Assembly (NCBI RefSeq): GCF_000374025.1
Contig: NZ_KB893172.1
Location: 616,879-680,878 of the forward strand
DNA length: 64,000 bases
Direction of reading: 5' to 3'
DNA from: Spirosoma panaciterrae DSM 21099
GTDB lineage: Bacteria > Bacteroidota > Bacteroidia > Cytophagales > Spirosomataceae
Positions 1 to 64,000 of the stretch are shown one piece after another. The translations under genes were made by a program, and so were the position numbers. Position 1 is the stretch's first letter; every line of letters starts with the position of its first letter. The notes below the pieces were generated by a model that was not told the DNA's origin, searched no databases, and worked only from the letters and a program-made list of their open reading frames with translations.

Positions 1-41
1 CAAGGAATATAAAAAAACAAAAGCAAGAATCAAGAATATGG

Positions 42-836
42 TTAAAGCCTGCCAGCTTCTGGCCAATTACGCCAATCATTGTTGGGCGGTAAGGTGGGTT
101 TCCAGCAAGCTGGATTTTTAGTTACAAGTACATCTGCAATCATCCGATAGGTTTCATAGTCGCTTGGCTTTATTCCCTCCTTAAACTGGGGAAGGTACTG
201 CTTATGATGCCATTTGTTAATCCGTATAATACGAGGAAGATTATCGGGTAAACACATCCGTAGTTTGTATTCAGGAGCGAGAAGACTTTCTGAATTTGTA
301 TCTGCTAAATACCGTACTAGGCTACGGTAATCAATTAATTTGTGGGGGTTTTCAAAATTATTGACCATAATGCCTAGTCTTTCATAATCTTTTGGATTTT
401 GGTTTACCGGAACAAGATTCCCATGAATCTTAATACTTTTGACGGAGCTATTTAAGTGTCCCTCGCCTTCCGTAATATCACATACGGTTTCAGGGTCGAT
501 AAGAGGTATATATTTTACGTTATGAGTGAACTGATTATAAGCTCCAGCTTTGTCGAGATTTATCAGACAATTGCCAAAATAGTATAATTCAATACCTGGA
601 TAGCCCGACCTTGGAGAGAAGCCCGACTTTTCAAAGACAATTGCCCAATGTTCGTCGTTGGCAAATAAAGTCAAAGAACTACCAGCAGTGTAAACATAGG
701 GGTGCTCAAGATTGAAGAAATTATTATAAGGGTCATTAAAATCAGCCTCGTCAAGAATTGCTAAAATATCAGCAACCGAATAAGAGCTATTTAAATACGA
801 AGGCATATAGGTGATGGTCAATTGGTAGTAGGACAA
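42..836 (-). CDS. DUF7003-like protein of unknown function
   Basis: A 264-residue soluble protein with no signal peptide or membrane segment. The stretch at residues 48-76 (YVYTAGSSLTLF followed by WAIVFEKSGFSPR) and the later ELYYFGN resemble what I recall of the DUF7003 family, which has no established function. A second Met at residue 11 could be the true start. The gene is visibly AT-richer than mutS, from which it is divergently transcribed with about 40 to 105 bases between starts, so it may have been acquired. Function not inferred. Confidence 0.6.
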   Translation of the reverse strand: MSYYQLTITYMPSYLNSSYSVADILAILDEADFNDPYNNFFNLEHPYVYTAGSSLTLFANDEHWAIVFEKSGFSPRSGYPGIELYYFGNCLINLDKAGAYNQFTHNVKYIPLIDPETVCDITEGEGHLNSSVKSIKIHGNLVPVNQNPKDYERLGIMVNNFENPHKLIDYRSLVRYLADTNSESLLAPEYKLRMCLPDNLPRIIRINKWHHKQYLPQFKEGIKPSDYETYRMIADVLVTKNPACWKPTLPPNNDWRNWPEAGRL

Positions 837-910
837 TATGGGAATATAAATAATCAGAATCTATGTCCAAGAGAGAATGCTTACTATGTGGTTTTATCCT
901 CAAAAATCAG

Positions 911-918
911 TAGATTTG
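911..918 (+). promoter_or_regulatory. candidate -7 promoter box (TAGATTTG) for mutS
   Basis: TAGATTTG matches the Bacteroidota -7 consensus TAnnTTTG and lies 25 bases before a GTG that is in frame with mutS. It sits inside the longer possible mutS reading frame, which argues that translation starts downstream of it. I do not see a clear TTTG-type -33 box, so the call rests on one element. Confidence 0.4.
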
Positions 919-942
919 TTTAGTACAATCCGACGGAAATCA

Positions 943-3603
943 GTGAAAACCGCTAATGCCGCAAAGCCACAAACGAAGAAGAACGAAACTCCTCTCAACC
1001 GCCAATACAACCAGATCAAAGCCAAATATCCCGGTGCCCTGCTGCTTTTTCGGGTCGGTGATTTCTACGAAACTTTCGGCGAAGATGCGGTAAAAACCAG
1101 TAAGATTCTGGGTATTACGCTTACCAAACGCAACAATGGAGGCTCTAATGAAGAGCTGGCTGGCTTTCCCCATCATTCGCTGGATACACACTTGCCCAAG
1201 CTGGTTCGGGCGGGCGAACGTGTAGCCATTTGCGACCAGTTGGAGGACCCGGCACTCGCCAAAGGGATTGTTCGACGTGGGGTTACCGAGCTGGTAACAC
1301 CCGGTGTTTCATTCAACGACAACGTACTCGATACCCGACGGAATAACTACCTGGCAGCCGTTCATTTTGGAAAAGGTGGGGCAGGCCATTCGGATGAACA
1401 GTTTGGCGTATCGTTTCTGGATATTTCGACAGGCGAGTTTCTGGCCTCGCAGGGGAATGCGGCTTATGTCGATAAACTACTTCAAAGTTTCAATCCGTCG
1501 GAAGTACTTTATTGCAAGCGCAATCGGCAGGAGTTTGGGGCTTTGTTTGGCGATAAGTTTCACACCTTTACGCTCGAAGACTGGGCCTTTACCTACGATT
1601 TCGGCTATAATTTTCTGAAACAGCATTTTCAGACTACCTCCCTGAAAGGATTCGGCATTGAAGGATTACCCGACGGGATTATAGCGGCCGGGGTAATTCT
1701 CCACTACCTGAATGAAACGGAGCATAAAGACCTTCAGCATATTACCCGAGTAACCCGACTCGAAGAAGATCGCTACGTTTGGCTCGACCGATTTACCATC
1801 CGAAACCTTGAACTGACAACAGCACAGCAGGAAGGGGGCGTTCCGCTCATTCAAATTCTTGATCAGACCGTTACGCCAATGGGCGCCCGGCTGCTTCGTA
1901 AATGGTTGAGCCTTCCCCTGAAAGAGAAAGCTCTGATCGATGAGCGGCTCAGCATGGTTGAGTTATTGGTGAACGAACTCGACCTGACCGACACGCTGGT
2001 AAATCACTTACGACAGATTGGCGATCTGGAGCGGCTGGTCTCAAAAGTGGCCGTTCGACGGATCAATCCGCGCGAACTACTCCAACTGAAGCGGTCGCTG
2101 CAACACGTTTTACCAATCAAAGAATTATTGATTACCGCCCTCAGCCAGACCGAGTCGCCTTCGCTGAAAAAATACGCGGATCAGCTTAATCCCGTAGCGT
2201 TTCTGCTCGACCGGATTGAAGCCGAACTGCGCGAAGACCCGCCGACGCTTTCGAACCAGGGCGGTATGATTAAACCCGGAATAAATGCAGAGCTGGATGA
2301 ATTGACGGCGATTGCGTATTCGGGGAAAGATTACCTGTTGCAACTGCAAGAGCGTGAGGTAGAACGAACGGGCATTGGCTCGCTCAAGGTGGCCTATAAT
2401 AAAGTGTTTGGGTATTACCTTGAAGTGACACACGCGCACAAGAGTCGAGTACCTGACGACTGGATTCGGAAGCAAACCCTGGTAAATGCCGAACGGTATA
2501 TTACCCCCGAACTGAAGGAATACGAAGATAAAATCCTGAACGCCGAGGAACAGATTTTTCAGATCGAAGCCCGAATGTTCAACGAGATGGTGATGGCGGC
2601 TGGCGAATATGTTGGCGCTATTCAGCAAAATGCCCGTGTTCTGTCGGTACTGGATGTACTGGCGTCGTTTGCCCGGATAGCGGTCAAAAACCGATATGTT
2701 CGTCCGCAGATCAATGAAAGTAAGGTGTTGAACATCCGAGATGGTCGACATCCGGTCGTTGAGCAGCAATTACCTCCGGGCGAACCTTACATTCCCAACG
2801 ATATTTATCTGGATGACGAAACCCAGCAAATCATTATCATTACGGGCCCCAATATGGCGGGGAAATCAGCCTTGCTGCGGCAAACAGCCCTGATCGTACT
2901 GATGGCGCAGTCGGGTAGCTTTGTTCCTGCCTCGTTGGCCGAGATCGGCATCATCGACAAGATTTTTACGCGGGTGGGAGCCAGCGATAACCTATCGAGG
3001 GGCGAAAGTACGTTCATGGTCGAGATGACCGAAACGGCCAGTATTCTGAATAACCTGAGCGAGCGAAGCCTGGTGTTGATGGACGAAATCGGGCGTGGTA
3101 CGAGCACCTACGATGGTGTATCGATCGCCTGGGCCATCACCGAATACCTGCATAATAAAACCGACTGTCGGCCCAAGACTCTGTTTGCCACCCACTACCA
3201 CGAACTGAACGATCTGGCTACGGATAATCACCGCATCAAAAACTACAATGTAGCGGTGAAGGAGATGGGTAATAAGGTCATTTTCCTGCGTAAGCTGAAG
3301 GAGGGCGGCTCGGAGCACAGTTTCGGGATTCACGTGGCCCAAATGGCTGGTATGCCTGCACAGGTGGTAAGCCGCGCCAATGAAATCTTAAAACAACTCG
3401 AATCCTCGCACGGACGCGAAACGAACCGGGAGAAAATACGGGAGGCCGTACCCCAGGAGCGCGAACTGGCCCTGCGCATCATCGAATCGGGCGATCCGAG
3501 ATCAGAAGCCATCAAGGAAAAACTTAGGGCTATCGACGTCAATCGGCTCACGCCCATCGAAGCACTGCTGAAACTGAATGAGTTGCTGAAGTTAGTGGAG
3601 TAA
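943..3603 (+). CDS. mutS: DNA mismatch repair protein MutS
   Basis: Recognises base mismatches and small loops and, with MutL, starts mismatch repair. The mismatch-binding domain carries GDFYETF near residue 40, where Phe and Glu contact the mismatch. The C-terminal ATPase has Walker A GPNMAGKS near residue 635, Walker B LVLMDEIGRG near 709, and the FATHYHEL signature. About 886 residues, normal for the family. The frame is open back to an ATG at 877 (22 more codons), but that extension is not MutS-like and contains a promoter-like box at 911-918, so I favour the GTG at 943. The Rad52-like gene starts 21 bases after the stop, suggesting a repair operon. Confidence 0.95.
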   Translation: MKTANAAKPQTKKNETPLNRQYNQIKAKYPGALLLFRVGDFYETFGEDAVKTSKILGITLTKRNNGGSNEELAGFPHHSLDTHLPKLVRAGERVAICDQLEDPALAKGIVRRGVTELVTPGVSFNDNVLDTRRNNYLAAVHFGKGGAGHSDEQFGVSFLDISTGEFLASQGNAAYVDKLLQSFNPSEVLYCKRNRQEFGALFGDKFHTFTLEDWAFTYDFGYNFLKQHFQTTSLKGFGIEGLPDGIIAAGVILHYLNETEHKDLQHITRVTRLEEDRYVWLDRFTIRNLELTTAQQEGGVPLIQILDQTVTPMGARLLRKWLSLPLKEKALIDERLSMVELLVNELDLTDTLVNHLRQIGDLERLVSKVAVRRINPRELLQLKRSLQHVLPIKELLITALSQTESPSLKKYADQLNPVAFLLDRIEAELREDPPTLSNQGGMIKPGINAELDELTAIAYSGKDYLLQLQEREVERTGIGSLKVAYNKVFGYYLEVTHAHKSRVPDDWIRKQTLVNAERYITPELKEYEDKILNAEEQIFQIEARMFNEMVMAAGEYVGAIQQNARVLSVLDVLASFARIAVKNRYVRPQINESKVLNIRDGRHPVVEQQLPPGEPYIPNDIYLDDETQQIIIITGPNMAGKSALLRQTALIVLMAQSGSFVPASLAEIGIIDKIFTRVGASDNLSRGESTFMVEMTETASILNNLSERSLVLMDEIGRGTSTYDGVSIAWAITEYLHNKTDCRPKTLFATHYHELNDLATDNHRIKNYNVAVKEMGNKVIFLRKLKEGGSEHSFGIHVAQMAGMPAQVVSRANEILKQLESSHGRETNREKIREAVPQERELALRIIESGDPRSEAIKEKLRAIDVNRLTPIEALLKLNELLKLVE

Positions 3604-3624
3604 AACAAGTAAACAACAATCAAA

Positions 3625-4128
3625 ATGGATTTAGCCGTTTTAAATGCGCCACTGACGGTGCAGGAAATTGAGTGGCGCGTGCAGAGCCAGACCAAAGATG
3701 GCCAGAAAATAGTGGTCGTTCCGTATATCACCAACCGTTGTGTGATGCAGCGATTCGACGAACAGTTTGGCTGGGCGGGCTGGCAAAACGAAATCAAGGA
3801 AATCGATGGTGGTTTCCTCTGTACGATCACGGTCGTTCTGCCCGGTGGCGAAATCGTCCGGAAAACTGATGGGGCCAGCCGTACAACTGTTGAACCTGTA
3901 AAAGGCGGCATTAGCGACGCCATGAAGCGTTGCGCCGTTCAGTTTGGACTGGGTCGATCCTTATATGATTTTCCTAAGGTGATGATCCAGACCACCGATA
4001 AATACATTCCTGAATGGGCTGGCCCTTTGCTGGATAAGATGGTCGATAAAATCAACTCTGGCGGTGTGGTTCGCGATGTAGTCGTCCTGAGGCCCGAACA
4101 CGCTAAACCAACGTCTAAAGCCGTCTGA
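3625..4128 (+). CDS. Rad52/Rad22-family DNA repair protein
   Basis: A 167-residue protein resembling the short Rad52/Rad22-like single-strand annealing proteins of bacteria and phages. The conserved core reads RFDEQFGWAGWQ near residue 42, then KTDGASRT and GGISDAMKRCAVQFGLGR near residues 93-113, the helix-turn signature of the Rad52 fold that binds single-stranded DNA. Family members anneal complementary strands in recombination repair. It lies 21 bases downstream of mutS on the same strand and is probably cotranscribed. Such genes are often phage-derived, but base composition here matches mutS and no phage genes are near. Confidence 0.8.
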   Translation: MDLAVLNAPLTVQEIEWRVQSQTKDGQKIVVVPYITNRCVMQRFDEQFGWAGWQNEIKEIDGGFLCTITVVLPGGEIVRKTDGASRTTVEPVKGGISDAMKRCAVQFGLGRSLYDFPKVMIQTTDKYIPEWAGPLLDKMVDKINSGGVVRDVVVLRPEHAKPTSKAV

Positions 4129-4480
4129 TTGGTGAGTAAATCGATGCATTTGCTATAGTATAATCAATGCTTTTGAACGCCTTGCTGTATTGGGCAATCT
4201 TGATGCATTCAATCAAGCCTACCTCATAATTATAGAGAGGATGAAATCTCTTTTTGGACTCTACACAGTTGTGGGTATCCTCCCAAAATGACTTCGAATC
4301 TACAGGTTGGAGCTTGAGAGTATGGGTTCTATGGCTAGAAGAAGTCTTTGATATTAGGACAATTCTCCGAAAAAGCGCTTTGTATTTTGTGCTCTATATC
4401 GAGTTGATTGATGCGTGTAACCAATGTATATCTTTGTAAGATAAGTGGCTGTGGCAGCATGACTTAAATGGAAAGTGAGA

Positions 4481-4514
4481 AAGGTGGCTTCAAGAAGGGG
4501 AGCCACCTTTTTTT
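4481..4514 (+). terminator. rho-independent terminator
   Basis: A perfect 9-bp stem AAGGTGGCT / AGCCACCTT with an 11-base loop is followed by a T-run. It lies 350 bases beyond the Rad52-like gene, so it either ends that transcript or belongs to a lost gene. Confidence 0.75.
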
Positions 4515-4610
4515 CAAGATAATCTATCTAAAAAGGCCGCTGAAAAAGGACGGTCGTTCTACTTTACTTTCCAACAACAGACAAAAGCATCCTAAACGGC
4601 CCACTTGTCC

Positions 4611-4780
4611 TTACCCCGTTTGGAGGATCAGTTTTGGCTGGAGGTCAGCCTGTCGATATTCGACGGGTTTCATGAACTTCAATGCCTAATGAGGTCACTC
4701 TGTATTGTATTCGATTAACCACTCATCCACCGTTTGGCGTATCTGCGCCAAGCTCCACTGATCCAGTAGCCGGGGAACTC
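4611..4780 (-). pseudogene. IS3-family transposase (OrfB) C-terminal remnant
   Basis: Read on the minus strand, the region gives SLAQIRQTVDEWLIEYNTE, a stop, PH, a stop, then ALKFMKPVEYRQ, ending at a TAA at 4611-4613. This matches the end of IS3-group OrfB (the usual order is EW-IEYNTERPHEALG-MTPVEY), with Arg and Glu codons replaced by stops. Only about the last 55 codons remain and no catalytic DDE region is present, so this is a dead fragment. I saw no convincing terminal inverted repeats. Confidence 0.65.
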
Positions 4781-4956
4781 CTTGAGCAGGTAAAGAATAA
4801 TCTACTTCGATGCCTACGACTGAATTGCTAATGAAGTATTTAGTTGTTAATCAAGTTAGGCTTTGTTGCCACGAAAATTTCAATCTTTAATATATTAAGT
4901 ATAGATAAAAAATTTTTAGTAGATTATATTATATACTCATAAAACAAACAAATATA

Positions 4957-4964
4957 TATATTTG
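4957..4964 (+). promoter_or_regulatory. candidate -7 box (TATATTTG)
   Basis: A TAnnTTTG match 40 bases before the ATG of the propeller pseudogene. A matching -33 element is not evident, so support is modest. Confidence 0.35.
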
Positions 4965-5004
4965 TCACTGATAAGATATATATGCTTAAATGACAAGTTG
5001 AATT

Positions 5005-6528
5005 ATGATAAAAATTTTATGCACTTTCAATAGGCAGTTAATCTGCTTAACACGTAAGTCATCATTAGTTGGTTGGCTTTTACCTGTTTTATTGCTAGGT
5101 AGCTATCGGTCTACGGACGCCCAATCCTGCCCAACCTAGACGAAGCCAACGCCTGCTAACAGCAGTTTCATTAATGATGTAACCTATGGCGGGGGCTTGT
5201 TTGTTGCGGTTGGTCAGGGGGTTGTACAAACCTCACCTAATGGCAGTACATGGACCAATCGAACGGCGGCTGGCTCCTATGACTGGAACTCAGTTGCCTA
5301 TGGTGGAGGAAAGTTTGTCGCTGTTGCTGCCGATCCAAGTGACCAGATAATGACGTCATCCGATGGTATTAACTGGTCACTTGGATCAGTCTCTGTATCC
5401 GCTTTTTGGGTCTCCATAGCTTATGGGGGAGGGAAGTTTGTTGCCGTTAGTACTACGGGTGATATAGTGACCTCGCCAGATGGAACTACTTGGACTAATG
5501 TTACAACCGCAAGTACGCAGGCGCATGCTTTCCACTCAGTAAGTTATGGTGGGGGGAAATTTGTCGCTGTTGGTACTGATGGAGGGGTAATGACTTCTTC
5601 CGATGGGATTACCTGGACCGATGTAACTGTTCCGGTATCGCCAACTTGGACTGAAGTAACTTATGGTGGAGGAAAGTTTGTCGTCGTTTCTGCTGAAGGG
5701 GATGTAATAACTTCGACCGATGGCATTACCTGGAGTCATACAACAGCAGGAACGATAGGAGCAATTTCAGTAACCTACTGAAGCGGATTATTTATTGCTG
5801 TTTCTGGTAATACGGCTGCTACTCAGGTAATGATCTCAACCAATGGTACTACCTGGACCGCTTGCCCTGGAGCGCCGGCAGATCCCTGGACTTCGATAAC
5901 CTTTGGTAATGGTGTATTTGCAGCAGTATCGGGCGACATTGTTAATGATGTCGGCACAATCATGATAGCAAATATTTCTACATTGCCTGTCAGTCTGGTT
6001 TCCTTCTCAGCCAAAACGCTAGACAACAATACTATACAGCTCAATTGGTCTACAGCCTGGGAAAACAGTAACAAGGCCTTTTACATTGAACGAAGTACAG
6101 ACTTGCGACAGTTTGAAAGTGTTGGTCAGATAACGGATGTGTCAGGTGATATCCAGGCTATAAGCCGCTATACTTTTATTGACCAGAAGCCTATTCGGGG
6201 CATTAGCTACTACCGACTTACTCAAGCCGACCTAAGTGGGCAACGCACCACGTTCCCAGCCGTATCCGTTATACTACGCGATGTACCGTACAGCGTGTGG
6301 CCTAACCCAATGACCACCGGAGAGCTTTTTACTCTCAGCTTAGATGAACCGCAAACTGCCTCAGTGAAGCTCTATGGGGTTAATGGTCAGATGGTACCTT
6401 TGCAGAAAGTAGGCGTTGAGTCGGGTAATTTGTTATTACGGTCATCTGGCCATTTATCGGCAGGAGCGTATTTGTTAACCGTTGAGGAGCGAGGGCAGTC
6501 GCGTCAGTATCGGCTAGTGGTTCAATAG
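5005..6528 (+). pseudogene. secreted beta-propeller protein with type IX sorting tail, two nonsense codons
   Basis: A single uninterrupted frame of 507 codons is broken by only two stops: TAG at 5137-5139 and TGA at 5779-5781. It begins with a signal peptide (hydrophobic VGWLLPVLLLG, then DAQSC). Seven repeats follow of the type YGGGKFVAV...DGITWT, consistent with a seven-blade propeller. It ends in a Por/type IX secretion C-terminal domain (SVWPNPMTTGE to YRLVVQ). The TGA replaces the conserved Gly of blade six and the TAG sits just after the signal peptide. No frameshift is present, so inactivation looks recent; stop-codon readthrough or assembly error cannot be excluded by reading. The lasso-leader peptide gene starts 17 bases downstream. 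Confidence 0.8.
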
Positions 6529-6545
6529 TATTAAATCATTCAATC

Positions 6546-6689
6546 ATGCAATCAAAAAAAATAAATGGGCCTATTTGCCCAGTGAAGAAGTCTTATCTGA
6601 GTCCTAAGCTGAAGGTGTTGGGTAATATCCGTAAATTAACCTTAAAGACTGGCTCTAGCACCGATGGCTTTGGTAGTACTTGGGTGTAA
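6546..6689 (+). CDS. orphan RiPP-like precursor peptide with lasso leader motif
   Basis: A 47-residue peptide whose leader contains YLSPKLKVLGNIRKLT, an exact match to the Y-x2-P-x-L-x3-G-x5-T signature by which lasso-peptide leaders are recognised by their RRE protein. If the Thr is at leader position -2, the core would start at KTGSSTDGFG with an Asp at core position 7, where lasso rings (7-9 residues) close. Lys as first core residue is unusual. No cyclase, protease or RRE gene lies in the window, so it is an orphan; such leaders without synthetases are common in this phylum. Too small for most gene finders. It follows the propeller pseudogene by 17 bases. Confidence 0.65.
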   Translation: MQSKKINGPICPVKKSYLSPKLKVLGNIRKLTLKTGSSTDGFGSTWV

Positions 6690-7107
6690 TACCTATCAGT
6701 TACCGGGTTACTTTGGATAACTTGACTCTTGGTTCGCCCGCTCTTGCATCATAGTGTAAAGGATAAGCCAAGTATACGAATTGAGTTCAAACCTGTTTTT
6801 ACGATATATCCTCTCATATCTCCGAATGAGGTTTTAAGAGGATATATCGTAAAAAATTATAAAAAGCTCCAAAATTACTCCGACACTATTTAAATCAAGC
6901 GAGCTTGCTCGTTCAGGTGGTTCAAATAAACTGATTTATCTGACTACTGATGATGTATGTAAATTGGGATGGATATACGAATACAATGCTCTAAACATGG
7001 AGGTCTATCATTAGAGGGCATTTCATGGCTTTGGGGAGCAGAGGGTATCAGATAAACTTCGAATGATGGAGCAATATTTCTGATATATAAATCAGTTTTT
7101 TATACAG
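6690..7107. other. intergenic region without genes
   Basis: About 420 bases between the small peptide gene and the convergent M28 peptidase gene. The only structure I see is the perfect 19-bp inverted repeat at 6796-6855 and a weak 5-bp hairpin followed by six T at 7080-7101. No reading frame in it looks like protein. Confidence 0.7.
6796..6855. repeat. perfect 19-bp inverted repeat
   Basis: The arms TTTTTACGATATATCCTCT (6796-6814) and its exact complement (6837-6855) flank a 22-base loop that holds a second small inverted repeat (CTCAT/ATGAG). The T- and A-runs at the outer ends would let it terminate transcription from either side, which fits its place between convergent genes. The large loop is unusual for a terminator, so a protein-binding or element-end role is also possible. 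Confidence 0.6.
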
Positions 7108-9297
7108 TTATTTACCACTTCCTACACTGGCAGGAGAACCCATCCCTTGTGAAATTACCAATAGCTTATCGCTGAGCGTTTGGATGGCCTTTTTATAGCG
7201 TGCTTCCAGATCAGGCAAATTAGCTGTAGATTTCAGCGATGCTTCGTAAAGGAGCCCTGGTAACATCCAGGATGCGTAACCACTGTAAGGGTCGGAAGAT
7301 GCGTACAACGAACGATACCAGCTGCCAAATGCGTTGCCTTTGGGATCAATAAACGATCGTTCCAGCATGCGTAACTCTTTGTTTAGCTCCACTAGTTTAT
7401 CAGTACGGCCCGACTTCAGGTAGGTTTGCCGAGCCGTTTCGCAGGCGTCCGCATTCTTTTTCAGATCAGCAACGGCAGTCAATAAGGGAGCTATTGAATA
7501 GGTCGGTGCATACGTCTGAATGGCTTTTTCGGCAGCTTTTAAATGGACTTCCAGATCAGCCGGATACCGGGCCAGGTCATAAGGCACCAGATCGGCATTG
7601 GCAAGGCGAAGGGTCATAGTGCCGACAACCTGTTCCATCATCGGTCCCATTTTGTACGTTGGATCGGCAAATTTGTCGTAGAAGTACAGGTCGTCGTATT
7701 GCGAATGATACAGCGTAGGACCCTCTGTTCCCGCGCTGAGTGCCGGAATGCCAATGTGCATGTAAGGCGCAATGTGATCGGAGCCACCTCCTAGATTGCC
7801 AATTGTTGGCTCTCCAGCCTGCGTGGCCGGAGCCGAGGAACCTGTGACCCGAGTAGGATTGCCAGCCGCTGTATGGCCTAGCCAGTGCTGATAAACGGTT
7901 TGGTTCGAGTCAGGGTACTGGACTGACTGGGTAGCCTCAATAATCAGCTTCTTCATCGAGGGCGATGCACTGGCCCCAAATCGACGTCCCGAAACAGCGG
8001 CATCGTAGTTCATATAGGCTACTGCTTTCTGGGTCAGTTCATCGCGAAACTGTTCGCTCCATTCGGCCGAACCAATCACACCCGGTTCTTCGGCATCCCA
8101 GTGGCAGACTTTGATTGTGCGCCGTGGTCGTTGCCCGGCTTTTGCCAGCTTTCCGAGCGATTCGGTCATGCTGAGCAGCATAGCCGTGCCCGAGTTGGGA
8201 TCTGTGGCCCCGTACGACCAGGCGTCGTAATGACAGCCGGCAATGATCCATTCGTCAGGAAATTCAGCCCCAGTGAGTGTGCCAACTACCTGATAAATTC
8301 GCTGGATGGTTTTTTCCTGTTTGACCATCAGCCGCACTTTCAGGTCACTGCCCCCTTCGAGCCGATAGGTGTAGGGCAAACCGCCCTGCCAGCCTGCCGG
8401 AACAGGTCTGAGGCCTGTCATGCGTTTCAGGATTTCGGTGGCTGAGCCATAGGGGAGGGGTGTAACGGGAATTTTGTGAAAAGCTACATCTTTCTGATCG
8501 AGTCGTTTGGGGGTATTTTTAGCGTCCATAGGCAAGGCTGGTTCGCCCGGTGTCAATGGATCACCTGTGTAGGGTGTGGTGAGTAATGAGCCACGCTGAA
8601 TTACACTTTCGCTATAGTAAGGGCCTTCGGGAAAGGTAAGCCCACGCATATAGCCTGAATCGGCCGGGTCGGTGAAAATGATAACGCCAATGGCTCCCGA
8701 AGCCTGTGCCCACTGCGCCTTATAACCCCGAAAATTTCCACCGTAACGAGCCAGTACGATCTTGCCCGCCACCGAAATGCCCATTGCTTTCAGTTGCTCA
8801 AAATCCTCCTTACGGCCGTAATTCGCGTACACAACTTCGGCCGTTACATCGCCCGAACCCGACCAGGCATTGTAACCGGGAGTCAGGCGTGGGTCGGTGC
8901 TGTATTTATCTTCTTTGAAAAGGTACTCCCGGATGTTTAGTGGCTGGCGGATCGGCTCTACGAGTTCAACGGCAATCTCACCCGGCCCTTTGGGTAATAG
9001 TACATCGTGTGGGTAAATATCAACCTGCCAACCTGCTTTGCGCATGGTTTCGGCAATGTAGTCGCGTACCTGCTCGTTCTCCTTCGTGCCCGTAATGTGC
9101 GGAACACTGCTCAGTTTTTCAAGATGGTTCTTAAACGCAGCCGACGATTGTTTGGTCTTAAACTCCGATTCAAGCTTGAGCTGGGTCGTCTGGCGGGTGG
9201 GGGTGAACCCCGATAAATTCTGTGCCAGTACAGTTGTTACGCCCAGCAATAGCGTTAAGGTATAACTGGAGGTTGTGAGTAGTTTTAATGATCTCAT
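7108..9297 (-). CDS. secreted M28-family metallopeptidase (glutamate carboxypeptidase II-like)
   Basis: A 729-residue exported peptidase. Order: signal peptide (cut near VLAQ), a protease-associated insert, the M28 di-zinc catalytic domain, and a C-terminal transferrin-receptor-like dimerisation domain. Zinc-site segments visible: HYDAW near residue 354, DPNSG after it, WDAEEPGVIGS near 400, GSDHIAP near 507 and YHSQYDD near 530. This layout matches folate hydrolase/NAALADase-type enzymes, which remove C-terminal residues from small peptides, probably in the periplasm. I chose the ATG at 9297 because the eight residues before it add nothing to the signal peptide. Transcribed alone; its substrate is unknown. 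Confidence 0.85.
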   Translation of the reverse strand: MRSLKLLTTSSYTLTLLLGVTTVLAQNLSGFTPTRQTTQLKLESEFKTKQSSAAFKNHLEKLSSVPHITGTKENEQVRDYIAETMRKAGWQVDIYPHDVLLPKGPGEIAVELVEPIRQPLNIREYLFKEDKYSTDPRLTPGYNAWSGSGDVTAEVVYANYGRKEDFEQLKAMGISVAGKIVLARYGGNFRGYKAQWAQASGAIGVIIFTDPADSGYMRGLTFPEGPYYSESVIQRGSLLTTPYTGDPLTPGEPALPMDAKNTPKRLDQKDVAFHKIPVTPLPYGSATEILKRMTGLRPVPAGWQGGLPYTYRLEGGSDLKVRLMVKQEKTIQRIYQVVGTLTGAEFPDEWIIAGCHYDAWSYGATDPNSGTAMLLSMTESLGKLAKAGQRPRRTIKVCHWDAEEPGVIGSAEWSEQFRDELTQKAVAYMNYDAAVSGRRFGASASPSMKKLIIEATQSVQYPDSNQTVYQHWLGHTAAGNPTRVTGSSAPATQAGEPTIGNLGGGSDHIAPYMHIGIPALSAGTEGPTLYHSQYDDLYFYDKFADPTYKMGPMMEQVVGTMTLRLANADLVPYDLARYPADLEVHLKAAEKAIQTYAPTYSIAPLLTAVADLKKNADACETARQTYLKSGRTDKLVELNKELRMLERSFIDPKGNAFGSWYRSLYASSDPYSGYASWMLPGLLYEASLKSTANLPDLEARYKKAIQTLSDKLLVISQGMGSPASVGSGK

Positions 9298-9375
9298 AAG
9301 AATCAGGTTGATGATTCTCAAATATCGACATTTGCTATGGCAAAGCCGAAAATGTGCCGATGAATATTTGGAGTA

Positions 9376-9406
9376 ATAAAAAAGAGACGCATTTGATACG
9401 TCTCTT
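9376..9406 (-). terminator. rho-independent terminator
   Basis: On the minus strand a 7-bp stem AGAGACG / CGTCTCT is followed by a run of T (TTTTTTATT). It lies just past the stop of the LolA-like gene and separates it from the M28 peptidase gene. Confidence 0.8.
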
Positions 9407-9441
9407 TGGGTACTGGGTAATGAACTCTGAATACGGTTGCT

Positions 9442-10161
9442 TTACTTAGGCATAGCAAAGGTTGACGGATCGATGGTTGGGTTGAAAACAATATTAGATA
9501 TGGTGATTGTGATCGGGCCGGGGGCACCTGGTGTTTCCATGTCAATAGTGGTTGGCACGGTAAGTCCTTCAATGGTTTTATAGCCGCCGTATTTAAGTTT
9601 TATATCACCCGATTGGCCTTGTACATTGACGGTGGCTTTCATGCCGGTAATTTGATAGGTCGACGCATCAACGTAATAATTGGCAACGCCTTCGGGGCGG
9701 GTCACTTTCAGATTATAAACATCCTTTTCGCCCTGTTTTTCCTTTCCGACCAATTCAACCGGATATTTTTGCGTTTTGGCTACTAGAAGGTCAGCTCCCA
9801 TCACACTGGTATTTCCTTTCTGAATTTTCACCTGATCCTCAGGAAGGGCCGTCGGGGTTGAGCCGCCCTGCATGGGGTTAATGGTCCAGCCTTTATCGCC
9901 GTCAACAACATTTGTAATTTGTTGGCCCATAACAGAAATATCCTGACGCATCGACTTACCAACAACGATGGACGATTTGCCCGACAGATCCATACCTGCT
10001 ATGCTCAGGCTCTGATCATACTGCAACGTTTTGACGGCGGCCAATTTGTCGGCTCCGCCTAAAGCCGCAATGTTTTTATCGATCACTTCATCGGCTGTCT
10101 GGGCGAAGGTTAAGGCCGGAAACGCCACCAGGGCAATAAGGGTTTTCAGTTGTGTTTTCAT
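9442..10161 (-). CDS. LolA-like outer-membrane lipoprotein-sorting family protein
   Basis: A 239-residue exported protein with a signal peptide (cut after LTFA). It starts with DEVIDKNIAALGGADKLAAVKT and continues as alternating beta-strand sequence ending in VFNPTIDPSTFAMP. This is the pattern of the LolA/LppX-like half-barrel proteins annotated as outer-membrane lipoprotein-sorting proteins in Bacteroidota. They hold hydrophobic cargo, but the actual ligand is not known. It forms a single-gene unit: a -7-like box lies upstream and a terminator downstream. Confidence 0.7.
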   Translation of the reverse strand: MKTQLKTLIALVAFPALTFAQTADEVIDKNIAALGGADKLAAVKTLQYDQSLSIAGMDLSGKSSIVVGKSMRQDISVMGQQITNVVDGDKGWTINPMQGGSTPTALPEDQVKIQKGNTSVMGADLLVAKTQKYPVELVGKEKQGEKDVYNLKVTRPEGVANYYVDASTYQITGMKATVNVQGQSGDIKLKYGGYKTIEGLTVPTTIDMETPGAPGPITITISNIVFNPTIDPSTFAMPK

Positions 10162-10186
10162 CTACTAGTTTAGTCAGAAGTTACAC

Positions 10187-10194
10187 CAAAGGTA
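10187..10194 (-). promoter_or_regulatory. candidate -7 box (TACCTTTG)
   Basis: On the minus strand TACCTTTG matches TAnnTTTG, 25 bases ahead of the LolA-like start. The -33 element is not obvious. Confidence 0.4.
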
Positions 10195-10350
10195 GACCTC
10201 TGGTGCAGAAAGTGCGTACGAGTTTCGTTATAACAAACGAGAAATGGATACATTATTGCACAGTCGGCAACTTTCGCGGTCTATCGGCTTGCAGGGCTGA
10301 CGGCTGTTGGCTACCTTCATCGGTTGAAACCTTAACTAGTAAAACAGACA

Positions 10351-11571
10351 ATGTCGCCTACGACCCGCGTCAAACTTTCCGTCATGATGTTTCTCCAGTT
10401 TTTTGTATGGGGAGCCTGGTACGGTCAAATGAGTAAATACCTTTTAACCCAATTACATGCTACTGGCGATCAGGTTGGTAATGCGTATGCTGCCTTTTCG
10501 CTGGCAATGATTATTGCGCCTTTCTTCGTTGGGATGATTGCCGACCGCTACTTTGCGGCTCAGAAGGTGCTGGGCGTTCTGAATCTGCTGGGTGCAGTCG
10601 TTTTATATTTTATTACCCAGAATACCGATCCCGGGCAGTTTTTCTACCTGATCCTGGCCTATTGCCTTACGTTTGCCCCTACACTGGCGTTGACCTCGTC
10701 CATTGCCATGCAGCAAATGAGCAGCCCCGAAAATGAATTTCCTGGTATACGGGTATTGGGTACAGTAGCCTGGATTATCGTAACCAACATTGTGGGCTAC
10801 TATGGTTTTGGCGATAAGGTTACGATTTTTCAATTGTCAATGTATTCAGCGGCTATCCTGGGTGTGCTTGCCTTCTTCCTGCCCGATACGCCACCGAAAG
10901 CTACTACCTCTACCTCGTTTTCGCAGATACTAGGTCTAGATGCGTTCAAGCTGTTTAAAGATCGGTCATTTGCTATCTTCTTCCTGTCGTCGGTATTGAT
11001 CTGTATCCCACTTTCGTTCTATTACGCTATGGCCAACCCCTCGCTGACGGATGGGGGGATGCAGAATGTAGAGAACAAAATGTCGCTGGGCCAGGCGTCG
11101 GAAGTGATTTTTATGTTGCTCATCCCGCTGGCGTATACTCGGTTGGGTGTGAAGAAAATGTTGATTGTTGGCCTGATTGCCTGGATTATTCGGTTCATCT
11201 GCTTTGGATACGGTGATGTGTCGTCGGAGTGGATGCTTTACCTGGCGATTGTGCTACACGGTGTCTGTTACGATTTCTTCTTCGTTACCGGGCAGATTTA
11301 TACCGATAATAAGGCCGGTGAAAAAATTAAATCGTCGGCCCAGGGGTTGATCTCGCTGGCTACTTACGGCATCGGCATGGGCATTGGTTCCAAAATTTCG
11401 GGCATTGTATTGGACATGTACACCCGACCCGATGGCACCAAAGACTGGCTAAACGTATGGCTGGTTCCAGCGGGTATTGCGGCTGTTGTCCTGATTCTGT
11501 TTGTACTGTTGTTTACCGATAAACAGAGAACGCAGGCCAAGGAAGGCGAATTGGTTGCTGGGAATTTATAA
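10351..11571 (+). CDS. MFS transporter, nucleoside:H+ symporter (NupG/XapB) type
   Basis: A 406-residue membrane protein with about twelve hydrophobic segments. It begins VKLSVMMFLQFFVWGAWYG, typical of the nucleoside:proton symporter branch of the major facilitator superfamily, and contains FSLAMIIAPFFVGMIADRYF and FPGIRVLGTVAWI, which match that branch. The likely role is uptake of nucleosides across the inner membrane. It stands alone, upstream of a purine-rich inverted repeat, and is divergent from the LolA-like gene. Confidence 0.8.
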   Translation: MSPTTRVKLSVMMFLQFFVWGAWYGQMSKYLLTQLHATGDQVGNAYAAFSLAMIIAPFFVGMIADRYFAAQKVLGVLNLLGAVVLYFITQNTDPGQFFYLILAYCLTFAPTLALTSSIAMQQMSSPENEFPGIRVLGTVAWIIVTNIVGYYGFGDKVTIFQLSMYSAAILGVLAFFLPDTPPKATTSTSFSQILGLDAFKLFKDRSFAIFFLSSVLICIPLSFYYAMANPSLTDGGMQNVENKMSLGQASEVIFMLLIPLAYTRLGVKKMLIVGLIAWIIRFICFGYGDVSSEWMLYLAIVLHGVCYDFFFVTGQIYTDNKAGEKIKSSAQGLISLATYGIGMGIGSKISGIVLDMYTRPDGTKDWLNVWLVPAGIAAVVLILFVLLFTDKQRTQAKEGELVAGNL

Positions 11572-11652
11572 AAAGGAGAAAGGGGAGGAGAGGAAGGGTT
11601 TGACTGTACTATTTTGCTTCGTTTCGTTCCTCCCTTTTTACCTTCTTTCAGT
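11572..11652. repeat. purine-rich imperfect inverted repeat after the nucleoside transporter
   Basis: An all-purine run (AAAAGGAGAAAGGGGAGGAG and onward) starts at the stop codon. A pyrimidine run (TTCCTCCCTTTTTACCTTCT) at 11627-11650 forms the other arm. Pairing is imperfect compared with the relatives at 18749 and 20692. A terminator role for the transporter gene is likely. Confidence 0.55.
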
Positions 11653-11664
11653 TTGCTATTATAT

Positions 11665-11862
11665 ATGGAAAAGAGAAGGCGGATTAGCTTTTATACAGAC
11701 TTGAATGGTCCCCATAAAGACCAGGTACGAGAAAATGCTATGATGACGCCTGAGGAACGTTGGGCTGTTTACATTAAGCTCAGACGTATGTATTACGGAC
11801 TGCTAGGAAATCCAGAACAATTACCCAAACGAATCACGCTGGAAAAGCCCTCATGGATGTAG
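11665..11862 (+). CDS. small protein paired with a nucleotidyltransferase (putative antitoxin-type partner)
   Basis: A 65-residue charged protein (MEKRRRISFYTDLNG, then MMTPEERWAVYIKLRRMYYG). Its last codons overlap the ATG of the following nucleotidyltransferase pseudogene by ten bases, so the two were translationally coupled. Small proteins with a TPEERW-like segment commonly precede such nucleotidyltransferases in Bacteroidota, which suggests an antitoxin or accessory role; this is inference. The frame itself is intact although the partner is dead. Confidence 0.55.
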   Translation: MEKRRRISFYTDLNGPHKDQVRENAMMTPEERWAVYIKLRRMYYGLLGNPEQLPKRITLEKPSWM

Positions 11863-12207
11863 ATAGTACCGAATTTCTTGAGTTTGTTGTAGCGGCTGAT
11901 GTCGAGAAGGTAGAGTATATCCTGATCGGTGGGTTGGCACTAATTCTGAATGGAGCTATTCGATTTACCTAAGATGCGGATATTGGCTTCGACCCACAAA
12001 TGAGAATAGAGACCGATTTTTAAAAGCTATTTCGGCTTTTGGTTATGAAGATAGTGATATTGAGGGTATACGATTTACTTTTTACACATAAATGATCTTC
12101 GGGAGGCAAAGATATTGGCTCGTCGTACAAAGGATTTGAATGATATTTTGATGATCGATGAAATCATTGACGCCGTTAAAAAGCAAGATAAATTGGCTGA
12201 TTCTTAG
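11853..12207 (+). pseudogene. broken nucleotidyltransferase (AbiEii/DUF6036-like)
   Basis: The first frame gives VEYILIGGLALILNGAIRFT, a TAA at 11970-11972, then DADIGFDPQM, the GG...D-x-D core of nucleotidyltransferases (the stop replaces one residue before DAD). A frameshift then leads to NRDRFLKAISAFGYEDSDIE, and a further shift to LREAKILARRTKDLNDI, the family's C-terminal signature. With one nonsense codon, two frameshifts and missing central sequence, the gene cannot make a working enzyme. It would have been the toxin-like half of a pair with the 65-residue gene upstream. Confidence 0.7.
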
Positions 12208-12225
12208 CCTTTTCTCCTTCTTTCA

Positions 12226-13002
12226 ATGCAACTTATATCCTATAACTTAAATGGTATCCGGGCGGCTATGCGCAATGGTCTGATCGACTGGCTGGCTACT
12301 CAATCGTTCGATATTCTCTGTTTTCAGGAAGTGAAAGCCACTGCCGATGTGGTTGACCTGAAGCCATTTGAAGAGTTGGGTTATCAATACCACTGGCATG
12401 CCGCCGAGAAGAAAGGTTATTCTGGAGTAGCAACGTTCTCGAAAATTGCGCCTACCAATGTTGTGTTGGGTTGTGGATTGCCTGTGTACGACTGCGAAGG
12501 CCGGATTCTTCGTACTGATTTTGGCGATCTGACCTTGCTGAACTGTTATTTCCCCTCAGGCACATCGGGTGAGATTCGGCAGGGTGTGAAGATGGAATTC
12601 CTGACCGATTTCTATACGTATATCGATACCCTACGTAAAACGCGGCCTAAACTGATCGTTGTTGGTGATTACAACATTGCGCACAACGCCATCGACATTC
12701 ATGATCCGGTTCGGAATAAAAATACAACCGGGTTTTTGCCCGAAGAGCGGGCCTGGATGGATAGCTGGTTTGGTTCCGGTATGACCGATGGATTCCGCTT
12801 TAAAAATCCCGACAAGGTTGCCTACAGTTGGTGGAGCTATCGGGCGGGCGCGCGGGGTAATAACAAGGGCTGGCGTATCGATTATGCATCGTTAACCGAC
12901 AACCTCCGCGATCAAATTCTCGATTGTCAGATGCTCCCCGACGCCGTCCATGCCGATCACTGTCCAGTGTGGTTATCAATGAGCGAAAGAGTGAAAGAGT
13001 GA
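12226..13002 (+). CDS. xth: exodeoxyribonuclease III / AP endonuclease
   Basis: A 258-residue exonuclease III-family enzyme that cuts DNA at abasic sites and trims 3' ends in base excision repair. Motifs in order: NLNGIRAA (metal ligand Asn), CFQEVKA (Glu ligand), GDYNIAHNAIDI (Asp/Asn), GWRIDYAS and DHCPVWLS (catalytic Asp-His pair). The length is normal. The last codons (SMSERVKE) run into the inverted repeat that follows, so the C-terminus has been shaped by that repeat. Confidence 0.93.
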   Translation: MQLISYNLNGIRAAMRNGLIDWLATQSFDILCFQEVKATADVVDLKPFEELGYQYHWHAAEKKGYSGVATFSKIAPTNVVLGCGLPVYDCEGRILRTDFGDLTLLNCYFPSGTSGEIRQGVKMEFLTDFYTYIDTLRKTRPKLIVVGDYNIAHNAIDIHDPVRNKNTTGFLPEERAWMDSWFGSGMTDGFRFKNPDKVAYSWWSYRAGARGNNKGWRIDYASLTDNLRDQILDCQMLPDAVHADHCPVWLSMSERVKE

Positions 13003-13056
13003 AAGAGCGAAAAATGGCCTGCGTCAGCCATTCGCTCTTTCACTCTTTCGCTCTTT
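12983..13056. repeat. GAAAGAG-type inverted repeat between xth and the pseudouridine synthase gene
   Basis: The left arm is built of GAAAGAGTGAAAGAGCG units and overlaps the end of xth. The right arm is the complement (CGCTCTTTCACTCTTTCGC, ending 13056). The apex is AATGGC-CTGCGTCA-GCCATT. The stem is about 28 bp with one mismatch and small bulges. It ends six bases before the next start codon, so as RNA it would either terminate the xth transcript or fold directly in front of the next gene. Confidence 0.75.
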
Positions 13057-13062
13057 TAAATC

Positions 13063-13641
13063 ATGTATTACCTCATCTACAAACCTTACCTCATGCTCTC
13101 GCAGTTTTCGCGGGAGGGTGATAAGCCTACGCTGGCCGATCTGGACTTTGCGTTTCCGAAAGATGTGTATCCAGTAGGGCGGCTCGATGCCGATAGCGAA
13201 GGTTTACTGCTCCTGACCAGTGATAAGCAATTGAACCATCGGCTATTGAATCCGAAGTTTCGGCATAATCGAACGTATTACGTACAGGTAGATGGGGCGC
13301 TTACCGAACAGGCGTGTGCTCAACTAACGCAAGGCGTAACGATTTCGGTAGATGGGAAACCGTACCACACGCTGCCTGCCAACGCTCACGTTATTTCCGA
13401 ACCAGCATTACCGGAACGAAATCCACCAATTCGATACCGGGCAAACATTCCCACATCCTGGTTATCCATTTCGCTGCATGAAGGTAAAAATCGGCAGGTG
13501 CGCAAAATGACCGCTTCGGTTGGCTATCCCACACTTCGACTAGTCCGTTGGGCTATCGAAAGGCTGACAGCCGAAGGCATGCAATCCGGTGATATTCGCG
13601 AGTTGAGTCGTAATGACGTGATGCGAGGGCTAAACTTATAG
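13063..13641 (+). CDS. rRNA pseudouridine synthase, RluE-like
   Basis: A 192-residue member of the RsuA/RluB/RluE family, short because it lacks an S4 domain, as in RluE, which modifies 23S rRNA. The catalytic segment PVGRLDADSEGLLLLT carries the essential Asp, and the C-terminal KNRQVRKM and VGYPTLRLVR segments are standard. The start is the ATG at 13063. The exact rRNA site cannot be read from sequence. Confidence 0.85.
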   Translation: MYYLIYKPYLMLSQFSREGDKPTLADLDFAFPKDVYPVGRLDADSEGLLLLTSDKQLNHRLLNPKFRHNRTYYVQVDGALTEQACAQLTQGVTISVDGKPYHTLPANAHVISEPALPERNPPIRYRANIPTSWLSISLHEGKNRQVRKMTASVGYPTLRLVRWAIERLTAEGMQSGDIRELSRNDVMRGLNL

Positions 13642-13689
13642 TCATTACATTAATCGCTTTTGCTCCCGGTCAATGATAACCAAATGAAT

Positions 13690-14385
13690 TTATAATATAC
13701 CCTCGTCGGCAAAGCTGTAATAGGCTTTGTCAGTGAAAATCAGATGGTCCAGTACCGGAATGTCCAGAATTCGCCCGGCATCCTTTAGCTTTCGGGTCAG
13801 GTCCTTATCGGCCTGAGAGGGCATGAGGTTGCCGGAAGGGTGATTATGGAACAGGATAATCGATGAAGCTAGATACTCGATGGCCTGCTTGAAAATGATC
13901 TTGGGATCGGCTACCGTCCCCGATATACCCCCCGAACTAATTTGTACAGGCCGGAGAATCTCATTGGCCCGGTTCATCAGCAAAATCCAGAACTCTTCGT
14001 GCGGTTTGTCGATCAGGTGTGGAATCATTTCATTGTAAGCATCGCGGGAGCAGGTTACGCGAGCCCGTTGGGGACGATCCTGTTCTTTACGCCGACGGCC
14101 CAGTTCAAGGGCGGCTACAATACTGATGGCCTTTGCTTCGCCAATACCCCGAAATTTCGACAGGTCTTTAATGCTCAGTCTTGCTAAATCGTTGAGGTTG
14201 TTGTTGACGCTTTTCAGAATAATTTTAGCGACATCAACGGCTGTCAGATCTACCGTACCTGAGTTAATCAATATAGCGATCAGTTCGGCTTCTGATAGGG
14301 CCGCTTTCCCTTTTAGCATCAGCTTTTCGCGTGGGCGGTCTTCTTCAGCCCAGCTTTGAATGGTGCCGGAATTTTCGTAGTTCAT
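13690..14385 (-). CDS. radC: RadC/JAB-domain family protein
   Basis: A 231-residue protein with an N-terminal helix-hairpin-helix region (FRGIGEAKAISIVAALELGRR) and a C-terminal JAB/MPN metalloprotease-like domain whose metal motif HNHPSGN...SQAD is complete. RadC proteins are conserved, but their supposed role in DNA repair is unproven. The frame extends 21 codons further upstream, but the added MWVRFFCAFCRRK segment overlaps a terminator, so I start at MNYENSGT. Confidence 0.88.
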   Translation of the reverse strand: MNYENSGTIQSWAEEDRPREKLMLKGKAALSEAELIAILINSGTVDLTAVDVAKIILKSVNNNLNDLARLSIKDLSKFRGIGEAKAISIVAALELGRRRKEQDRPQRARVTCSRDAYNEMIPHLIDKPHEEFWILLMNRANEILRPVQISSGGISGTVADPKIIFKQAIEYLASSIILFHNHPSGNLMPSQADKDLTRKLKDAGRILDIPVLDHLIFTDKAYYSFADEGIL

Positions 14386-14429
14386 TCGTGCAAGTATGTT
14401 ACGGCGTATTTTTCGTCGACAAAATGCAC

Positions 14430-14460
14430 AAAAAAACCTTACCCACAAATAGGTAAGGTT
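14430..14460 (-). terminator. rho-independent terminator
   Basis: On the minus strand AACCTTACC / GGTAAGGTT (9 bp, 8-base loop) is followed by TTTTTTT. It would end the rpsT transcript before radC. Confidence 0.8.
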
Positions 14461-14471
14461 CTAAATGAAGT

Positions 14472-14550
14472 TGGATAGGTCCTCTGGATTCTCTACTCTA
14501 TCAATGGCATAAAACGAATCGATAGAATCCAGAGAATCTGGATAGGTCCG
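14472..14550. repeat. imperfect inverted plus direct repeat downstream of rpsT
   Basis: CTCTGGATTCT...TATC pairs with GATAGAATCCAGAG. The outer segment GGATAGGTCC occurs on both sides in the same orientation (14472-14481 and 14540-14549), so the outer part is a direct rather than an inverted repeat. It resembles the other intergenic palindromes but appears rearranged. Confidence 0.5.
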
Positions 14551-14556
14551 ATGGAA

Positions 14557-14823
14557 TTAAGCGTTGGCAGCTTTCAGGCTGTTCACCAAACGAGCCAGTT
14601 TCGACTTGTTATTGGCTGCTTTGTTCCGATGGATGATGTTCCGTTTGGCGAGTTTGTCCAGTGCCGACGAAACCGATTTGAACAGCTCAACGGCCATAGC
14701 GTGGTCGGTAGTTGCACGGAGTTTTTTCACCATGTTCCGGGTGGTTACATGCTGATAACGGTTCTGGAGCCGCTTCTTGGCACTCGACCGGATTGCTTTT
14801 TTTGATGACTTATGGTTTGCCAT
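14557..14823 (-). CDS. rpsT: 30S ribosomal protein bS20
   Basis: An 88-residue basic protein that binds 16S rRNA early in 30S assembly. It starts MANHKSSKKAIRSSAKKRLQ and keeps the family's helical, Lys/Arg-rich pattern with NIIHRNKAANNKSKLARLV. The frame is open 23 codons further upstream, but the MANHKS start is the conserved one. Monocistronic, with hairpins on both sides. Confidence 0.95.
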   Translation of the reverse strand: MANHKSSKKAIRSSAKKRLQNRYQHVTTRNMVKKLRATTDHAMAVELFKSVSSALDKLAKRNIIHRNKAANNKSKLARLVNSLKAANA

Positions 14824-14870
14824 TGGTATATAAATGAGATCGTTGTCGCGATATGAGGGCGCAAAAATAA

Positions 14871-14910
14871 GAAATTCGGCTGGAACAACCAAGCGTACCA
14901 GCCGAATTTC
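14871..14910 (-). terminator. terminator hairpin after the Dabb-domain gene
   Basis: A perfect 13-bp stem GAAATTCGGCTGG / CCAGCCGAATTTC with a 14-base loop. On the minus strand it is followed by TTATTTTTG, so it fits termination of the minus-strand gene at 14928-15326. Confidence 0.75.
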
Positions 14911-14927
14911 TTTGCTTTGTCCAATTG

Positions 14928-15326
14928 TTAGGGACGAATATCAGCGTTGACAATCAACGTTTTTTCCCAGATTCCCTGGTTCTCGGCCACGAACTGTTTG
15001 TAGGCTTCACTTTTTTCAAAAGTTTTTATATCACCTTCCGATTGAAACGTAAGATAATGTACTACGTCATAATCAGAAACCGCCTGATTGGGCATAATTG
15101 TCTTTCCAGAGGTGTAATTGACGATCTGTGGAATTTCATGTTTTAGAGCCGCAAAACCGTTCATATGCTGTTCAACAGCTTGAGATTCGACCCCTTTTTT
15201 AAATTTTATGCACACAATTTGCTGTTTCTGGGCTTTTCGCGCAGGTGAGTAAGCACCGTAGATTGTTAAAGCAAACGCACACATCAACACAACGACAAGG
15301 GCGTACCCTCTTGATTTAGCATTCAT
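14928..15326 (-). CDS. exported Dabb (stress-responsive A/B barrel) family protein
   Basis: A 132-residue protein with an N-terminal hydrophobic segment (ALVVVLMCAFALTIYGAY) acting as signal or anchor. A Dabb-type ferredoxin-like barrel follows: QIVCIKFKKGVE, HEIPQIVNYTSGK, DVVHYLTFQSEGDIKTF and YKQFVAENQ are the family's strand and helix markers. Most Dabb proteins are cytosolic, so export is notable. The start MNAKSRG is preferred to a Met 16 codons upstream. Function unknown. Confidence 0.75.
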   Translation of the reverse strand: MNAKSRGYALVVVLMCAFALTIYGAYSPARKAQKQQIVCIKFKKGVESQAVEQHMNGFAALKHEIPQIVNYTSGKTIMPNQAVSDYDVVHYLTFQSEGDIKTFEKSEAYKQFVAENQGIWEKTLIVNADIRP

Positions 15327-15417
15327 GATTATTCGATATTTTTCTGTTTTTCGAAATTTTGTTTTGAATAACATGGAGCTTTAATTGAATAGTTACTATT
15401 TTTCGCTGTAAAGTACC

Positions 15418-16443
15418 ATGTTTTACCAAATGTACTATAGAATTATTTGGTTGTGTATCCTGTCCAATATTTTTTTGGCGAGTTTAGTGAGCGGTACCCC
15501 CATCGTACTGAAAAAAACGCCCCAAAAGCGGCCAGTGTGGGGTTTTTATGCCCACCAGCAGATCAATAGACTGGCTGTTTTTACCTTGCCAACGGATATG
15601 ATGCCATTCTTTAAAAAGTACATAACCTACCTGAGCGACAATGCCGTAAATCCTGATAAACGCAGATATGCTGTGGTTGGCGAAGCACCCCGTCATTTCA
15701 TCGATCTGGATGCTTACTCAGATACGACTACGGCTACGCTACCGCGCTTTTATAAGGAGGCTACCGATCGGTATGGGGCCGACACACTGGCTTTACACGG
15801 CATTGTTCCGTGGCAGATTCAACTCACAAAATACCAGTTGACCGAAGCCTTTAAAGAGCGGAATGTTCGTCGGATTTTACGAGTTGCGGCCGATTTGGGT
15901 CATTATATTGCCGATGCCAATGTACCCTTGCATACAACGCATAATTATAATGGTCAGCTAACAAATCAGCAGGGGATACATGGGTTCTGGGAGTCTCGGT
16001 TGCCGGAACTGTTCAGTATCGATTATGATTTTCTGACGGGGCAGGCGGAGTACCTGTATTCGCCACAAAAAGCGGCCTGGCGGGCGGTTTTTAAAGCAAA
16101 TGCAGCTCTGGACTCTGTACTACGTTTTGAACGGCAGTTAACCGATGAAGTGGGCGAAACGCAGAAGTTTGGTTTTGAAGAACGGAACGGTGTTACGACC
16201 AAAGTTTATTCGGCCGGTTTTTCCAGACGCTATCACGAACACCTAAAAGGGCAGGTGGAGCGGCAGATGCGGGCGTCGGTGAAGATGGTCGGTGATTTCT
16301 GGTACACCTGTTGGGTCGATGCAGGTCAACCCGATTTGAAGGCTCTGGTCAAATATCAATTGACCGACGATGAGCAGAAAGAAGAAGTAGAAGAGAAGAA
16401 AAACTGGCTAAAACGGCTGTTTTCTGCAAGGGAGGAAAATTGA
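15418..16443 (+). CDS. zinc-dependent phospholipase C / S1-P1 nuclease-like protein
   Basis: A 341-residue exported protein. After the signal peptide comes WGFYAHQQINR (Trp and His as zinc ligands), then HFIDLDAY, ADLGHYIADANVPLHTTHN and IHGFWESRLPE. This spacing of His/Asp ligands matches the tri-zinc fold shared by bacterial phospholipase C and S1/P1 nucleases. Whether lipid or nucleic acid is the substrate cannot be read. The C-terminus is charged. Its TGA stop forms the outermost pairs of the following inverted repeat. Confidence 0.8.
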   Translation: MFYQMYYRIIWLCILSNIFLASLVSGTPIVLKKTPQKRPVWGFYAHQQINRLAVFTLPTDMMPFFKKYITYLSDNAVNPDKRRYAVVGEAPRHFIDLDAYSDTTTATLPRFYKEATDRYGADTLALHGIVPWQIQLTKYQLTEAFKERNVRRILRVAADLGHYIADANVPLHTTHNYNGQLTNQQGIHGFWESRLPELFSIDYDFLTGQAEYLYSPQKAAWRAVFKANAALDSVLRFERQLTDEVGETQKFGFEERNGVTTKVYSAGFSRRYHEHLKGQVERQMRASVKMVGDFWYTCWVDAGQPDLKALVKYQLTDDEQKEEVEEKKNWLKRLFSAREEN

Positions 16444-16545
16444 ACTGGGATTTATATGATTTGATTGACCGACTATGATTTTATCGTAGCTTTCTTCGAA
16501 AGCATAATCACAGTCGGTCAGTTAAATCATATAAATCCTGGTTCA
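16441..16545. repeat. long inverted repeat spanning convergent stops (palindrome family 1, copy A)
   Basis: A stem of about 40 bp with few mismatches from TGAACTGGGATTTATATGAT to its complement ending GGTTCA. The apex is GCTTTC-TTC-GAAAGC. The TGA of the phospholipase-like gene (16441-16443) and the TGA of the convergent isomerase gene (16543-16545) are its outermost bases, so it fills the entire gap. It is homologous to the repeat at 31477-31590, with compensatory changes between arms. A bidirectional terminator is the simplest role. Confidence 0.85.
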
Positions 16546-17412
16546 GACACTGAGTTGCTTCATATACTCTGCGTCATTTTTCATACTGATGATCGATGAT
16601 TCAGGATATTGCTCCTGCTCGACCAGGAAGTATTTAATGCCACTGTTCATGGCAATGCGCAGAGTCTTTTTAAAGTCGACATTGCCTTTGCCAAGGTCGT
16701 TCTGGACGGGCTTGCCATCTTTTACCGTATAATCTTTTACGTGGCAGAGTTCGTAGCGTTTGCCATACTTTTTGAGGTGCTCTTCGGTGTTTACGCCCGC
16801 TACATCGATCCAGCACAAATCCAGTTCAAACATCACATACTTAGGATCGGTATTGTCCAGCAGGAAATCCTGAGGAAGTTTACCGTCGAGTGGGCGGAAC
16901 GAATAGTCGTGGTTGTGGTACCCGAATTTCAGCCCCGCTTTTTTGACTTCTTCACCAACTGTATTGAATTGATCAGCTACTTTTTTCCACTCGTCCCAGG
17001 TTTTTTGTGGGCCATAAAATGGACAAAGCAGGTAGGTCAGTCCGGCATCATGTGCCATTTCAATGCTTTTCTTAAGCTGGTCCGGCTTGTCGACTTCGGC
17101 TCGGTAATTGAAGTGGGTACTTACCATTTTTACGCCCAGCCCATCAAGAAATGACTTAATCTCCTTTGGTTGCATGCCCCACAAAAAGCCTTGTGGACCA
17201 CTGTAGCTTTCGAATTGTTTATAGCCCATCTGCGCCAGTTGCGTCATAACGCCTTTGGGATCTTTAGGCATTACATCACGGACGCTGTATAATTGAGCGC
17301 CAAACGGATTAATGATCTTGGCAGGAGCGTTAGCGAATAGGTCGGTCTGGTTAAGGGTCAAAGCACCCGCCGTAAGAAGGCCGGATTGCTTAAGGAAACT
17401 ACGTCGTTGCAT
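16543..17412 (-). CDS. exported sugar phosphate isomerase/epimerase-like TIM barrel
   Basis: A 289-residue protein starting MQRRSFLKQSGLLTAG, a twin-arginine-type signal for folded export. The rest is an AP endonuclease 2/xylose isomerase-like barrel: GAQLYSVRDVM, VSTHFNYR, KFGYHNHDYSF, MFELDLCWIDVAG and CHVKDYTV give the His/Glu/Asp metal ligands at strand ends. Such proteins act on sugars or cyclitols in Bacteroidota, but the substrate is unknown. The open frame continues 72 codons upstream through the GAAAGAG inverted repeat; that part is not protein-like, so I use the RR start. Confidence 0.85.
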   Translation of the reverse strand: MQRRSFLKQSGLLTAGALTLNQTDLFANAPAKIINPFGAQLYSVRDVMPKDPKGVMTQLAQMGYKQFESYSGPQGFLWGMQPKEIKSFLDGLGVKMVSTHFNYRAEVDKPDQLKKSIEMAHDAGLTYLLCPFYGPQKTWDEWKKVADQFNTVGEEVKKAGLKFGYHNHDYSFRPLDGKLPQDFLLDNTDPKYVMFELDLCWIDVAGVNTEEHLKKYGKRYELCHVKDYTVKDGKPVQNDLGKGNVDFKKTLRIAMNSGIKYFLVEQEQYPESSIISMKNDAEYMKQLSV

Positions 17413-17458
17413 AGGTTGAAAAATGATTTTGCAGGTTTGAGTTGTAAAGATGAGAAAA

Positions 17459-17543
17459 AAAAGAGCGAAAGAGTGAAAGAGCGAAAGGGTGAAAAAAATG
17501 TTGACGGTTTCACTCGTTCGCTCTTTCACTCTTTCGCTCTTTA
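17459..17543. repeat. GAAAGAG-type inverted repeat between divergent genes
   Basis: Left arm AAAGAGCGAAAGAGTGAAAG and onward (17459-17493), with the complementary right arm at 17508-17543. About 35 bp, three mismatches, loop of about 14 bases. It is the same unit as at 12983-13056. Here it lies between divergent genes, about 47 bases upstream of the minus gene and ending ten bases before the plus start, where TATCTTTG follows at once. It therefore cannot be terminating the gene to its right. Confidence 0.75.
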
Positions 17544-17548
17544 TCTTT
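17541..17548 (+). promoter_or_regulatory. -7 box (TATCTTTG) with near-leaderless start
   Basis: TATCTTTG fits TAnnTTTG exactly and is only four bases from the ATG at 17553, so the transcript for the rRNA methyltransferase would have a very short leader or none. Its upstream part is formed by the GAAAGAG inverted repeat. Confidence 0.5.
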
Positions 17549-17552
17549 GTGC

Positions 17553-18746
17553 ATGAATTTTTCCAAAATTTATTTGCAGCCTGGGCGCGATGAAGCGGTT
17601 CGTCGGTTTCACCCCTGGGTGTTTTCACGGGCCATTAGCCGCTATGAAGGGCATGTGGCAGATGGCGATGTCGTTGAAATATACGATAATAAGCAGCGCT
17701 ATCTGGCTACAGGGCATTACCATGATGGTAGTATTGCTGTTCGGCTGTTTTCATTCGGTGCCACAGCCGGTGGACCCATCGTGCCAGATGTTGATTACTG
17801 GACCAGGAAATTAACGCATATTCGGAGCATTCGCCAAACGATTGTGACGGGTGATACAAATTGTTACCGACTCGTTCACGGTGAAGGCGATGGCTGTACG
17901 GGCCTTATCCTGGATATGTACAATGGGGTGATTGTGCTGCAGGCCCACTCGATTGGGATGCACCGGGAGCGGGATTTAATTACCGAAGCGCTCAAAGTCG
18001 TTTTCGGCGATGAACTGAAAGCGGTTTATGATAAAAGCGCCGATACCTTACCCGACGAGTATGGGGCTACCGTTACCAACGGCTATTTATATGGACGAAC
18101 ACCCGTACCGCATCCGGTTCTGGAAAATGGCAATACCTTTCTGGTCGACTGGATAACGGGGCAGAAAACGGGTTTTTTTCTGGATCAGCGCGACAATCGG
18201 GCTTTGCTGGCGCAATACGCACACGGTAAAAAAGTATTGAATGCGTTCTGCTATTCAGGTGGGTTTTCGGTATATGCTCTCAAGGCAGGAGCTAGTTCCG
18301 TGCATTCGGTCGATGTATCGCAGAAAGCAATTGACCTGACAAATCGAAACGTAGTGGCCAATTTCGGTGAAGACAGCCCCCACGAAGCTTTTGCGGAAGA
18401 TGTCATGCACTATCTGAAAGGCCACGATCACCAGTATGATGTAGTGGTACTCGACCCACCAGCGTTTGCCAAGAGCCTGTCTGCTCGGCACCGTGCTGTG
18501 CAAGGGTATAAACGACTGAATGCCGAAGGATTTCGACGCGTAGCTCAGGGAGGAATCTTATTTACCTTCTCCTGCTCGCAGGTAGTCGACCGCGAACTGT
18601 TTTATAATACGATCGTAGCGGCTGCCATCGAAGCGGGCCGACAGGTTCGTGTACTCCACCATTTGAGTCAGCCTGCCGACCATCCTGTTAGTTTATTTCA
18701 TCCTGAAGGAGGCTATTTAAAAGGATTGGTGCTTTGGGTAGAATGA
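17553..18746 (+). CDS. class I rRNA methyltransferase, RlmI-like
   Basis: A 397-residue protein with an N-terminal PUA domain (FHPWVFSRAISRYEG) and a C-terminal Rossmann methyltransferase. AdoMet motif I reads VLNAFCYSGGFSVYAL and motif IV reads VVVLDPPAFAKS. This is the arrangement of RlmI, which makes 5-methylcytosine at one 23S rRNA position; FTFSCSQ holds the candidate catalytic Cys. A start two codons upstream is possible, but the ATG at 17553 is preferred because of the promoter-like box just before it. Confidence 0.88.
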   Translation: MNFSKIYLQPGRDEAVRRFHPWVFSRAISRYEGHVADGDVVEIYDNKQRYLATGHYHDGSIAVRLFSFGATAGGPIVPDVDYWTRKLTHIRSIRQTIVTGDTNCYRLVHGEGDGCTGLILDMYNGVIVLQAHSIGMHRERDLITEALKVVFGDELKAVYDKSADTLPDEYGATVTNGYLYGRTPVPHPVLENGNTFLVDWITGQKTGFFLDQRDNRALLAQYAHGKKVLNAFCYSGGFSVYALKAGASSVHSVDVSQKAIDLTNRNVVANFGEDSPHEAFAEDVMHYLKGHDHQYDVVVLDPPAFAKSLSARHRAVQGYKRLNAEGFRRVAQGGILFTFSCSQVVDRELFYNTIVAAAIEAGRQVRVLHHLSQPADHPVSLFHPEGGYLKGLVLWVE

Positions 18747-18748
18747 AT

Positions 18749-18856
18749 AAAAGGAGTAGAGGGAGGAAGGGGAAGAAAGGGAGAAAAGGGATGCTTTCTA
18801 TACCCCTTTTGTCCCTTTTCTCCCTTTCTTCCCCTTCCTCCTTTCATTTCCTTTTT
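18749..18856. repeat. purine/pyrimidine inverted repeat with 29-bp perfect stem
   Basis: An all-purine arm (18762-18790, GGAGGAAGGGGAAGAAAGGG and onward) pairs perfectly over 29 bp with an all-pyrimidine arm (18813-18841). Weaker pairing continues outside. It starts two bases after the rlmI-like stop. The outer pyrimidine arm ends in T-rich sequence, so terminator function for the plus-strand transcript is likely. Confidence 0.8.
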
Positions 18857-18874
18857 TCCTTTCCTGCTTTCCCT

Positions 18875-18882
18875 TAATTTTG
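18875..18882 (+). promoter_or_regulatory. candidate -7 box (TAATTTTG)
   Basis: A TAnnTTTG match about 80 bases before the E2 gene, just past the purine hairpin. No clear -33 box. Confidence 0.35.
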
Positions 18883-18960
18883 ACCTTGAACTGGGGCGCT
18901 GAACGTACGCTCCAGCACGGCCGATCGTTTCGTATAACCCGATATACACATAGCTAAATT

Positions 18961-20688
18961 ATGGCTGAATTAATTCGAATGCCCAAAATGAGCGACACCA
19001 TGACCGAAGGCGTCATTGCGGAGTGGCACAAGAAAGTGGGCGATAAAGTAAAGTCCGGCGATATATTGGCCGAAGTTGAGACCGATAAGGCAACGATGGA
19101 CCTTGAATCGTATGAGGAAGGTACCCTGCTCTATATTGGTGTTGAAAAAGGAGCATCTGTTCCCGTCGATGGCGTACTGGCCGTTATTGGTGCAGAAGGT
19201 GAAGATTATAAAGCATTACTCAACGGGTCCAGTGGGGGAAGCCAGCAGTCGGCTCCAGCCCCTAGTCCGGCTCCAGCGCCTGCTCCGGCCAACAGTGCCA
19301 GCAACGAAGCAACTACCAGCCTGCCCGACCAGAAGGCGGTTTCGGCCGCTCCAGCCGAGAAAGTGAATGCTTCGGTTATACGCATGCCGAAGATGAGCGA
19401 TACCATGACCGAGGGAACCATCGTAGCCTGGCATAAAAAAGAGGGCGATACCGTGAAATCGGGCGATGTACTGGCCGAAGTTGAAACCGATAAGGCAACG
19501 ATGGACCTTGAAGCCTACGAAGAGGGAACGTTGCTCTATATTGGCGTAAAAGAAGGATCGTCAGTTGCTGTTGACGATGTTATTGCCGTTGTTGGTGAAA
19601 AAGGAGCCAACTTCAAAGTACTGCTGGAAGGCGGTGGTTCGCCTGCCCCAGCCGCAACGGGCGAAGGAGGAAGCGCTACCGCTCAACAAAATCCGCAGGC
19701 CAGTGTACCCGCCAATGCCGATACAGATCTGTCGCAGGCAGGGGGGGCTGGTGATGTAGCCGATTCAAATGGTCGGATTAAGGCATCTCCATTAGCCAAA
19801 GCGATTGCGGCCGATAAAGGGATCAATCTGTCGCAGGTTCATGGAACTGGCCCCGAAGGCCGTATCGTGAAAAGCGATGTAGAAGCCTTTACTCCCGGAA
19901 CTGCTCCGGCTGCCAAGCCTGCACCTGCTCAACCAGCGGCACAGCCTGCTTCCGCACCGGCTGCGGCTCCAGCGCCTGCTGCTCCGTCTGTACCAACGCC
20001 AGCAGGGGGCGAGTACGAGGATATTCCGGTTAGCCAGATGCGGAAAACCATTGCTCGTCGCCTGAGTGAAAGTCTGTTCACGGCTCCGCATTTCTACCTG
20101 ACCATGGAAATCAACATGGACAAGGCGATGGAACTGCGTGGAACCGTCAACACCGTAAGCCCCGTAAAAGTGTCGTTCAACGATTTCGTGATCAAAGCGG
20201 CTGCTTTGGCATTGAAACAACACCCCAACGTGAACTCGTCGTGGCTGGGCGATAAAATCCGTAAGTATAAGTATGTTAATATTGGGGTTGCAGTAGCCGT
20301 CGATGAAGGGCTGCTGGTGCCGGTCATTCGTAATGCCGATCAGAAAACGCTGTCGACCATTTCGGGCGAAGTGAAAGATCTGGCTGGTAAAGCAAAAGAT
20401 AAAAAACTACAGCCCAAAGACTGGGAGGGGAGCACGTTCTCGATCTCGAACCTGGGTATGTTTGGCATCGACGAATTTACGGCCATCATCAATCCACCAG
20501 ATTCCTGCATTCTGGCCATTGGTACGATCAAGCAGACCGTGAAATTCGAAGGCGAAGTGGCTAAACCAACTAATGTGATGAAAGTGACGCTTTCCTGTGA
20601 CCACCGTGTAGTAGATGGTGCTACGGGGGCGGCTTTCCTGCAAACGGTGAAGCAACTCCTCGAAGACCCGATGCGGATGCTGGTATAA
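18961..20688 (+). CDS. pyruvate dehydrogenase E2, dihydrolipoamide acetyltransferase
   Basis: A 575-residue E2 component. There are two lipoyl domains, each with ETDKATMDLE (the Lys carries lipoate, near residues 43 and 180), joined by Ala/Pro-rich swinging linkers. Next come a peripheral E1/E3-binding domain (KASPLAKAIAADKGI, VHGTGPEGRIVKSD) and the catalytic acyltransferase core with DHRVVDG near residue 547. It transfers the acetyl group to CoA at the centre of the complex. The two lipoyl domains are close copies, consistent with internal duplication. E1 and E3 genes are not adjacent. Confidence 0.93.
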   Translation: MAELIRMPKMSDTMTEGVIAEWHKKVGDKVKSGDILAEVETDKATMDLESYEEGTLLYIGVEKGASVPVDGVLAVIGAEGEDYKALLNGSSGGSQQSAPAPSPAPAPAPANSASNEATTSLPDQKAVSAAPAEKVNASVIRMPKMSDTMTEGTIVAWHKKEGDTVKSGDVLAEVETDKATMDLEAYEEGTLLYIGVKEGSSVAVDDVIAVVGEKGANFKVLLEGGGSPAPAATGEGGSATAQQNPQASVPANADTDLSQAGGAGDVADSNGRIKASPLAKAIAADKGINLSQVHGTGPEGRIVKSDVEAFTPGTAPAAKPAPAQPAAQPASAPAAAPAPAAPSVPTPAGGEYEDIPVSQMRKTIARRLSESLFTAPHFYLTMEINMDKAMELRGTVNTVSPVKVSFNDFVIKAAALALKQHPNVNSSWLGDKIRKYKYVNIGVAVAVDEGLLVPVIRNADQKTLSTISGEVKDLAGKAKDKKLQPKDWEGSTFSISNLGMFGIDEFTAIINPPDSCILAIGTIKQTVKFEGEVAKPTNVMKVTLSCDHRVVDGATGAAFLQTVKQLLEDPMRMLV

Positions 20689-20691
20689 AAA

Positions 20692-20774
20692 AGGAGAAAA
20701 AGGGAAGAGGGGGAAGAAAGGGAGGATGGATCATACCACTTACTCCCTTTCTTCCCCCTCTTCCCTTTTCTCCT
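20692..20774. repeat. purine/pyrimidine inverted repeat between convergent E2 and trxA
   Basis: The left purine arm (20692-20723, AGGAGAAAAAGGGAAGAGGG and onward) pairs with the pyrimidine arm (20743-20774) over about 32 bp with one extra A. The loop is 19 bases. It begins four bases after the E2 stop and ends eight bases before the trxA stop, filling the convergent gap, as expected of a bidirectional terminator. Confidence 0.8.
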
Positions 20775-20781
20775 CTTCTAA

Positions 20782-21126
20782 TTATATCGCTGCGGGCTCC
20801 AGAGCACCTTGCAGTTTTTGCTCCAGTACGTTCTTGGGAACAGCACCGATTACTTTATCGACTAACTGACCGTTTTTGAAAATCATCAGCGTTGGGATGC
20901 TACGGATACCAAATTTGGCTGGAACCTGCGAATGCTGGTCTACGTCCATTTTGGCGACAACGGCTTTCCCTTCGTATTCGCTGGCGAGTTGTTCAACAAC
21001 CGGGCCCACCATCCGACAGGGACCGCACCATTCAGCCCAGAAGTCTACTAAAACAGGTTTATCAGAATTTATGAGTTCGTTGAAGTTCGCGTCGGTTGCT
21101 TCTACGGCAAGTGATCCTGCTGCCAT
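20782..21126 (-). CDS. trxA: thioredoxin
   Basis: A 114-residue thioredoxin with the active site WCGPC near residues 33-37, the cis-proline segment [10 protein letters not shown], and the usual [11 protein letters not shown] context. It is a general cytosolic protein disulfide reductant. There is no signal peptide. The gene is single, convergent with E2, and its upstream side abuts the displaced copy of the dnaE end at 21198-21236. Confidence 0.93.
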
Positions 21127-21197
21127 GAGTGAAAATAGTTTATTAGTTTAACTTGTTTCTCCCACATAAACCGTTTTCAGCCCGATTAGTTCCGAAT

Positions 21198-21236
21198 CTT
21201 GCACACGACCCCGTCCATGGCTTCCAGTGCTCGCAG
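21198..21236 (-). repeat. direct repeat of the dnaE 3' end (outer copy, att-like)
   Basis: Thirty-six of 39 bases match 22421-22459, including 29 consecutive identical bases at 21208-21236. On the minus strand this copy reads LRALEAMDGVVCKIRN then a stop, an alternative DnaE C-terminus. It is best read as the original dnaE end, displaced when the 1.2-kb segment between the copies came in. Confidence 0.75.
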
Positions 21237-21254
21237 AGTTAAGCTACAACTAAT

Positions 21255-21593
21255 TTAAGCTGTGATTAACTTACTGTGCTGGCGTGCTTGTTCAGATATG
21301 AATCCTAAGATAATATCCCCCTTTTCGACTCCCCGACTAATTAATTCATCAGCTATTAAAATATCAGTATTATTCTGCTGAATCCAAACCGTACTGTCGA
21401 TGATATCGAAATGGAAGAGTATGGTATACACAAATCGATTATTATGCCAGCCTGTTCTCAAAAGTTGATAATGATTGTTTGGACGGTCAATAATGGGCTG
21501 CGATTTAATACCAGGTGTCAGGCTTCCTTTAACAGAAGCATACTCATGTAAAAGCTCTTCGATGATTTGCCGATATTTTGCTACTTTATCCAT
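21255..21593 (-). CDS. XisI-family protein
   Basis: A 112-residue protein matching the XisI family along its length: KYRQIIEELLHEYA at the start, then NHYQLLRTGWHNNRFVYT, STVWIQQNNTDILIADELI, and RGVEKGDIILGF near the end. In cyanobacteria XisI is named for its link with XisH and excision of the fdxN element; its molecular role is not settled. No XisH nuclease partner is adjacent here, which is unusual. It is divergent from the next gene, with 51 bases between starts, inside the dnaE-end island. Confidence 0.85.
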   Translation of the reverse strand: MDKVAKYRQIIEELLHEYASVKGSLTPGIKSQPIIDRPNNHYQLLRTGWHNNRFVYTILFHFDIIDSTVWIQQNNTDILIADELISRGVEKGDIILGFISEQARQHSKLITA

Positions 21594-21644
21594 CGCACTA
21601 CCGTTTTTTTATTAAAATAGATCTATCAAAACCGAATATTAAAT

Positions 21645-22406
21645 ATGAAGCAAAATTATGAACGCTCTTCGCCTTTATTAAATGAATGGCACAATCTATT
21701 ATTTGAACAATGGTCTGCTCAGGATAAATCAATGATTGTCCCGATGATTTATCCTGAGCCGAATGTCAATTCTTTACTGTTTGTGGGTATAAATCCATCT
21801 TATAATGCTCAACATATTCGCCGAGTTCTACAAGGCTCTCGTTTTGCTGATAGTCTCATGACTAATAATGACGTTGATAATTTTTTTAGATTCGATATTC
21901 TTACAATTCGCTCAAAAATATCTGACTTTCAGGAAATTCAACGTTTACATCACGATAGTTTAAGGTATTTTGATAGACATCGTCAGACGGCACAATTACT
22001 TAATATGCCTTGGGAGCAAGCGGATCTATTTCAGCTTCGCCAGTCAGTACAACATGAGTTTACGCAATTAATTACGCAGCTAGAGCAGCGAGAATTTGCC
22101 GCAGATCAGATCCGGCTTTTTTTTGAGTTGCTTGTAATTCAAGCTCCTCGAATTATTATTGCCGCTAATGGAGAAGTAACTCGATTCTTTACAAAACGTT
22201 CTAAACTGCTAAATAGATTATTCTCTCAATTTACTGTTGAAAGTACCGACACACCTAATGTAATCGTAGTCCATTACAAAACGTTAAAAGTCCCTGTAGT
22301 ATTAAGTAGTCAATTTACACACTACATGAGCAATCAAAAAAGAGAATTTAGAATTCAGCAGGAAGTTGATTTAATTAAAACCATACTAAAAGATGACCTT
22401 ACTTAA
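21645..22406 (+). CDS. uracil-DNA glycosylase-fold-like protein, function unknown
   Basis: A 253-residue AT-rich gene. The segment SLLFVGINPSYN near residue 46 resembles motif I (FVGINPG) of MUG/TDG-type uracil-DNA glycosylases, and RIIIAANGEVTRFF near 172 could be the following strand-helix element. The rest is divergent and I cannot confirm the catalytic residues, so glycosylase activity is not claimed. It ends five bases before the dnaE stop, convergent with it, and is paired divergently with the XisI gene in the island. Confidence 0.5.
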   Translation: MKQNYERSSPLLNEWHNLLFEQWSAQDKSMIVPMIYPEPNVNSLLFVGINPSYNAQHIRRVLQGSRFADSLMTNNDVDNFFRFDILTIRSKISDFQEIQRLHHDSLRYFDRHRQTAQLLNMPWEQADLFQLRQSVQHEFTQLITQLEQREFAADQIRLFFELLVIQAPRIIIAANGEVTRFFTKRSKLLNRLFSQFTVESTDTPNVIVVHYKTLKVPVVLSSQFTHYMSNQKREFRIQQEVDLIKTILKDDLT

Positions 22407-22411
22407 AGTTT

Positions 22412-25400
22412 TTACGCCACCTTGCACGTCACCCCGTCCATGGCTTCCAGTGCTCGCAGGAAGGTGTTAGCCGGGAAGACCTTCAGGGTTCGTGCCTGTA
22501 AACTGACCTCGATTCGTTCGTCGGGATCAATTACATTGAGCGATAGGGAGCATGTACCTGGATGCGCATTAACCAATTCATTGATCTGACTGATTAACTG
22601 GGCATTCACCGAATCCAGCGTTAGAGATACGCGGACTTCCTTGCAGAATTTTTCGCGCATTTCGCTCAATAGCCGGATGGTGATGGGTTTGAACTCCAGA
22701 TTCTCGGAATTCCAGCGGTTCTGCGTTTTACCTGTAATGTGCAGAAACCGCCCGACTTCAATATACTGGCCAAGCCGAACGTAATCATCGCCAAAAAGGG
22801 CCATCTCGATGGAGGTACTGTAATCCTCAATCTTGAAGATACAGAAGGGATTACCGTTTTTGGCAATTTTCGTTTGCAGGGCCGATACAATACCCGCCAC
22901 TTTAATTTCGGGAGCCTTGACTTCGTAAATTTTGTCGAGTGTGCAATTGCAAAACCCTTCCAGTTCGAGTTTGAATTCATCCAGCGGGTGGCCGGTGATA
23001 TAGAACCCAACCACATCTTTCTCGAATTTCAGCTTTTCGATCTGATTCCATTCAGGTACTACTGGCGGTTTAGGGCGGGGTAACATGGGTCCGCCACCTG
23101 TTAAAGCGCCAAATAGTGATTGCTGGGCTGCGGCTTTCTCAGCGTGGTAATTGTTGGCGTAACGGATAATTTTCTCCAGATACGCACTGGTTTCCCCGAC
23201 CGGAATCTCGAAATACTGCGCCCGATGGTATTCATCTAAGGCATCGAACGCTCCCGCATAAGCGAGCGATTCGAGGGTTTTCTTGTTGACAGTGCGGAGA
23301 TTGACCCGAATGGCGAAATCGAAAATATCTTTAAACGATCCGCCGGCTTTGCGTTCTTCGATGATGGCTTCTACTGCCGCATCGCCAGCCCCTTTAATAC
23401 CGCCGAGGCCAAACCGGATTTCTCCCTTTTTGTTTACGCCAAATACCCGCTCGGATTCGTTTACGTCGGGGCCAAGTACGGGGATGCCAATATTCTTACA
23501 CTCTTCGAGGAAGAAGGTAATTTTTTCGATGTTGCCCAGACAGCTCGTCAAGACGGCCGCCATGTACTCGGCTTTGTAATATGTCTTGAGGTAAGCGGTT
23601 TGATAAGCTACGAAAGCGTAACAGGTCGAGTGCGACTTATTGAACGCGTACGAAGCAAAGGCCTCCCAGTCGGTCCAGACTTTTTCGCACGTTTTAAGAG
23701 GAAGCTTATTGGCTCCGCAGCCGTCCATAAACTTACTCTTCATCTTATCGAGTGTGGCCCGGTCCTTCTTCCCCATGGCTTTCCGCAGCACGTCGGCATC
23801 GCCTTTGGTGAAGTTGGCCAATTTCTGCGACAGCAACATGATCTGCTCCTGATAAGTCGCAATCCCGAAGGTTTCGGCCAGGTACTCCTCCATTTCAGGA
23901 AGGTCATAAACAACCTGCTCGCGGCCATGCTTCCGGTTGATAAACGTCGGAATGTACTGAATCGGGCCAGGGCGATACAGGGCGTTCATCGCAATGAGGT
24001 CCTCAAAACGGTCAGGCTTGAGATCCTTCATGTATTTCTTCATTCCGTCGGATTCGAACTGGAAAATGGCGTTAGTTTCGCCCCGCTGGAACAGTTCGTA
24101 CACTTTTGGATCGTCGAGTGGAATGTCGTCAATGTCAGTTTCTACTCCGTTGATGACAAAGCCGCCATAGTTTTGCCTGATAAGCCGCAGGCATTCTTTG
24201 ATGATGGTGAGGTTTCTCAGACCCAGAAAGTCCATCTTGATAACCCCCGCATCTTCAATTACTTTCCCCTCATATTGGGTGATAATCAGGTTGGTATCTT
24301 TTGATGTTGATACCGGAACGATGTTCGACAGATCATCGGGAGCAATGATGATCCCGGCGGCATGAACGCCCGTGTTTCGTACGGTTCCTTCCAGTCGACG
24401 CGCTTGCTGCAATACGTTCTGAACCTTTTCTGTATCGATCAGTTTCATCGACCGACCTACGTTCTGATCACCAGATTCGAGAGCCCGCATCCGCTTCACA
24501 TTCTCGACCTCTTCAGGCTGAATCACGCTCGCCAATCCGCCCGGCCCGTCTATTGGGTCCTCAAAGATTCGTTTGAGGGTCATGTTGTAGGTCGGCTTGT
24601 CGGGAACTAGCTTGGCCAGTGCATTGGCATCGGGAAGGGGTAAGTCCATCACCCGGCCTACGTCCTTGATCGCTGATTTAGCAGCCATCGTACCATAGGT
24701 GACAATAGCCGCTACCTGCTGTTTCCCATACTTGTCGACTACATAGTCGATAACCCGTTGCCGACCTTCATCGTCAAAGTCGGTATCGATATCGGGCATC
24801 GACTTCCGGTCGGGGTTAAGGAACCGCTCGAACAGCAAGTCGTATTTGATCGGGTCGATGTTCGTAATACCGATGCAATAGGCCACGGCACTCCCAGCCG
24901 CACTCCCCCGGCCTGGACCGACCATTACCCCCAGATCGCGACCGGCTTTAATGAAGTCCGATACGATGAGAAAGTAACCGGCAAATCCCATCGTTTTGAT
25001 GGTGAACAGCTCAAAGTCAAGGCGTTCCTGGACATGGCTTTCAATTTCGCCATATCGCTTTCGGGCCCCTTCGTAGGTTAAGTGTTTGAGGTATTCCCAC
25101 TGGTTGGCCACATCATCGGCATGGAGCTGAAACTCCTGCGGAATCGGGAAGTTGGGCAGCAGAATATCCCGCTTGAGTTTCAGGATCTCGACCTTATCGA
25201 CAATCTCGTTGGTATTGTCGATGGCTTCGGGCAGATCATGAAACAACGTACTCATCTCCTGGGTATTCTTGAAATAGAATTGATCGGAGAAGAACGCAAA
25301 GCGGGTGTTTTTAGGCATAGCCTCGTCGTCGTTGAATTCCTTCATCGACGGCGTACTCTGTTTTTCACCCGTATTCACGCACAGCAGAATATCGTGGGCC

Positions 25401-26047
25401 ACCCAATCGTCGCGGTCTACATAGTGCGAATCGTTCGACGCAATGATCTTGACGTTGTATTTTCGGGCAAACTTGACCAGTACCTCGTTGGCTTTGATCT
25501 GATCAGGAATTTCGTGACGTTGTAATTCGACGTAATAGTCTTCGCCGAAGCGATCGAGCCACCACTTGAATTCGGCTTCACCCGCTTCTTCCCCTTTTTT
25601 CAGGATCGTTTTCGGTACGATGGCCCCAATGCAACAGGTGGTGGCAATGAGCCCTTCTTTATACTGATCAATCAGCGCCTTGGTTACGCGAGGATATTTA
25701 CCATAGAGACCCTCCATATAGCCCAGCGAGCAGAGTTTTACCAGATTTTTGTAGCCCTGTGGACTCTTCGCCAATAACAACTGGTGATAGCGAATATCTT
25801 TTTGCTCTTTGGTAAACTGTTTGCGCGTATGGTCGTCCACTACATAAAACTCACACCCGACGATTGGTTTGATGCCCTGCTTACTGGCTTCAGCCACAAA
25901 CTCGAACACCCCAAACATATTGCCGTGGTCGGTGATGGCTACCGCAGGCATGTTGTCGGCTTTTGCCTTCTTGATCAGCTTTTTAATGTCGGCCTGACCG
26001 TCGAGCAGGGAGTATTGGGTATGGCAGTGGAGATGGGAGAATTGCAT
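22412..26047 (-). CDS. dnaE: DNA polymerase III alpha subunit
   Basis: A 1211-residue replicative polymerase. It starts with a PHP domain (SHLHCHTQYSLLDGQADI, ITDHGNMFG). The C-family polymerase core carries the catalytic Asp pair in MPDIDTDFDD near residue 417 and the TGVHAAGIII segment. A helix-hairpin-helix region and an OB-fold (VAGIVSALQTKI) follow. The length is normal. Its last residues, LRALEAMDGVTCKVA, appear to have been supplied by the inserted island, because an older version of the end lies 1.2 kb further on. TAAATTTG at 26082-26089 (minus) is a candidate -7 box. Confidence 0.95.
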   Translation of the reverse strand: MQFSHLHCHTQYSLLDGQADIKKLIKKAKADNMPAVAITDHGNMFGVFEFVAEASKQGIKPIVGCEFYVVDDHTRKQFTKEQKDIRYHQLLLAKSPQGYKNLVKLCSLGYMEGLYGKYPRVTKALIDQYKEGLIATTCCIGAIVPKTILKKGEEAGEAEFKWWLDRFGEDYYVELQRHEIPDQIKANEVLVKFARKYNVKIIASNDSHYVDRDDWVAHDILLCVNTGEKQSTPSMKEFNDDEAMPKNTRFAFFSDQFYFKNTQEMSTLFHDLPEAIDNTNEIVDKVEILKLKRDILLPNFPIPQEFQLHADDVANQWEYLKHLTYEGARKRYGEIESHVQERLDFELFTIKTMGFAGYFLIVSDFIKAGRDLGVMVGPGRGSAAGSAVAYCIGITNIDPIKYDLLFERFLNPDRKSMPDIDTDFDDEGRQRVIDYVVDKYGKQQVAAIVTYGTMAAKSAIKDVGRVMDLPLPDANALAKLVPDKPTYNMTLKRIFEDPIDGPGGLASVIQPEEVENVKRMRALESGDQNVGRSMKLIDTEKVQNVLQQARRLEGTVRNTGVHAAGIIIAPDDLSNIVPVSTSKDTNLIITQYEGKVIEDAGVIKMDFLGLRNLTIIKECLRLIRQNYGGFVINGVETDIDDIPLDDPKVYELFQRGETNAIFQFESDGMKKYMKDLKPDRFEDLIAMNALYRPGPIQYIPTFINRKHGREQVVYDLPEMEEYLAETFGIATYQEQIMLLSQKLANFTKGDADVLRKAMGKKDRATLDKMKSKFMDGCGANKLPLKTCEKVWTDWEAFASYAFNKSHSTCYAFVAYQTAYLKTYYKAEYMAAVLTSCLGNIEKITFFLEECKNIGIPVLGPDVNESERVFGVNKKGEIRFGLGGIKGAGDAAVEAIIEERKAGGSFKDIFDFAIRVNLRTVNKKTLESLAYAGAFDALDEYHRAQYFEIPVGETSAYLEKIIRYANNYHAEKAAAQQSLFGALTGGGPMLPRPKPPVVPEWNQIEKLKFEKDVVGFYITGHPLDEFKLELEGFCNCTLDKIYEVKAPEIKVAGIVSALQTKIAKNGNPFCIFKIEDYSTSIEMALFGDDYVRLGQYIEVGRFLHITGKTQNRWNSENLEFKPITIRLLSEMREKFCKEVRVSLTLDSVNAQLISQINELVNAHPGTCSLSLNVIDPDERIEVSLQARTLKVFPANTFLRALEAMDGVTCKVA
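22421..22459 (-). repeat. direct repeat within the dnaE 3' end (inner copy)
   Basis: The second copy of the repeat at 21198-21236, lying inside the present dnaE reading frame (LRALEAMDGVTCK). The identity to the outer copy stops exactly at its dnaE-proximal end (position 22459), which marks the likely crossover. Confidence 0.75.
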
Positions 26048-26081
26048 AGTTGAATAGCACCGGCAACCCGGCGGGATTTAT

Positions 26082-26089
26082 CAAATTTA
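26082..26089 (-). promoter_or_regulatory. candidate -7 box (TAAATTTG) for dnaE
   Basis: A minus-strand TAnnTTTG match 35 bases ahead of the dnaE start; no matching -33 element was recognised. Confidence 0.35.
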
Positions 26090-26213
26090 AGGATAAACTG
26101 ATTTTGTTCCTTTGGTAAAAATAGGCAATCTGACGGGGAGAGTGACGAAGAAACGTAAGGATTTTTGGGCAGGTTCTGATAAGCGTCTGATTCTGATAAG
26201 CGTTCTTGTCAAA

Positions 26214-26828
26214 TTATACTAAAGAGCGAACAGCTTGTAGGACTTTGTCTTTCACTTGCGACCATGTGATGGCTTTTACGGTAACAGGGTCTGCCTGTGG
26301 CTCTGCATCGTCAAAATAGGTGAGTGAACGAATCACATAGCCGGGGTCGCTATTCGGATATTTAGCTACAAAAAACTGGAGAATATCCGTCAAAGCAAAG
26401 TGGTTAAGCAGTTCGGCTATATCCCAAAAATCCTTTTTTGCTCCCCGCCCACTAACTGCCCCTAACTTCATGGCAATAACATCTTCAACCGACCAGAAAC
26501 GTATGCCTTCATCGAATGTAAAAGGTTTAAGCAATGGATAACGATGAGCCAGAAGATCAACTTTAACGCCTTCTATAAATAAACTGAGCGTATTACGGCC
26601 TTCATCCGTTTTAATCAAGGTAGGGAATACGGCTAATAGCTCATCAAAAATCTCTTGTTCAGGAAAAGACTGGTTTGTAAATAAGTCAATGTCAATGGAC
26701 AGACGATGGCCGAATTGTAAAGCTAAATTTGTACCACCAGCCAAAGCAAACTGCTCGAGAAAGGGCAGGCTCATAAGCCGCTTTAGTAATTCCAGGGTAT
26801 CTGGCTCGACTGTTGACGGGTGTAGCAT
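26214..26828 (-). CDS. AbiEii/AbiGii-type nucleotidyltransferase (putative toxin)
   Basis: A 204-residue protein with FALAGGTNLALQFGHRLSIDIDLF near residue 30: the GG and D-x-D of the nucleotidyltransferase core, as in AbiEii toxins. EDVIAMKLGAVSGRGAKKDFWDI is the family's C-terminal Lys/Asp segment. AbiEii proteins are the toxin of type IV toxin-antitoxin and phage abortive infection systems. It overlaps the preceding DUF6922 gene by 46 bases and is the last gene of a three-gene minus-strand operon. No active-site loss is visible, unlike the relative at 11853. Confidence 0.85.
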   Translation of the reverse strand: MLHPSTVEPDTLELLKRLMSLPFLEQFALAGGTNLALQFGHRLSIDIDLFTNQSFPEQEIFDELLAVFPTLIKTDEGRNTLSLFIEGVKVDLLAHRYPLLKPFTFDEGIRFWSVEDVIAMKLGAVSGRGAKKDFWDIAELLNHFALTDILQFFVAKYPNSDPGYVIRSLTYFDDAEPQADPVTVKAITWSQVKDKVLQAVRSLV

Positions 26829-27079
26829 CGGAACTGTTGGGGGTTGAGATCAAAAATAGCGCAGCAGAATGATAGCGACTTCTTCTTTAAATAGGCAGCT
26901 TGCATCACCTCTGTTTTTACTCGTTCATGACCGTAATAGCGCAGGATTTCAAGGATATCAGCCCAGAGTCCGTAGTTCATGACCTTTTCAATAATAAACC
27001 GGGCATTGGTTTCATACTCCAGTTTCTTTATATCCACATCCCAAAAAGCAGTGGGGGAGAGGTTGGGAGGAATGGTCAT
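26783..27079 (-). CDS. DUF6922-like putative antitoxin
   Basis: A 98-residue protein: AFWDVDIKKLEYETNARFII, then LEILRYYGHERVKTEV, LKKKSLSFCCAIFDL and FRCYTR. This pattern matches DUF6922 proteins, which regularly precede AbiEii nucleotidyltransferases in Bacteroidota and are taken as their antitoxins. Its start overlaps the upstream nuclease gene by four bases (ATGA) and its end overlaps the toxin by 46, so the three are translationally coupled. Confidence 0.75.
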   Translation of the reverse strand: MTIPPNLSPTAFWDVDIKKLEYETNARFIIEKVMNYGLWADILEILRYYGHERVKTEVMQAAYLKKKSLSFCCAIFDLNPQQFRCYTRQQSSQIPWNY

Positions 27080-28104
27080 TGTGGAAATGTTTTATCTAGA
27101 ACCTCTTGGGCTTTTTTCAGGTTTTCTAATGTCTCTTGAAAGTCAAGAAGGCCGTTTCGTTTCTGTCGATAATCACCATCCCAACGCATAACGGTCATAT
27201 ATCGGCCATTGCCCATACGCTTAGGTCGTTCGACTCGAATACTATTGAGCTGAATAGCTGCGGCCATTAATTTCTGGAATGCTTTTTCACGAGCCATTGA
27301 GCGCTTTGTTTCGTCATTGACTTCAATCTTGAAACATAGAGAATTGTTCTCTAACTGTAAATATGGTGTGTATAATTCGTTTTGAAGAGGTTTAAAATAC
27401 CACCAGAAGCCGAAAAAGCCCCCGGCTGGATTTGCTACGTAATTCCAATTGGCTCTGTCATCTTCGCCAATAGTATAAAATTGCTCGCGGCTATTATATA
27501 TCTGCATGAAGAAACCTCGCCAATCATTGTCGCTCCAATCAGACAGACTTGTGTTTGAATATTGATTAACAGCATATTCCATGTTTTCCAAGTGGGAAAG
27601 GAAATCGCAGTAAATGGCGTTTTTAATCGTTGACTTACCTACTTGTAAAAGCTCTAAAAATTCTTTTCGTAGGTACGTTTTATACTGTCCTACGTCAAAT
27701 TTTGACTGATAACCAGTTTTGAAATAAATGGGTATTATCTGCTCTACAGTATAATCCTTTTTTGCATTATCATAATAACGACCCAATTGACCTGAATGGT
27801 GGTCAGTATGAGTCTTATCTTCAATCAAAATGGCCAGTTTTTCATAGCTATTGTCCTTATTGATTTCAATGAGTATATCTAATTTTTCAACCTGACGTAG
27901 TACCGTAACTGTTTGAATCTTTTCCAGAGTGTAATTTGTCTTATGCTTATGAATGAGAGAGAGTAGGAATTCACGAGCGATTTGATGTAGCTCAAAGCCT
28001 CCAAATATTGGATCAGCCCAAGCAGCTAACCAACAAATAAATGCGTCCTGCGATAGTTCACTGGTTGCGTAGGAAAATAAATTAGGTTGAGTTTGGTGGG
28101 ACAT
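27076..28104 (-). CDS. PD-(D/E)XK nuclease-superfamily protein
   Basis: A 342-residue protein with the restriction-endonuclease-like core KLDILIEI...LAILIEDKTHTDHH (Asp, then Glu-x-Lys) near residues 70-98, matching the PDDEXK_4 type of nuclease-like proteins. Such proteins are frequent in defence islands, but the family is poorly characterised. The gene is AT-rich compared with neighbours. It is the first gene of an operon with the DUF6922/AbiEii pair. A longer reading frame of 23 codons upstream exists; MSHQTQPNLF is the preferred start because family members begin close to the YATSELSQDAFI segment. Confidence 0.75.
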   Translation of the reverse strand: MSHQTQPNLFSYATSELSQDAFICWLAAWADPIFGGFELHQIAREFLLSLIHKHKTNYTLEKIQTVTVLRQVEKLDILIEINKDNSYEKLAILIEDKTHTDHHSGQLGRYYDNAKKDYTVEQIIPIYFKTGYQSKFDVGQYKTYLRKEFLELLQVGKSTIKNAIYCDFLSHLENMEYAVNQYSNTSLSDWSDNDWRGFFMQIYNSREQFYTIGEDDRANWNYVANPAGGFFGFWWYFKPLQNELYTPYLQLENNSLCFKIEVNDETKRSMAREKAFQKLMAAAIQLNSIRVERPKRMGNGRYMTVMRWDGDYRQKRNGLLDFQETLENLKKAQEVLDKTFPQ

Positions 28105-28355
28105 GATTGAAATATATAATTGAGGGTTTAAGTTTCGTAAAGGATTACCCAAAGTACCTATTTTTACATACAATCTCTATGTACCTTTCAGCAAGCACTT
28201 TGGTATTCATCTGCATTCGTAAAACACAAGGGCTAGCTATCTCACCCTACAACCATTATGATAAGCTACCCGAAAGTGCAGGATGGCTGATTCAGTAAGG
28301 CTGTGCATCTTGCAGCTTGAAAAGCCGTAGGTCGTACGGACAGAACAGATTCGTT

Positions 28356-29684
28356 ATGAAAAAACTACTGGTTGTACTCGCCTTTACCCTTATCGGAAGT
28401 ACACGGAATGTGGCTCAAACACCCGGCAAAGAAGCTTTTCCTGACGGGACCGTAATAAGCAACTGGTTCAGGACGGTAAAAAAAGTATCCATTGCGCAGC
28501 TTGGAAAAGCGTATGTGATTACAGACTATGGCGTAAAATCGGACAGTACGCTGGTTCAGACCGGCGCGATTCAGAAGGCTATCGATGCAGCCGCTCAACG
28601 GGGAGGAGGGGTGGTGGTGATACCGAAGGGAACCTTTATGAGTGGAGCGCTCTTCTTCAAACCCAAAACGCACTTGTACGTATCCGAGGGGGCGGTTCTG
28701 AAAGGGTCCAACAACATTGACGACTATCCGAAACTGCCATCCCGAATGGAAGGGCAAAGCCTGGATTATTTTGCCGCTCTAGTCAATGCCTATCAGGTCA
28801 ATGGCTTTACCATCGCTGGAAAAGGCAAAATTGATGGCAATGGATTGCGGTTCTGGGAGGCTTTCTGGGACAGACGCAAAGAAAACCCGAACTGCACCAA
28901 TCTGGAAGTGTCGCGTCCTCGGTTGGTATTTATCTGGAAATGTAATAACGTACAGGTGCAGGATGTCAAGCTGCACAATGCAGGTTTCTGGACGAGCCAT
29001 TACTACCAGTGCCAGAACGTGAAAGTGTTAAATGCTCATATTTATTCGCCCTACAAGCCTGTAAAAGCCCCAAGTACCGATGCGATTGACATTGATGCCT
29101 GTACGAATGTGCTCATCAAAGACTGTTATATGTCGGTAAACGATGATGCGATTGCGCTCAAAGGGGGCAAAGGCCCCTGGGCCGACCAGGTACCAAACAA
29201 TGGCGCTAATACCAACATTATCATTGAAGATTGTGAGTTTGGATTTTGCCATTCGGCCCTGACCTGCGGCAGTGAGGCCATTCACAACCGGAACATCCTC
29301 ATGCGCAACTGCCATGTCCGTGAAGCCAGTCGGGTGTTGTGGCTTAAGATGCGGCCCGATACGCCACAGCTTTATGAATACATCACCGTAGAAAATATAA
29401 AAGGGCAGGCCCATAGTCTGCTGTATGCAAAACCCTGGACACAGTTTTTTGACTTACAGGGCCGTAAAGACATACCAATCTCGTATTCCGATCACATAAC
29501 CCTCAAAAATATCGAGCTGACGTGTGATACGTTTTTTGATGTGGCGATCTCCGAAAACGACAAACTGACCAACTTTACTTTTGAAAATGTCAACGTAGAA
29601 AGTAAAAATACCGCCATCGACAAACGCCTTGTCTGGGGCTTTACACTCAAAAATGTGCGCGTAAATAATACCCTTGTTGAGTGA
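28356..29684 (+). CDS. exported glycoside hydrolase family 28 (polygalacturonase-like)
   Basis: A 442-residue protein with a signal peptide (KKLLVVLAFTLIG) and a right-handed parallel beta-helix. GH28 catalytic elements appear as STDAIDID near residue 239, VNDDAIALKGG near 262, CHSALTCGSE near 298 and WLKMR near 328. These give the three Asp residues and the His and Lys/Arg positions, with small substitutions from plant-type NTD/GHG. It probably cleaves or trims pectin-type galacturonides in the periplasm. It stands alone with no SusC/SusD or carbohydrate locus nearby. Confidence 0.85.
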   Translation: MKKLLVVLAFTLIGSTRNVAQTPGKEAFPDGTVISNWFRTVKKVSIAQLGKAYVITDYGVKSDSTLVQTGAIQKAIDAAAQRGGGVVVIPKGTFMSGALFFKPKTHLYVSEGAVLKGSNNIDDYPKLPSRMEGQSLDYFAALVNAYQVNGFTIAGKGKIDGNGLRFWEAFWDRRKENPNCTNLEVSRPRLVFIWKCNNVQVQDVKLHNAGFWTSHYYQCQNVKVLNAHIYSPYKPVKAPSTDAIDIDACTNVLIKDCYMSVNDDAIALKGGKGPWADQVPNNGANTNIIIEDCEFGFCHSALTCGSEAIHNRNILMRNCHVREASRVLWLKMRPDTPQLYEYITVENIKGQAHSLLYAKPWTQFFDLQGRKDIPISYSDHITLKNIELTCDTFFDVAISENDKLTNFTFENVNVESKNTAIDKRLVWGFTLKNVRVNNTLVE

Positions 29685-29698
29685 AAAGGGCGGCCAGA

Positions 29699-30133
29699 TT
29701 ATTGTTTCTGTAAGGCCCATACGTAGCAGCCTGTACTGGCTGTGGGGCGTTTCACAAACGCGAACAATTGAGATGGGGCGTCTTTGCCACTGCAGTTGAT
29801 AGAGACCTGAACAACGAATTTGGGGGCATTTTGGAGTATGGTTTCGGAGATGATAATCCGCTCATTGGACGCGTTTTTATACGTGCTTTTGGTCAGATCA
29901 TTAGCGAGCGTGTCTTTCTGGACATAAATGTCGTAGATAAGTTGATTGGACGCGTTGCCCTGATACTCAGAAGCGATCAGTAGGGCACCTGGGTAGCCGC
30001 TCTCGCAGGGAGCCTTGGCTACCAAGGTTGCAGGTGGTTGGCACACAGCCATTTGCGGATCGTTCGCCGACTTCCGGCAATTCGTAAACAGGGTGCTTAC
30101 CAGAAAAAGCGTGATGGATAGGGCCGTTTTCAT
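29699..30133 (-). CDS. hypothetical lipoprotein
   Basis: A 144-residue protein with a lipoprotein signal (STLFTNC, Cys at residue 19). The mature part has four further Cys that could form disulfides and ends VKRPTASTGCYVWALQKQ. No family recognised. Convergent with GH28, with 14 bases between stops. Confidence 0.65.
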   Translation of the reverse strand: MKTALSITLFLVSTLFTNCRKSANDPQMAVCQPPATLVAKAPCESGYPGALLIASEYQGNASNQLIYDIYVQKDTLANDLTKSTYKNASNERIIISETILQNAPKFVVQVSINCSGKDAPSQLFAFVKRPTASTGCYVWALQKQ

Positions 30134-30270
30134 CGTTGTACAGATGGTTTTAATAAGATAACGCTGATCGTATAAAAATGTCTATTGAAACGGTCTACAG
30201 TGGCCCATTCATTCTTAGTGATCGTTGATACACGTGGGCTATAATCTTAAAATTGTCCGTAAATTCACAC

Positions 30271-30296
30271 TTTTTAGGCCTGTTTATACCTAAAAA
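30271..30296. promoter_or_regulatory. short inverted repeat in a divergent intergenic region
   Basis: TTTTTAGG / CCTAAAAA with a 10-base spacer between two divergent lipoprotein genes. It could be an operator; no regulator gene is adjacent to support this. Confidence 0.3.
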
Positions 30297-30356
30297 ACAT
30301 GGCACAGCGTTTGATAGAAAAGCTGTGAACAAACCCATCACTATAATTTTATTATC

Positions 30357-30857
30357 ATGGCTACTCGCTACGCCGTTCGATCCTTTTGCACTACGTTAAT
30401 AGCCTTATTCGCTATTGGTTTTCTGGCCACATCCTGTAAAAAAAATGGAGGTACTGACGTGGTTGATCCCCGCGATCAATACCAGGGGGTGTATACGGGA
30501 AACTACCGATCAACCCTGTACATAAATAATACGCTGCCTGCCGGTGATCCTGAAGTCGGGACTGTACAGGTTACCGTATCTAAAGCACAGGAAGCCAATC
30601 AGGTTACGCTGGATATGCTCTTCAATGGGGCTACTAAACAGACCCTTACGGCCGAATTGACCAATGATACGTTTACGATTGTGAATAAAACCAGTGAACC
30701 GCTTGCCTTTGGTGGTAAAACCTACGACGCTCAATATGTAGCGCAGGGGCAGTTTGTGGTAAAAGAGAAAACGTTTACGTTGAATACAACAGCCGAAACC
30801 GTTCAACTCGGAGTGACGCTCACCAAACGAGGAGACGTTACGGGCACCATGAAATGA
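30357..30857 (+). CDS. hypothetical lipoprotein
   Basis: A 166-residue protein with a clear lipobox (FLATSC, Cys at residue 27) followed by a short charged tether. The predicted beta-rich body (YQGVYTGNYRSTLYIN, TVQVTVSKAQEANQVTLD) resembles the small outer-membrane lipoproteins of Bacteroidota that share a lipocalin-like or Calycin-like look, but I cannot name the family. It is followed by a strong terminator. Confidence 0.65.
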   Translation: MATRYAVRSFCTTLIALFAIGFLATSCKKNGGTDVVDPRDQYQGVYTGNYRSTLYINNTLPAGDPEVGTVQVTVSKAQEANQVTLDMLFNGATKQTLTAELTNDTFTIVNKTSEPLAFGGKTYDAQYVAQGQFVVKEKTFTLNTTAETVQLGVTLTKRGDVTGTMK

Positions 30858-30882
30858 TTGGAGCCATCGGATACCCGATTAC

Positions 30883-30908
30883 AAACCGGCCAATGGCCGG
30901 TTTTTTTA
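30883..30908 (+). terminator. rho-independent terminator
   Basis: Stem AAACCGGCC / GGCCGGTTT (9 bp, loop AAT) ending in a run of seven T, 26 bases after the lipoprotein stop. Confidence 0.9.
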
Positions 30909-30995
30909 TGCAGCTCGGGGAAGACGGTAGAATCGCCGGGGGGGATCCTTTGAAGGGAAACGAACCAATCCGTTTTAACCGATCGACTATTCGCT

Positions 30996-31478
30996 ATGAA
31001 ATACATTTTAAGTTTTTGTTTAGCAGTTTGTTTCCATTGCCTATGGGCACAAGCCCCCGTAGCGCCATCGGCTGCTGCGACTACCTCAACGACTACCAAA
31101 GCCGTATCGGCTGATGAAAAGGCCGTTATCGATACTGAAAAGAAACGGTTTACGGCCCAGATCGATAAGGATATGACGGTTCTGGATCGTGTACTAGCCA
31201 ATGATTTGGTTTATAACCACTCAAGCGGTGCCTCGGATACCAAAGCTTCATTTGTTGAGTCGATTCGGAGTGGAAAAACGGTTTACCGCGCCATTGACAT
31301 AGAAGAACAAAACGCACGCATTTACGGCAACACGGCCGTTATTAATGGTGTATGTTTGCTCAAAGCCACCAGCAATGGCAATGAAATCAATAATCACCTC
31401 CGTTATCTATCCGTCTACGTAAAAAAAGGCGGGCAGTGGCAAATGGTTGCCTGGCAGTCGCTTCGACTGGCTAACTAG
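30996..31478 (+). CDS. exported NTF2-like (DUF4440/SnoaL-type) protein
   Basis: A 160-residue protein with a signal peptide (cut near LWAQA), a low-complexity Ala/Thr segment and an NTF2-like fold: EKKRFTAQIDKDMTVLDRVL, NDLVYNHSSG, KASFVESIRSG and GGQWQMVAWQSLRL. This is the DUF4440-type pattern. Such folds bind small molecules or act as enzymes; no catalytic set is evident. The stop TAG lies at the base of the long inverted repeat downstream. Confidence 0.75.
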   Translation: MKYILSFCLAVCFHCLWAQAPVAPSAAATTSTTTKAVSADEKAVIDTEKKRFTAQIDKDMTVLDRVLANDLVYNHSSGASDTKASFVESIRSGKTVYRAIDIEEQNARIYGNTAVINGVCLLKATSNGNEINNHLRYLSVYVKKGGQWQMVAWQSLRLAN

Positions 31479-31590
31479 TCTGAACCGGGATTTATGTGAT
31501 TTAACTGACTGACTTTGATTATGCCTTCTTCGAAGGCTGTTAGAAAAATCAAAGTCAGTCAGTTAAATCACATAAATCCCGGTTCAGACT
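31477..31590. repeat. long inverted repeat spanning convergent stops (palindrome family 1, copy B)
   Basis: Arms AGTCTGAACCGGGATTTATG... and its complement ending CCGGTTCAGACT pair over more than 40 bp. The apex is GCCTTC-TTC-GAAGGC plus an unpaired segment. It covers the stop of the NTF2-like gene and the TGA (31584-31586) of the convergent thioesterase gene. It is homologous to copy A at 16441-16545, and differences at paired positions are compensated (A:T to G:C, C:G to T:A). Confidence 0.85.
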
Positions 31591-32099
31591 CTAAGAAACT
31601 CCCTTAACTCCGTAGCATCCTGTGGATTCATACGCCCGGCCAGAACCAGCCGGAGCTGCCGTCGGCGGAGCGCACTTTCATAGCGGGATTTCTCATCATC
31701 GGTTTCAGGAATTACAGCGGGTACTTCGATGGGGCGGCCGCTCTGGTCGACAGCTACGAAGGTATAAAACGCGCTGTTGGTGCTGACTCGAATCCCGGCT
31801 GGAATGTCTTCGGCCCATACTTCGATAAATACCTCCATCGACGAACTGAAAGCACGGGTCACCTGCGCTTTCATGGTAACGATATTGCCCAGTCGGATCG
31901 GTTCCGAAAACGAAACGTTATCGACCGAAGCCGTCACCACAATACGATTGGAATGCTTTTGAGCCGCAATGGCTGCGGCAATGTCCATGAAGTGTAGCAG
32001 CCGCCCGCCCATCAGATTGTTTAAGGTATTGGTATCATTGGGCAAAACCATTTCGGTCATCACCGTCAAGGATTCGCGGGCAAATTTTGGTTGAGGCAT
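31584..32099 (-). CDS. acyl-CoA thioesterase (hotdog fold)
   Basis: A 171-residue hotdog-fold thioesterase of the YciA/BACH type: PNDTNTLNNLMGGRLLHFMD near residue 20 holds the catalytic Asp/Gly region (N-x-MGG-LLHFMD), and IVVTASVDNVSFSEPIRLG is the central strand. It hydrolyses acyl-CoA thioesters in the cytosol; chain-length preference is unknown. Convergent with the NTF2-like gene across the long inverted repeat. Confidence 0.88.
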   Translation of the reverse strand: MPQPKFARESLTVMTEMVLPNDTNTLNNLMGGRLLHFMDIAAAIAAQKHSNRIVVTASVDNVSFSEPIRLGNIVTMKAQVTRAFSSSMEVFIEVWAEDIPAGIRVSTNSAFYTFVAVDQSGRPIEVPAVIPETDDEKSRYESALRRRQLRLVLAGRMNPQDATELREFLRV

Positions 32100-32120
32100 T
32101 TTCTGTAGTCGTTAGTCATT

Positions 32121-32198
32121 AGAAGCGAGGAGTGAGGAGCGAGAATGGCTCACGCACAAAACCTGTTGATGCGTCAGCCATTCTTACTCCTCGCTTCT
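32121..32198. repeat. inverted repeat between divergent genes, apex shared with 12983-13056
   Basis: AGAAGCGAGGAGT...AGAATGGCTCACGC pairs with GCGTCAGCCATTCTTACTCC and TCGCTTCT, with an unpaired GAGGAGCG insert. The apex side TGCGTCAGCCATTC is identical to that of the xth hairpin. It lies between the divergent thioesterase and fasciclin genes, 22 bases upstream of the thioesterase start, so it cannot be a simple gene-end terminator. Confidence 0.65.
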
Positions 32199-32321
32199 GT
32201 AGTACAAAGCAATTATAAAACGGTTATAATCAATAACTGGCTACCAAACAAAACTAGTGGATTGTCGTTCTTTGAATACGAATACCCTGTTTTGATCATA
32301 TTCACCAATTCCAAATCAATC

Positions 32322-33329
32322 ATGCGCATGCAACGGCAGGCACCCTTTCTGCGAAGCTGGGGCTTATTAGGCACCTTCACCATCGTTCTGACCATTTTCT
32401 TTTCATCCTGCAAAAAAGACGACAGCAACCCTCCGACGCTTTCGACCATCAATGAATTGATAAGTACGGGCAGTCAGTTTACCTTGCTGAAAGCGGCTGT
32501 TGCCAAGGCTGGGTTTGATGCTACGCTGAATCAGGCCGGAACCTATACCGTATTTGCGCCTACCGATGCCGCCTTTAAATTGCTGGGATACAGTGATGTC
32601 AATGCCATTAACGCTGCTCCGACAGACCTGATAAAAACCATTCTTCAATACCACGTACTCAACACCCGACTAGCCTCCGCCGATCTGCCGGTAGGCATAA
32701 ATTCACCACAACAAACGCTGTCTGGCGCACCTGTCTATATTTCGAAAGTAACGTCGGCCTCTTCGACTACCACATCCGTCACATCTAGTACGATTTCGGT
32801 TAATGGAGCGCATATTTTGCAGGCCGACGGCCAGGCCAGTAACGGGGTGGTTTATGCCATTGATCGGGTGTTGATACCACCTGCTTTTGGTAATGTTGTG
32901 GCCACGATTCAGAATATTCCACTCCTGATTCCTTCGGCGTCGTTTAAATTGCTTCAGGCTGCGGTGGCCAAAACGGGGGCCGTGAGTTCGTTGACAGCCA
33001 CTGGGCCGATCACTGTTTTCGCGCCTACCGATGCCGCCTTCAAAGCGGTTGGCTTTGATTCGGCCGCTATTGCGAAGGCTACCGTTCCGGCCCTGACCAA
33101 TATTCTGAGTTATCATCTGATCGGTGGTCGCACCTATACACCGCTGATCACCAACGGTTCCAGCCTGTCAACTTTGCAGGGTGGGACGATTACGGCTGGT
33201 ATCAGCACAACGGCCTTGACCGTAACGGGTAAAGGAAATGGAGGCACGGCATCCAATATTACGGGGCCCGATATTACCGCTACCAACGGTGTAGTGCATA
33301 TCATCGACCGATTGTTATTACCTCAGTAA
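32322..33329 (+). CDS. lipoprotein with two fasciclin domains
   Basis: A 335-residue exported lipoprotein (lipobox FFSSC near residue 29). Two fasciclin (FAS1) domains each carry the TVFAPTDAAFK H1 motif and close with VVYAIDRVLIP and VVHIIDRLLLP; the YH motif appears as LQYHVLN and LSYHLIG. FAS1 proteins mediate adhesion at the cell surface. A longer open frame upstream (59 codons) runs through the inverted repeat and is not signal-peptide-like, so the ATG at 32322 is used. Confidence 0.9.
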   Translation: MRMQRQAPFLRSWGLLGTFTIVLTIFFSSCKKDDSNPPTLSTINELISTGSQFTLLKAAVAKAGFDATLNQAGTYTVFAPTDAAFKLLGYSDVNAINAAPTDLIKTILQYHVLNTRLASADLPVGINSPQQTLSGAPVYISKVTSASSTTTSVTSSTISVNGAHILQADGQASNGVVYAIDRVLIPPAFGNVVATIQNIPLLIPSASFKLLQAAVAKTGAVSSLTATGPITVFAPTDAAFKAVGFDSAAIAKATVPALTNILSYHLIGGRTYTPLITNGSSLSTLQGGTITAGISTTALTVTGKGNGGTASNITGPDITATNGVVHIIDRLLLPQ

Positions 33330-33372
33330 TGCCTTGTTACAGCCTTCCGATAGGCTGTTCGCGTTATGAAAT

Positions 33373-33404
33373 GAGCCGCTCAATTTGGGCGGCTCGTTTG
33401 CTTT
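33373..33404 (+). terminator. terminator-like hairpin after the fasciclin gene
   Basis: Stem GAGCCGC / GCGGCTC (7 bp, loop 9) followed by a T-rich but interrupted tail, 43 bases past the stop. Confidence 0.55.
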
Positions 33405-33543
33405 TGGCGGAATCAAAATCCGCCGGAAGGTGTTTTATGAGTACGTAATTTCTCGCCTGAATTCATCAATTTGTTTACTCGAAAGCGCGTGATTATCCGT
33501 AAGACTTTCGACCTTTGGTGAATTGATTTGTGATCCCTGTCGA

Positions 33544-36500
33544 ATGGCCAAACCACAGAAAAAACTCTTTTTATTAGACGCGCTGGCATTGATTTACCGC
33601 GCTCATTTTGCCTTTAATAAAGCACCCCGGATTTCGTCGAGGGGTGTCAATACCTCCGCTGTGTTCGGCTTTATGAACGCCATGATCGAGGTACTAACCA
33701 AAGAAAAACCTACCCATATCGGTGTCGCCTTCGATTCGGCCAAAAAGACCTTCCGGCATGAGCAGTTTCCGTTGTATAAGGCCACCCGTCAGTCGCAGCC
33801 AGAGGATATTAGTGTAGCCATGCCGTATATCAAACGGATCGTGGAGGCCATGCATATCCCGATTCTGATTCTGGAGGGGTACGAAGCCGACGATATTATC
33901 GGTACCATTGCCAAAAAGGCGGCACTGGCCGATTTCGAGGTATACATGATGACGCCCGATAAAGACTACGGCCAGTTGGTCGAGGAGCATATTCATATTT
34001 ACAAGCCTGCTTTCATGGGAAAACCAGCCGAAAAGCTGGGTGTGCAGGACGTGCTGGACCGATGGCAGATCGAACGGATCGAGCAGGTGACGGATATGCT
34101 CGGCCTTATGGGTGATTCGGTCGATAATATTCCCGGTATTCCAGGCATTGGCGAGAAAACAGCGCAGAAGCTTATTGCCGATTTCGGATCGATTGAAAAC
34201 CTGATTGCCAACGCCGATCAACTGAAAGGTAAACAAAAAGAAAACGTTGTCAACTTTGCCCAGCAAGGCTTGCTGTCGAAACAACTCGCTACCATTCATC
34301 TGGACGTTCCTGTCGACTTCGATGAGGACAAGCTCCGACATACGGAATACGACAAACCGAAATTGTCGGCTTTGCTTGATGAGCTGGAATTCCGGCAGAT
34401 GAAAACCCGGTTGCTGGGAGGGGATTACGATGAAAAACCGTTACCTGCTGCCTTCAAAGCCACTGGGAACCCGGGTCAGATGAATCTGTTCGATTCACCG
34501 GACCGCCCTGCGTTTCTGCCGTTTCCTAATATGAGTGCGGTAAATCCATCGGGAGCGGATGATTTGCCGTTTGATTTTGATAGTAAAACCACATCGGATC
34601 TACCCAAACAGGAGAAGGGAAGACGAACGTCGGTTAAGGTGCCGGTCGCATCAGGCTCAGAAGCTACACCAGCCAAGGTTACCGAGACCATTACGACGGA
34701 TGATAAGCCCGGTGCGGAGGTGACGGAAGAACCCGCCTATCTGGATGTGTATCCCGACTACGAACTGGATGAGAATCAACCCGAACGCCGAAAAACGATT
34801 CTGTCGGTCAAACACGATTACCGATTAGTCGATACTCCTGAGCTACGGGCCAGTCTGGTACATTATTTAAGTCTTCAGGAAAGCATCTGTTTCGATTCGG
34901 AAACGACCGCTATCGACCCTGTGGAGGCCGACCTGGTTGGGTTATCTTTTGCCTACCGCACAGGTGAGGCTTTCTATGTACCCGTACCCGAAGATCGGGC
35001 CGAAGCCCAGGCTATTGTCGATCAGTTTAAACCAGTTCTAGAGAACCCAGCTATCGGCAAGATTGGGCAAAACCTGAAATATGACCTGCTGATGCTGAAA
35101 AAGTACGGTGTGGACGTACAGGGTAAACTGTTCGATACCATGATTGCCCACTACCTCATCGAGCCCGAAATGCGCCATAACATGGACATGATGGCGATGA
35201 CGTACCTGAACTATAGCCCGGTCGAGATCGAATCGCTGATTGGCAAAAAAGGTAAAGGCCAGCTTACCATGCGGGAAGTAGACGTCCAGAAAGTGGTTGA
35301 TTATGCCGCTGAAGATGCCGACATTACCCTGCAACTGAAAGAAACCTTTGCCCCCCGGCTTGAAAAAGACAACCTGCATAAGCTGTTCGATCAGGTCGAA
35401 ATGCCACTCGTTCGGGTGCTGACCGATCTGGAACTGGAAGGCGTAACGATTGATACCAATGCCCTGGCCGACCTGTCGGCAACGCTGGAAACGGATATGC
35501 GGCAGGTGCAGCAGGAAATCTTCGATATTGCCGGTGATCCGTTTAATATTGGGTCGCCGAAACAGTTGGGCGAAGTCCTGTTTGAGAAGCTGAAGCTCGA
35601 TAAGAACGCTAAAAAAACTAAAACAGGCCAGTACGCTACGGGCGAAGAAATCCTGTCGAAGCTGGAAGTGGAACACGAGATTGCCCGGAAGATTCTGGAC
35701 TATCGCGAACTGATCAAGCTCAAAAATACCTACGTCGATGTGTTGCCGACCTTGATTAGCAAACGGACTGGCCGAATACATACCTCCTTTAACCAGGCAG
35801 TAGCGGCCACGGGGCGCTTATCGTCAGTGAACCCGAACCTGCAAAACATCCCAATCCGTACGCCACGTGGACAGGAAATTCGAAAGGCGTTTGTGCCGCG
35901 TGGACCGGAGTTTCTGATTATGTCGGCCGACTATTCGCAGATTGAATTGCGGATCATGGCGGCTTTCAGTGGTGATAAGACCATGCTGGATGCGTTCAAC
36001 AATGGTGTTGATATTCACACCCAAACGGCCAGTAAGGTCTTCCATGTAGGTTTAGACGAGGTGACGAGCGACATGCGCCGGAAGGCCAAAACGATCAACT
36101 TCGGGATTATTTACGGTATTTCGTCGTTCGGTCTGTCGCAACGGTTAAAGATTCCGCGCAAAGAAGCGGCTCAGATCATCGAAGAGTATTTTGCGGGTTT
36201 TCCGGCCGTCAAGGATTACATCGATCAGTGCATCGAAAAAGCACGCGGATTCGGTTATGCCGAAACGATTCTGGGGCGTCGACGGTACCTGCGCGATATT
36301 AATTCCCGCAACCAGACCGACCGGATGTTTGCCGAACGAAATGCCGTCAATGCGCCCATTCAGGGAAGTGCTGCCGATATGCTCAAGATAGCCATGATTC
36401 GGATTCACGAGTTTATGCTACAGGAGCGCCTAAAATCCAAAATGATCCTAACTGTTCATGACGAATTGGTATTCGATGCCCACCGCGACGAAATCGACCT

Positions 36501-36603
36501 GCTCCGTGTGCACGTTGACGACATCATGAAAAACGCCATCCCTATGGCTGTTCGGATGGAAACCGGCATCGGCGTAGGTGAAAACTGGCTGCTGGCACAC
36601 TAG
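33544..36603 (+). CDS. polA: DNA polymerase I
   Basis: A 1019-residue polymerase with three domains. The 5' nuclease (LLDALALIYRAHFAF, EADDIIGT, GDSVDNIPGIPGIG) comes first. A 3'-5' exonuclease follows with its first Asp/Glu pair present (CFDSETTAIDP), so proofreading is probably intact. The polymerase has motif A SADYSQIELRIMA, motif B KTINFGIIYGI and motif C HDELVFDAH. A Pro/Thr/acid-rich linker of about 120 residues between the first two domains makes it longer than E. coli Pol I. It processes Okazaki fragments and fills repair gaps. The start MAKPQKK is preferred to a Met seven codons upstream. Confidence 0.95.
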   Translation: MAKPQKKLFLLDALALIYRAHFAFNKAPRISSRGVNTSAVFGFMNAMIEVLTKEKPTHIGVAFDSAKKTFRHEQFPLYKATRQSQPEDISVAMPYIKRIVEAMHIPILILEGYEADDIIGTIAKKAALADFEVYMMTPDKDYGQLVEEHIHIYKPAFMGKPAEKLGVQDVLDRWQIERIEQVTDMLGLMGDSVDNIPGIPGIGEKTAQKLIADFGSIENLIANADQLKGKQKENVVNFAQQGLLSKQLATIHLDVPVDFDEDKLRHTEYDKPKLSALLDELEFRQMKTRLLGGDYDEKPLPAAFKATGNPGQMNLFDSPDRPAFLPFPNMSAVNPSGADDLPFDFDSKTTSDLPKQEKGRRTSVKVPVASGSEATPAKVTETITTDDKPGAEVTEEPAYLDVYPDYELDENQPERRKTILSVKHDYRLVDTPELRASLVHYLSLQESICFDSETTAIDPVEADLVGLSFAYRTGEAFYVPVPEDRAEAQAIVDQFKPVLENPAIGKIGQNLKYDLLMLKKYGVDVQGKLFDTMIAHYLIEPEMRHNMDMMAMTYLNYSPVEIESLIGKKGKGQLTMREVDVQKVVDYAAEDADITLQLKETFAPRLEKDNLHKLFDQVEMPLVRVLTDLELEGVTIDTNALADLSATLETDMRQVQQEIFDIAGDPFNIGSPKQLGEVLFEKLKLDKNAKKTKTGQYATGEEILSKLEVEHEIARKILDYRELIKLKNTYVDVLPTLISKRTGRIHTSFNQAVAATGRLSSVNPNLQNIPIRTPRGQEIRKAFVPRGPEFLIMSADYSQIELRIMAAFSGDKTMLDAFNNGVDIHTQTASKVFHVGLDEVTSDMRRKAKTINFGIIYGISSFGLSQRLKIPRKEAAQIIEEYFAGFPAVKDYIDQCIEKARGFGYAETILGRRRYLRDINSRNQTDRMFAERNAVNAPIQGSAADMLKIAMIRIHEFMLQERLKSKMILTVHDELVFDAHRDEIDLLRVHVDDIMKNAIPMAVRMETGIGVGENWLLAH

Positions 36604-36622
36604 CTATTGCTTTAACGAAAAC

Positions 36623-36660
36623 AAAACCTGCTTTAATCTCTGTGTTAGAGCAGGTTTTTT
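36623..36660 (+). terminator. rho-independent terminator of polA
   Basis: AAAACCTGCT / AGCAGGTTTT (10 bp, 16-base loop) ending in a T-run, 20 bases after the polA stop. Confidence 0.88.
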
Positions 36661-36741
36661 ATTGCCGAAAAATAACCGCACCGAGGTCGACACGTATAAA
36701 AAGACTATTTTGGGGGGCCTTCACGTACCCGCCCAAATTAT

Positions 36742-38484
36742 ATGAAACACCAAACGAAGCTTCTGCCTATTCAGCTCCTGATCGCAATTGTTCTACTGGT
36801 AAGCTTGCCCGTAGTGGCCCAGCAAAAAGCTGACAAAATCGATGCTTTGATCAAACAATACGTAGCCAATCGCCAGTTCAACGGAACGGTATTGGTGGCT
36901 GAACAGGGTAAGGTAATTTTCAAAAAAGGCTACGGAATGGCCAACATGGAGTGGAATATTCCGAATACGCCCGATACCAAATTCCGGCTTGGTTCCATCA
37001 CCAAGCAGTTTACGTCGATGCTGATCATGCAACTGGTCGAAAAAGGAAAGATCAAGCTCGACGGGAAAGTGACCGATTATGTACCCGAATACCCGAAAGC
37101 AACGGGTGATAAAGTGACAATTCACCATTTGTTGACCCATACATCCGGTATCCCGAGTTATACGGGGTTTCCTGGGTTTTTTGAGAAGATGAGCCGTGAC
37201 CCGTATACGCCCGATGCCTTTGTGAAGAAGTTCTCCGATATGCCACTCGAATTTGAGCCGGGTTCAACGTTTTCGTACGATAACTCAGGCTACTTCCTGC
37301 TGGGCGTTATCATCGAGAAAGTGACGGGGAAATCCTATGCTGATGTGTTGCAGGAAAACATACTGAAACCCCTGCAACTGCTGAACACGGGCTATGACCT
37401 GGCCGACCCAATTATTCCGAAACGGGCATCGGGCTACGAAAAACGGGGAGGTAGTTATGTGAATGCCCCGTACCTGGACATGACGATTCCCTACGCGGCT
37501 GGGTCGATGTATTCTACTGTAGACGATTTGTACCGCTGGGATCAGGCCCTGTATACCGAAAAACTGCTGTCGGCCAAGTCGAAAACGGTCATGTTTACGC
37601 CATTCCTGAGCCATTACGCCTATGGATGGGGAGTGAGTAAAGCAAAAATTGGCTCGCTGAAAGACAGTCTGCTCCTGCTCGAACACACGGGAGGAATCAA
37701 TGGCTTCAACACCATCATTAGTCGGATACCTAAAGATAAACAGCTGGTGGTACTGCTGAACAATACAGGTGGTGCACCGCTGGGAAGTATTCGGAAAAAT
37801 ATCCTGAACATTCTCTACGATCAGCCTGTTGAAGCCCCTAAAAAACCGATTGCCGACGCATTACGTCAACCCGCTTTGACTGATCCGCTCGATAAGTTGC
37901 GAGCTACATTTATGGCCCTGAAGGCCGATAAAGCCTATAGCCTGAGCGAAAACGAACTAAACGGTCTGGGGTACGAACTACTGGGTGATGGCAAGGTACA
38001 GCAAGCCATTAACGTGTTTACGCTTAACGTAGAGTCGTTTCCGCAATCGTTCAATGTGTATGACAGTCGGGGCGAAGCCTATATGAAACTGGGTGATAAA
38101 GCGGCTGCCATTCGGGATTACAAAAAATCGCTGGAGCTTAACCCCCGCAACACGGGCGGTATCGACAAACTGAAGGAGTTAGGCGAAATCGTAGACGCTC
38201 CCAAAGACGCAACTGTGGACGAAGCCACGCTGGAATCGTATGTAGGAACGTATCAACTAGCTCCGACCTTTGCTATAGTCATCACACGCGAGGGAAACAA
38301 GTTGTTTGGCCAGGCAACCGGGCAGCAGCGATTTGAACTTTTCCCCGAATCCCAGACCAAATTTTACCTGAAAGTCGTGGAGGCCAAGGTGTCGTTTGTT
38401 CGGAACGAAAAGGGCGAAATCGATCAACTGATTCTTCATCAGAATGGCCGTGATATGCCGGGGAAACGAGTGGCTAAAAACTAA
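36742..38484 (+). CDS. exported serine hydrolase (class C beta-lactamase-like) with TPR tail
   Basis: A 580-residue exported protein with a signal peptide (cut near VVAQ). The serine beta-lactamase/esterase fold has SITK (catalytic Ser-x-x-Lys) near residue 85, YDNSGY (Tyr-x-Asn) near 179 and HTGG near 314. A TPR-like helix pair (YDSRGEAYMKLGDKAAAIRD) and a C-terminal beta-rich domain follow. Members act as esterases or D-amino-acid peptidases; antibiotic resistance should not be assumed. Single gene. Confidence 0.85.
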   Translation: MKHQTKLLPIQLLIAIVLLVSLPVVAQQKADKIDALIKQYVANRQFNGTVLVAEQGKVIFKKGYGMANMEWNIPNTPDTKFRLGSITKQFTSMLIMQLVEKGKIKLDGKVTDYVPEYPKATGDKVTIHHLLTHTSGIPSYTGFPGFFEKMSRDPYTPDAFVKKFSDMPLEFEPGSTFSYDNSGYFLLGVIIEKVTGKSYADVLQENILKPLQLLNTGYDLADPIIPKRASGYEKRGGSYVNAPYLDMTIPYAAGSMYSTVDDLYRWDQALYTEKLLSAKSKTVMFTPFLSHYAYGWGVSKAKIGSLKDSLLLLEHTGGINGFNTIISRIPKDKQLVVLLNNTGGAPLGSIRKNILNILYDQPVEAPKKPIADALRQPALTDPLDKLRATFMALKADKAYSLSENELNGLGYELLGDGKVQQAINVFTLNVESFPQSFNVYDSRGEAYMKLGDKAAAIRDYKKSLELNPRNTGGIDKLKELGEIVDAPKDATVDEATLESYVGTYQLAPTFAIVITREGNKLFGQATGQQRFELFPESQTKFYLKVVEAKVSFVRNEKGEIDQLILHQNGRDMPGKRVAKN

Positions 38485-38740
38485 AATGCATATTGTTGAC
38501 GCTCAGAAAACGGAGTTTTTGAGGTAAGGCTTAATCAATCATAACGATCATAAAAATCTGGGTTCTATTACGGTCTCATAATTGGATTCACTGACCAATA
38601 AATTTGAACATTCGTAGGCTGAGGAACGATTTTGTACTTTTTCTATTTGCCTGATAGTATACTGTTCGCTGTGCGGGTAGTTGTGTGAGTTTTTTTAAGA
38701 TGACATACTCACGAGCTGTTAGAAAATAGAACGCTGCAAA

Positions 38741-39916
38741 ATGAAAAAAAGCTTATTGCCTCTCTCCATCGGAGGCTTCGGAATCGGTATGACTGAGTTC
38801 GTAATGATGGGGATTCTGCCTGATATTGCCACTTCGTTACATATTTCGATCCCTACGGCGGGTCACCTGATTTCGGCCTACGCGCTGGGTGTGGTGCTGG
38901 GGGCTCCCTTGCTGGTCGGTATTGCCGGAAACTACCCGCCCAAAAAGATTCTGCTGGGCCTTATGGCGCTGTTTACGTTCTGTAATGCGCTTTCGTCCTT
39001 TGCCCCGAACTACCAAACCATGATGATTACGCGGCTGCTGTCGGGCCTACCCCACGGTGCTTTCTTTGGCGTTGGAGCCGTAGTAGCCAGTCGGTTGGCG
39101 GGGCGTGGTAAAGAAGCGCAGGCCATTTCGATGATGTTTGCCGGACTTACTGTCGCGAATATCATTGGGGTTCCGCTCGGAACGTACATTGGGCATACCC
39201 TGAGCTGGCGAATTACGTTTCTGATCATTGCCGGTGTTGGGCTGGTTACGATGGCCAGCATCTATAAATTGCTTCCGGCTATGCCGGTAGTGGGCGAATC
39301 GAACCTACGGAAAGACCTGAAATTATTCACTTACGTAGAACCCTGGCTGATTCTGGGTATTACGGCTATCGGTACGGGTGGGCTGTTTGCCTGGTTCAGC
39401 TACATTGCTCCCTTGCTGACCGAAGTTGCGGGTTTTGAAAGCAGCCAGATCACCTGGATTCTGGTGCTGGCGGGGCTGGGTATGGCTGTCGGAAACCTGA
39501 TTGCAGGACGCACCGCCGATTTAATTTCGCCCAGTAAAGCCACGGCATTGTTTCTGCTGCTGATGGTGCTTTCACTGACGATTGTCTATTTTGTGGCTCC
39601 TTTCAAAGTTCCGTTACTGATTATGACGTTTGTGACGGGCGCTATTGCCTTTTCGCTGGGGGCGCCAATTCAGATTCTGATGATTCGGGCGTCCAATGGG
39701 TCCGAAATGCTGGCTTCGTCGGTAAGTCAGGCTGGCTTCAACATGGGTAATGCACTGGGGGCGTATCTGGGTGGGTTGCCCATTGCGGCCGGAATGGGCT
39801 ATACCTCACCCATGTGGGTTGGCGCCATGCTTGCACTGACGGGCTTTGGCATGGCCATGATGGTCTATTTTCGCCATAAAAACGCAGATGAATATGCGCT
39901 GGCAGCCGGCCATTAG
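38741..39916 (+). CDS. MFS transporter, AraJ/arabinose-efflux-like
   Basis: A 391-residue inner-membrane protein with about twelve hydrophobic segments. The N-terminus IGGFGIGMTEFVMMGILPDI and the RLLSGLPHGAFFGVGAVVASRL segment are typical of the AraJ-like efflux branch of the major facilitator superfamily. The substrate is not predictable. A perfect 12-bp terminator follows at 39953. Confidence 0.85.
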   Translation: MKKSLLPLSIGGFGIGMTEFVMMGILPDIATSLHISIPTAGHLISAYALGVVLGAPLLVGIAGNYPPKKILLGLMALFTFCNALSSFAPNYQTMMITRLLSGLPHGAFFGVGAVVASRLAGRGKEAQAISMMFAGLTVANIIGVPLGTYIGHTLSWRITFLIIAGVGLVTMASIYKLLPAMPVVGESNLRKDLKLFTYVEPWLILGITAIGTGGLFAWFSYIAPLLTEVAGFESSQITWILVLAGLGMAVGNLIAGRTADLISPSKATALFLLLMVLSLTIVYFVAPFKVPLLIMTFVTGAIAFSLGAPIQILMIRASNGSEMLASSVSQAGFNMGNALGAYLGGLPIAAGMGYTSPMWVGAMLALTGFGMAMMVYFRHKNADEYALAAGH

Positions 39917-39952
39917 GGCTTACCGTTTGAGCAATAGTTTGCACACAACATC

Positions 39953-39989
39953 AACGGATTCCGTACATTGAGACGGAATCCGTTTTTTG
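39953..39989 (+). terminator. rho-independent terminator
   Basis: Perfect 12-bp stem AACGGATTCCGT / ACGGAATCCGTT, loop 8, ending in T-run, 36 bases after the MFS stop. Confidence 0.9.
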
Positions 39990-40012
39990 TCTAACCCCTT
40001 TTTCACCTTTAC

Positions 40013-40963
40013 ATGGACTTTCTGTTAGTGCTGTTTATTCTGGCGATTATCGTCCTTTATCTTTCGGTAGTGATTGTCCGCCAGGGTACGGTGGCTGTTG
40101 TTACGGTTTTTGGGAAGTACACCCGTGTTATGACGCCGGGTCTGAATTTCAAAATCCCGTTTATCGAATTTATCTACCGCCGTATTTCCATTCAGAACCG
40201 ATCCGTCGAACTGGCGTTCCAGGCCATCACCTCCGATCAGGCCAATGTCAATTTCAAAGCCATGCTGGTCTATTCGGTACTGAATCAGGCCGAAGAAACC
40301 ATCAAGAACGTAGCGTTTAAGTTTATCGATGAAGCCTCGTTTATGCAGGCATTGATTCGGACTATCGAAGGATCGATCCGCAGTTTTGTGGCGACCAAAC
40401 GGCAGTCGGAAATTCTGGGGCTACGTTCCGAAATCATCGAACACGTAAAAGCCCAACTCGACACCCTGCTCGAAAGCTGGGGGTATCACCTGATCGATCT
40501 GCAACTAAACGACATCGCGTTTGATGAAGTTATCATGCGCTCGATGGCGCAGGTGGTAGCCTCGTCGAACCTCAAAGCCGCTGCCGAAAACGAAGGACAG
40601 GCTTTATTGATTACCAAGACCAAAGCCGCTCAGGCCGAAGGAAACGCCATTCAAATTTCGGCCGAAGCTGAAAAAACAGCTTCACAACTGCGTGGGCAGG
40701 GGGTGGCTCTATTCCGTGAAGAAGTGGCCAAAGGGATGGCCGAATCAGCGCGGGTAATGAACGAAGCTAAACTGGATGCGTCGCTGATTCTGTTCTCGAT
40801 CTGGACGGAAGCGATCAAGCATTTTGCCGAAAATGGAAAAGGTAATGTCATTTTCCTGGATGGATCGACCGACGGTATGGAAAAAACCATGCAGCAACTC
40901 ATGGCCATTCAAAAGCTAAACGGCGATGATACCAACGGGGCCAATCTGACAGGAAAACGTTGA
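40013..40963 (+). CDS. SPFH/band 7 membrane protein
   Basis: A 316-residue protein with one N-terminal membrane segment (LLVLFILAIIVLYLSVVIV) followed by an SPFH domain (VRQGTVAVVTVFGKYTRVM, PGLNFKIPFIE) and a long Ala/Glu-rich coiled coil. It belongs to the stomatin/HflK-like scaffold proteins that form membrane microdomains and often act with proteases. No NfeD or protease gene is adjacent. The downstream universal stress gene follows in the same direction after a hairpin. Confidence 0.85.
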   Translation: MDFLLVLFILAIIVLYLSVVIVRQGTVAVVTVFGKYTRVMTPGLNFKIPFIEFIYRRISIQNRSVELAFQAITSDQANVNFKAMLVYSVLNQAEETIKNVAFKFIDEASFMQALIRTIEGSIRSFVATKRQSEILGLRSEIIEHVKAQLDTLLESWGYHLIDLQLNDIAFDEVIMRSMAQVVASSNLKAAAENEGQALLITKTKAAQAEGNAIQISAEAEKTASQLRGQGVALFREEVAKGMAESARVMNEAKLDASLILFSIWTEAIKHFAENGKGNVIFLDGSTDGMEKTMQQLMAIQKLNGDDTNGANLTGKR

Positions 40964-40980
40964 ACATAGTTTATAGTATA

Positions 40981-41035
40981 CGGTTTACTGTTTACTGAAC
41001 TGTTCGTCTTACAAACTACTGTAAACAGTAAACCG
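40981..41035. repeat. inverted repeat between the SPFH and universal stress genes
   Basis: Perfect 15-bp stem CGGTTTACTGTTTAC / GTAAACAGTAAACCG with a 25-base loop, ending eight bases before the next start codon. A member of the same class of intergenic palindromes. Confidence 0.7.
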
Positions 41036-41043
41036 ACCATTCT

Positions 41044-41781
41044 ATGACAAACCTGCTTTTCCCTACCGACTTTTCAACCAATACGATAGCTGCTCAGGAA
41101 TGGGTGCGACTGTTTGCCCATAAAACGGGGGCTACGGTCATCTTGCTGCATGTTTATCAACCTATGGTTCCCGATACCACCTTTCCAACGGTTGGCGGTA
41201 TTAGTGATCCGGGGCTGGGCGCTGTGGCTGCCGTGGAACTGGAAGATTTAAGCCGACAGCGACTGAATGAACTGGCCAATACATTACGGGCTGACGGGTT
41301 GTCGGTTGAGGCAGACTGGCGAATTGGGTTGGTGGACGACAGTATTCTGGAAGCCGCTCGTGAGCACTCGGCCGATTTAATCGTGATGGGCCGAAGTGAT
41401 TTAAGCACCTTCTTCGACCGGCTGGCTGGAAGTGCCGTTTCCGATGTGGCCAGCGAAGCCCGATGCCCCGTATTGATCGTGCCAACTACGGACCAGGGTG
41501 AGGCTATTCGGCCCGTGCAGGTGCGTACGATCGTATACGCCATGCAACCACAAACAACGCGGGCACGGGTAGAAGACCAGACCGAATCGCTGGTAGATGC
41601 CTTTGGAGCTGAGTTGCTGATTGTAACTGACGATAAGCTCGATACCGTTCATGCCGATCTGTTTGTTATTCAGTTATACCAGCAAGGCGGTTTTCTGGAT
41701 AAGCTGTTGCATCCCAATCCTGTTGCGTCGCTGATCGAGAAGTCGGACGTTCCTGTGCTGGTTTACCATCAGCCCGAATAG
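41044..41781 (+). CDS. universal stress protein family
   Basis: A 245-residue protein. The first half is a full UspA domain: LLFPTDFSTNTIAAQEW, VILLHVY, ADLIVMGRSD and ARCPVLIVPT, with the nucleotide-loop Gly residues less clear. The second half is a degenerate UspA repeat ending DVPVLVYH. Tandem UspA proteins are cytosolic stress-survival factors. It has no signal peptide. Confidence 0.85.
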   Translation: MTNLLFPTDFSTNTIAAQEWVRLFAHKTGATVILLHVYQPMVPDTTFPTVGGISDPGLGAVAAVELEDLSRQRLNELANTLRADGLSVEADWRIGLVDDSILEAAREHSADLIVMGRSDLSTFFDRLAGSAVSDVASEARCPVLIVPTTDQGEAIRPVQVRTIVYAMQPQTTRARVEDQTESLVDAFGAELLIVTDDKLDTVHADLFVIQLYQQGGFLDKLLHPNPVASLIEKSDVPVLVYHQPE

Positions 41782-42011
41782 AGTAGGGAGTGGCTGAGAG
41801 TGTAAGATGACTACTTCGCCTTGGTAATCCATATGGCATTGTGCCTGCTTATGCCTTTTAGTAAATATAAAGTATCTATTTCTGGAATCGGGGGTCTAAC
41901 AGATGAATGCTAGCGCAAAAGATAATTCTGGTTGTTTGATCTGATAAAGAGTATTAAACATCTACATGCCGATGCGCTGCTGATTGCCTTACATAGTAAC
42001 CTGATCCACGC

Positions 42012-42998
42012 ATGTCATCGAATCAACCTCTACCGCTTGTTACTATTTGCGACAATAGGTTTGTCCTCTTAGTAGCCGCGTTACTCAAATCGATTGAAAT
42101 CAACCTGTCAGCACCTGCTCAATTTGATCTTTATCTGGTCAATGATGGTATCGATTCGGCAAACCGGGAGAAACTGCTACAGTCTATAAATCCAGCGGTT
42201 TTTAACGTACATTGGTTAACCATCGATGAAGCCGTGCCAGCCGGTATGGCTTTGCCCATCGACCAGTCTACGTTTCCTCTAAATGTCTATGTTCGGCTGT
42301 TTATCCCGTTTTTTATTCCGCAGCACCTAACCAGAGTTGTGTATCTGGATGTAGATATGATTGCTCACCAGGACATTACCGCCTTATGGACAATCGATCT
42401 GGGGGATAAACTGCTGGGGGCTGTACGCGATCGGGCCGAATTGATTAGTAGCTCATGGGGAGGCTACCAAAATTATCGTGAACTGGGTTTACATCCGCAA
42501 ACTCCCATTTTTAATTCGGGATTGTTGGTGATTGATCCCATTCGCTGGCGAAAGCAGCACATCACTGAGCGGGTACTGACATGCCTCGCGCAGAATGCCA
42601 AATATGCGGTATTTGCTGATCAGTATGGGTTGAATGTTGTTCTGGCGAATCAGTGGTTCGAACTCGATAGGCGTTGGAACGCCTACGCACAAAGCGATGA
42701 AGCCGATCCGTATGTGATTCATTTTACAGGAACAAAGCCTATTTATCGCACTTACACGTTTAATAAAGCCTATCAGGAGGAGTTCTTTTCATATTTGAAC
42801 CAGACCGCCTGGCGAGGCTATACACCCGTTAGCGGTTGGCATCATGTGCTGCTCAAGCAAAGCCGCAAAGTGGGCAAACGATTCTATCATCTGATCGATC
42901 GACTGAACCCATTTAAGAGCGCCAAAGAAAGACAGAACCAGCAAGTGGTTCGTATGAATTACCTCGGCAAACGGAATGATCCTGTAGCGGCCTGCTGA
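42012..42998 (+). CDS. glycosyltransferase family 8
   Basis: A 328-residue GT8 enzyme with the metal-binding DxD in RVVYLDVDMIAHQD near residue 118, NSGLLVIDPIRWR near 168 and the C-terminal VIHFTGTKPI with the family's H-x-x-G. It transfers a hexose from a nucleotide sugar, probably onto lipopolysaccharide or capsule. No other polysaccharide genes are near. A 230-base upstream gap holds no recognisable feature. Confidence 0.85.
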   Translation: MSSNQPLPLVTICDNRFVLLVAALLKSIEINLSAPAQFDLYLVNDGIDSANREKLLQSINPAVFNVHWLTIDEAVPAGMALPIDQSTFPLNVYVRLFIPFFIPQHLTRVVYLDVDMIAHQDITALWTIDLGDKLLGAVRDRAELISSSWGGYQNYRELGLHPQTPIFNSGLLVIDPIRWRKQHITERVLTCLAQNAKYAVFADQYGLNVVLANQWFELDRRWNAYAQSDEADPYVIHFTGTKPIYRTYTFNKAYQEEFFSYLNQTAWRGYTPVSGWHHVLLKQSRKVGKRFYHLIDRLNPFKSAKERQNQQVVRMNYLGKRNDPVAAC

Positions 42999-43124
42999 TT
43001 GGGAGGTGTGATTGAGTTCGTCCTGTTCGTTTTCTCCGAAGGCTGTAGGCACATTCTTCCGAAAAAATTGCCAGACGTGGATCAATATCGCCTGGGTAAA
43101 CGGACGGATAGTCATTGGGATGAT

Positions 43125-43601
43125 TTATGGGTTTACGGCGCGACAGGTTGGCTGGTGATGAACCGGGAAATTACAGGAATTGGCAATGAAGCAAAGCTGA
43201 TTGGCCTTTTGATGAAGCGCATTGGCTTTCTCAACCATCGACGCATCGGCCACCACGACCGACGGATACAATGTAACCTCCGTAAAATGGCCTCCTCCAT
43301 CGGCGGTTTCGACCATCGTACCTTTAGCCGTATCGGTATAGTCGACTACCACAACGCCTGCATCCGTACATACATGCAGATACCAGAGCATATGGCAGGT
43401 AGATAGGGAAGCCACTAATAATTCTTCCGGGTTATAGCGGGTTTTATCGCCCCGAAAAGCCGGGTCCGATGAACCGGGAATGTCGGGCTTGTTGGCTGCC
43501 GAGATCACATGCGATCGTTCGTATCCCCGATAACCACTGGTGCCCTCGCCGGTGTTTCCCGTCCAGGTAGTCTTGATTTCGTATTGATGTTGTTTCGCCA
43601 T
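43125..43601 (-). CDS. OsmC-family peroxide-reducing protein
   Basis: A 158-residue OsmC/Ohr-like protein: RYNPEELLVASLSTCHMLWY carries the first conserved Cys and LCFIANSCNFPV near the end supplies candidate partners. Family members reduce organic hydroperoxides with a Cys pair. The first four codons of the longer frame (MTIV) are dropped in favour of MAKQHQYEI. Single minus-strand gene, convergent with GT8. Confidence 0.85.
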   Translation of the reverse strand: MAKQHQYEIKTTWTGNTGEGTSGYRGYERSHVISAANKPDIPGSSDPAFRGDKTRYNPEELLVASLSTCHMLWYLHVCTDAGVVVVDYTDTAKGTMVETADGGGHFTEVTLYPSVVVADASMVEKANALHQKANQLCFIANSCNFPVHHQPTCRAVNP

Positions 43602-43717
43602 AACAATGGTCATTCAGTGGTTGTTAGGTTGTTTTTTGGTAGTCATTCAGTATGATTCGGTTAACCATTAGTGACAATTGAATGGCCATCAATAACCCCT
43701 GTACGACGATCAAATGA

Positions 43718-44059
43718 CTAGTTATTTTTTTCGCCACCAATAGGGCCATAAAATAATACCCAGGTGGCAAAATCATCGGTAAAATTCTCGAATCGGTGTT
43801 CTACCCCCGCCGGAACGAAAAGCAGGTCGCCCGATTTTACAGACATTTTACGACCTGCATAATCGAATGTACCGTTACCCGAGGTGATCACATACACCTC
43901 ATCGCGCTCATGAGGTTGCTGCTTGTCGATCCGATCAGGCTTGTAGTATTCAACCACCAAGCTACCATGCCGGAATAATTCGACAAATTCGGTAGAAACC
44001 GTTTTGAGTTGACGAACGCCATCTTCGGGCGAAAACAAGATGTTGGTTAGTTGAGTCAT
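43718..44059 (-). CDS. cupin-domain protein
   Basis: A 113-residue single cupin. PHERDEVYVITSGNGTFDY and GDLLFVPAGVEHRFENF give the two cupin motifs with His/Glu metal ligands. Function is unknown; such small cupins may be isomerases or sensors. An earlier start at 44089 would overlap the upstream LysE gene by four bases (ATGA), showing in any case that the two are coupled. It is the last gene of the PNPOx-LysE-cupin operon. Confidence 0.8.
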   Translation of the reverse strand: MTQLTNILFSPEDGVRQLKTVSTEFVELFRHGSLVVEYYKPDRIDKQQPHERDEVYVITSGNGTFDYAGRKMSVKSGDLLFVPAGVEHRFENFTDDFATWVLFYGPIGGEKNN

Positions 44060-44085
44060 ACACGATTCTGATTTGCTGAGATAAC

Positions 44086-44730
44086 TCATTTCCCTTTATC
44101 AATAGCCATCCGAACGGCAAGGCTAGTCAAAATACTGGCCATCAGCCATTTCTGGAGCTTAATATAAGACGGACGAGCTTGAAACCAACGGGCCATCCGA
44201 GCTGCCGACAAGACAATTAGTAGATTGACGGTCGCGCTGATGAGCAGTTGGGTAATGCCTAACTGAACATTCTGCGTCCATAACGAGCCATACTCAGGGC
44301 GGGTGAATTGCGGAAAGAAGGATACATAAAATACCGCCACTTTTGGATTGAGCACATTGGTCAGAAACCCCATTCGGAAAAGCTTTCCTGTGGAATCGTG
44401 GGAGGAAGTGCCAACGACGTTTTTGACCTCAAATGGAGAAACGCTTCCCGGTTTAATAGCTTCCCAGGCCAGATACAAAAGATAGCCAACACCCAGCCAT
44501 CGCAGAAGCTCATAAACAATAGGAATCGCCATAAAAATGGCGGTAAGGCCTGCCGAAACCAGCAGAATATGCACCCAGAATCCTGTTAATACACCAGCCA
44601 ATGACACAATGCCCGCCCGTCGGCCCTGGGTGATGGAGCGGGAGATCAGGTAAATCATGTTCGGGCCGGGTGTTAAGACAAGCCCCAGAGCCGCTAAACT
44701 AAATAGCAGTAATTCGTTGATGGGTAGCAT
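44086..44730 (-). CDS. LysE/RhtB-family amino acid exporter
   Basis: A 214-residue membrane protein with about six hydrophobic segments. LGLVLTPGPNMIYLISRSI near the N-terminus is the LysE/RhtB signature, and FLTNVLNPKVAVFYVSFFPQF is the second conserved block. It exports amino acids or analogues. Middle gene of a minus-strand operon with a PNPOx-like enzyme and a cupin, divergent from a MocR-type regulator, which suggests that MocR controls it. Confidence 0.87.
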   Translation of the reverse strand: MLPINELLLFSLAALGLVLTPGPNMIYLISRSITQGRRAGIVSLAGVLTGFWVHILLVSAGLTAIFMAIPIVYELLRWLGVGYLLYLAWEAIKPGSVSPFEVKNVVGTSSHDSTGKLFRMGFLTNVLNPKVAVFYVSFFPQFTRPEYGSLWTQNVQLGITQLLISATVNLLIVLSAARMARWFQARPSYIKLQKWLMASILTSLAVRMAIDKGK

Positions 44731-44772
44731 AAGAAGTGTCTGGGCCAAGCCGGAACCTGGCCCGGATAAGTA

Positions 44773-45396
44773 TTACACAAGATAATCGGGTAATGGCAGG
44801 AGTGCATCACCCTCTTTAGGGATGGGGGTCTGACGAACGATTTTCAGGGGTACAACACCTGCCCAGGTAGGTAATTGCTCATCTTCAGGATCATCGTTGG
44901 GGCCACCCGTTCGAAGTTTAGCCGATGCCTCATTCAGCGCGAACGACAGCACGGTGGTTTTACGCATTTCGCTATCGGTAGTCGGGCGGAGGTCTTCCCA
45001 GCGACCCGGAATCAGGTGGTCGGTGATGAGTGCCAGGGCTTCCATCCGTTCGGCTTCGTCGGTCACTTTTTCGGCATTGGCAAAAATGACAACCGAGCGG
45101 TAATTGACCGAGTGATGAAAGGCCGACTTGGCCAGTACCAGCCCATCGGCCAGCATCACCGTTATGCAAACGGGCGCTCCCCGTTCGATGCTTCGGATAA
45201 AATGACTACCTACCGATCCGTGAATGTAAAGTTTATCATCTTTCCGCGCAAAAGCGGTAGGGATCGCCATCGGTTGTCCATCAATGGCGTAACTGACTGT
45301 GCAAAACAGAGCTTCGTCCAGAATCGGATGAATGGTGGCTTCATCATACTGAGCGCGTTTTGCTAGGCGGCTGGGTGTTGTGCGGTTAGTTTGCAT
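44773..45396 (-). CDS. pyridoxamine 5'-phosphate oxidase family protein
   Basis: A 207-residue FMN-binding split-barrel protein: LDEALFCTVSYAIDGQPMAI, DDKLYIHGSVGSHFIRS, VNYRSVVIFANAEKV and ITDHLIPGRWEDLRP are the markers of the PNPOx-like 'FMN-binding' group often linked to MocR regulators. True PdxH activity is doubtful because these proteins lack its typical C-terminus. First gene of the operon, divergent from the MocR gene. Confidence 0.83.
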   Translation of the reverse strand: MQTNRTTPSRLAKRAQYDEATIHPILDEALFCTVSYAIDGQPMAIPTAFARKDDKLYIHGSVGSHFIRSIERGAPVCITVMLADGLVLAKSAFHHSVNYRSVVIFANAEKVTDEAERMEALALITDHLIPGRWEDLRPTTDSEMRKTTVLSFALNEASAKLRTGGPNDDPEDEQLPTWAGVVPLKIVRQTPIPKEGDALLPLPDYLV

Positions 45397-45515
45397 ATAA
45401 GTAAAGCGGCCGGGCTGGGGTTCCAGCCTCTTGTCCGCATGGTTAAAAACAGAGCCGACGAGGGACTGGAACGTCAGCTATCTACATTACTTTTTCGAAA
45501 CAAATGTCGTTCTTT

Positions 45516-45562
45516 ACCGGACTATTGATCTCGTCCAGTTTTTAGAATCGTACTAGTCCGGT
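45516..45562. promoter_or_regulatory. candidate MocR operator (inverted repeat)
   Basis: ACCGGACTA (45516-45524) and TAGTCCGGT (45554-45562) form a perfect 9-bp inverted repeat between the divergent PNPOx and MocR genes, ending one base before the MocR start. A further GGTTCCAGCCTC / GAGGGACTGGAACG pairing lies nearer the PNPOx gene. MocR/PdxR regulators bind repeats in such divergent gaps; that these are the sites is inference. Confidence 0.45.
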
Positions 45563-45563
45563 T

Positions 45564-47054
45564 ATGCTGCCGTTCAAATCCCTTGTTCAAATCGATAAAG
45601 CCTCGACAACGCCGGTGTTTGTGCAACTGAGTAATCAACTGGGGCAACTCATACGGGCGGGTACACTGGCACCGGGGCAACGACTACCGGGTACGCGCCA
45701 ACTGGCTGACTGGCTCCAGTTGAATCGCCAGACCATTGTAGCGGCCTACGAGGAAGGAATGGCGCAGGGATGGCTCGAAAGTCGGTCGGGGAGTGGCACG
45801 TATGTAGCGACGCATTTTACCGACCTAAAGCCACTACCGCTGCTGCCTAATCAGCCCGTAGCTGTTGCCGATTCATCGCTCGATAGACCCGGATACTCAT
45901 TCGAAACAAACCTACTGCTAGTTCGGCCTTTGTTAACCTATTCGGCAGGGCTTCATCTGGACGATGGTTTTCCCGATATTCGGCTGGCACCGATGGAAGA
46001 ATTAGGTCGCGCTTACCGTTCGTATTTTCGATGGGGCAATCCGCAGCAACACTTTGGCTATGCCGATACCAAAGGGCATCCACTTTTGCGGGAACAACTG
46101 TCGAACTACCTGAACGAAACTCGTGGGCTGCGTACCAAACCAGATAACATCCTGATTACGCGGGGGAGCATCATGGGCCTGCACCTGACCTGTCAGACGC
46201 TTCTGCAGGCTGGTGATGTGGTCGTAACGGGCGAAACGACCTGGTTCGGGGCCACCATAAACATTCGCAAAACGGGGGGGGCGATCCAAACCGTTCCCGT
46301 CGATCAGCATGGTATGGATGTAGATGCACTGGCCGATCTCTGTCAGAAACAGCAAAGCGTCGCCCGGCCCATCCGGATGGTCTTTGTGACTCCCCATCAT
46401 CATTACCCGACAACCGTAACCTTACGCGCTGATCGACGGGTGAGGTTGCTGCAACTGGCTGAACAGTATGGGTTTGCGATTCTGGAAGATGATTACGACT
46501 ATGATTTTCATTACCTCAGTCGACCGATATTGCCGCTGGCCAGTGCCGATCAGCGGGGCATGGTCGTTTATGTGGGATCGTTGACCAAATCGGTGGCGCC
46601 CGCTTTTCGCATCGGGTACGTCGTAGCACCAACAGCCTTGATCGATGCGCTGGCTCAACTCCGACGCATCATTGACCGACAGGGCGACCCCATGCTCGAA
46701 TTTGCCATCGGACAGTTGTTTAAAACGGGTGATCTGAAACGCCATTTCCGGAAATCGCTCCGGGCCTACCATACCCGACGAGACCATTTTTGTGATTTGC
46801 TCTCAACCGAACTGAAGGATGTAGTTCAGTTTACGAAACCCGATGGTGGAATGGCCGTCTGGACAACTTTCGATTCATCCATCGATATGGATGCGCTGGC
46901 CCTTCGGGCGAGTCGGCAGGGGCTATCGATGGCTAGTGGGACCTTCCATAATCCGCCGGGTCAACAGCTCAACGGCACACGGTTAGGCTTTGCGTCGAGT
47001 ACCGACGATGAACTGGAACAAAGTGTAGCCGTTCTGAAGAAAGTGCTTGAGTAG
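45564..47054 (+). CDS. MocR-type (GntR-HTH plus aminotransferase) regulator
   Basis: A 496-residue fusion. The GntR winged helix at residues 12-75 (LGQLIRAGTLAPGQRLPGTR, then LNRQTIVAAYEEG) is joined to a fold-type I aminotransferase domain with GDVVVTGETTWFGAT, LEDDYDYDF and the PLP-lysine in VGSLTKSVAPAFRIGY near residue 341. MocR proteins sense PLP or amino compounds and control vitamin B6 or amino-compound genes. The divergent PNPOx/LysE/cupin operon is the probable target. Confidence 0.9.
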   Translation: MLPFKSLVQIDKASTTPVFVQLSNQLGQLIRAGTLAPGQRLPGTRQLADWLQLNRQTIVAAYEEGMAQGWLESRSGSGTYVATHFTDLKPLPLLPNQPVAVADSSLDRPGYSFETNLLLVRPLLTYSAGLHLDDGFPDIRLAPMEELGRAYRSYFRWGNPQQHFGYADTKGHPLLREQLSNYLNETRGLRTKPDNILITRGSIMGLHLTCQTLLQAGDVVVTGETTWFGATINIRKTGGAIQTVPVDQHGMDVDALADLCQKQQSVARPIRMVFVTPHHHYPTTVTLRADRRVRLLQLAEQYGFAILEDDYDYDFHYLSRPILPLASADQRGMVVYVGSLTKSVAPAFRIGYVVAPTALIDALAQLRRIIDRQGDPMLEFAIGQLFKTGDLKRHFRKSLRAYHTRRDHFCDLLSTELKDVVQFTKPDGGMAVWTTFDSSIDMDALALRASRQGLSMASGTFHNPPGQQLNGTRLGFASSTDDELEQSVAVLKKVLE

Positions 47055-47179
47055 GGGCGAGGTATACCCTGGAATTTACTGGCCATTCACTAATCTTTCG
47101 AAACGCTTTTCAGAGGAAAGCGAGCTGAGTTTTCGGCTACGTGAGTATATTACGACTTAACCTTCTTCCATTAGAATCC

Positions 47180-48109
47180 GTGATCATTTATCAGGCTAAA
47201 GATTGGGCAGGCGCCCTACGGCATTTCCATACGAGTTATAGCATTCAGGTCTTGTTACGGCGGGTGGGCTTTGTCAGTGTTTACGGAGTTTTGCTCACGC
47301 TGGTCGATCAGCACGTTATAGATGTTCACTTACCCTTCGACGGTACCCTGTTTTCCCTATTGGGCATCACCCTCAGCTTACTGCTGGTTTTTCGTACCAA
47401 TACCGCCTATGATCGGTTCTGGGAGGGTCGTCGGCAATGGGGAGCCCTGGTCAATTATAGCCGAAACCTGGCCGTTTTGCTCGATTCGCTGCTGCCCGAC
47501 GAGGCTACCGCCAACCGTACCTATTTCGCCCGTTCCCTGTCCAACTTTGCGCTGGCACTGAAAGGCCATTTACGGGCTGGTGTAGATTTTGCCGAACTGG
47601 ATGATACGGACAATGGCAATGAAGGTCAATCATTATCTCAATATACTCACGTTCCGAGTCGGATTGCTGCGTTGATCCTTCGCCGGACCCAGGCATTGCG
47701 TCAGGACAATCTTGTGAACGATGCCGACCTGATCACGATTCGGCTCTATCATCAGGCATTGCTCGACATAACCGGGGCCTGCGAACGCATCAAAAAAACA
47801 CCGATTCCGTTCTCATATAGCTTTTTTATTAAGCTATTCATTACGGTCTATGTGTTGCTGATTCCGTTCGTTCTGGTAAAATCGTATGGGTATTTTGCCA
47901 TACCGGCCACTACCCTGGCTGCCTATGCATTGATCGGGATTGAGATGATTGGCGACGAAATCGAAGAACCATTCGGTCTGGATTGCAACGACCTTCCCCT
48001 TAACCAGATCGCCCAGACCATTCGCCGAAATATGCATGAGATTTTGGGCGTACCCCCTCTGACCAGCGAAGCCCCCAAACAGGAAGTCGACTTCATAAAA
48101 GTCAATTAA
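47180..48109 (+). CDS. bestrophin-like (UPF0187) channel protein
   Basis: A 309-residue membrane protein: VFRTNTAYDRFWEGRRQWGALVN is the diagnostic bestrophin segment, with IPIP-like VLLIPFVLVKSYGYF, GDEIEEPFGLDCNDLPLN near the end and about four membrane helices. Bacterial bestrophins form pentameric ion channels. GTG at 47180 (VIIYQAKDW) is preferred; a GTG 13 codons upstream is also in frame. A hairpin CCTGTCCG/CGGACAGG at 48145-48164 lies downstream. Confidence 0.87.
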   Translation: MIIYQAKDWAGALRHFHTSYSIQVLLRRVGFVSVYGVLLTLVDQHVIDVHLPFDGTLFSLLGITLSLLLVFRTNTAYDRFWEGRRQWGALVNYSRNLAVLLDSLLPDEATANRTYFARSLSNFALALKGHLRAGVDFAELDDTDNGNEGQSLSQYTHVPSRIAALILRRTQALRQDNLVNDADLITIRLYHQALLDITGACERIKKTPIPFSYSFFIKLFITVYVLLIPFVLVKSYGYFAIPATTLAAYALIGIEMIGDEIEEPFGLDCNDLPLNQIAQTIRRNMHEILGVPPLTSEAPKQEVDFIKVN

Positions 48110-48144
48110 TAGGGGTTGCTGCCCCTGTCCGCTTCGGGACGAAA

Positions 48145-48164
48145 CCTGTCCGCTTACGGACAGG
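48145..48164. repeat. short hairpin between bestrophin and permease genes
   Basis: CCTGTCCG / CGGACAGG, 8 bp with loop CTTA, inside a stretch of repeated CCTGTCCGCTT units. There is no T-run directly after it, so a terminator call is uncertain. Confidence 0.4.
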
Positions 48165-48271
48165 CTCAACCTGAGCATGATGGCGTAAAAGGCTTTTTTA
48201 GCCAGTATAAGACTGTTTTTATTTCTGGCAATTGATTTGTACGATAAAATATAGACTAATGATTTAGTACT

Positions 48272-50938
48272 ATGCGTCGATCACCACCGCGCTGGGTTGA
48301 GCAGCTACTGATCTGGCTACATCCATCCGAAACCCTGGAAGAAGTACAGGGCGATCTGGACGAACTCTACACCTACTGGTATCAGCGGGCGGGTGAGCCA
48401 CAGGCTAGTTTGCGATACGTGCTGAATGTAATTTCGGCTGTTCCTCCCTTCGTTCGGTGCCGACGTTCACAGTCAAGTGAATACCCACAACCCTCATCAC
48501 TCCATCCGTCTATGGTATCGAATTATCTCAAAATTGCGCTGCGTACACTCTGGCGAAGTAAAGGTCATGTCGCCATCAACGTGGTTGGGCTGGCGGTAGC
48601 CTTCTGTATCTGTACGTTTTTGTTCCTGACGAGCTATTTGCAACTCACCTTCGATTCGTTTCACGAGGATGGCGACCAGCTTTTTCAAACCTATTTTTTC
48701 TCGAACGACCCTGAAAAACCCAGCAAATCGGGCACCATGCCCCTGGCGTTACTGCCCGCGTTAAAAGCTGATTTCCCCGAACTGGAAGCCGGAGCCCAGG
48801 TGGTTCAGGGCCGGAAAAGTCTGGTCGAATACAAAGGCAATTACTACGACAAGCTGATTACGCTGACCGATCCGGATTTTCTGACGATGTTTTCATTTCC
48901 GATGATCAAAGGAAGCCGTACCAGCGCCTTGCACGATCTGAGCAGTATCGTGATTAGCGAAGACATGGCCAAGGCGGTATTTGGAACCGACGACCCGATG
49001 GGAAAAACGCTATTGGTGGGCAGCAATGGCGATCAGAAGCAGTACATCGTAAGTGGTGTGCTGGCAACGCCACCCTACAACTCGTCGATTCAGTTCGATG
49101 CACTGGTCCGTGTCGAAAATATGCCGAATTATCAGGCACGAAAACAGAGTTGGTACGACAATTCACATCGGGTATTTCTCAAATTACCGGCTCAGGTTAG
49201 TCAGGCCACATTTGAAGCACGACTGAAACCTTTCGCCCAGAAATACATGGCTCAAAGTCTGGACAACCTGAAAAAGAAAGGCGCCAAGCCCGACAACCGG
49301 GGGGATCTATTCGCTATACGCTTGCAGAAACTAGCCAATGTACATTTTGACCGGGAGATTGATGGCAGAGGGGCACCCGTCGCCATGATTTATGTGTTGC
49401 TGGGCATTGCTTTTTTTATTCTCCTGATTGCCTGCATCAACTTTATCAATCTGAGCATTGCCCGGTCGTTTATGCGGGCGCGGGAAGTAGGGGTTCGTAA
49501 ATCGCTGGGGGCGCTGAAAACGCAGCTTTTTGTCCAGATATGGAGCGAGTCGACCCTGATTTGCCTGGCTGGTTTCAGCATTGGATTATTGCTGGCCTAC
49601 CTGCTTCTGCCCGTGTTCAATGCTTCTTTTCAAACCCGATTGGCATTACACCATCTGGTTCAGCCTGGTTTTATAGGGCTTATTGTAGGGATATTTGCGC
49701 TGGTTACCCTATTGGCGGGCGGGTATCCGGCCTGGCAGATGGCGGCCTTTAAGCCAGTCGAAGTCCTGAAAGGGAAAATCTCGCTCAAACGACCGGGCTT
49801 TCTGCGCAATTCGCTGATCGTGACCCAGTTCTCACTGTCGAGTTTGCTGGCCTGTGCCACCATCATTGCCCTGCAGCAGGTCGATTTTCTGCGTGAGCAG
49901 CCGCTAGGTTTTCAGAAAGAGCAGGTCATCAGTATTCCGGTGGGCAATCAGGTGAACGGGAGGCAGGTACTGCAACGGATGCGAAATGTACTGGCGTCGG
50001 ACCCTACGGTGCTGGCCATAACGGGCACTGACATCAATCTGGGTCGGGGAAAAGACCGGGTGAGTTCGCGAAGCAGCGTTGGGTTTACCTTCAAAGGCCG
50101 GGAAATAAGCTCCGACCTGCTGCTCGTCGATTATGACTACTTCAAAACATTGAATATGAAGCTGCTGGCTGGGCGGGATTTTAATCCAGCCTATGCTGCC
50201 GATTCAGTAAACCGGGTCGTTGTTACGGCCAGTATGGCGAAGCTGCTGGGCGAAAAAAATCCCGTTGGCTCGTTCTACCACGATGATGCCGATACATCGG
50301 GAGCCCAAACTCAGATTATTGGTGTGGTTCCTGATTTTCATCTCTACTCGCTGGCCGATCAGAACAGACCGATCACCATACACATTGCTCATGCTGAACC
50401 AATTCGGTACATTTTTGTACGGGTATCGCCCCAAAGTCTGGCCAGTTCGATGGACCGGATGAAGCAGGTCTGGAAAGAAATAGCCCCCCAGTCGGAGTTT
50501 ATGGGTTCGTTTCTGGATGAGAACGTCGATGCCTGGTACCAAAGTGAGGAGATGCTGTCGCGGGTGTTTAGTCTGGCGTCGGGGGTCGCTATTCTGCTGT
50601 CGTGTATTGGGTTGTTTGCGATAGCGTTAATCGTCATTGAGCAGCGCACCAAAGAAATTGGTATCCGTAAGGTGATGGGGGCCAGCATTCCGGGCATTAT
50701 CGTTGTGCTGTCGCGCGATTTTGTCAAACTGGTTCTGATCGCACTTGCCATTGCGATTCCATTGGCCTGGTTTGGCATGGACAAATGGCTTTCGAGCTAT
50801 GCTTATCGAATCAACATAAGCCCCTGGGTTTTTGTGTTGGTGGGCGTGTCGGCTGTGCTGATTGCCATCGCAACGATTAGTTTCCATAGCATCAAAGCCG
50901 CGCTGGTAAATCCGGTGAAGAGTTTGCGAAGTGAGTAA
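48272..50938 (+). CDS. FtsX/MacB-like ABC transporter permease with N-terminal prefix domain
   Basis: An 888-residue inner-membrane protein. Residues 1-75 (PPRWVEQLLIWLHPSETLEE, GDLDELY) are the soluble 'permease prefix' seen on many Bacteroidota permeases. Then come two FtsX units, each with a first helix (INVVGLAVAFCICTFLFL; SLIVTQFSLSSLLACATII), a large periplasmic MacB-like domain, and three helices with the FtsX segments REVGVRKSLGALK and KEIGIRKVMGASI. About eight membrane helices. No ATPase gene is adjacent. Such proteins are very numerous in this group and probably act in mechanotransmission or peptide efflux. Confidence 0.87.
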   Translation: MRRSPPRWVEQLLIWLHPSETLEEVQGDLDELYTYWYQRAGEPQASLRYVLNVISAVPPFVRCRRSQSSEYPQPSSLHPSMVSNYLKIALRTLWRSKGHVAINVVGLAVAFCICTFLFLTSYLQLTFDSFHEDGDQLFQTYFFSNDPEKPSKSGTMPLALLPALKADFPELEAGAQVVQGRKSLVEYKGNYYDKLITLTDPDFLTMFSFPMIKGSRTSALHDLSSIVISEDMAKAVFGTDDPMGKTLLVGSNGDQKQYIVSGVLATPPYNSSIQFDALVRVENMPNYQARKQSWYDNSHRVFLKLPAQVSQATFEARLKPFAQKYMAQSLDNLKKKGAKPDNRGDLFAIRLQKLANVHFDREIDGRGAPVAMIYVLLGIAFFILLIACINFINLSIARSFMRAREVGVRKSLGALKTQLFVQIWSESTLICLAGFSIGLLLAYLLLPVFNASFQTRLALHHLVQPGFIGLIVGIFALVTLLAGGYPAWQMAAFKPVEVLKGKISLKRPGFLRNSLIVTQFSLSSLLACATIIALQQVDFLREQPLGFQKEQVISIPVGNQVNGRQVLQRMRNVLASDPTVLAITGTDINLGRGKDRVSSRSSVGFTFKGREISSDLLLVDYDYFKTLNMKLLAGRDFNPAYAADSVNRVVVTASMAKLLGEKNPVGSFYHDDADTSGAQTQIIGVVPDFHLYSLADQNRPITIHIAHAEPIRYIFVRVSPQSLASSMDRMKQVWKEIAPQSEFMGSFLDENVDAWYQSEEMLSRVFSLASGVAILLSCIGLFAIALIVIEQRTKEIGIRKVMGASIPGIIVVLSRDFVKLVLIALAIAIPLAWFGMDKWLSSYAYRINISPWVFVLVGVSAVLIAIATISFHSIKAALVNPVKSLRSE

Positions 50939-50942
50939 AGAC

Positions 50943-50997
50943 GATGCAGGCTGGCCGAAACTCGATGCACACGATCCTGTTTCGGCCAGCCTGCATC
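50943..50997. terminator. bidirectional terminator-like perfect 18-bp hairpin
   Basis: GATGCAGGCTGGCCGAAA pairs perfectly with 50980-50997 around a 19-base loop. It starts five bases after the permease stop, between convergent genes. No T-run follows, in keeping with the other intergenic palindromes here. Confidence 0.65.
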
Positions 50998-51061
50998 AAC
51001 TGCCATAGGCTGTAGGGGCATCCCTAGCTGTAAAACACTACTGACGGCCGCCAGACACGGA

Positions 51062-51619
51062 TCAATGAAAGCTGGCCGTGAAGGCCATTTTGATGGCGTC
51101 GTCGGTTTTCATGCCTAAGAGCGAGGGTTGTTCAATGTTGAAATCCGTCATGTTGATCTCAAATTTGCCCGTTATCATCAGCTCGGAATGCTCGTTTTTC
51201 CAGGTGCCGGTCAACGTAATCGGTCGGGTTACCCCATGAAATGTCAGTTTGCCGGGAGCGGTGAGGCTACCGTCGGGTTTTATCTGCACCGATTGACTGA
51301 CGTACGTCACGTTGGGGTAGCGGATACCGTCGAGAACTTCGATGGCGTGGGAGTCCCGGTTGCTGTCTTTGCTATCGAACGAAGCTACTTTGATCGCAAT
51401 GGCGACGCTGTTGATCTGCTTACTGAGTTCATCGTACAGGATTACCCCGTTGATGTCGTGGCTTACCCCATCCCAGGTATGGAGCGGGTGGTGCATGGTA
51501 TAGGTAACGACTGATGCTTTTTTGTCGGCCATCAGCTTCCGGGTGTCGGTCGTGGCCGCCACCAGTAGGTTGACCAGCATGAAAGCGGCCAGCCAGGCAA
51601 ACATTGGATGCTCATTCAT
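51062..51619 (-). CDS. YceI-family exported protein
   Basis: A 185-residue lipocalin-like protein with a signal peptide (AFMLVNLLVA). THPLH-like TMHHPLHTWDGVSHDINGV, VASFDSKDSNRDSHAIEVL and GKLTFHGVTRPITLTGTW are the YceI signatures. YceI proteins bind isoprenoid quinone-like lipids in the periplasm. It is the last gene of the Rieske/b561-like/YceI operon, which supports a link to membrane redox chemistry. Confidence 0.88.
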   Translation of the reverse strand: MNEHPMFAWLAAFMLVNLLVAATTDTRKLMADKKASVVTYTMHHPLHTWDGVSHDINGVILYDELSKQINSVAIAIKVASFDSKDSNRDSHAIEVLDGIRYPNVTYVSQSVQIKPDGSLTAPGKLTFHGVTRPITLTGTWKNEHSELMITGKFEINMTDFNIEQPSLLGMKTDDAIKMAFTASFH

Positions 51620-51626
51620 GAGATTG

Positions 51627-52301
51627 TTAGAATTTTATGGCGATGATGGAGGTTGCAAACGCGCCAAACGTGGTATAGGCCACGGCCCGGTGATACGGTT
51701 TTAAGGATGGGTCGTGATTGATCATCCCGGCCAGCACATTGGTAGCGACCATCCCGGTCAGATGTACGAGTGCCAGATACTTATGAAGCTTGAGCCCGCT
51801 GAAGCCTTTTCGATTCGACAGCATTTTCGGCGGAGCTGTCAGCGATAGCAGGGCGGTGGCTCCATACGATACATTAATCAGGGTAGCGGCTGTTTCGTGG
51901 GCCTCGCGCAGCCGCCGATACGAATCACCCTGGGCATTGTACAGTTTAGCGCCTAGTATACCCTGAACCACAAATCCTGCCAATGTAACAAAGCCCATAA
52001 CCTGGTGAGCTACCAGCATGGATCGCCGGATTTTCAACTCTTTCTCCCGGCCTTCGGGCGTAAGTGGGGCAATATTCGTCGCACGAAGCAGACCCTTCGG
52101 CCCCCAGAAAATACGCTGGGTAAGTAACATTTTATCAGGAAGCAACGGTTGGGCCGCTGCGGTATCGACCAGATCGGCCAGTAGTTTGTCGGCCGATGCC
52201 GTATCGGTCGCCATAGGAACGGGGCGCAATACCTGAGTGGTGTCCTGAGCAACGGCACGCAGCCCACAGAACAGAAGAGACAGCAACAGAAGTTTTTTCA
52301 T
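51627..52301 (-). CDS. exported multi-helix membrane protein, cytochrome b561-like
   Basis: A 224-residue protein with a signal peptide (LLLLSLLFCGLRAVAQ) and four hydrophobic helices after a soluble stretch. Helices carry His residues at matching places (SMLVAHQVMGFV, LREAHETAATL, LKLHKYLALVHLTGM, KPYHRAVAY), like the haem-ligand pattern of b561-type cytochromes. Haem binding is inferred, not shown. It lies seven bases upstream of yceI and six downstream of the Rieske gene. Confidence 0.6.
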   Translation of the reverse strand: MKKLLLLSLLFCGLRAVAQDTTQVLRPVPMATDTASADKLLADLVDTAAAQPLLPDKMLLTQRIFWGPKGLLRATNIAPLTPEGREKELKIRRSMLVAHQVMGFVTLAGFVVQGILGAKLYNAQGDSYRRLREAHETAATLINVSYGATALLSLTAPPKMLSNRKGFSGLKLHKYLALVHLTGMVATNVLAGMINHDPSLKPYHRAVAYTTFGAFATSIIAIKF

Positions 52302-52307
52302 GGGCGC

Positions 52308-52772
52308 TTAGTTGGTAATGCGCAGGCTCTTCCCGTCGCTGCTGAGGGTAGCTTTATACTGGGTTAACGACTGACGGGCTGGACCACCCGTAACCACACC
52401 CGAAGTATCGAAGGTAGCGCCGTGATTGGGGCAGTAAATGGAGTCGGAATTGGAGCGGTATTGAACGGTAGACCCCTCGTGGGTGCAAACTTTCGAGAGG
52501 GCAATGTAGCTGCCGTTTTTGATGTGCGCGACCAGAATGCTGCCCGTATACGCATAACCGCCAACGGTGGTTAGTCCCGCATAAGTGCCGGTGGTAAGGT
52601 CCAGGGTGATGTCGGTGGCACTAGCGGGTGCTGCCGGACTAACCTCGTTGGATTTACAGGACGAAAGCGTACCGCTACAGCAGAATGCTACAAGTGCAGC
52701 ACCGCTCAGACCCAATTGTTTTAAAAACGCCAGTCGGTCGATGGCCTCTTCTTTTTTCTGAATCGTTGTCAT
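52308..52772 (-). CDS. exported Rieske [2Fe-2S] lipoprotein-like protein
   Basis: A 154-residue protein. The membrane anchor/lipobox region LSGAALVAFCCSG is followed by a Rieske domain with C-T-H-x15-C-P-N-H (residues near 107-128), so both Cys and both His ligands are present. It carries electrons in a membrane-bound redox chain, but no cytochrome b/c partner of a bc1 complex is present. The frame extends 53 codons upstream without protein character, so I use MTTIQKKEEA. First gene of a three-gene operon; divergent from the sigma gene. Confidence 0.85.
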   Translation of the reverse strand: MTTIQKKEEAIDRLAFLKQLGLSGAALVAFCCSGTLSSCKSNEVSPAAPASATDITLDLTTGTYAGLTTVGGYAYTGSILVAHIKNGSYIALSKVCTHEGSTVQYRSNSDSIYCPNHGATFDTSGVVTGGPARQSLTQYKATLSSDGKSLRITN

Positions 52773-52937
52773 AGAGTGAGTCGGGGACTGATGTATCCGA
52801 TCTTGTGGAGCGGGACAGCCCTTTATTATCACATACGGAAGCGAGTTTGCCAACCGCTGCCTGACGCGAAAACTTTTTTTAGCAACGTTTTGGTGGCTCA
52901 TCGGCGTAACGGGTACAAAACCGTAAACCACCCCACT

Positions 52938-53534
52938 GTGCTTTTTAAACGACGTTCGAAATCATTGGACCTGGCTTCGGTCATTCAGGGGTGCTGCCAG
53001 AACCGCCAGTCGGCGCAGCGGCAACTGTATGAAGCCTATTATGGGTTGGCTAAAAATATCTGTATGCGCTATGCATCCAGTCAGGAAGAGGCCGAGGAGA
53101 TGACGGATGATGGCTTCGTGCGTATCTTCCATAAAATAGCGTATTACGACCCGGAACAGCCCTTCGAAGCCTGGTTCAGGACGGTGATGGTACATACGGC
53201 AATCGATTATTTTCGGCGTTACCAGTCCCGCATGAACATGACTGATCTGGAAGTCGGATTCGATGTGCCCTATGAAGATAGCGTTCTGGAACAGATGAGC
53301 GCCGATGAAATTATGGAACTTGTACAGCGATTGCCACCTACCTACCGGGCGGTTTTCTCGCTGTCGGTAATTGATGGGTATACGCATCCTGAAATTGCCC
53401 GGATGCTGGGCATTCAGGAAAGTACATCCCGATCCAACTTGTTAAAAGCCCGTCTGAAACTTCAGGAATGGATGGGTGCTACACGATCAACGGAATCTGT
53501 TATATGTCTGACGAACAGTTTGATAAACGACTAA
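52938..53534 (+). CDS. ECF-type RNA polymerase sigma factor
   Basis: A sigma-70 factor of about 198 residues from GTG 52938. Region 2 contains EEMTDDGFVRIFHKI and FEAWFRTVMVHTAIDYFRR. Region 4 reads LPPTYRAVFSLSVIDGYTHP and IARMLGIQESTSRSNLLKAR. It directs RNA polymerase to a dedicated promoter set. A longer frame upstream to 52776 is not sigma-like. The start of the anti-sigma-like gene overlaps its end by 31 bases, so the pair is coupled. The divergent Rieske operon is a possible target. Confidence 0.88.
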   Translation: MLFKRRSKSLDLASVIQGCCQNRQSAQRQLYEAYYGLAKNICMRYASSQEEAEEMTDDGFVRIFHKIAYYDPEQPFEAWFRTVMVHTAIDYFRRYQSRMNMTDLEVGFDVPYEDSVLEQMSADEIMELVQRLPPTYRAVFSLSVIDGYTHPEIARMLGIQESTSRSNLLKARLKLQEWMGATRSTESVICLTNSLIND

Positions 53535-54898
53535 AAAAACGACTGGAAACCTATCGGCCGTTGCCAGCACCACAGGGTTGGGAGCGTATTCGGGGCCGAT
53601 TGCCAGTTCCCTGGTTTGTACATTGGTTTAGCCAATATGGAGGCTGGGCCTTTGGCACGTTCGCTACGCTAAGCTTAGTTAGTGTACTGTATCTGTGGTA
53701 TGATCAAAAACAGGAATTAACCCAATTGCATGAACGAATCAATACGCTCGCTAAACAGACGGCCCAGATTCAATTGACTGATCGTATAGCCATGCCCGTC
53801 CGGCGGGATACGGTTTATGTCGTCAAACGGATTGTAGAACATTATGAGCGTCCTGGGCTCGCTGCATCTAATTACGCGCCGACCGAAACGCCTGACCCGA
53901 CACGACCTGGTTTGCACTTGAGCGAAACGCCTGCCTGGACATCGGCGTTGAGATCAGCAGAACCGAGCCGGAAAAGGCCAACGTTGCCCAGGTTAGTTTC
54001 GGATCGAAAAAACCAGTCGATAGTAGCTGGTATGCAGTACGAATCGGGACCGGCAAAGCCAGTCGGTGAACTTTCGACGATTCCATCGGTAAGTCAACAA
54101 TCGCCAGAACAGGCGAATGGGGTCGCTCAGGAACAGCTTACTTCACTGGCTTTCGTAAAGCATGATTCGGTAGTGAGCCCTTCGATTCGCGCCGATTCGG
54201 TGTTCGAACAACCTAAAAAACTGGATCGGGAAATACCAGCGGCTAAGCGGCCCACTACCCATACGACCTCGACTCAATCGGTGAAACCTACATTTTCGCT
54301 GGCTGCGTTCCGGCCACGGCTGGGACTAACAACCGGAATGGCGTCCGGGCCCTCCTGGGGCATTGGACCCTCGGCCGAATTCTTCCTTTTCCATTCGCTA
54401 AGTGTATCGACAGGCTTGCAAATCAGTCGATACGGGGCCGAGCGTAGTGACCACGATACTGATTTCAATAGGCAGACCGGACAGGACTTTGCTCAGAAAT
54501 ACAAAGCGTATCTGCCCGGCCAGTATGATCGGCTCGATGATATCGATATTCAAACGACGGCGTTACAACTTCCGGCCAGGTTGAATTATTATCTGCCGTT
54601 ACGCAGGCAGTGGTCGTTGTTTTTTTCGTTGGGTACGCTCCTGAACCTGTCGGTATATGAATCGGTTCGCTTTGAAAGTATGTACCAGGGCGCTGAGCAT
54701 CATACCGCTTTCGAGGTTCGCCAGCCATCGAGTGTGTTTCAGAATTTTGTGCTGGGTTCGGGAATTCAATACCAGCATAAGCGTTTTGTTGGTCAGCTCT
54801 CACCCGTTTGGTACTATAATTTTCGAGGGGTCAGTGATGGACGATCCCAACAGCGTGTCGGCGTCAATCTGTCGTTGTTAATGGACCTGGCTCGATGA
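53504..54898 (+). CDS. membrane-anchored anti-sigma-like protein with C-terminal beta-barrel-type domain
   Basis: A 464-residue protein. A short N-terminal cytoplasmic part (FDKRLKKRLETYRPLPAPQG) resembles the N-termini of proteins encoded behind ECF sigma factors. One membrane helix (WAFGTFATLSLVSVLYLWY) leads into a coiled coil and a long Ser/Thr/Pro-rich periplasmic linker (about residues 115-265). The C-terminal 190 residues (FRPRLGLTTGMASGPSWGIG ... VGVNLSLLMDLAR) look like an outer-membrane beta-barrel of the PorT type. Anti-sigma function is inferred from the gene pair. The reading of one chain touching both membranes is striking. Confidence 0.65.
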   Translation: MSDEQFDKRLKKRLETYRPLPAPQGWERIRGRLPVPWFVHWFSQYGGWAFGTFATLSLVSVLYLWYDQKQELTQLHERINTLAKQTAQIQLTDRIAMPVRRDTVYVVKRIVEHYERPGLAASNYAPTETPDPTRPGLHLSETPAWTSALRSAEPSRKRPTLPRLVSDRKNQSIVAGMQYESGPAKPVGELSTIPSVSQQSPEQANGVAQEQLTSLAFVKHDSVVSPSIRADSVFEQPKKLDREIPAAKRPTTHTTSTQSVKPTFSLAAFRPRLGLTTGMASGPSWGIGPSAEFFLFHSLSVSTGLQISRYGAERSDHDTDFNRQTGQDFAQKYKAYLPGQYDRLDDIDIQTTALQLPARLNYYLPLRRQWSLFFSLGTLLNLSVYESVRFESMYQGAEHHTAFEVRQPSSVFQNFVLGSGIQYQHKRFVGQLSPVWYYNFRGVSDGRSQQRVGVNLSLLMDLAR

Positions 54899-54917
54899 GC
54901 ACCTTACACTCCGATTC

Positions 54918-54948
54918 TTGCACCTCGCAGTCAAAAGGTCTATATTTG
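54918..54948 (+). promoter_or_regulatory. promoter of the AraC gene (TTG-N20-TATATTTG)
   Basis: A TTG (54918-54920) and TATATTTG (54941-54948) are separated by 20 bases, fitting the Bacteroidota -33/-7 pattern. The start codon follows 22 bases later. Confidence 0.5.
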
Positions 54949-54970
54949 ATTTTTACAAAGTAGAAAGCGA

Positions 54971-55879
54971 ATGGAGACGACCACACTGGAAGGCTTTTAT
55001 AAAGAAATTGCGACCCTCATCCCCGACGATCTTAATAAAGAAATTGGGCACTTCAATGTCTTCAATATTGAAGAAGTGCATGCAAACGTGAAGAAGAACC
55101 CGCGTCTGATGCCATACAATCGGCGGGCTTATTACAAAATCAGCCTGATTCGCGGACGAAGCAAAGCCGAATACGCCGACAAGGTAATTGATATTGAAAC
55201 GAGTGCCCTTCTGTTTGCGACCCCCAAAATTCCGTATCACTGGATTCCGCAGGAGGAAGGGCTGTCGGGCTATTTCTGCATTTTTACGGCCGATTTTCTC
55301 ATTCAGCCTAAAAGCGGAATTGTGCTGGATGAGTTGCCAATATATAAACCAGGGGGTTATCCTGTCTTTCAATTGTCGGATGAGCACATAGACGATCTGC
55401 TGTACATCTTTCGAAAGATGTATAAGGAAATCTCGTCCGATTATGCGTATAAGTATGATTTGCTGCGAAACTACGTTATCGAATTGATCCACTACGGTCA
55501 GAAACTCCAGCCTGCCACGGCTTTATACCCGGCCCACACCGCTTCGGCCCGGGTTTCGTCGTTGTTTATGGAACTACTTGAACGTCAGTTTCCAATCGAA
55601 TCGCCCCAGCAGAAAATCAGTTTACGGACAGCCAAAGATTTTGCCGATAGGCTTGCGGTTCATGTCAACCATTTGAATAAAGTGCTCAAGGAAAACACGG
55701 GCAAAACAACTACCGACCTGATTAGCAGCCGGATTGTTCAGGAAGCCAAAATTCTGTTGAAGCAAACGGACTGGAACATTTCTGAGATTGCCTACAGCCT
55801 GGGTTTTGAAGAAGTCGCCCACTTCTCCAACTTTTTCAAAAAACAGACCTCTCTGGCGCCACTAGCTTTCCGGGCCTGA
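54971..55879 (+). CDS. AraC-family transcriptional regulator
   Basis: A 302-residue regulator. The N-terminal cupin-like sensor domain (YYKISLIRGRSKAEYAD, FATPKIPYHWIP) precedes a C-terminal double helix-turn-helix: DFADRLAVHVNHLNKVLKEN and WNISEIAYSLGFEEVAHFSN, then FFKKQTSLAP. It probably activates the adjacent SDR gene 96 bases downstream, as is usual for this AraC/SDR arrangement in Bacteroidota; that is inference. Confidence 0.9.
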   Translation: METTTLEGFYKEIATLIPDDLNKEIGHFNVFNIEEVHANVKKNPRLMPYNRRAYYKISLIRGRSKAEYADKVIDIETSALLFATPKIPYHWIPQEEGLSGYFCIFTADFLIQPKSGIVLDELPIYKPGGYPVFQLSDEHIDDLLYIFRKMYKEISSDYAYKYDLLRNYVIELIHYGQKLQPATALYPAHTASARVSSLFMELLERQFPIESPQQKISLRTAKDFADRLAVHVNHLNKVLKENTGKTTTDLISSRIVQEAKILLKQTDWNISEIAYSLGFEEVAHFSNFFKKQTSLAPLAFRA

Positions 55880-55944
55880 GCCTCTGATTTGAATTTTACA
55901 AACTTCGGATTGATTCGCGCAAACGCTTGCCTTATGCGTTGATA

Positions 55945-55952
55945 TACCTTTG
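55945..55952 (+). promoter_or_regulatory. candidate -7 box (TACCTTTG) for the SDR gene
   Basis: TACCTTTG matches TAnnTTTG, 23 bases before the ATG. The nearest TTG upstream is at 15 bases spacing, shorter than usual. Confidence 0.45.
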
Positions 55953-55975
55953 TCTCATCAAAACAATCAGAAACG

Positions 55976-56737
55976 ATGAGCACAAATAAAATTGCATTAG
56001 TAACCGGCGGAAGCCGTGGATTAGGTAAAAACATGGCGTTGAGCCTTGCCCAAAAAGGAATCGACGTTATTCTGACGTATCATACCCAACAGGCTGAAGC
56101 AAATGCCGTTGTCGCTGAAATAGAAAAGACGGGTCAAAAAGCTGCCTCCCTACAACTCAATGCGGGGGATGTCAAAAGCTTCAATGCATTTTTCGGGCAA
56201 TTAAAGAATGTGTTGCAGGAAACCTTCGCCACCGACCATTTTGATTTTTTGATCAACAATGCCGGAACAGCTCTCTATGGCGCTTTTGCCGAAACCACTG
56301 AGGAACAATTCGACGCAGCCCTGAATATTCATTACAAAGGGGTGTTCTTTCTGAGCCAGAAAGCGTTGCCTTTCATCAACGACGGTGGCCGCATCATCAA
56401 TATTTCGTCGGGACTGGCCCGCATGACCTATCCGGGCTCGTCGGCCTATGGGTCGATGAAAGGCGCCATCGAAGTACTGTCGCGGTATATGGCGCTTGAG
56501 TTAGGGCCCCGACGTATTGCGGTGAATGTGGTGGCACCGGGTGCTATCGAAACGGATTTCGGCGGTGGCCGCGTGCGTGACAACAAAGAAATCAATGCGC
56601 AGATCGCCAGCCGGACAGCCCTTGGCCGCGTTGGTCTTCCCGACGATATTGGGGGCGTTGTCGCTTTCCTCTGTACCGACGAAGCCCGATGGATCAACGC
56701 GCAACGGATCGAAGTATCCGGCGGGCAGGGGTTGTAG
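55976..56737 (+). CDS. short-chain dehydrogenase/reductase
   Basis: A 253-residue classical SDR. The NAD(P) site is TGGSRGLGKNMALS (Gly-rich loop), followed by INNAGTAL, the catalytic Ser in INISSGLARM, Tyr-x-x-x-Lys in SAYGSMKG and the closing EVSGGQGL. It oxidises or reduces an unidentified alcohol/ketone. It lies just after an AraC-type regulator and before a G-rich hairpin. Confidence 0.9.
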   Translation: MSTNKIALVTGGSRGLGKNMALSLAQKGIDVILTYHTQQAEANAVVAEIEKTGQKAASLQLNAGDVKSFNAFFGQLKNVLQETFATDHFDFLINNAGTALYGAFAETTEEQFDAALNIHYKGVFFLSQKALPFINDGGRIINISSGLARMTYPGSSAYGSMKGAIEVLSRYMALELGPRRIAVNVVAPGAIETDFGGGRVRDNKEINAQIASRTALGRVGLPDDIGGVVAFLCTDEARWINAQRIEVSGGQGL

Positions 56738-56741
56738 AGCA

Positions 56742-56882
56742 GGGTGCGGGGGGCAGGGATGGCAGGGGTTGCCCGGATAGCAGGGGCATAATGCGGGGAG
56801 CAGGGATAGCTCGGAATAGTAAGGCTGTATCGTACGGCTCCTGAACAATCCCTGCCACCCGAGCCATCCGTGGCCCCTTGCC
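56742..56882. repeat. G-rich imperfect inverted repeat filling a convergent gap
   Basis: Left side: repeated GCAGGGATGGCAGGGG-like units. Right side: the C-rich counterparts (ATCCCTGCCACCCGAGCCAT, CCTTGCCCC). The left side at 56742-56768 also has four G-tracts spaced for a G-quadruplex (GGG TGC GGGGGG CA GGG ATGGCA GGGG). It fits exactly between the SDR stop and the dioxygenase stop. Confidence 0.65.
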
Positions 56883-56883
56883 C

Positions 56884-57765
56884 CTAGCCCAGCCTAACCG
56901 AGGTCATCGTCAGCGAACCGGCTACGGCCCGGTCGTTGAAGAAGGATACCGAATCGTTGCTGCCTTTCAGGCCAAGCGTATACAGCAGTGGTAGATAGTG
57001 CTCGGGTGTGGGGATGGCCAGAGCTGCTTCCCGACCCAGCAGATTGTAGTTGATTAGCGGTTTGGTGTCACCATCGCTGATGAGTTGCTTGAAGCGATCA
57101 TTCAGCAATAGCGCCCAGTCGTAGCCGTAGTTGGGTACGTTCATCTTATCCCAGGCCACCATCCGCAGATTATGAACCATGTTGCCACTGCCCATAATCA
57201 GGACCCCTTTCTTACGAAGTGTGTACAGTTCCCGAGCCAGATCATAGTGGAATTGGGTACCTTTCGTGAAATCGATACTCAGTTGCAGAACGGGAATCTT
57301 GGCGTCGGGATACATATGCCGAACAATGGTCCAGGTGCCGTGATCGAGCCCCCAGTCGTGCGCCAGTTCTACCTGAGCCGAATGTATCAGCGACGCGGTT
57401 TCCCGGGCCAATGCCGGATTGCCGGGAGCCGGATACTGCACATCGAACAAGGCTTGCGGAAATCCGCCAAAGTCGTGGATGGTTTCCGGAAAATCCATTG
57501 CTGTAATTTTCGTGCCCCGGCTGAACCAGTGTGCCGACACAACCAGTACAGCCGTTGGCGTCGGAATTTCAGTGGCTATTTTCGTCCATCGACGGCTAAA
57601 TTCATTGTCTTCGATCCCGTTCATGGGCGACCCATGACCAACGAACAACACCGGCATCAGCGGCCCTTTTTCGTCCAGGTCAGCGGTGAATTTTTTAAAA
57701 TCAGATAAGCTATTCATGGTAATGGCCCCGGTTAAAATCGTCTTTAAAAAGTGATCTCGCTTCAT
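56884..57765 (-). CDS. extradiol dioxygenase, 4,5-DOPA dioxygenase (YgiD)-like
   Basis: A 293-residue class III ring-cleavage dioxygenase. VLFVGHGSPMNGI (metal His), VVSAHWFSRG (His), GLDHGTWTIVRHMYPDA and IMGSGNMVHNL match the YgiD/LigB-like metal site. E. coli YgiD cleaves DOPA, but other catechols are possible. An N-terminal stretch MKRDHFLKTILTGAITM precedes the domain and may be an export or start artefact. Its upstream neighbour, a Rossmann-fold gene, lies 15 bases away in the same direction. Confidence 0.85.
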   Translation of the reverse strand: MKRDHFLKTILTGAITMNSLSDFKKFTADLDEKGPLMPVLFVGHGSPMNGIEDNEFSRRWTKIATEIPTPTAVLVVSAHWFSRGTKITAMDFPETIHDFGGFPQALFDVQYPAPGNPALARETASLIHSAQVELAHDWGLDHGTWTIVRHMYPDAKIPVLQLSIDFTKGTQFHYDLARELYTLRKKGVLIMGSGNMVHNLRMVAWDKMNVPNYGYDWALLLNDRFKQLISDGDTKPLINYNLLGREAALAIPTPEHYLPLLYTLGLKGSNDSVSFFNDRAVAGSLTMTSVRLG

Positions 57766-57780
57766 GGCGAAGGGTTTTAG

Positions 57781-58302
57781 TTAAGCCGACCAGTCTTCGA
57801 CCTCAATCGGTGTCAGAGCGGCAACGGTTAGTAATTCCGAAACAACAGCCAGGGCGCCCTCATGCGTGCCCGAAAGAAAGGCGCTGTCGGGTAAATGAGC
57901 ATCTTCAGCAGGCGCTAGCCATACGTTGACAAGCTTTGAATCGGGAAGCCACTGCTGGACGGCCCCGCTCAAATGCGCACCGGATTGGTCCGCCCTGGAA
58001 AGGGTTGCGAGGCTGATCACAATTTTGCAGGTAGCCACCTGCCGAATCTGCTCAGCTACTACTTTCTTCCTGGCCTCAGAAACCGCCAGTACCAATAGAT
58101 CGGCTTCCCAACAGGCCGTCACCTTGCAGTCCATGGCTTCCGCATCGACCGAATGTACAGTCTGCAAGAGGGTTTCCCTCAATGCCTGCGCTTTCGATCG
58201 ATCCTGATCGAAAAGAAGCAATCGGTACGAATGCCCTGCCAGTCGGGTGGCCAATAAAGAGCCCGCATTTCCTAGTCCAATAATGGCGATCGTTGGCTTC
58301 AT
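57781..58302 (-). CDS. NAD(P)-binding Rossmann-fold protein (F420/NADP-reductase-like)
   Basis: A 173-residue protein starting IAIIGLGNAGSLLATRLA, a NAD(P) Gly-loop, with the second strand LLLFDQDRSKA and VNVWLAPAEDAHLP near the end. It resembles the N-terminal half of NADPH:F420 oxidoreductases and pyrroline carboxylate reductase-like proteins; no catalytic C-terminal half exists. First gene of an operon with the dioxygenase. Confidence 0.7.
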   Translation of the reverse strand: MKPTIAIIGLGNAGSLLATRLAGHSYRLLLFDQDRSKAQALRETLLQTVHSVDAEAMDCKVTACWEADLLVLAVSEARKKVVAEQIRQVATCKIVISLATLSRADQSGAHLSGAVQQWLPDSKLVNVWLAPAEDAHLPDSAFLSGTHEGALAVVSELLTVAALTPIEVEDWSA

Positions 58303-58415
58303 AATGATCCGTTGTCAGTTCGTTTCGATCGGTTGACCGAACAAAATTACCACTACACCACGGCTGGAAACGATGGCTTAGGACAAGAAAAAACGTTGTA
58401 CTAGGTCAATGGAAA

Positions 58416-58997
58416 TCAATCAGGATGTGCCTTACGGCCCCGAATCCGGCTCAGAAAAGCGGGGGTGATGCCCAGATAGGAAGCAATCATGTGTTGAGGA
58501 ACGCGCTGTACGATGTCGGGGTATCGATGGATAAAATCCGCGTACTTTTCTTCGGCCGACTGGCTTAGCGCGCTTTTGATCCGGCGTTGCGAGGCTATGT
58601 AATTATTCTGAAGCGTGATTCGGAAAAATCGCTCCATTTTTGGGATATTTTCTACCATTATATCCATGTTGCCCCGTTCCAGAAGTAGTAGTTCCGAATC
58701 TTCCAGCGCATCGATCTGGGTGTCGGAGGGCTCACCCGTAAGGTAGCTATACAGATCCGATATCCACCAGTCTTCGGGGGCAAACTGAAGGATATGCTCA
58801 ACTCCCTTTGCATCAACAGTATACGCTTTTAGGAGCCCTTTTTCAACAAAGGCAATCGATTTACAGACGTCACCTGCCTGGAGCAGATCGTGCTTCCGGC
58901 GAAGTTTCTTGGGAATGAAGAGGGTTTTCAGAAAGGCAAACTCATCGTCGGTCAGGCTAACCAGACGCGAAATATGCTGATGAAGCCGGTCGTACAT
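58416..58997 (-). CDS. Crp/Fnr-family transcriptional regulator
   Basis: A 193-residue regulator with a cNMP-type sensor domain (KKLRRKHDLLQAGDVCKSIAF, VEKGLLKAYTVDAKG, FAPEDWWISDLYSY) and a C-terminal winged helix QHMIASYLGITPAFLSRIRG. No Cys cluster for an iron-sulphur site is present, so the ligand is unknown. A start four codons upstream is possible. Probably the last gene of an operon with the two small genes upstream. Confidence 0.88.
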   Translation of the reverse strand: MYDRLHQHISRLVSLTDDEFAFLKTLFIPKKLRRKHDLLQAGDVCKSIAFVEKGLLKAYTVDAKGVEHILQFAPEDWWISDLYSYLTGEPSDTQIDALEDSELLLLERGNMDIMVENIPKMERFFRITLQNNYIASQRRIKSALSQSAEEKYADFIHRYPDIVQRVPQHMIASYLGITPAFLSRIRGRKAHPD

Positions 58998-59051
58998 TGT
59001 GCGAAGCAAAGATCACAGCAAGTATACGACCGGCTCGTGTTGCCACCAAAT

Positions 59052-59465
59052 CTATAACATATTCAGGCTCATCATGCCCGACAAAAATTGAAGACAGCCA
59101 TCTTTCACCCGCGTAAATTCATGCATGAAAGCGGTCGTGTGGCGCTCAATCGTGGCCGATAGCCCGAAATGCGTATCGGAGCAACTGAGCGTTTGCCGGA
59201 TGGGCGGGCAATCGGTGCCTGTACAGATCAGATTCCGATTGAGCTGATCCAGCTTGGCCTGCAGATGGCTCAGGTCTTCGAAGTAATCAACGGCATCGTG
59301 GCGAAGGCTTCGGCTGTTGTAGTGGTTCATCACGTCGAGCAACAGCGCCCGAAGCTGACGAATCTCTTCGGCCTGCTGATGGATAATGTGTTGCCAGTGT
59401 TGGTGTTCCTGGTGGCAGGATGCGGTAGTTACGGGCTGATGGGTCGAATTCGTTGTTGAGTTCAT
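59052..59465 (-). CDS. hypothetical protein with coiled-coil
   Basis: A 137-residue protein, His- and Gln-rich at the start (HQEHQHWQHIIHQQ), with a coiled-coil stretch EEIRQLRALLLDVMNHY and LQAKLDQLNRNL. Cys residues near 82 and 86 (ICTGTDC) and 95 are noted. There is no signal peptide and no family recognised. It lies 18 bases after the thioredoxin-like gene and is probably cotranscribed with it. Confidence 0.6.
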   Translation of the reverse strand: MNSTTNSTHQPVTTASCHQEHQHWQHIIHQQAEEIRQLRALLLDVMNHYNSRSLRHDAVDYFEDLSHLQAKLDQLNRNLICTGTDCPPIRQTLSCSDTHFGLSATIERHTTAFMHEFTRVKDGCLQFLSGMMSLNML

Positions 59466-59483
59466 GAGGGCTTGCGCTAATGA

Positions 59484-59804
59484 CTAGTTGGTGGAAGTCT
59501 GGATCAACTGAAGTTCTAACTGATTGAAAAGATCGGGATGATCGACGGGCCCTGCATAACGCCATAGCTCCAGGCCCCGCTTTAGTAAGACAAACGCAGG
59601 CAAAGACGTTATGCCAAAACTGCGTACGACTTCGGGATGACTGCTTTCGTTCACCCGCATGATTTGTACATTCGGGTATAGCACCGAACGCATTTTATCC
59701 AGAAGCTGATCCACGTCAGTCCGTTGCGCCGTTGAGGACGACGTAAACACCAACAACACAGGAACTTGTGGAACGGTCGTTACCAGGGATGAGTAAGGTA
59801 CCAT
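59484..59804 (-). CDS. thioredoxin-fold protein lacking the CxxC active site
   Basis: A 106-residue protein aligning with thioredoxins by VPVLLVFTSSS (the strand before the active site), VNESSHPEVVRSFGITSLPAFVLL (cis-Pro strand) and the last helix. The CGPC position reads SSTAQ, and there is no Cys in the whole protein, so it cannot do disulfide exchange. It probably acts as a binding or sensing protein in the adjacent signalling cluster. The gene is divergent from the histidine kinase. Confidence 0.7.
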   Translation of the reverse strand: MVPYSSLVTTVPQVPVLLVFTSSSTAQRTDVDQLLDKMRSVLYPNVQIMRVNESSHPEVVRSFGITSLPAFVLLKRGLELWRYAGPVDHPDLFNQLELQLIQTSTN

Positions 59805-59991
59805 GACATTGAGCCAATTAATACCTCAAAGGTGCCTTTTTTCGCTTCGGCCGGAGGTGATACAGATCAGTATCCCAACTGATTAAAATCAGTCGGCTGC
59901 GTCTGCCAGCCATTTACTTTGCACCTGGAAGTAATTTTTGTCAGGTTGTATACATCTGACCGGCAGAAACCCTGCTGATGTATTGACTGAG

Positions 59992-60009
59992 CCACCTGTA
60001 GGCAGGTGG
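59992..60009. promoter_or_regulatory. small perfect hairpin ahead of the histidine kinase gene
   Basis: CCACCTG-TAGG-CAGGTGG lies 20 bases before the kinase start. It could be an operator or a leader structure; no further evidence. Confidence 0.3.
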
Positions 60010-60029
60010 TTATTAACAGAATCTTTATC

Positions 60030-61247
60030 ATGTTCGACGACTCGTTTGAGGCCGTTTTCACCCACGCCACCATCGGCATAATTGTTTCGGATGAGCAAGG
60101 GCGTATCGTATCATCCAATCGGCATGCCCACACGTTGTTTGGGTATACGAAGGAAGAAATGACCGGCCTATCCATCGACGCGCTGGTGCCTGGTCCGGTT
60201 GCTCCTCGTCATGCCGAGCTACGGGCCTCCTTCAACGCCCATCCCCAGGTGCGTTCTATGGGGCATGGGCGGGATCTGTATGCCAAACGCAAAGACAATA
60301 CAATATTCCCGGCTGAAATCAGTCTGAGTTATTTTTATCGGGCAACGGTCCTGCTGACCGTCGCCTATATCATCGACATTACGGCCAAAAAAGAGGCCGA
60401 CCTGACCCTGCTGGCTCAGAAAGCCCGGATCGAACAACTCAATGCCGAGCTGGAACAAAAGGTGGTTGATCGAACGCATGCCCTCATGGCAACGCTTCAT
60501 CAGCTAGAGCAGTCGAAAGATGAACTCGCCAAAGCCTTGGCGGTAGAGCGGGAACTGGGGGAGTTGAAATCGCGCTTTGTGTCGATGGCGTCGCATGAGT
60601 TCCGAACTCCACTGAGTGCTATTCTGACCTCGGCCTCACTCATTGAAAAATACCCCGCTACCGAGCAGCAGGATAAACGAATCCGGCACATTCAACGGAT
60701 CAAAGCGTCGGTCTATCATCTCAATACCATTCTGGAAGAGTTTCTGTCGGTCGGCCGATTGGAGGAAGGCCGTCTGGAGGCCAATTGGTCGTGGGTAGAA
60801 CTAGCCGGTTTGATCAACGAGGTGGTCACTGATTTGCAGGATATGCTGAAAGCCGGGCAGCGGATTCAGATGCAGGTCAACTGCCCGAAACTGATCCGGA
60901 GCGACCCCTCTCTGCTGCGTAAGATAGTTGTCAACCTGTTGTCGAATGCGATAAAGTATTCGACAGAAAATCAGCGCATTGACCTGGATGCTATTTGCAA
61001 CGAAACCGCGTTTCAACTGACTATTCGCGACCAGGGAATTGGTATTTCGGCTGATGACCAGAAGCATTTATTTGAACGTTTTTTCCGGGCCAAGAACGCC
61101 ACCAATTTTGCGGGTACGGGCCTCGGACTTCATATTGTTGCCAAATACCTCGAATTGCTGGGTGGTACTATTGTACTGACCAGTCAGTTAGGCGAAGGCA
61201 CTACTGTAACGATTACATTTCCCTATGAAAACCATTCTGCTGATTGA
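60030..61247 (+). CDS. PAS-domain sensor histidine kinase
   Basis: A 405-residue cytosolic sensor kinase. A PAS domain at about residues 1-125 (FTHATIGIIVSDEQGRIVSS, DNTIFPAEISLSY) is followed by a coiled coil with no membrane segment. HisKA has the phospho-acceptor His in MASHEFRTPLSA near residue 189. HATPase_c follows with NLLSNAIKYS, DQGIGIS and GTGLGLHIV. It phosphorylates the REC-Crp protein encoded next. The start at ATG 60030 (MFDDSFEAV) is preferred to a non-ATG start eight codons earlier. It overlaps the regulator gene by 23 bases. Confidence 0.92.
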   Translation: MFDDSFEAVFTHATIGIIVSDEQGRIVSSNRHAHTLFGYTKEEMTGLSIDALVPGPVAPRHAELRASFNAHPQVRSMGHGRDLYAKRKDNTIFPAEISLSYFYRATVLLTVAYIIDITAKKEADLTLLAQKARIEQLNAELEQKVVDRTHALMATLHQLEQSKDELAKALAVERELGELKSRFVSMASHEFRTPLSAILTSASLIEKYPATEQQDKRIRHIQRIKASVYHLNTILEEFLSVGRLEEGRLEANWSWVELAGLINEVVTDLQDMLKAGQRIQMQVNCPKLIRSDPSLLRKIVVNLLSNAIKYSTENQRIDLDAICNETAFQLTIRDQGIGISADDQKHLFERFFRAKNATNFAGTGLGLHIVAKYLELLGGTIVLTSQLGEGTTVTITFPYENHSAD

Positions 61248-62283
61248 AGATAATGACGATATCCGGGAAAACACCGCTGAAATTCTGGAGCTGGCCGGAT
61301 ATACAGTACAGACTGCCAACAATGGTAAAGTTGGGGTAGAGATGGCGCTCGCTGTGCGGCCGGATCTGATTATTTGCGACATTATGATGCCCGTACTCGA
61401 TGGGTATGGCGTTTTGCATATTGTCAACAAGAATCCTGAACTGGCGAGTATACCGTTTATTTTTTTGACGGCTAAATCGGAGCGTACAGATTTCCGTAAA
61501 GGGATGGAACTAGGGGCCGACGACTACCTGACCAAACCGTTCGACGAATCGGAATTGCTCAGTGCCGTTGAGGGACGGCTGAATCGGTTTTCTAAGATCC
61601 GATCGGAGAGCTATAACCTCAAGCAGGAGGGTTTTAACGAGTTTCTGGACGATGTAAGTGCGGTAGAAGGGCTTCAACGGCTGTCTATTGATCGTAAACC
61701 GCATTTTGTTGCCAAAAAACAGTTTGTGTATACCGAAGGGGATGAGCCCACCCGGCTCTACTTCCTGAAAAGTGGCCGTGTAAAAACCATTCGGACCAAC
61801 AACGATGGAAAAGAGTTGGTGACCGGCATTTACGGAGTCGGTGATTTTTTTGGCGATCTGGCCCTGCTTGAAGAAAAGCCCTACACCGAATCGGCTCTGA
61901 CACTCGATGACTCCGAACTGATTTACATCCCCAAAGAAGACTTCCGCCATTTGCTGACCGTGCATCCTGAAGTAGGGCGGGAGTTTGTGCGGATGCTGGC
62001 TGGGCGAATCAGCGATCGGGAAGACCAGCTACTGGGCATGGCGTATAGTTCGTTGCGTCGGCGCGTAGCCAATGCGCTCTTACGTTTGCAGGAACCCCTG
62101 CCCAATGGCGAGCCTGCTCCGCCGATTCAACTCTCCCGCGATGATCTGGCATCGGTAATTGGTACTGCCACCGAGTCGTTGATCCGTACCCTAAGCGAAT
62201 TCAAGCACGACGGCCTGATCGAGATTACGGGGGCCGGTATTCGGGTGCTTCAACCTGAGAAGCTACGTCGGGCAAACTGGTAG
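61225..62283 (+). CDS. response regulator fused to a Crp-type regulator (REC-cNMP-HTH)
   Basis: A 352-residue fusion. The N-terminal receiver has the acid pocket IEDNDDI, phospho-acceptor Asp in LIICDIMMPVLDG near residue 51 and Lys in DDYLTKPFD near 102. A cyclic-nucleotide-type domain (KKQFVYTEGDEPTRLYFLKS, GVGDFFGDLALLEE) is next, then a Crp winged helix with LSRDDLASVIGTATESLIRT. It joins two-component control with a Crp-like output, in contrast to the separate Crp gene 2.2 kb away on the other strand. Coupled to the kinase by a 23-base overlap. Confidence 0.92.
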   Translation: MKTILLIEDNDDIRENTAEILELAGYTVQTANNGKVGVEMALAVRPDLIICDIMMPVLDGYGVLHIVNKNPELASIPFIFLTAKSERTDFRKGMELGADDYLTKPFDESELLSAVEGRLNRFSKIRSESYNLKQEGFNEFLDDVSAVEGLQRLSIDRKPHFVAKKQFVYTEGDEPTRLYFLKSGRVKTIRTNNDGKELVTGIYGVGDFFGDLALLEEKPYTESALTLDDSELIYIPKEDFRHLLTVHPEVGREFVRMLAGRISDREDQLLGMAYSSLRRRVANALLRLQEPLPNGEPAPPIQLSRDDLASVIGTATESLIRTLSEFKHDGLIEITGAGIRVLQPEKLRRANW

Positions 62284-62592
62284 TCGAACATATTAGTATA
62301 CGAACATTTTATTTTTGGTAATTAACGTGTCCGTTTTGTCTTTGTCTGGCATAGTAATTGAGCATGCTGGTAGTTCATTTATTGAAATTAACGATAATGG
62401 ATTGTAGGGTATATTATGTTAATAATATAAAAAATTAATTAATTAGTATTTGAAAAAGTAACTAATGAGTGGATAATATTTCTAAATAGTCCTGAATTGT
62501 CCACTGCTGGTATACCATTTGCAAACCTAGAAGTTAGTTGGAGGCTCTCTGTATTTAACGTTAGAGTTTCCTGCATCATTTAACTTTTAGTT
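62284..62592. other. AT-rich intergenic region
   Basis: About 310 bases before the adhesin-like gene, unusually AT-rich for this genome. It must carry that gene's promoter, but I see no convincing -33/-7 pair and no hairpin. Confidence 0.6.
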
Positions 62593-64000
62593 ATGCAAAG
62601 TATGTCTACCTGCAGTTCAATCGGGAAGGCCCCCCACTCCCTTATTAGACAACTTCATTGCCTGAAGGAAGTAATTTCAGACCCCATTAGCCACTACGCA
62701 CGGGGGGCGTTGGCCGTAATAAGCCTATTTTTATTAGTGGTTTTACCGGGCAGGTCGGTACAGGCCCAGTCTACCTGCACGGGTGAACAGTATCTTCTGG
62801 TAGCCGATTATCCCGTTGGAGCTACGTCGGGCAGTCTGCATATCTTCGACTTCCCCTATACGGGTAGTATGGTCAACTCCCCTACGTATTCTACAAATGG
62901 CTGTAGTCCAGGTTTTTCCACCAATTCTTCAGAAGGGGTAACGGTGGATGTCGTTCATAAGAAGGTATACATTGCTACTACAGGAGGGAGCGAAATAAGC
63001 GTTTATACCAGTAATGGTTTACAGGGTACGATCAATCTGCCTTCTGATTATGCGTTAGGTATAGCTGTCGACCCTGCAGGCAATAACCTATTTGTAGCCG
63101 CTCAAAAGGGGTTATACAAATATGATGTCAGTACGGGTATTCCGACTACCTATACCAGTTTTGCGTCGAATAGTTCATTCGGATTGACAACCGATTACCT
63201 ATGGGGAGTTGGTGTAAGTCCGACTAATGGAAACGTGTATGTCACAACAGGCTGGAATCCGACCGATTTTCTGAATGGAGGAGCCACCAACTCGACAACC
63301 CGGATTCTATCGCTCAATCCGGCTACCCTGAGTGTGAATAGCACGCTGGCTAATCAGACTAAGTTTCCCGACCTGTTCGTGGGAGTTACCGTAGACTCAG
63401 ATGGAAGTCTGTGGGTCGTTAATAATAATAGTATCGAACATCGGGATGGGGGTACGGGTAATTTAATCGGTAGTAGTATTAGTACATCGGCTCCGGCTGC
63501 TACTGCGGGAGCGCCTGATAGTCCGCTTTGGGCCATTGCACTGGGTCCTGACAATGACGTGTATGTAGGGTCAGGTGCAACAACGGCTTGTGTGTACCAG
63601 ATAAATCCTGCTACTTCATCGGCCAGTGTTTATATTCCATACGACAATTCGCAGACATCGTTGCAACGGGCGAAAGGCCTGGCGTTTTTGTGCTCAGACA
63701 TTACGTGTCCGGCCGTTTGCTCGTTGACCGCAACGGCTATCCCAACAACCTGTAACCCAACGACTAATCAGTACTCCGTTAGTGGCACGATCAGCCTGAC
63801 CAACACCAGTGGAGGTATCGCTACCATTACCGACGGAACCCAGTCGACAACGGTTAGTGTAGGGGCCAGCGCCACTTCCGTTGCTTACTCGCTGACGGGA
63901 CTAACTTCGGGCACGGGTTCGCACACAGTTGTGGTAAGCCTGCCGGGGTGTGGCACCGCAACGGCTGCCTACACGGCTCCGGCAACGTGTACAATTGCTG
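62593..64000 (+). CDS. large secreted protein, propeller-like plus repeat domain (cut by window edge)
   Basis: An open frame of 469 codons from ATG 62593 running off the right end. The long N-region before the hydrophobic segment LAVISLFLLVVLPG (cut near VQAQS) is a signal peptide. A beta-propeller-like part follows, with repeated phrases such as EGVTVDVVHKKVYIAT, AIAVDPAGN-like GIAVDPAGNNLFVAA and GVTVDSDGSLWVVNN. After CPAVCSLTATAIPT begins a Gly/Thr-rich Ig-like repeat (QYSVSGTISLTNTSGG) of the kind found in tandem in giant surface proteins of Spirosoma-like bacteria. A sorting tail cannot be seen in this window. Confidence 0.7.
   Translation, partial: MQSMSTCSSIGKAPHSLIRQLHCLKEVISDPISHYARGALAVISLFLLVVLPGRSVQAQSTCTGEQYLLVADYPVGATSGSLHIFDFPYTGSMVNSPTYSTNGCSPGFSTNSSEGVTVDVVHKKVYIATTGGSEISVYTSNGLQGTINLPSDYALGIAVDPAGNNLFVAAQKGLYKYDVSTGIPTTYTSFASNSSFGLTTDYLWGVGVSPTNGNVYVTTGWNPTDFLNGGATNSTTRILSLNPATLSVNSTLANQTKFPDLFVGVTVDSDGSLWVVNNNSIEHRDGGTGNLIGSSISTSAPAATAGAPDSPLWAIALGPDNDVYVGSGATTACVYQINPATSSASVYIPYDNSQTSLQRAKGLAFLCSDITCPAVCSLTATAIPTTCNPTTNQYSVSGTISLTNTSGGIATITDGTQSTTVSVGASATSVAYSLTGLTSGTGSHTVVVSLPGCGTATAAYTAPATCTIA

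Follow-up and report, generated by a model that had tools for sequence, protein, structure and literature searches.

Long gene-end hairpins of Spirosoma panaciterrae form several palindromic families that may depend on different partner genes

Inverted repeats were analyzed in a 64,000-nt stretch of DNA from Spirosoma panaciterrae DSM 21099 (hereafter the window, meaning the whole stretch). The initial annotation had placed long hairpins of about 55-140 nt at twelve gene junctions; the length range fits, and nine of the twelve sites clearly beat dinucleotide shuffles, with weak signals at 11572, 14472, and 56742. The first of these weak sites is an imperfect family-B hairpin at 11573..11644, directly after a gene stop (fold z -2.1, recognized in the sequence). 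A family-A hairpin composed of AAAGAGTG/AAAGAGCG units lies at 12986..13056 (z -9.7; inverted-repeat and arm-pair scans and sequence), and the stop codon (13000-13002) of an exoIII gene, so named from a TIGR00633 match, falls inside it. The same two scans detected another family-A hairpin between two divergent genes at 17455..17547 (z -10.4), and family A is also present at this junction in genomes G001 and G021. Family-B hairpins are found at 18742..18861 (z -9.3), 3' of a methyltransferase gene whose RlmI-like name comes from NCBIfam matches below their cut-offs, and at 20692..20774 (z -9.1), where the hairpin fills a convergent junction and its loop is, by eye, inverted relative to G008. 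Convergent junctions are also filled by two family-H hairpins related by BLAST, at 16441..16545 (z -14.5) and 31477..31590 (z -17.7). The arms of the latter are paired at 44 of 44 positions, and a BLAST search with the element gave 49 matches, spread over 25 genomic places. G001 keeps only the right end of the family-H hairpin at the 31477 junction, and we read this "empty" site, from its sequence, as a loss in G001. The inverted-repeat scan further returned a family-D hairpin at 32121..32198 (z -8.0), a weak inverted repeat at 14477..14539 (z -1.8), a perfect 15-bp stem at 40981..41035 (z -5.7), which has a similar counterpart at the same junction in G001, and a weak GC-rich structure at 56747..56861 (z -3.3). 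A 24-bp stem at 50943..50997 (z -10.1) was found by both scans. Family placement failed for four of these sites (14472, 40981, 50943, and 56742).

The twelve hairpins had been described as different in base sequence and alike in plan. The shared plan stands, and the sequences differ only partly, since several sites belong to one family: 12986 with 17460; 18742 with 20698 and, weakly, 11572; and 16441 with 31477. A stricter arm-pair scan gave eight hairpins in the window, seven of them already annotated and a new one at 6796. Ordinary T-run terminators, annotated as a separate class, were confirmed at 30883 and 39953, and a short stem with a T-run is present at 36618-36663. The window contained no Rfam match at the gathering score, no family-F hairpin, and no partner gene of the IVS, GxxExxY, or GIY-YIG type described below.

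Contig C1 (814,240 bases, 1,852 of them N) carries 86 long hairpins, and two first-order Markov shuffles of it carried none. The proposed excess over shuffled sequence and contig-wide abundance were thus borne out. The proposed single class was not: by arm motif, 66 of the 86 can be sorted into 11 families that share one plan, and 20 fit no family. The family motifs were written after the sequences had been viewed, and a few hairpins may be in the wrong family. The common plan consists of near-perfect arms of ~20-45 nt, often built of short degenerate units, that enclose a loop of mostly 10-35 nt. Families F, G, and H consist of long, specific sequences present in many copies, and families recur at distant junctions and in other species. 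Fifty-five of the 86 hairpins belong to families with a partner gene, and 11 belong to families C and K, which have none. The suggested spread as a repeat family is supported in the form of several families with different partner genes, the 20 unplaced hairpins aside.

None of the 86 hairpins lies deep within a gene. The nearest gene end is a 3' end for 71, a 5' end for 13, and tied for two. Convergent, same-strand, and divergent junctions hold 27, 56, and 3 hairpins, respectively, against 11.4, 45.5, and 29.1 expected from intergenic length. A hairpin at "most tight junctions" nevertheless overstates the case, as the share of junctions with stems of at least 12 is 49 of 110 for convergent, 91 of 397 for same-strand, and 9 of 106 for divergent gene pairs, a count that leaves out 19 junctions with very long gaps. 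The idea that hairpins contain both stops of convergent genes holds in part, with a gene 3' end inside or touching the hairpin in 35 of 86 cases. The hairpins are real, biased to gene 3' ends, and divided into several families.

Such positions could reflect long intrinsic, partly bidirectional terminators that evolve junction by junction and are maintained for that function, their likeness being convergent low complexity. The preference for convergent and avoidance of divergent sites agrees with this, as do the persistence of hairpins at junctions whose sequences change and the continuous range of stem lengths from 12 upward. However, a T-run of at least four follows only 10 of 86 hairpins (11.6%, versus 7.1% of random intergenic positions) and a run of at least three follows 26 of 86 (versus 20.6%), a weak T-tract signal, so most of the hairpins do not have the U-tract of an intrinsic terminator. 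As a class they do not show the stem followed by a T-run that marks intrinsic (rho-independent) terminators, and single cases may qualify. Families F, G, and H are also too long, specific, and numerous to be low complexity, and arms associate with partner genes. We consider this explanation improbable; for the hairpins as found, the sequence features speak both for and against a role in bidirectional termination.

Protein genes enclosed by hairpin arms were found for two protein types. 23S rRNA intervening-sequence (IVS) proteins (PF05635) lie between arms of families A, B, D, E, and I/L, and GxxExxY/PDDEXK_3 nucleases (PF13366) between arms of families G, H, J, and M. Among the window families, A, B, and D thus pair with the former and H with the latter. 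We sampled 34 of 109 TIGR02436 matches (PF05635 type; both loci scanned for PF05635 matched it) and 32 of 81 TIGR04256 matches (GxxExxY), leaving out this genome's own GxxExxY fragment, L034. Arms scoring at least 14 span the ORF at 21 of 34 PF05635-type and 23 of 32 GxxExxY loci, leaving 13 and 9 without them, compared with 1 of 29 for a control gene. Cross-locus controls at the same score gave 2 of 34, 3 of 32, and 9 of 29, respectively, matches that we attribute to the mixed orientation of homologous loci. Elsewhere in the phylum, arms at this score were present at 10 of 20 GxxExxY loci, versus 1 of 80 mismatched flanks. Arms that could be assigned by motif fell into separate family sets without crossover (16 of 16 PF05635-type and 22 of 22 GxxExxY); 12 of 28 PF05635-type and 4 of 26 GxxExxY arms scoring at least 11 were unassigned, and the Fisher value for the arm-partner split is descriptive.

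The third partner is a single-copy gene for a GIY-YIG nuclease, which is flanked by family F. The protein encoded at L243:1486-1788 is 100 aa long. One strong homologue each is encoded by 14 of 36 genomes, and a stem search found a hairpin on both sides of the gene in all 14. Genomes with the gene have 10-311 F arms on one strand (median 29), and the 22 without it have 0-33 (median 4; Mann-Whitney p 4e-5, kinship ignored). The latter group includes G018, which has a weak homologue only, and 6 of the 22 have 17-33 F arms. Counts are low for some genomes because a variant carrying one additional base, found next to several GIY-YIG genes, escapes the F pattern; with up to five mismatches allowed, this pattern places an F arm near only 9 of the 14 genes. 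At least 10 of the 14 loci share flanks and represent one inherited locus. The protein alignment covered 13 of the 14, L283 being left out for an internal stop. The link between F and GIY-YIG recurs in other phyla, and around 80 named loci the F motif occurs in 86 of 160 flank windows versus 46 of 1153 windows farther off. The weak homologues L289 and L290 are without F flanks, and no F hairpin was seen by eye in the stretch inspected around L245, this genome's second small GIY-YIG gene. The third GIY-YIG match of the genome, L244, lies in a long frame.

RAYT was considered as another candidate partner. Dispersed extragenic palindromes and the presence of two Y1_Tnp genes in the genome would fit ordinary REP/REPIN elements moved by this Y1 transposase. 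A genome search with PF01797 returned these two genes, but no hairpin surrounds either of them (stems of 7-9 at best) and flanking arms are likewise absent (scores 8 and 10), whereas three other protein families do have hairpins or arms around them. We rejected a RAYT partnership and regard RAYT-driven movement as very improbable.

Comparison of related genomes revealed that orthologous junctions carry hairpins of different families, so that junctions remain occupied while their sequences change. Of the 17 junctions where G000 and G001 both have a long hairpin, 7 had unrelated arms. Symmetric arm changes were also seen. Among alignable hairpins, the loop had opposite orientations in the compared species in 7 of 20 with stems of at least 15 and in 0 of 15 short ones, a set that excludes 16 long-stem and 7 short-stem unalignable pairs, 19 pairs with loops below 8 nt, and unmapped hairpins (29 of 58 for G001-G021 and 5 of 22 for G004-G005). 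Loop inversion was first spotted by eye, and one of the seven (G001 205079) belongs to those sites; two others (165335 and 166054) are similar neighbors. Three hairpins (G001 228940, G021 166912, and G021 310865) are missing from two relatives, which suggests gains, although their borders are indistinct. Five three-way alignments of presence/absence sites gave no clear target-site duplication and no fixed element ends; sequence outside genes was too diverged for exact insertion borders to be found in them. Some presence/absence cases resemble partial losses.

Symmetric arm changes and loop flips require no partner, and they raise the alternative that the hairpins came first, made and kept perfect by local replication or repair (slippage and template switching between arms), with the ORFs as separate selfish passengers that preferentially insert into them. 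The position of many ORFs points the same way: 14 of 34 PF05635-type and 17 of 32 GxxExxY loci have no local hairpin, the ORF lying mostly between single arms as if inserted into a loop, and rRNA IVSs replaced small tetraloops according to the available part of PMC4990558. Partner ORFs could thus be insertions into pre-existing hairpins rather than drivers. Local origin fails, however, to explain families common to distant junctions and species. The lack of arm-partner crossover among assigned arms and an F copy number that tracks the GIY-YIG gene also speak against the hairpins-first alternative, and we think it unlikely.

The long hairpins are rather probably, for the most part, ORF-less members of several palindromic element families with partner genes elsewhere. 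REPIN-like miniature elements, apparently selfish, with non-RAYT partners are the best reading, in which mobilization is inferred; transposition was not observed and no clear target-site duplication was found at the aligned presence/absence sites. For such elements, the partner would target the hairpin, probably as a structure-directed nuclease, and might seed further hairpins in trans, a mechanism already proposed for RAYT and REPIN. These copies may persist at gene ends because insertion is harmless there (the arms can supply a stop codon) or because a hairpin 3' of the gene is of use. Hairpins already in place may be preferred targets, by which families would replace one another, and arms that pair with and copy each other in replication or repair would stay perfect while loops flip. 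A broader version, which we put forward tentatively, is a superfamily separate from REPIN-RAYT, in which GIY-YIG, PDDEXK_3, and four-helix IVS proteins each drive their own families via the hairpin. Its elements would home to gene-end hairpins, with families replacing one another and loops flipping; 23S rRNA IVSs would be the special case of elements that came to lie in an rRNA helix, and the GIY-YIG branch would comprise the TGTCAT-N-S-Y-GA palindromes found in many phyla.

Family exchange at orthologous junctions, loop inversion, arm-enclosed protein genes, and the link between family F and GIY-YIG go beyond the initial annotation. Dispersed hairpin repeats without RAYT had no known source here, and the family-by-family pairing supplies candidate drivers and suggests a testable function for PF05635, PF13366, and small GIY-YIG proteins. 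Annotators of such genomes should not label gene-end hairpins as terminators from structure alone, and should expect inverted spacers between aligned relatives without taking them for assembly errors.

In the open-access PMC listings and abstract openings searched, we found no work that connects dispersed hairpins with small GIY-YIG, PDDEXK_3, or PF05635 genes; PMC8934634, which names GxxExxY, is in its available part unrelated. Bacterial stem-loop catalogues also contain repeated stem-loop families and inverted repeats enriched after stops (PMC2267715 and PMC13155455, accessible text), and that text mentions no partner nucleases, family exchange at orthologous sites, or loop flipping. PMC13155455, in the same text, links a peak located +50 to +80 from stops with terminators that have spacers of 4-5 nt. 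The chloroplast trnH-psbA spacer, as presented in the abstract of PMC2903610, likewise has a palindrome segment inverted between relatives, whereas the hairpins described here lie on a bacterial chromosome, form many multi-copy families, and also have their arms replaced. 23S rRNA IVSs, in excerpts of PMC4990558, share terminal inverted repeats, a long stem around a PF05635-type (S23) ORF, and a stem-loop position, and their mobility is presented there as a hypothesis. A PF05635-type protein lies between terminal inverted repeats at the 21 TIGR02436 loci noted above, whereas the present hairpins occur at the ends of protein genes, belong to many arm families, and mostly have no ORF. REPIN-RAYT, as outlined in portions of PMC3116915, resembles our system in its dispersed extragenic palindromes, in a single-copy partner beside the same palindrome, and in families with different partners. 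Dispersed intergenic palindromes are present here, and a single-copy partner flanked by its repeat was found for family F only. That partner is not a RAYT, and neither Y1_Tnp gene, the Y1 (HUH) transposase type, sits beside a repeat. In contrast to REPIN-RAYT as described in those portions of PMC3116915, the hairpins here are partnered by a GIY-YIG nuclease, a PDDEXK_3 nuclease, or a PF05635 four-helix protein rather than by a Y1 transposase, the arms are longer, some loops are flipped, and two of the three partners lie mostly between single arms.

Folding against 200 dinucleotide shuffles bore out nine of the 12 junctions that the initial annotation listed as carrying long hairpins (z −5.7 to −17.7) and left three weak (11572, 14472, and 56742). 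Comparison with shuffled sequence, as proposed there, upheld an excess beyond the window. On C1, the contig of the 8.13-Mb genome in which the window occupies bases 616,879–680,878, an arm-pair scan (arm score ≥18) found 86 hairpins, with 0 in two shuffled copies. Of the 110 convergent junctions, 49 had a stem of ≥12, as did 91 of the 397 same-strand and 9 of the 106 divergent ones; shuffled junctions (one shuffle each) yielded 0, 1, and 0, respectively.

The hairpins lie mostly at gene ends. Gene calls were made specially for placing them, with approximate gene starts. Of the 86 C1 hairpins, 56 were at same-strand junctions, 27 at convergent ones, and 3 at divergent ones, versus 45.5, 11.4, and 29.1 expected from intergenic length (chi-square p 6e-11). 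None of the 86 was found deep inside a gene. A gene 3′ end was inside or touching the hairpin in 35 cases and within 30 nt in 69, and a stop codon can fall within an arm, as at 13000–13002. This position fits a candidate role as terminators, although the T-runs at the hairpins are weak.

Repeat families, the other reading offered by the annotation, were recovered for most of the hairpins: assignment by arm motif placed 66 of the 86 in 11 families and 20 in none. In the window, family A (AAAGAGTG/AAAGAGCG units) was represented at 12986 and 17460; family B (GGGGAAGAAAGGGAG) at 18742, 20698, and weakly 11573; family D (AGGAGCGAGGAGTGAG type) at 32121; and family H (CTGAACCGGGATTTATGTGATTTAACTGACTGACTTTGATT) at 16441 and 31477. 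BLAST with the element at 31477 gave 49 matches, spread over 25 genomic places. No member of family F (TTTTGTCATCCCGACGCAGGAGGGATCTTCGG) was seen within the window; in the genome, the family had at least 80 matches at roughly 40 or more places (40 of 67 candidates scored). Several hairpins of the same-genus genomes G004 and G005 (loci L165–L184) have GCCGTGCCACGGTT-type arms in common, a family not seen in C1. At 17440–17560, a family A hairpin stands between two divergent genes immediately before TATCTTTG, which we take to resemble the Bacteroidetes −7 promoter box; the whole matching gap in G012 is 55 bp.

Families are paired with particular genes. The single 100-aa GIY-YIG gene of the window's genome has a complete F hairpin on either side. 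Strong homologues, present as a single copy in 14 of 36 genomes (identity 75–95%, 13 aligned), had an F-like hairpin with a stem of ≥15 on both sides in 14 of 14 cases; since at least 10 of these loci share flanking DNA, they are not 14 independent events. Counted on one strand, F arms ranged from 10 to 311 where the gene is present (14 genomes) and from 0 to 33 where it is absent (22 genomes, six of them with 17–33; Mann-Whitney p 4e-5, or 2.5e-4 without incomplete genomes). Between near relatives, counts were 84 in G001 (gene present) versus 24 in G021 (absent) and 71 in G008 (present) versus 18 in G032 (absent). G016, whose GIY-YIG gene is the most diverged of the 14, has 311 and 299 F arms on its two strands, over threefold the count of any other genome. 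A distant GIY-YIG homologue on its contig C22 (L290) has on one side a long stem of other sequence (GCTGACGCACGGCCCTTCGACAAGCTCAGGGTGAC), perhaps another family.

A wider survey covered 80 named GIY-YIG loci, the best 80 of 156 relatives. The motif TGTCAT-N-[CG]-[CT]-GA-[GC] lay within 300 bp of the gene at 49 of these 80 (40 of 71 once the nine nearest are set aside), and in 86 of 160 flank windows versus 46 of 1,153 more distant windows. Stems of ≥15 occurred in 44 of the 160 flank windows versus 10 of 289 controls. Titles of motif-bearing loci, many of them from metagenome bins, include Chloroflexus islandicus, Clostridia, Nitrospina, Phycisphaerae, Cyanobacteria, Dehalococcoidales, and Micavibrio. 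At the C. islandicus locus (L339), several consecutive GTCATTGCGAG-type repeats surround the gene.

Other families are paired with TIGR02436 four-helix proteins, which by domain match are PF05635, the 23S rRNA intervening-sequence (IVS) protein, or with TIGR04256 GxxExxY proteins (PF13366, PDDEXK_3). The 36 same-genus genomes gave 109 and 81 matches, of which 34 and 32 loci, respectively, were excised and tested. Arms spanning the ORF (score ≥14) were found at 21 of 34 TIGR02436 and 23 of 32 TIGR04256 loci versus 1 of 29 loci of an RlmI-like control gene; about one-third of the tested partner loci lacked strong arms. Mismatched flanks reached this score in 2 of 34, 3 of 32, and 9 of 29 cases, a control in which homologous flanks can match because the loci are of mixed orientation. 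At 14 of 34 TIGR02436 and 17 of 32 TIGR04256 loci, arms spanned the ORF with no local hairpin on either side, and the ORF therefore lies within the loop. All 16 motif-assigned arms (score ≥11) of the PF05635 type belonged to A, B, D, E, or I/L, with 12 further arms unassigned, and all 22 of GxxExxY belonged to G, H, J, or M, with four unassigned. GxxExxY was also found in 58 other genomes of the phylum; at 20 loci from 20 of them, arms scored ≥14 in 10 versus 1 of 80 mismatched flanks.

The same junction can carry different families. Among 20 syntenic loci taken from same-genus genomes, junction 13003–13062 was readable in 15 genomes including the window's. Assigned by eye, it held family A in the window's genome (G000), G006, G015, G017, and G032; family I in G001 and G021; family H in G003, G008, G010, G016, G022, G027, and G035; and no recognized family in G020. 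G000 and G001 have 205 adjacent gene pairs in common. At 17 of these junctions both genomes carry long hairpins, and the arms are unrelated at seven of the 17 (452500, 629881, 637567, 755138, 787532, 791900, and 795884). Aligned blocks of G001 and G021 show 91% identity, and 29 of 58 G001 hairpins could be mapped to G021. With flanks 91–99% identical, arms were unrelated at G001 213473 and strongly changed at 189420 and 155524. At 11653–12207, the window has a gene-pair remnant between two conserved genes, a small ORF and an apparent nucleotidyltransferase (by eye) with internal stops; G003, G008, G016, G017, and G035 have longer forms, and G022, G006, G015, and G010 have a G- or J-type hairpin in place of the pair.

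Loops also flip. Among alignable loops, 7 of 20 with stems of ≥15 in both species were reverse-complemented between species versus 0 of 15 with shorter stems (Fisher p 0.012); by genome pair, the flipped loops were 3 of 14 (G001–G021), 4 of 5 (G000–G001), and 0 of 1 (G004–G005). Both arms change together, as at G001 88366, where each gained one unit. Loop flips and two-sided arm changes fit arms that pair with and copy each other; palindrome-linked inversions have been described in the chloroplast trnH-psbA spacer (PMC2903610).

The partner nuclease probably acts on its own hairpin and seeds copies in trans, by analogy with RAYT, for which seeding of REPIN copies in trans is proposed (PMC3116915). 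Copies at gene ends would survive, pre-existing gene-end hairpins would be preferred targets, and arm-to-arm copying would maintain arm perfection. The weakest step is how PF05635 proteins would act on hairpins and seed copies. To our knowledge, these proteins have no nuclease domain. Mobility of rRNA IVSs is itself put forward as a hypothesis (PMC4990558). No new hairpin copy was caught in the act among the genomes compared. The site of window 31477 is a loss, since G021 and G000 have the H hairpin and G001 just its right end. Absence from both other genomes suggests gains at G001 228940 (family F), G021 166912, and G021 310865; alignment with those two genomes gave no clear borders at these three sites, and both have traces of a different weak hairpin at the last.

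In searches of open-access PMC papers, we found no link of GIY-YIG, PDDEXK_3, or PF05635 proteins to dispersed hairpins. The hairpin system would work similarly to REPIN-RAYT, but neither of the genome's two Y1_Tnp genes, the type of gene that defines that system, has a hairpin or flanking arms around it; with 23S rRNA IVSs, the hairpin/partner loci share a common anatomy.
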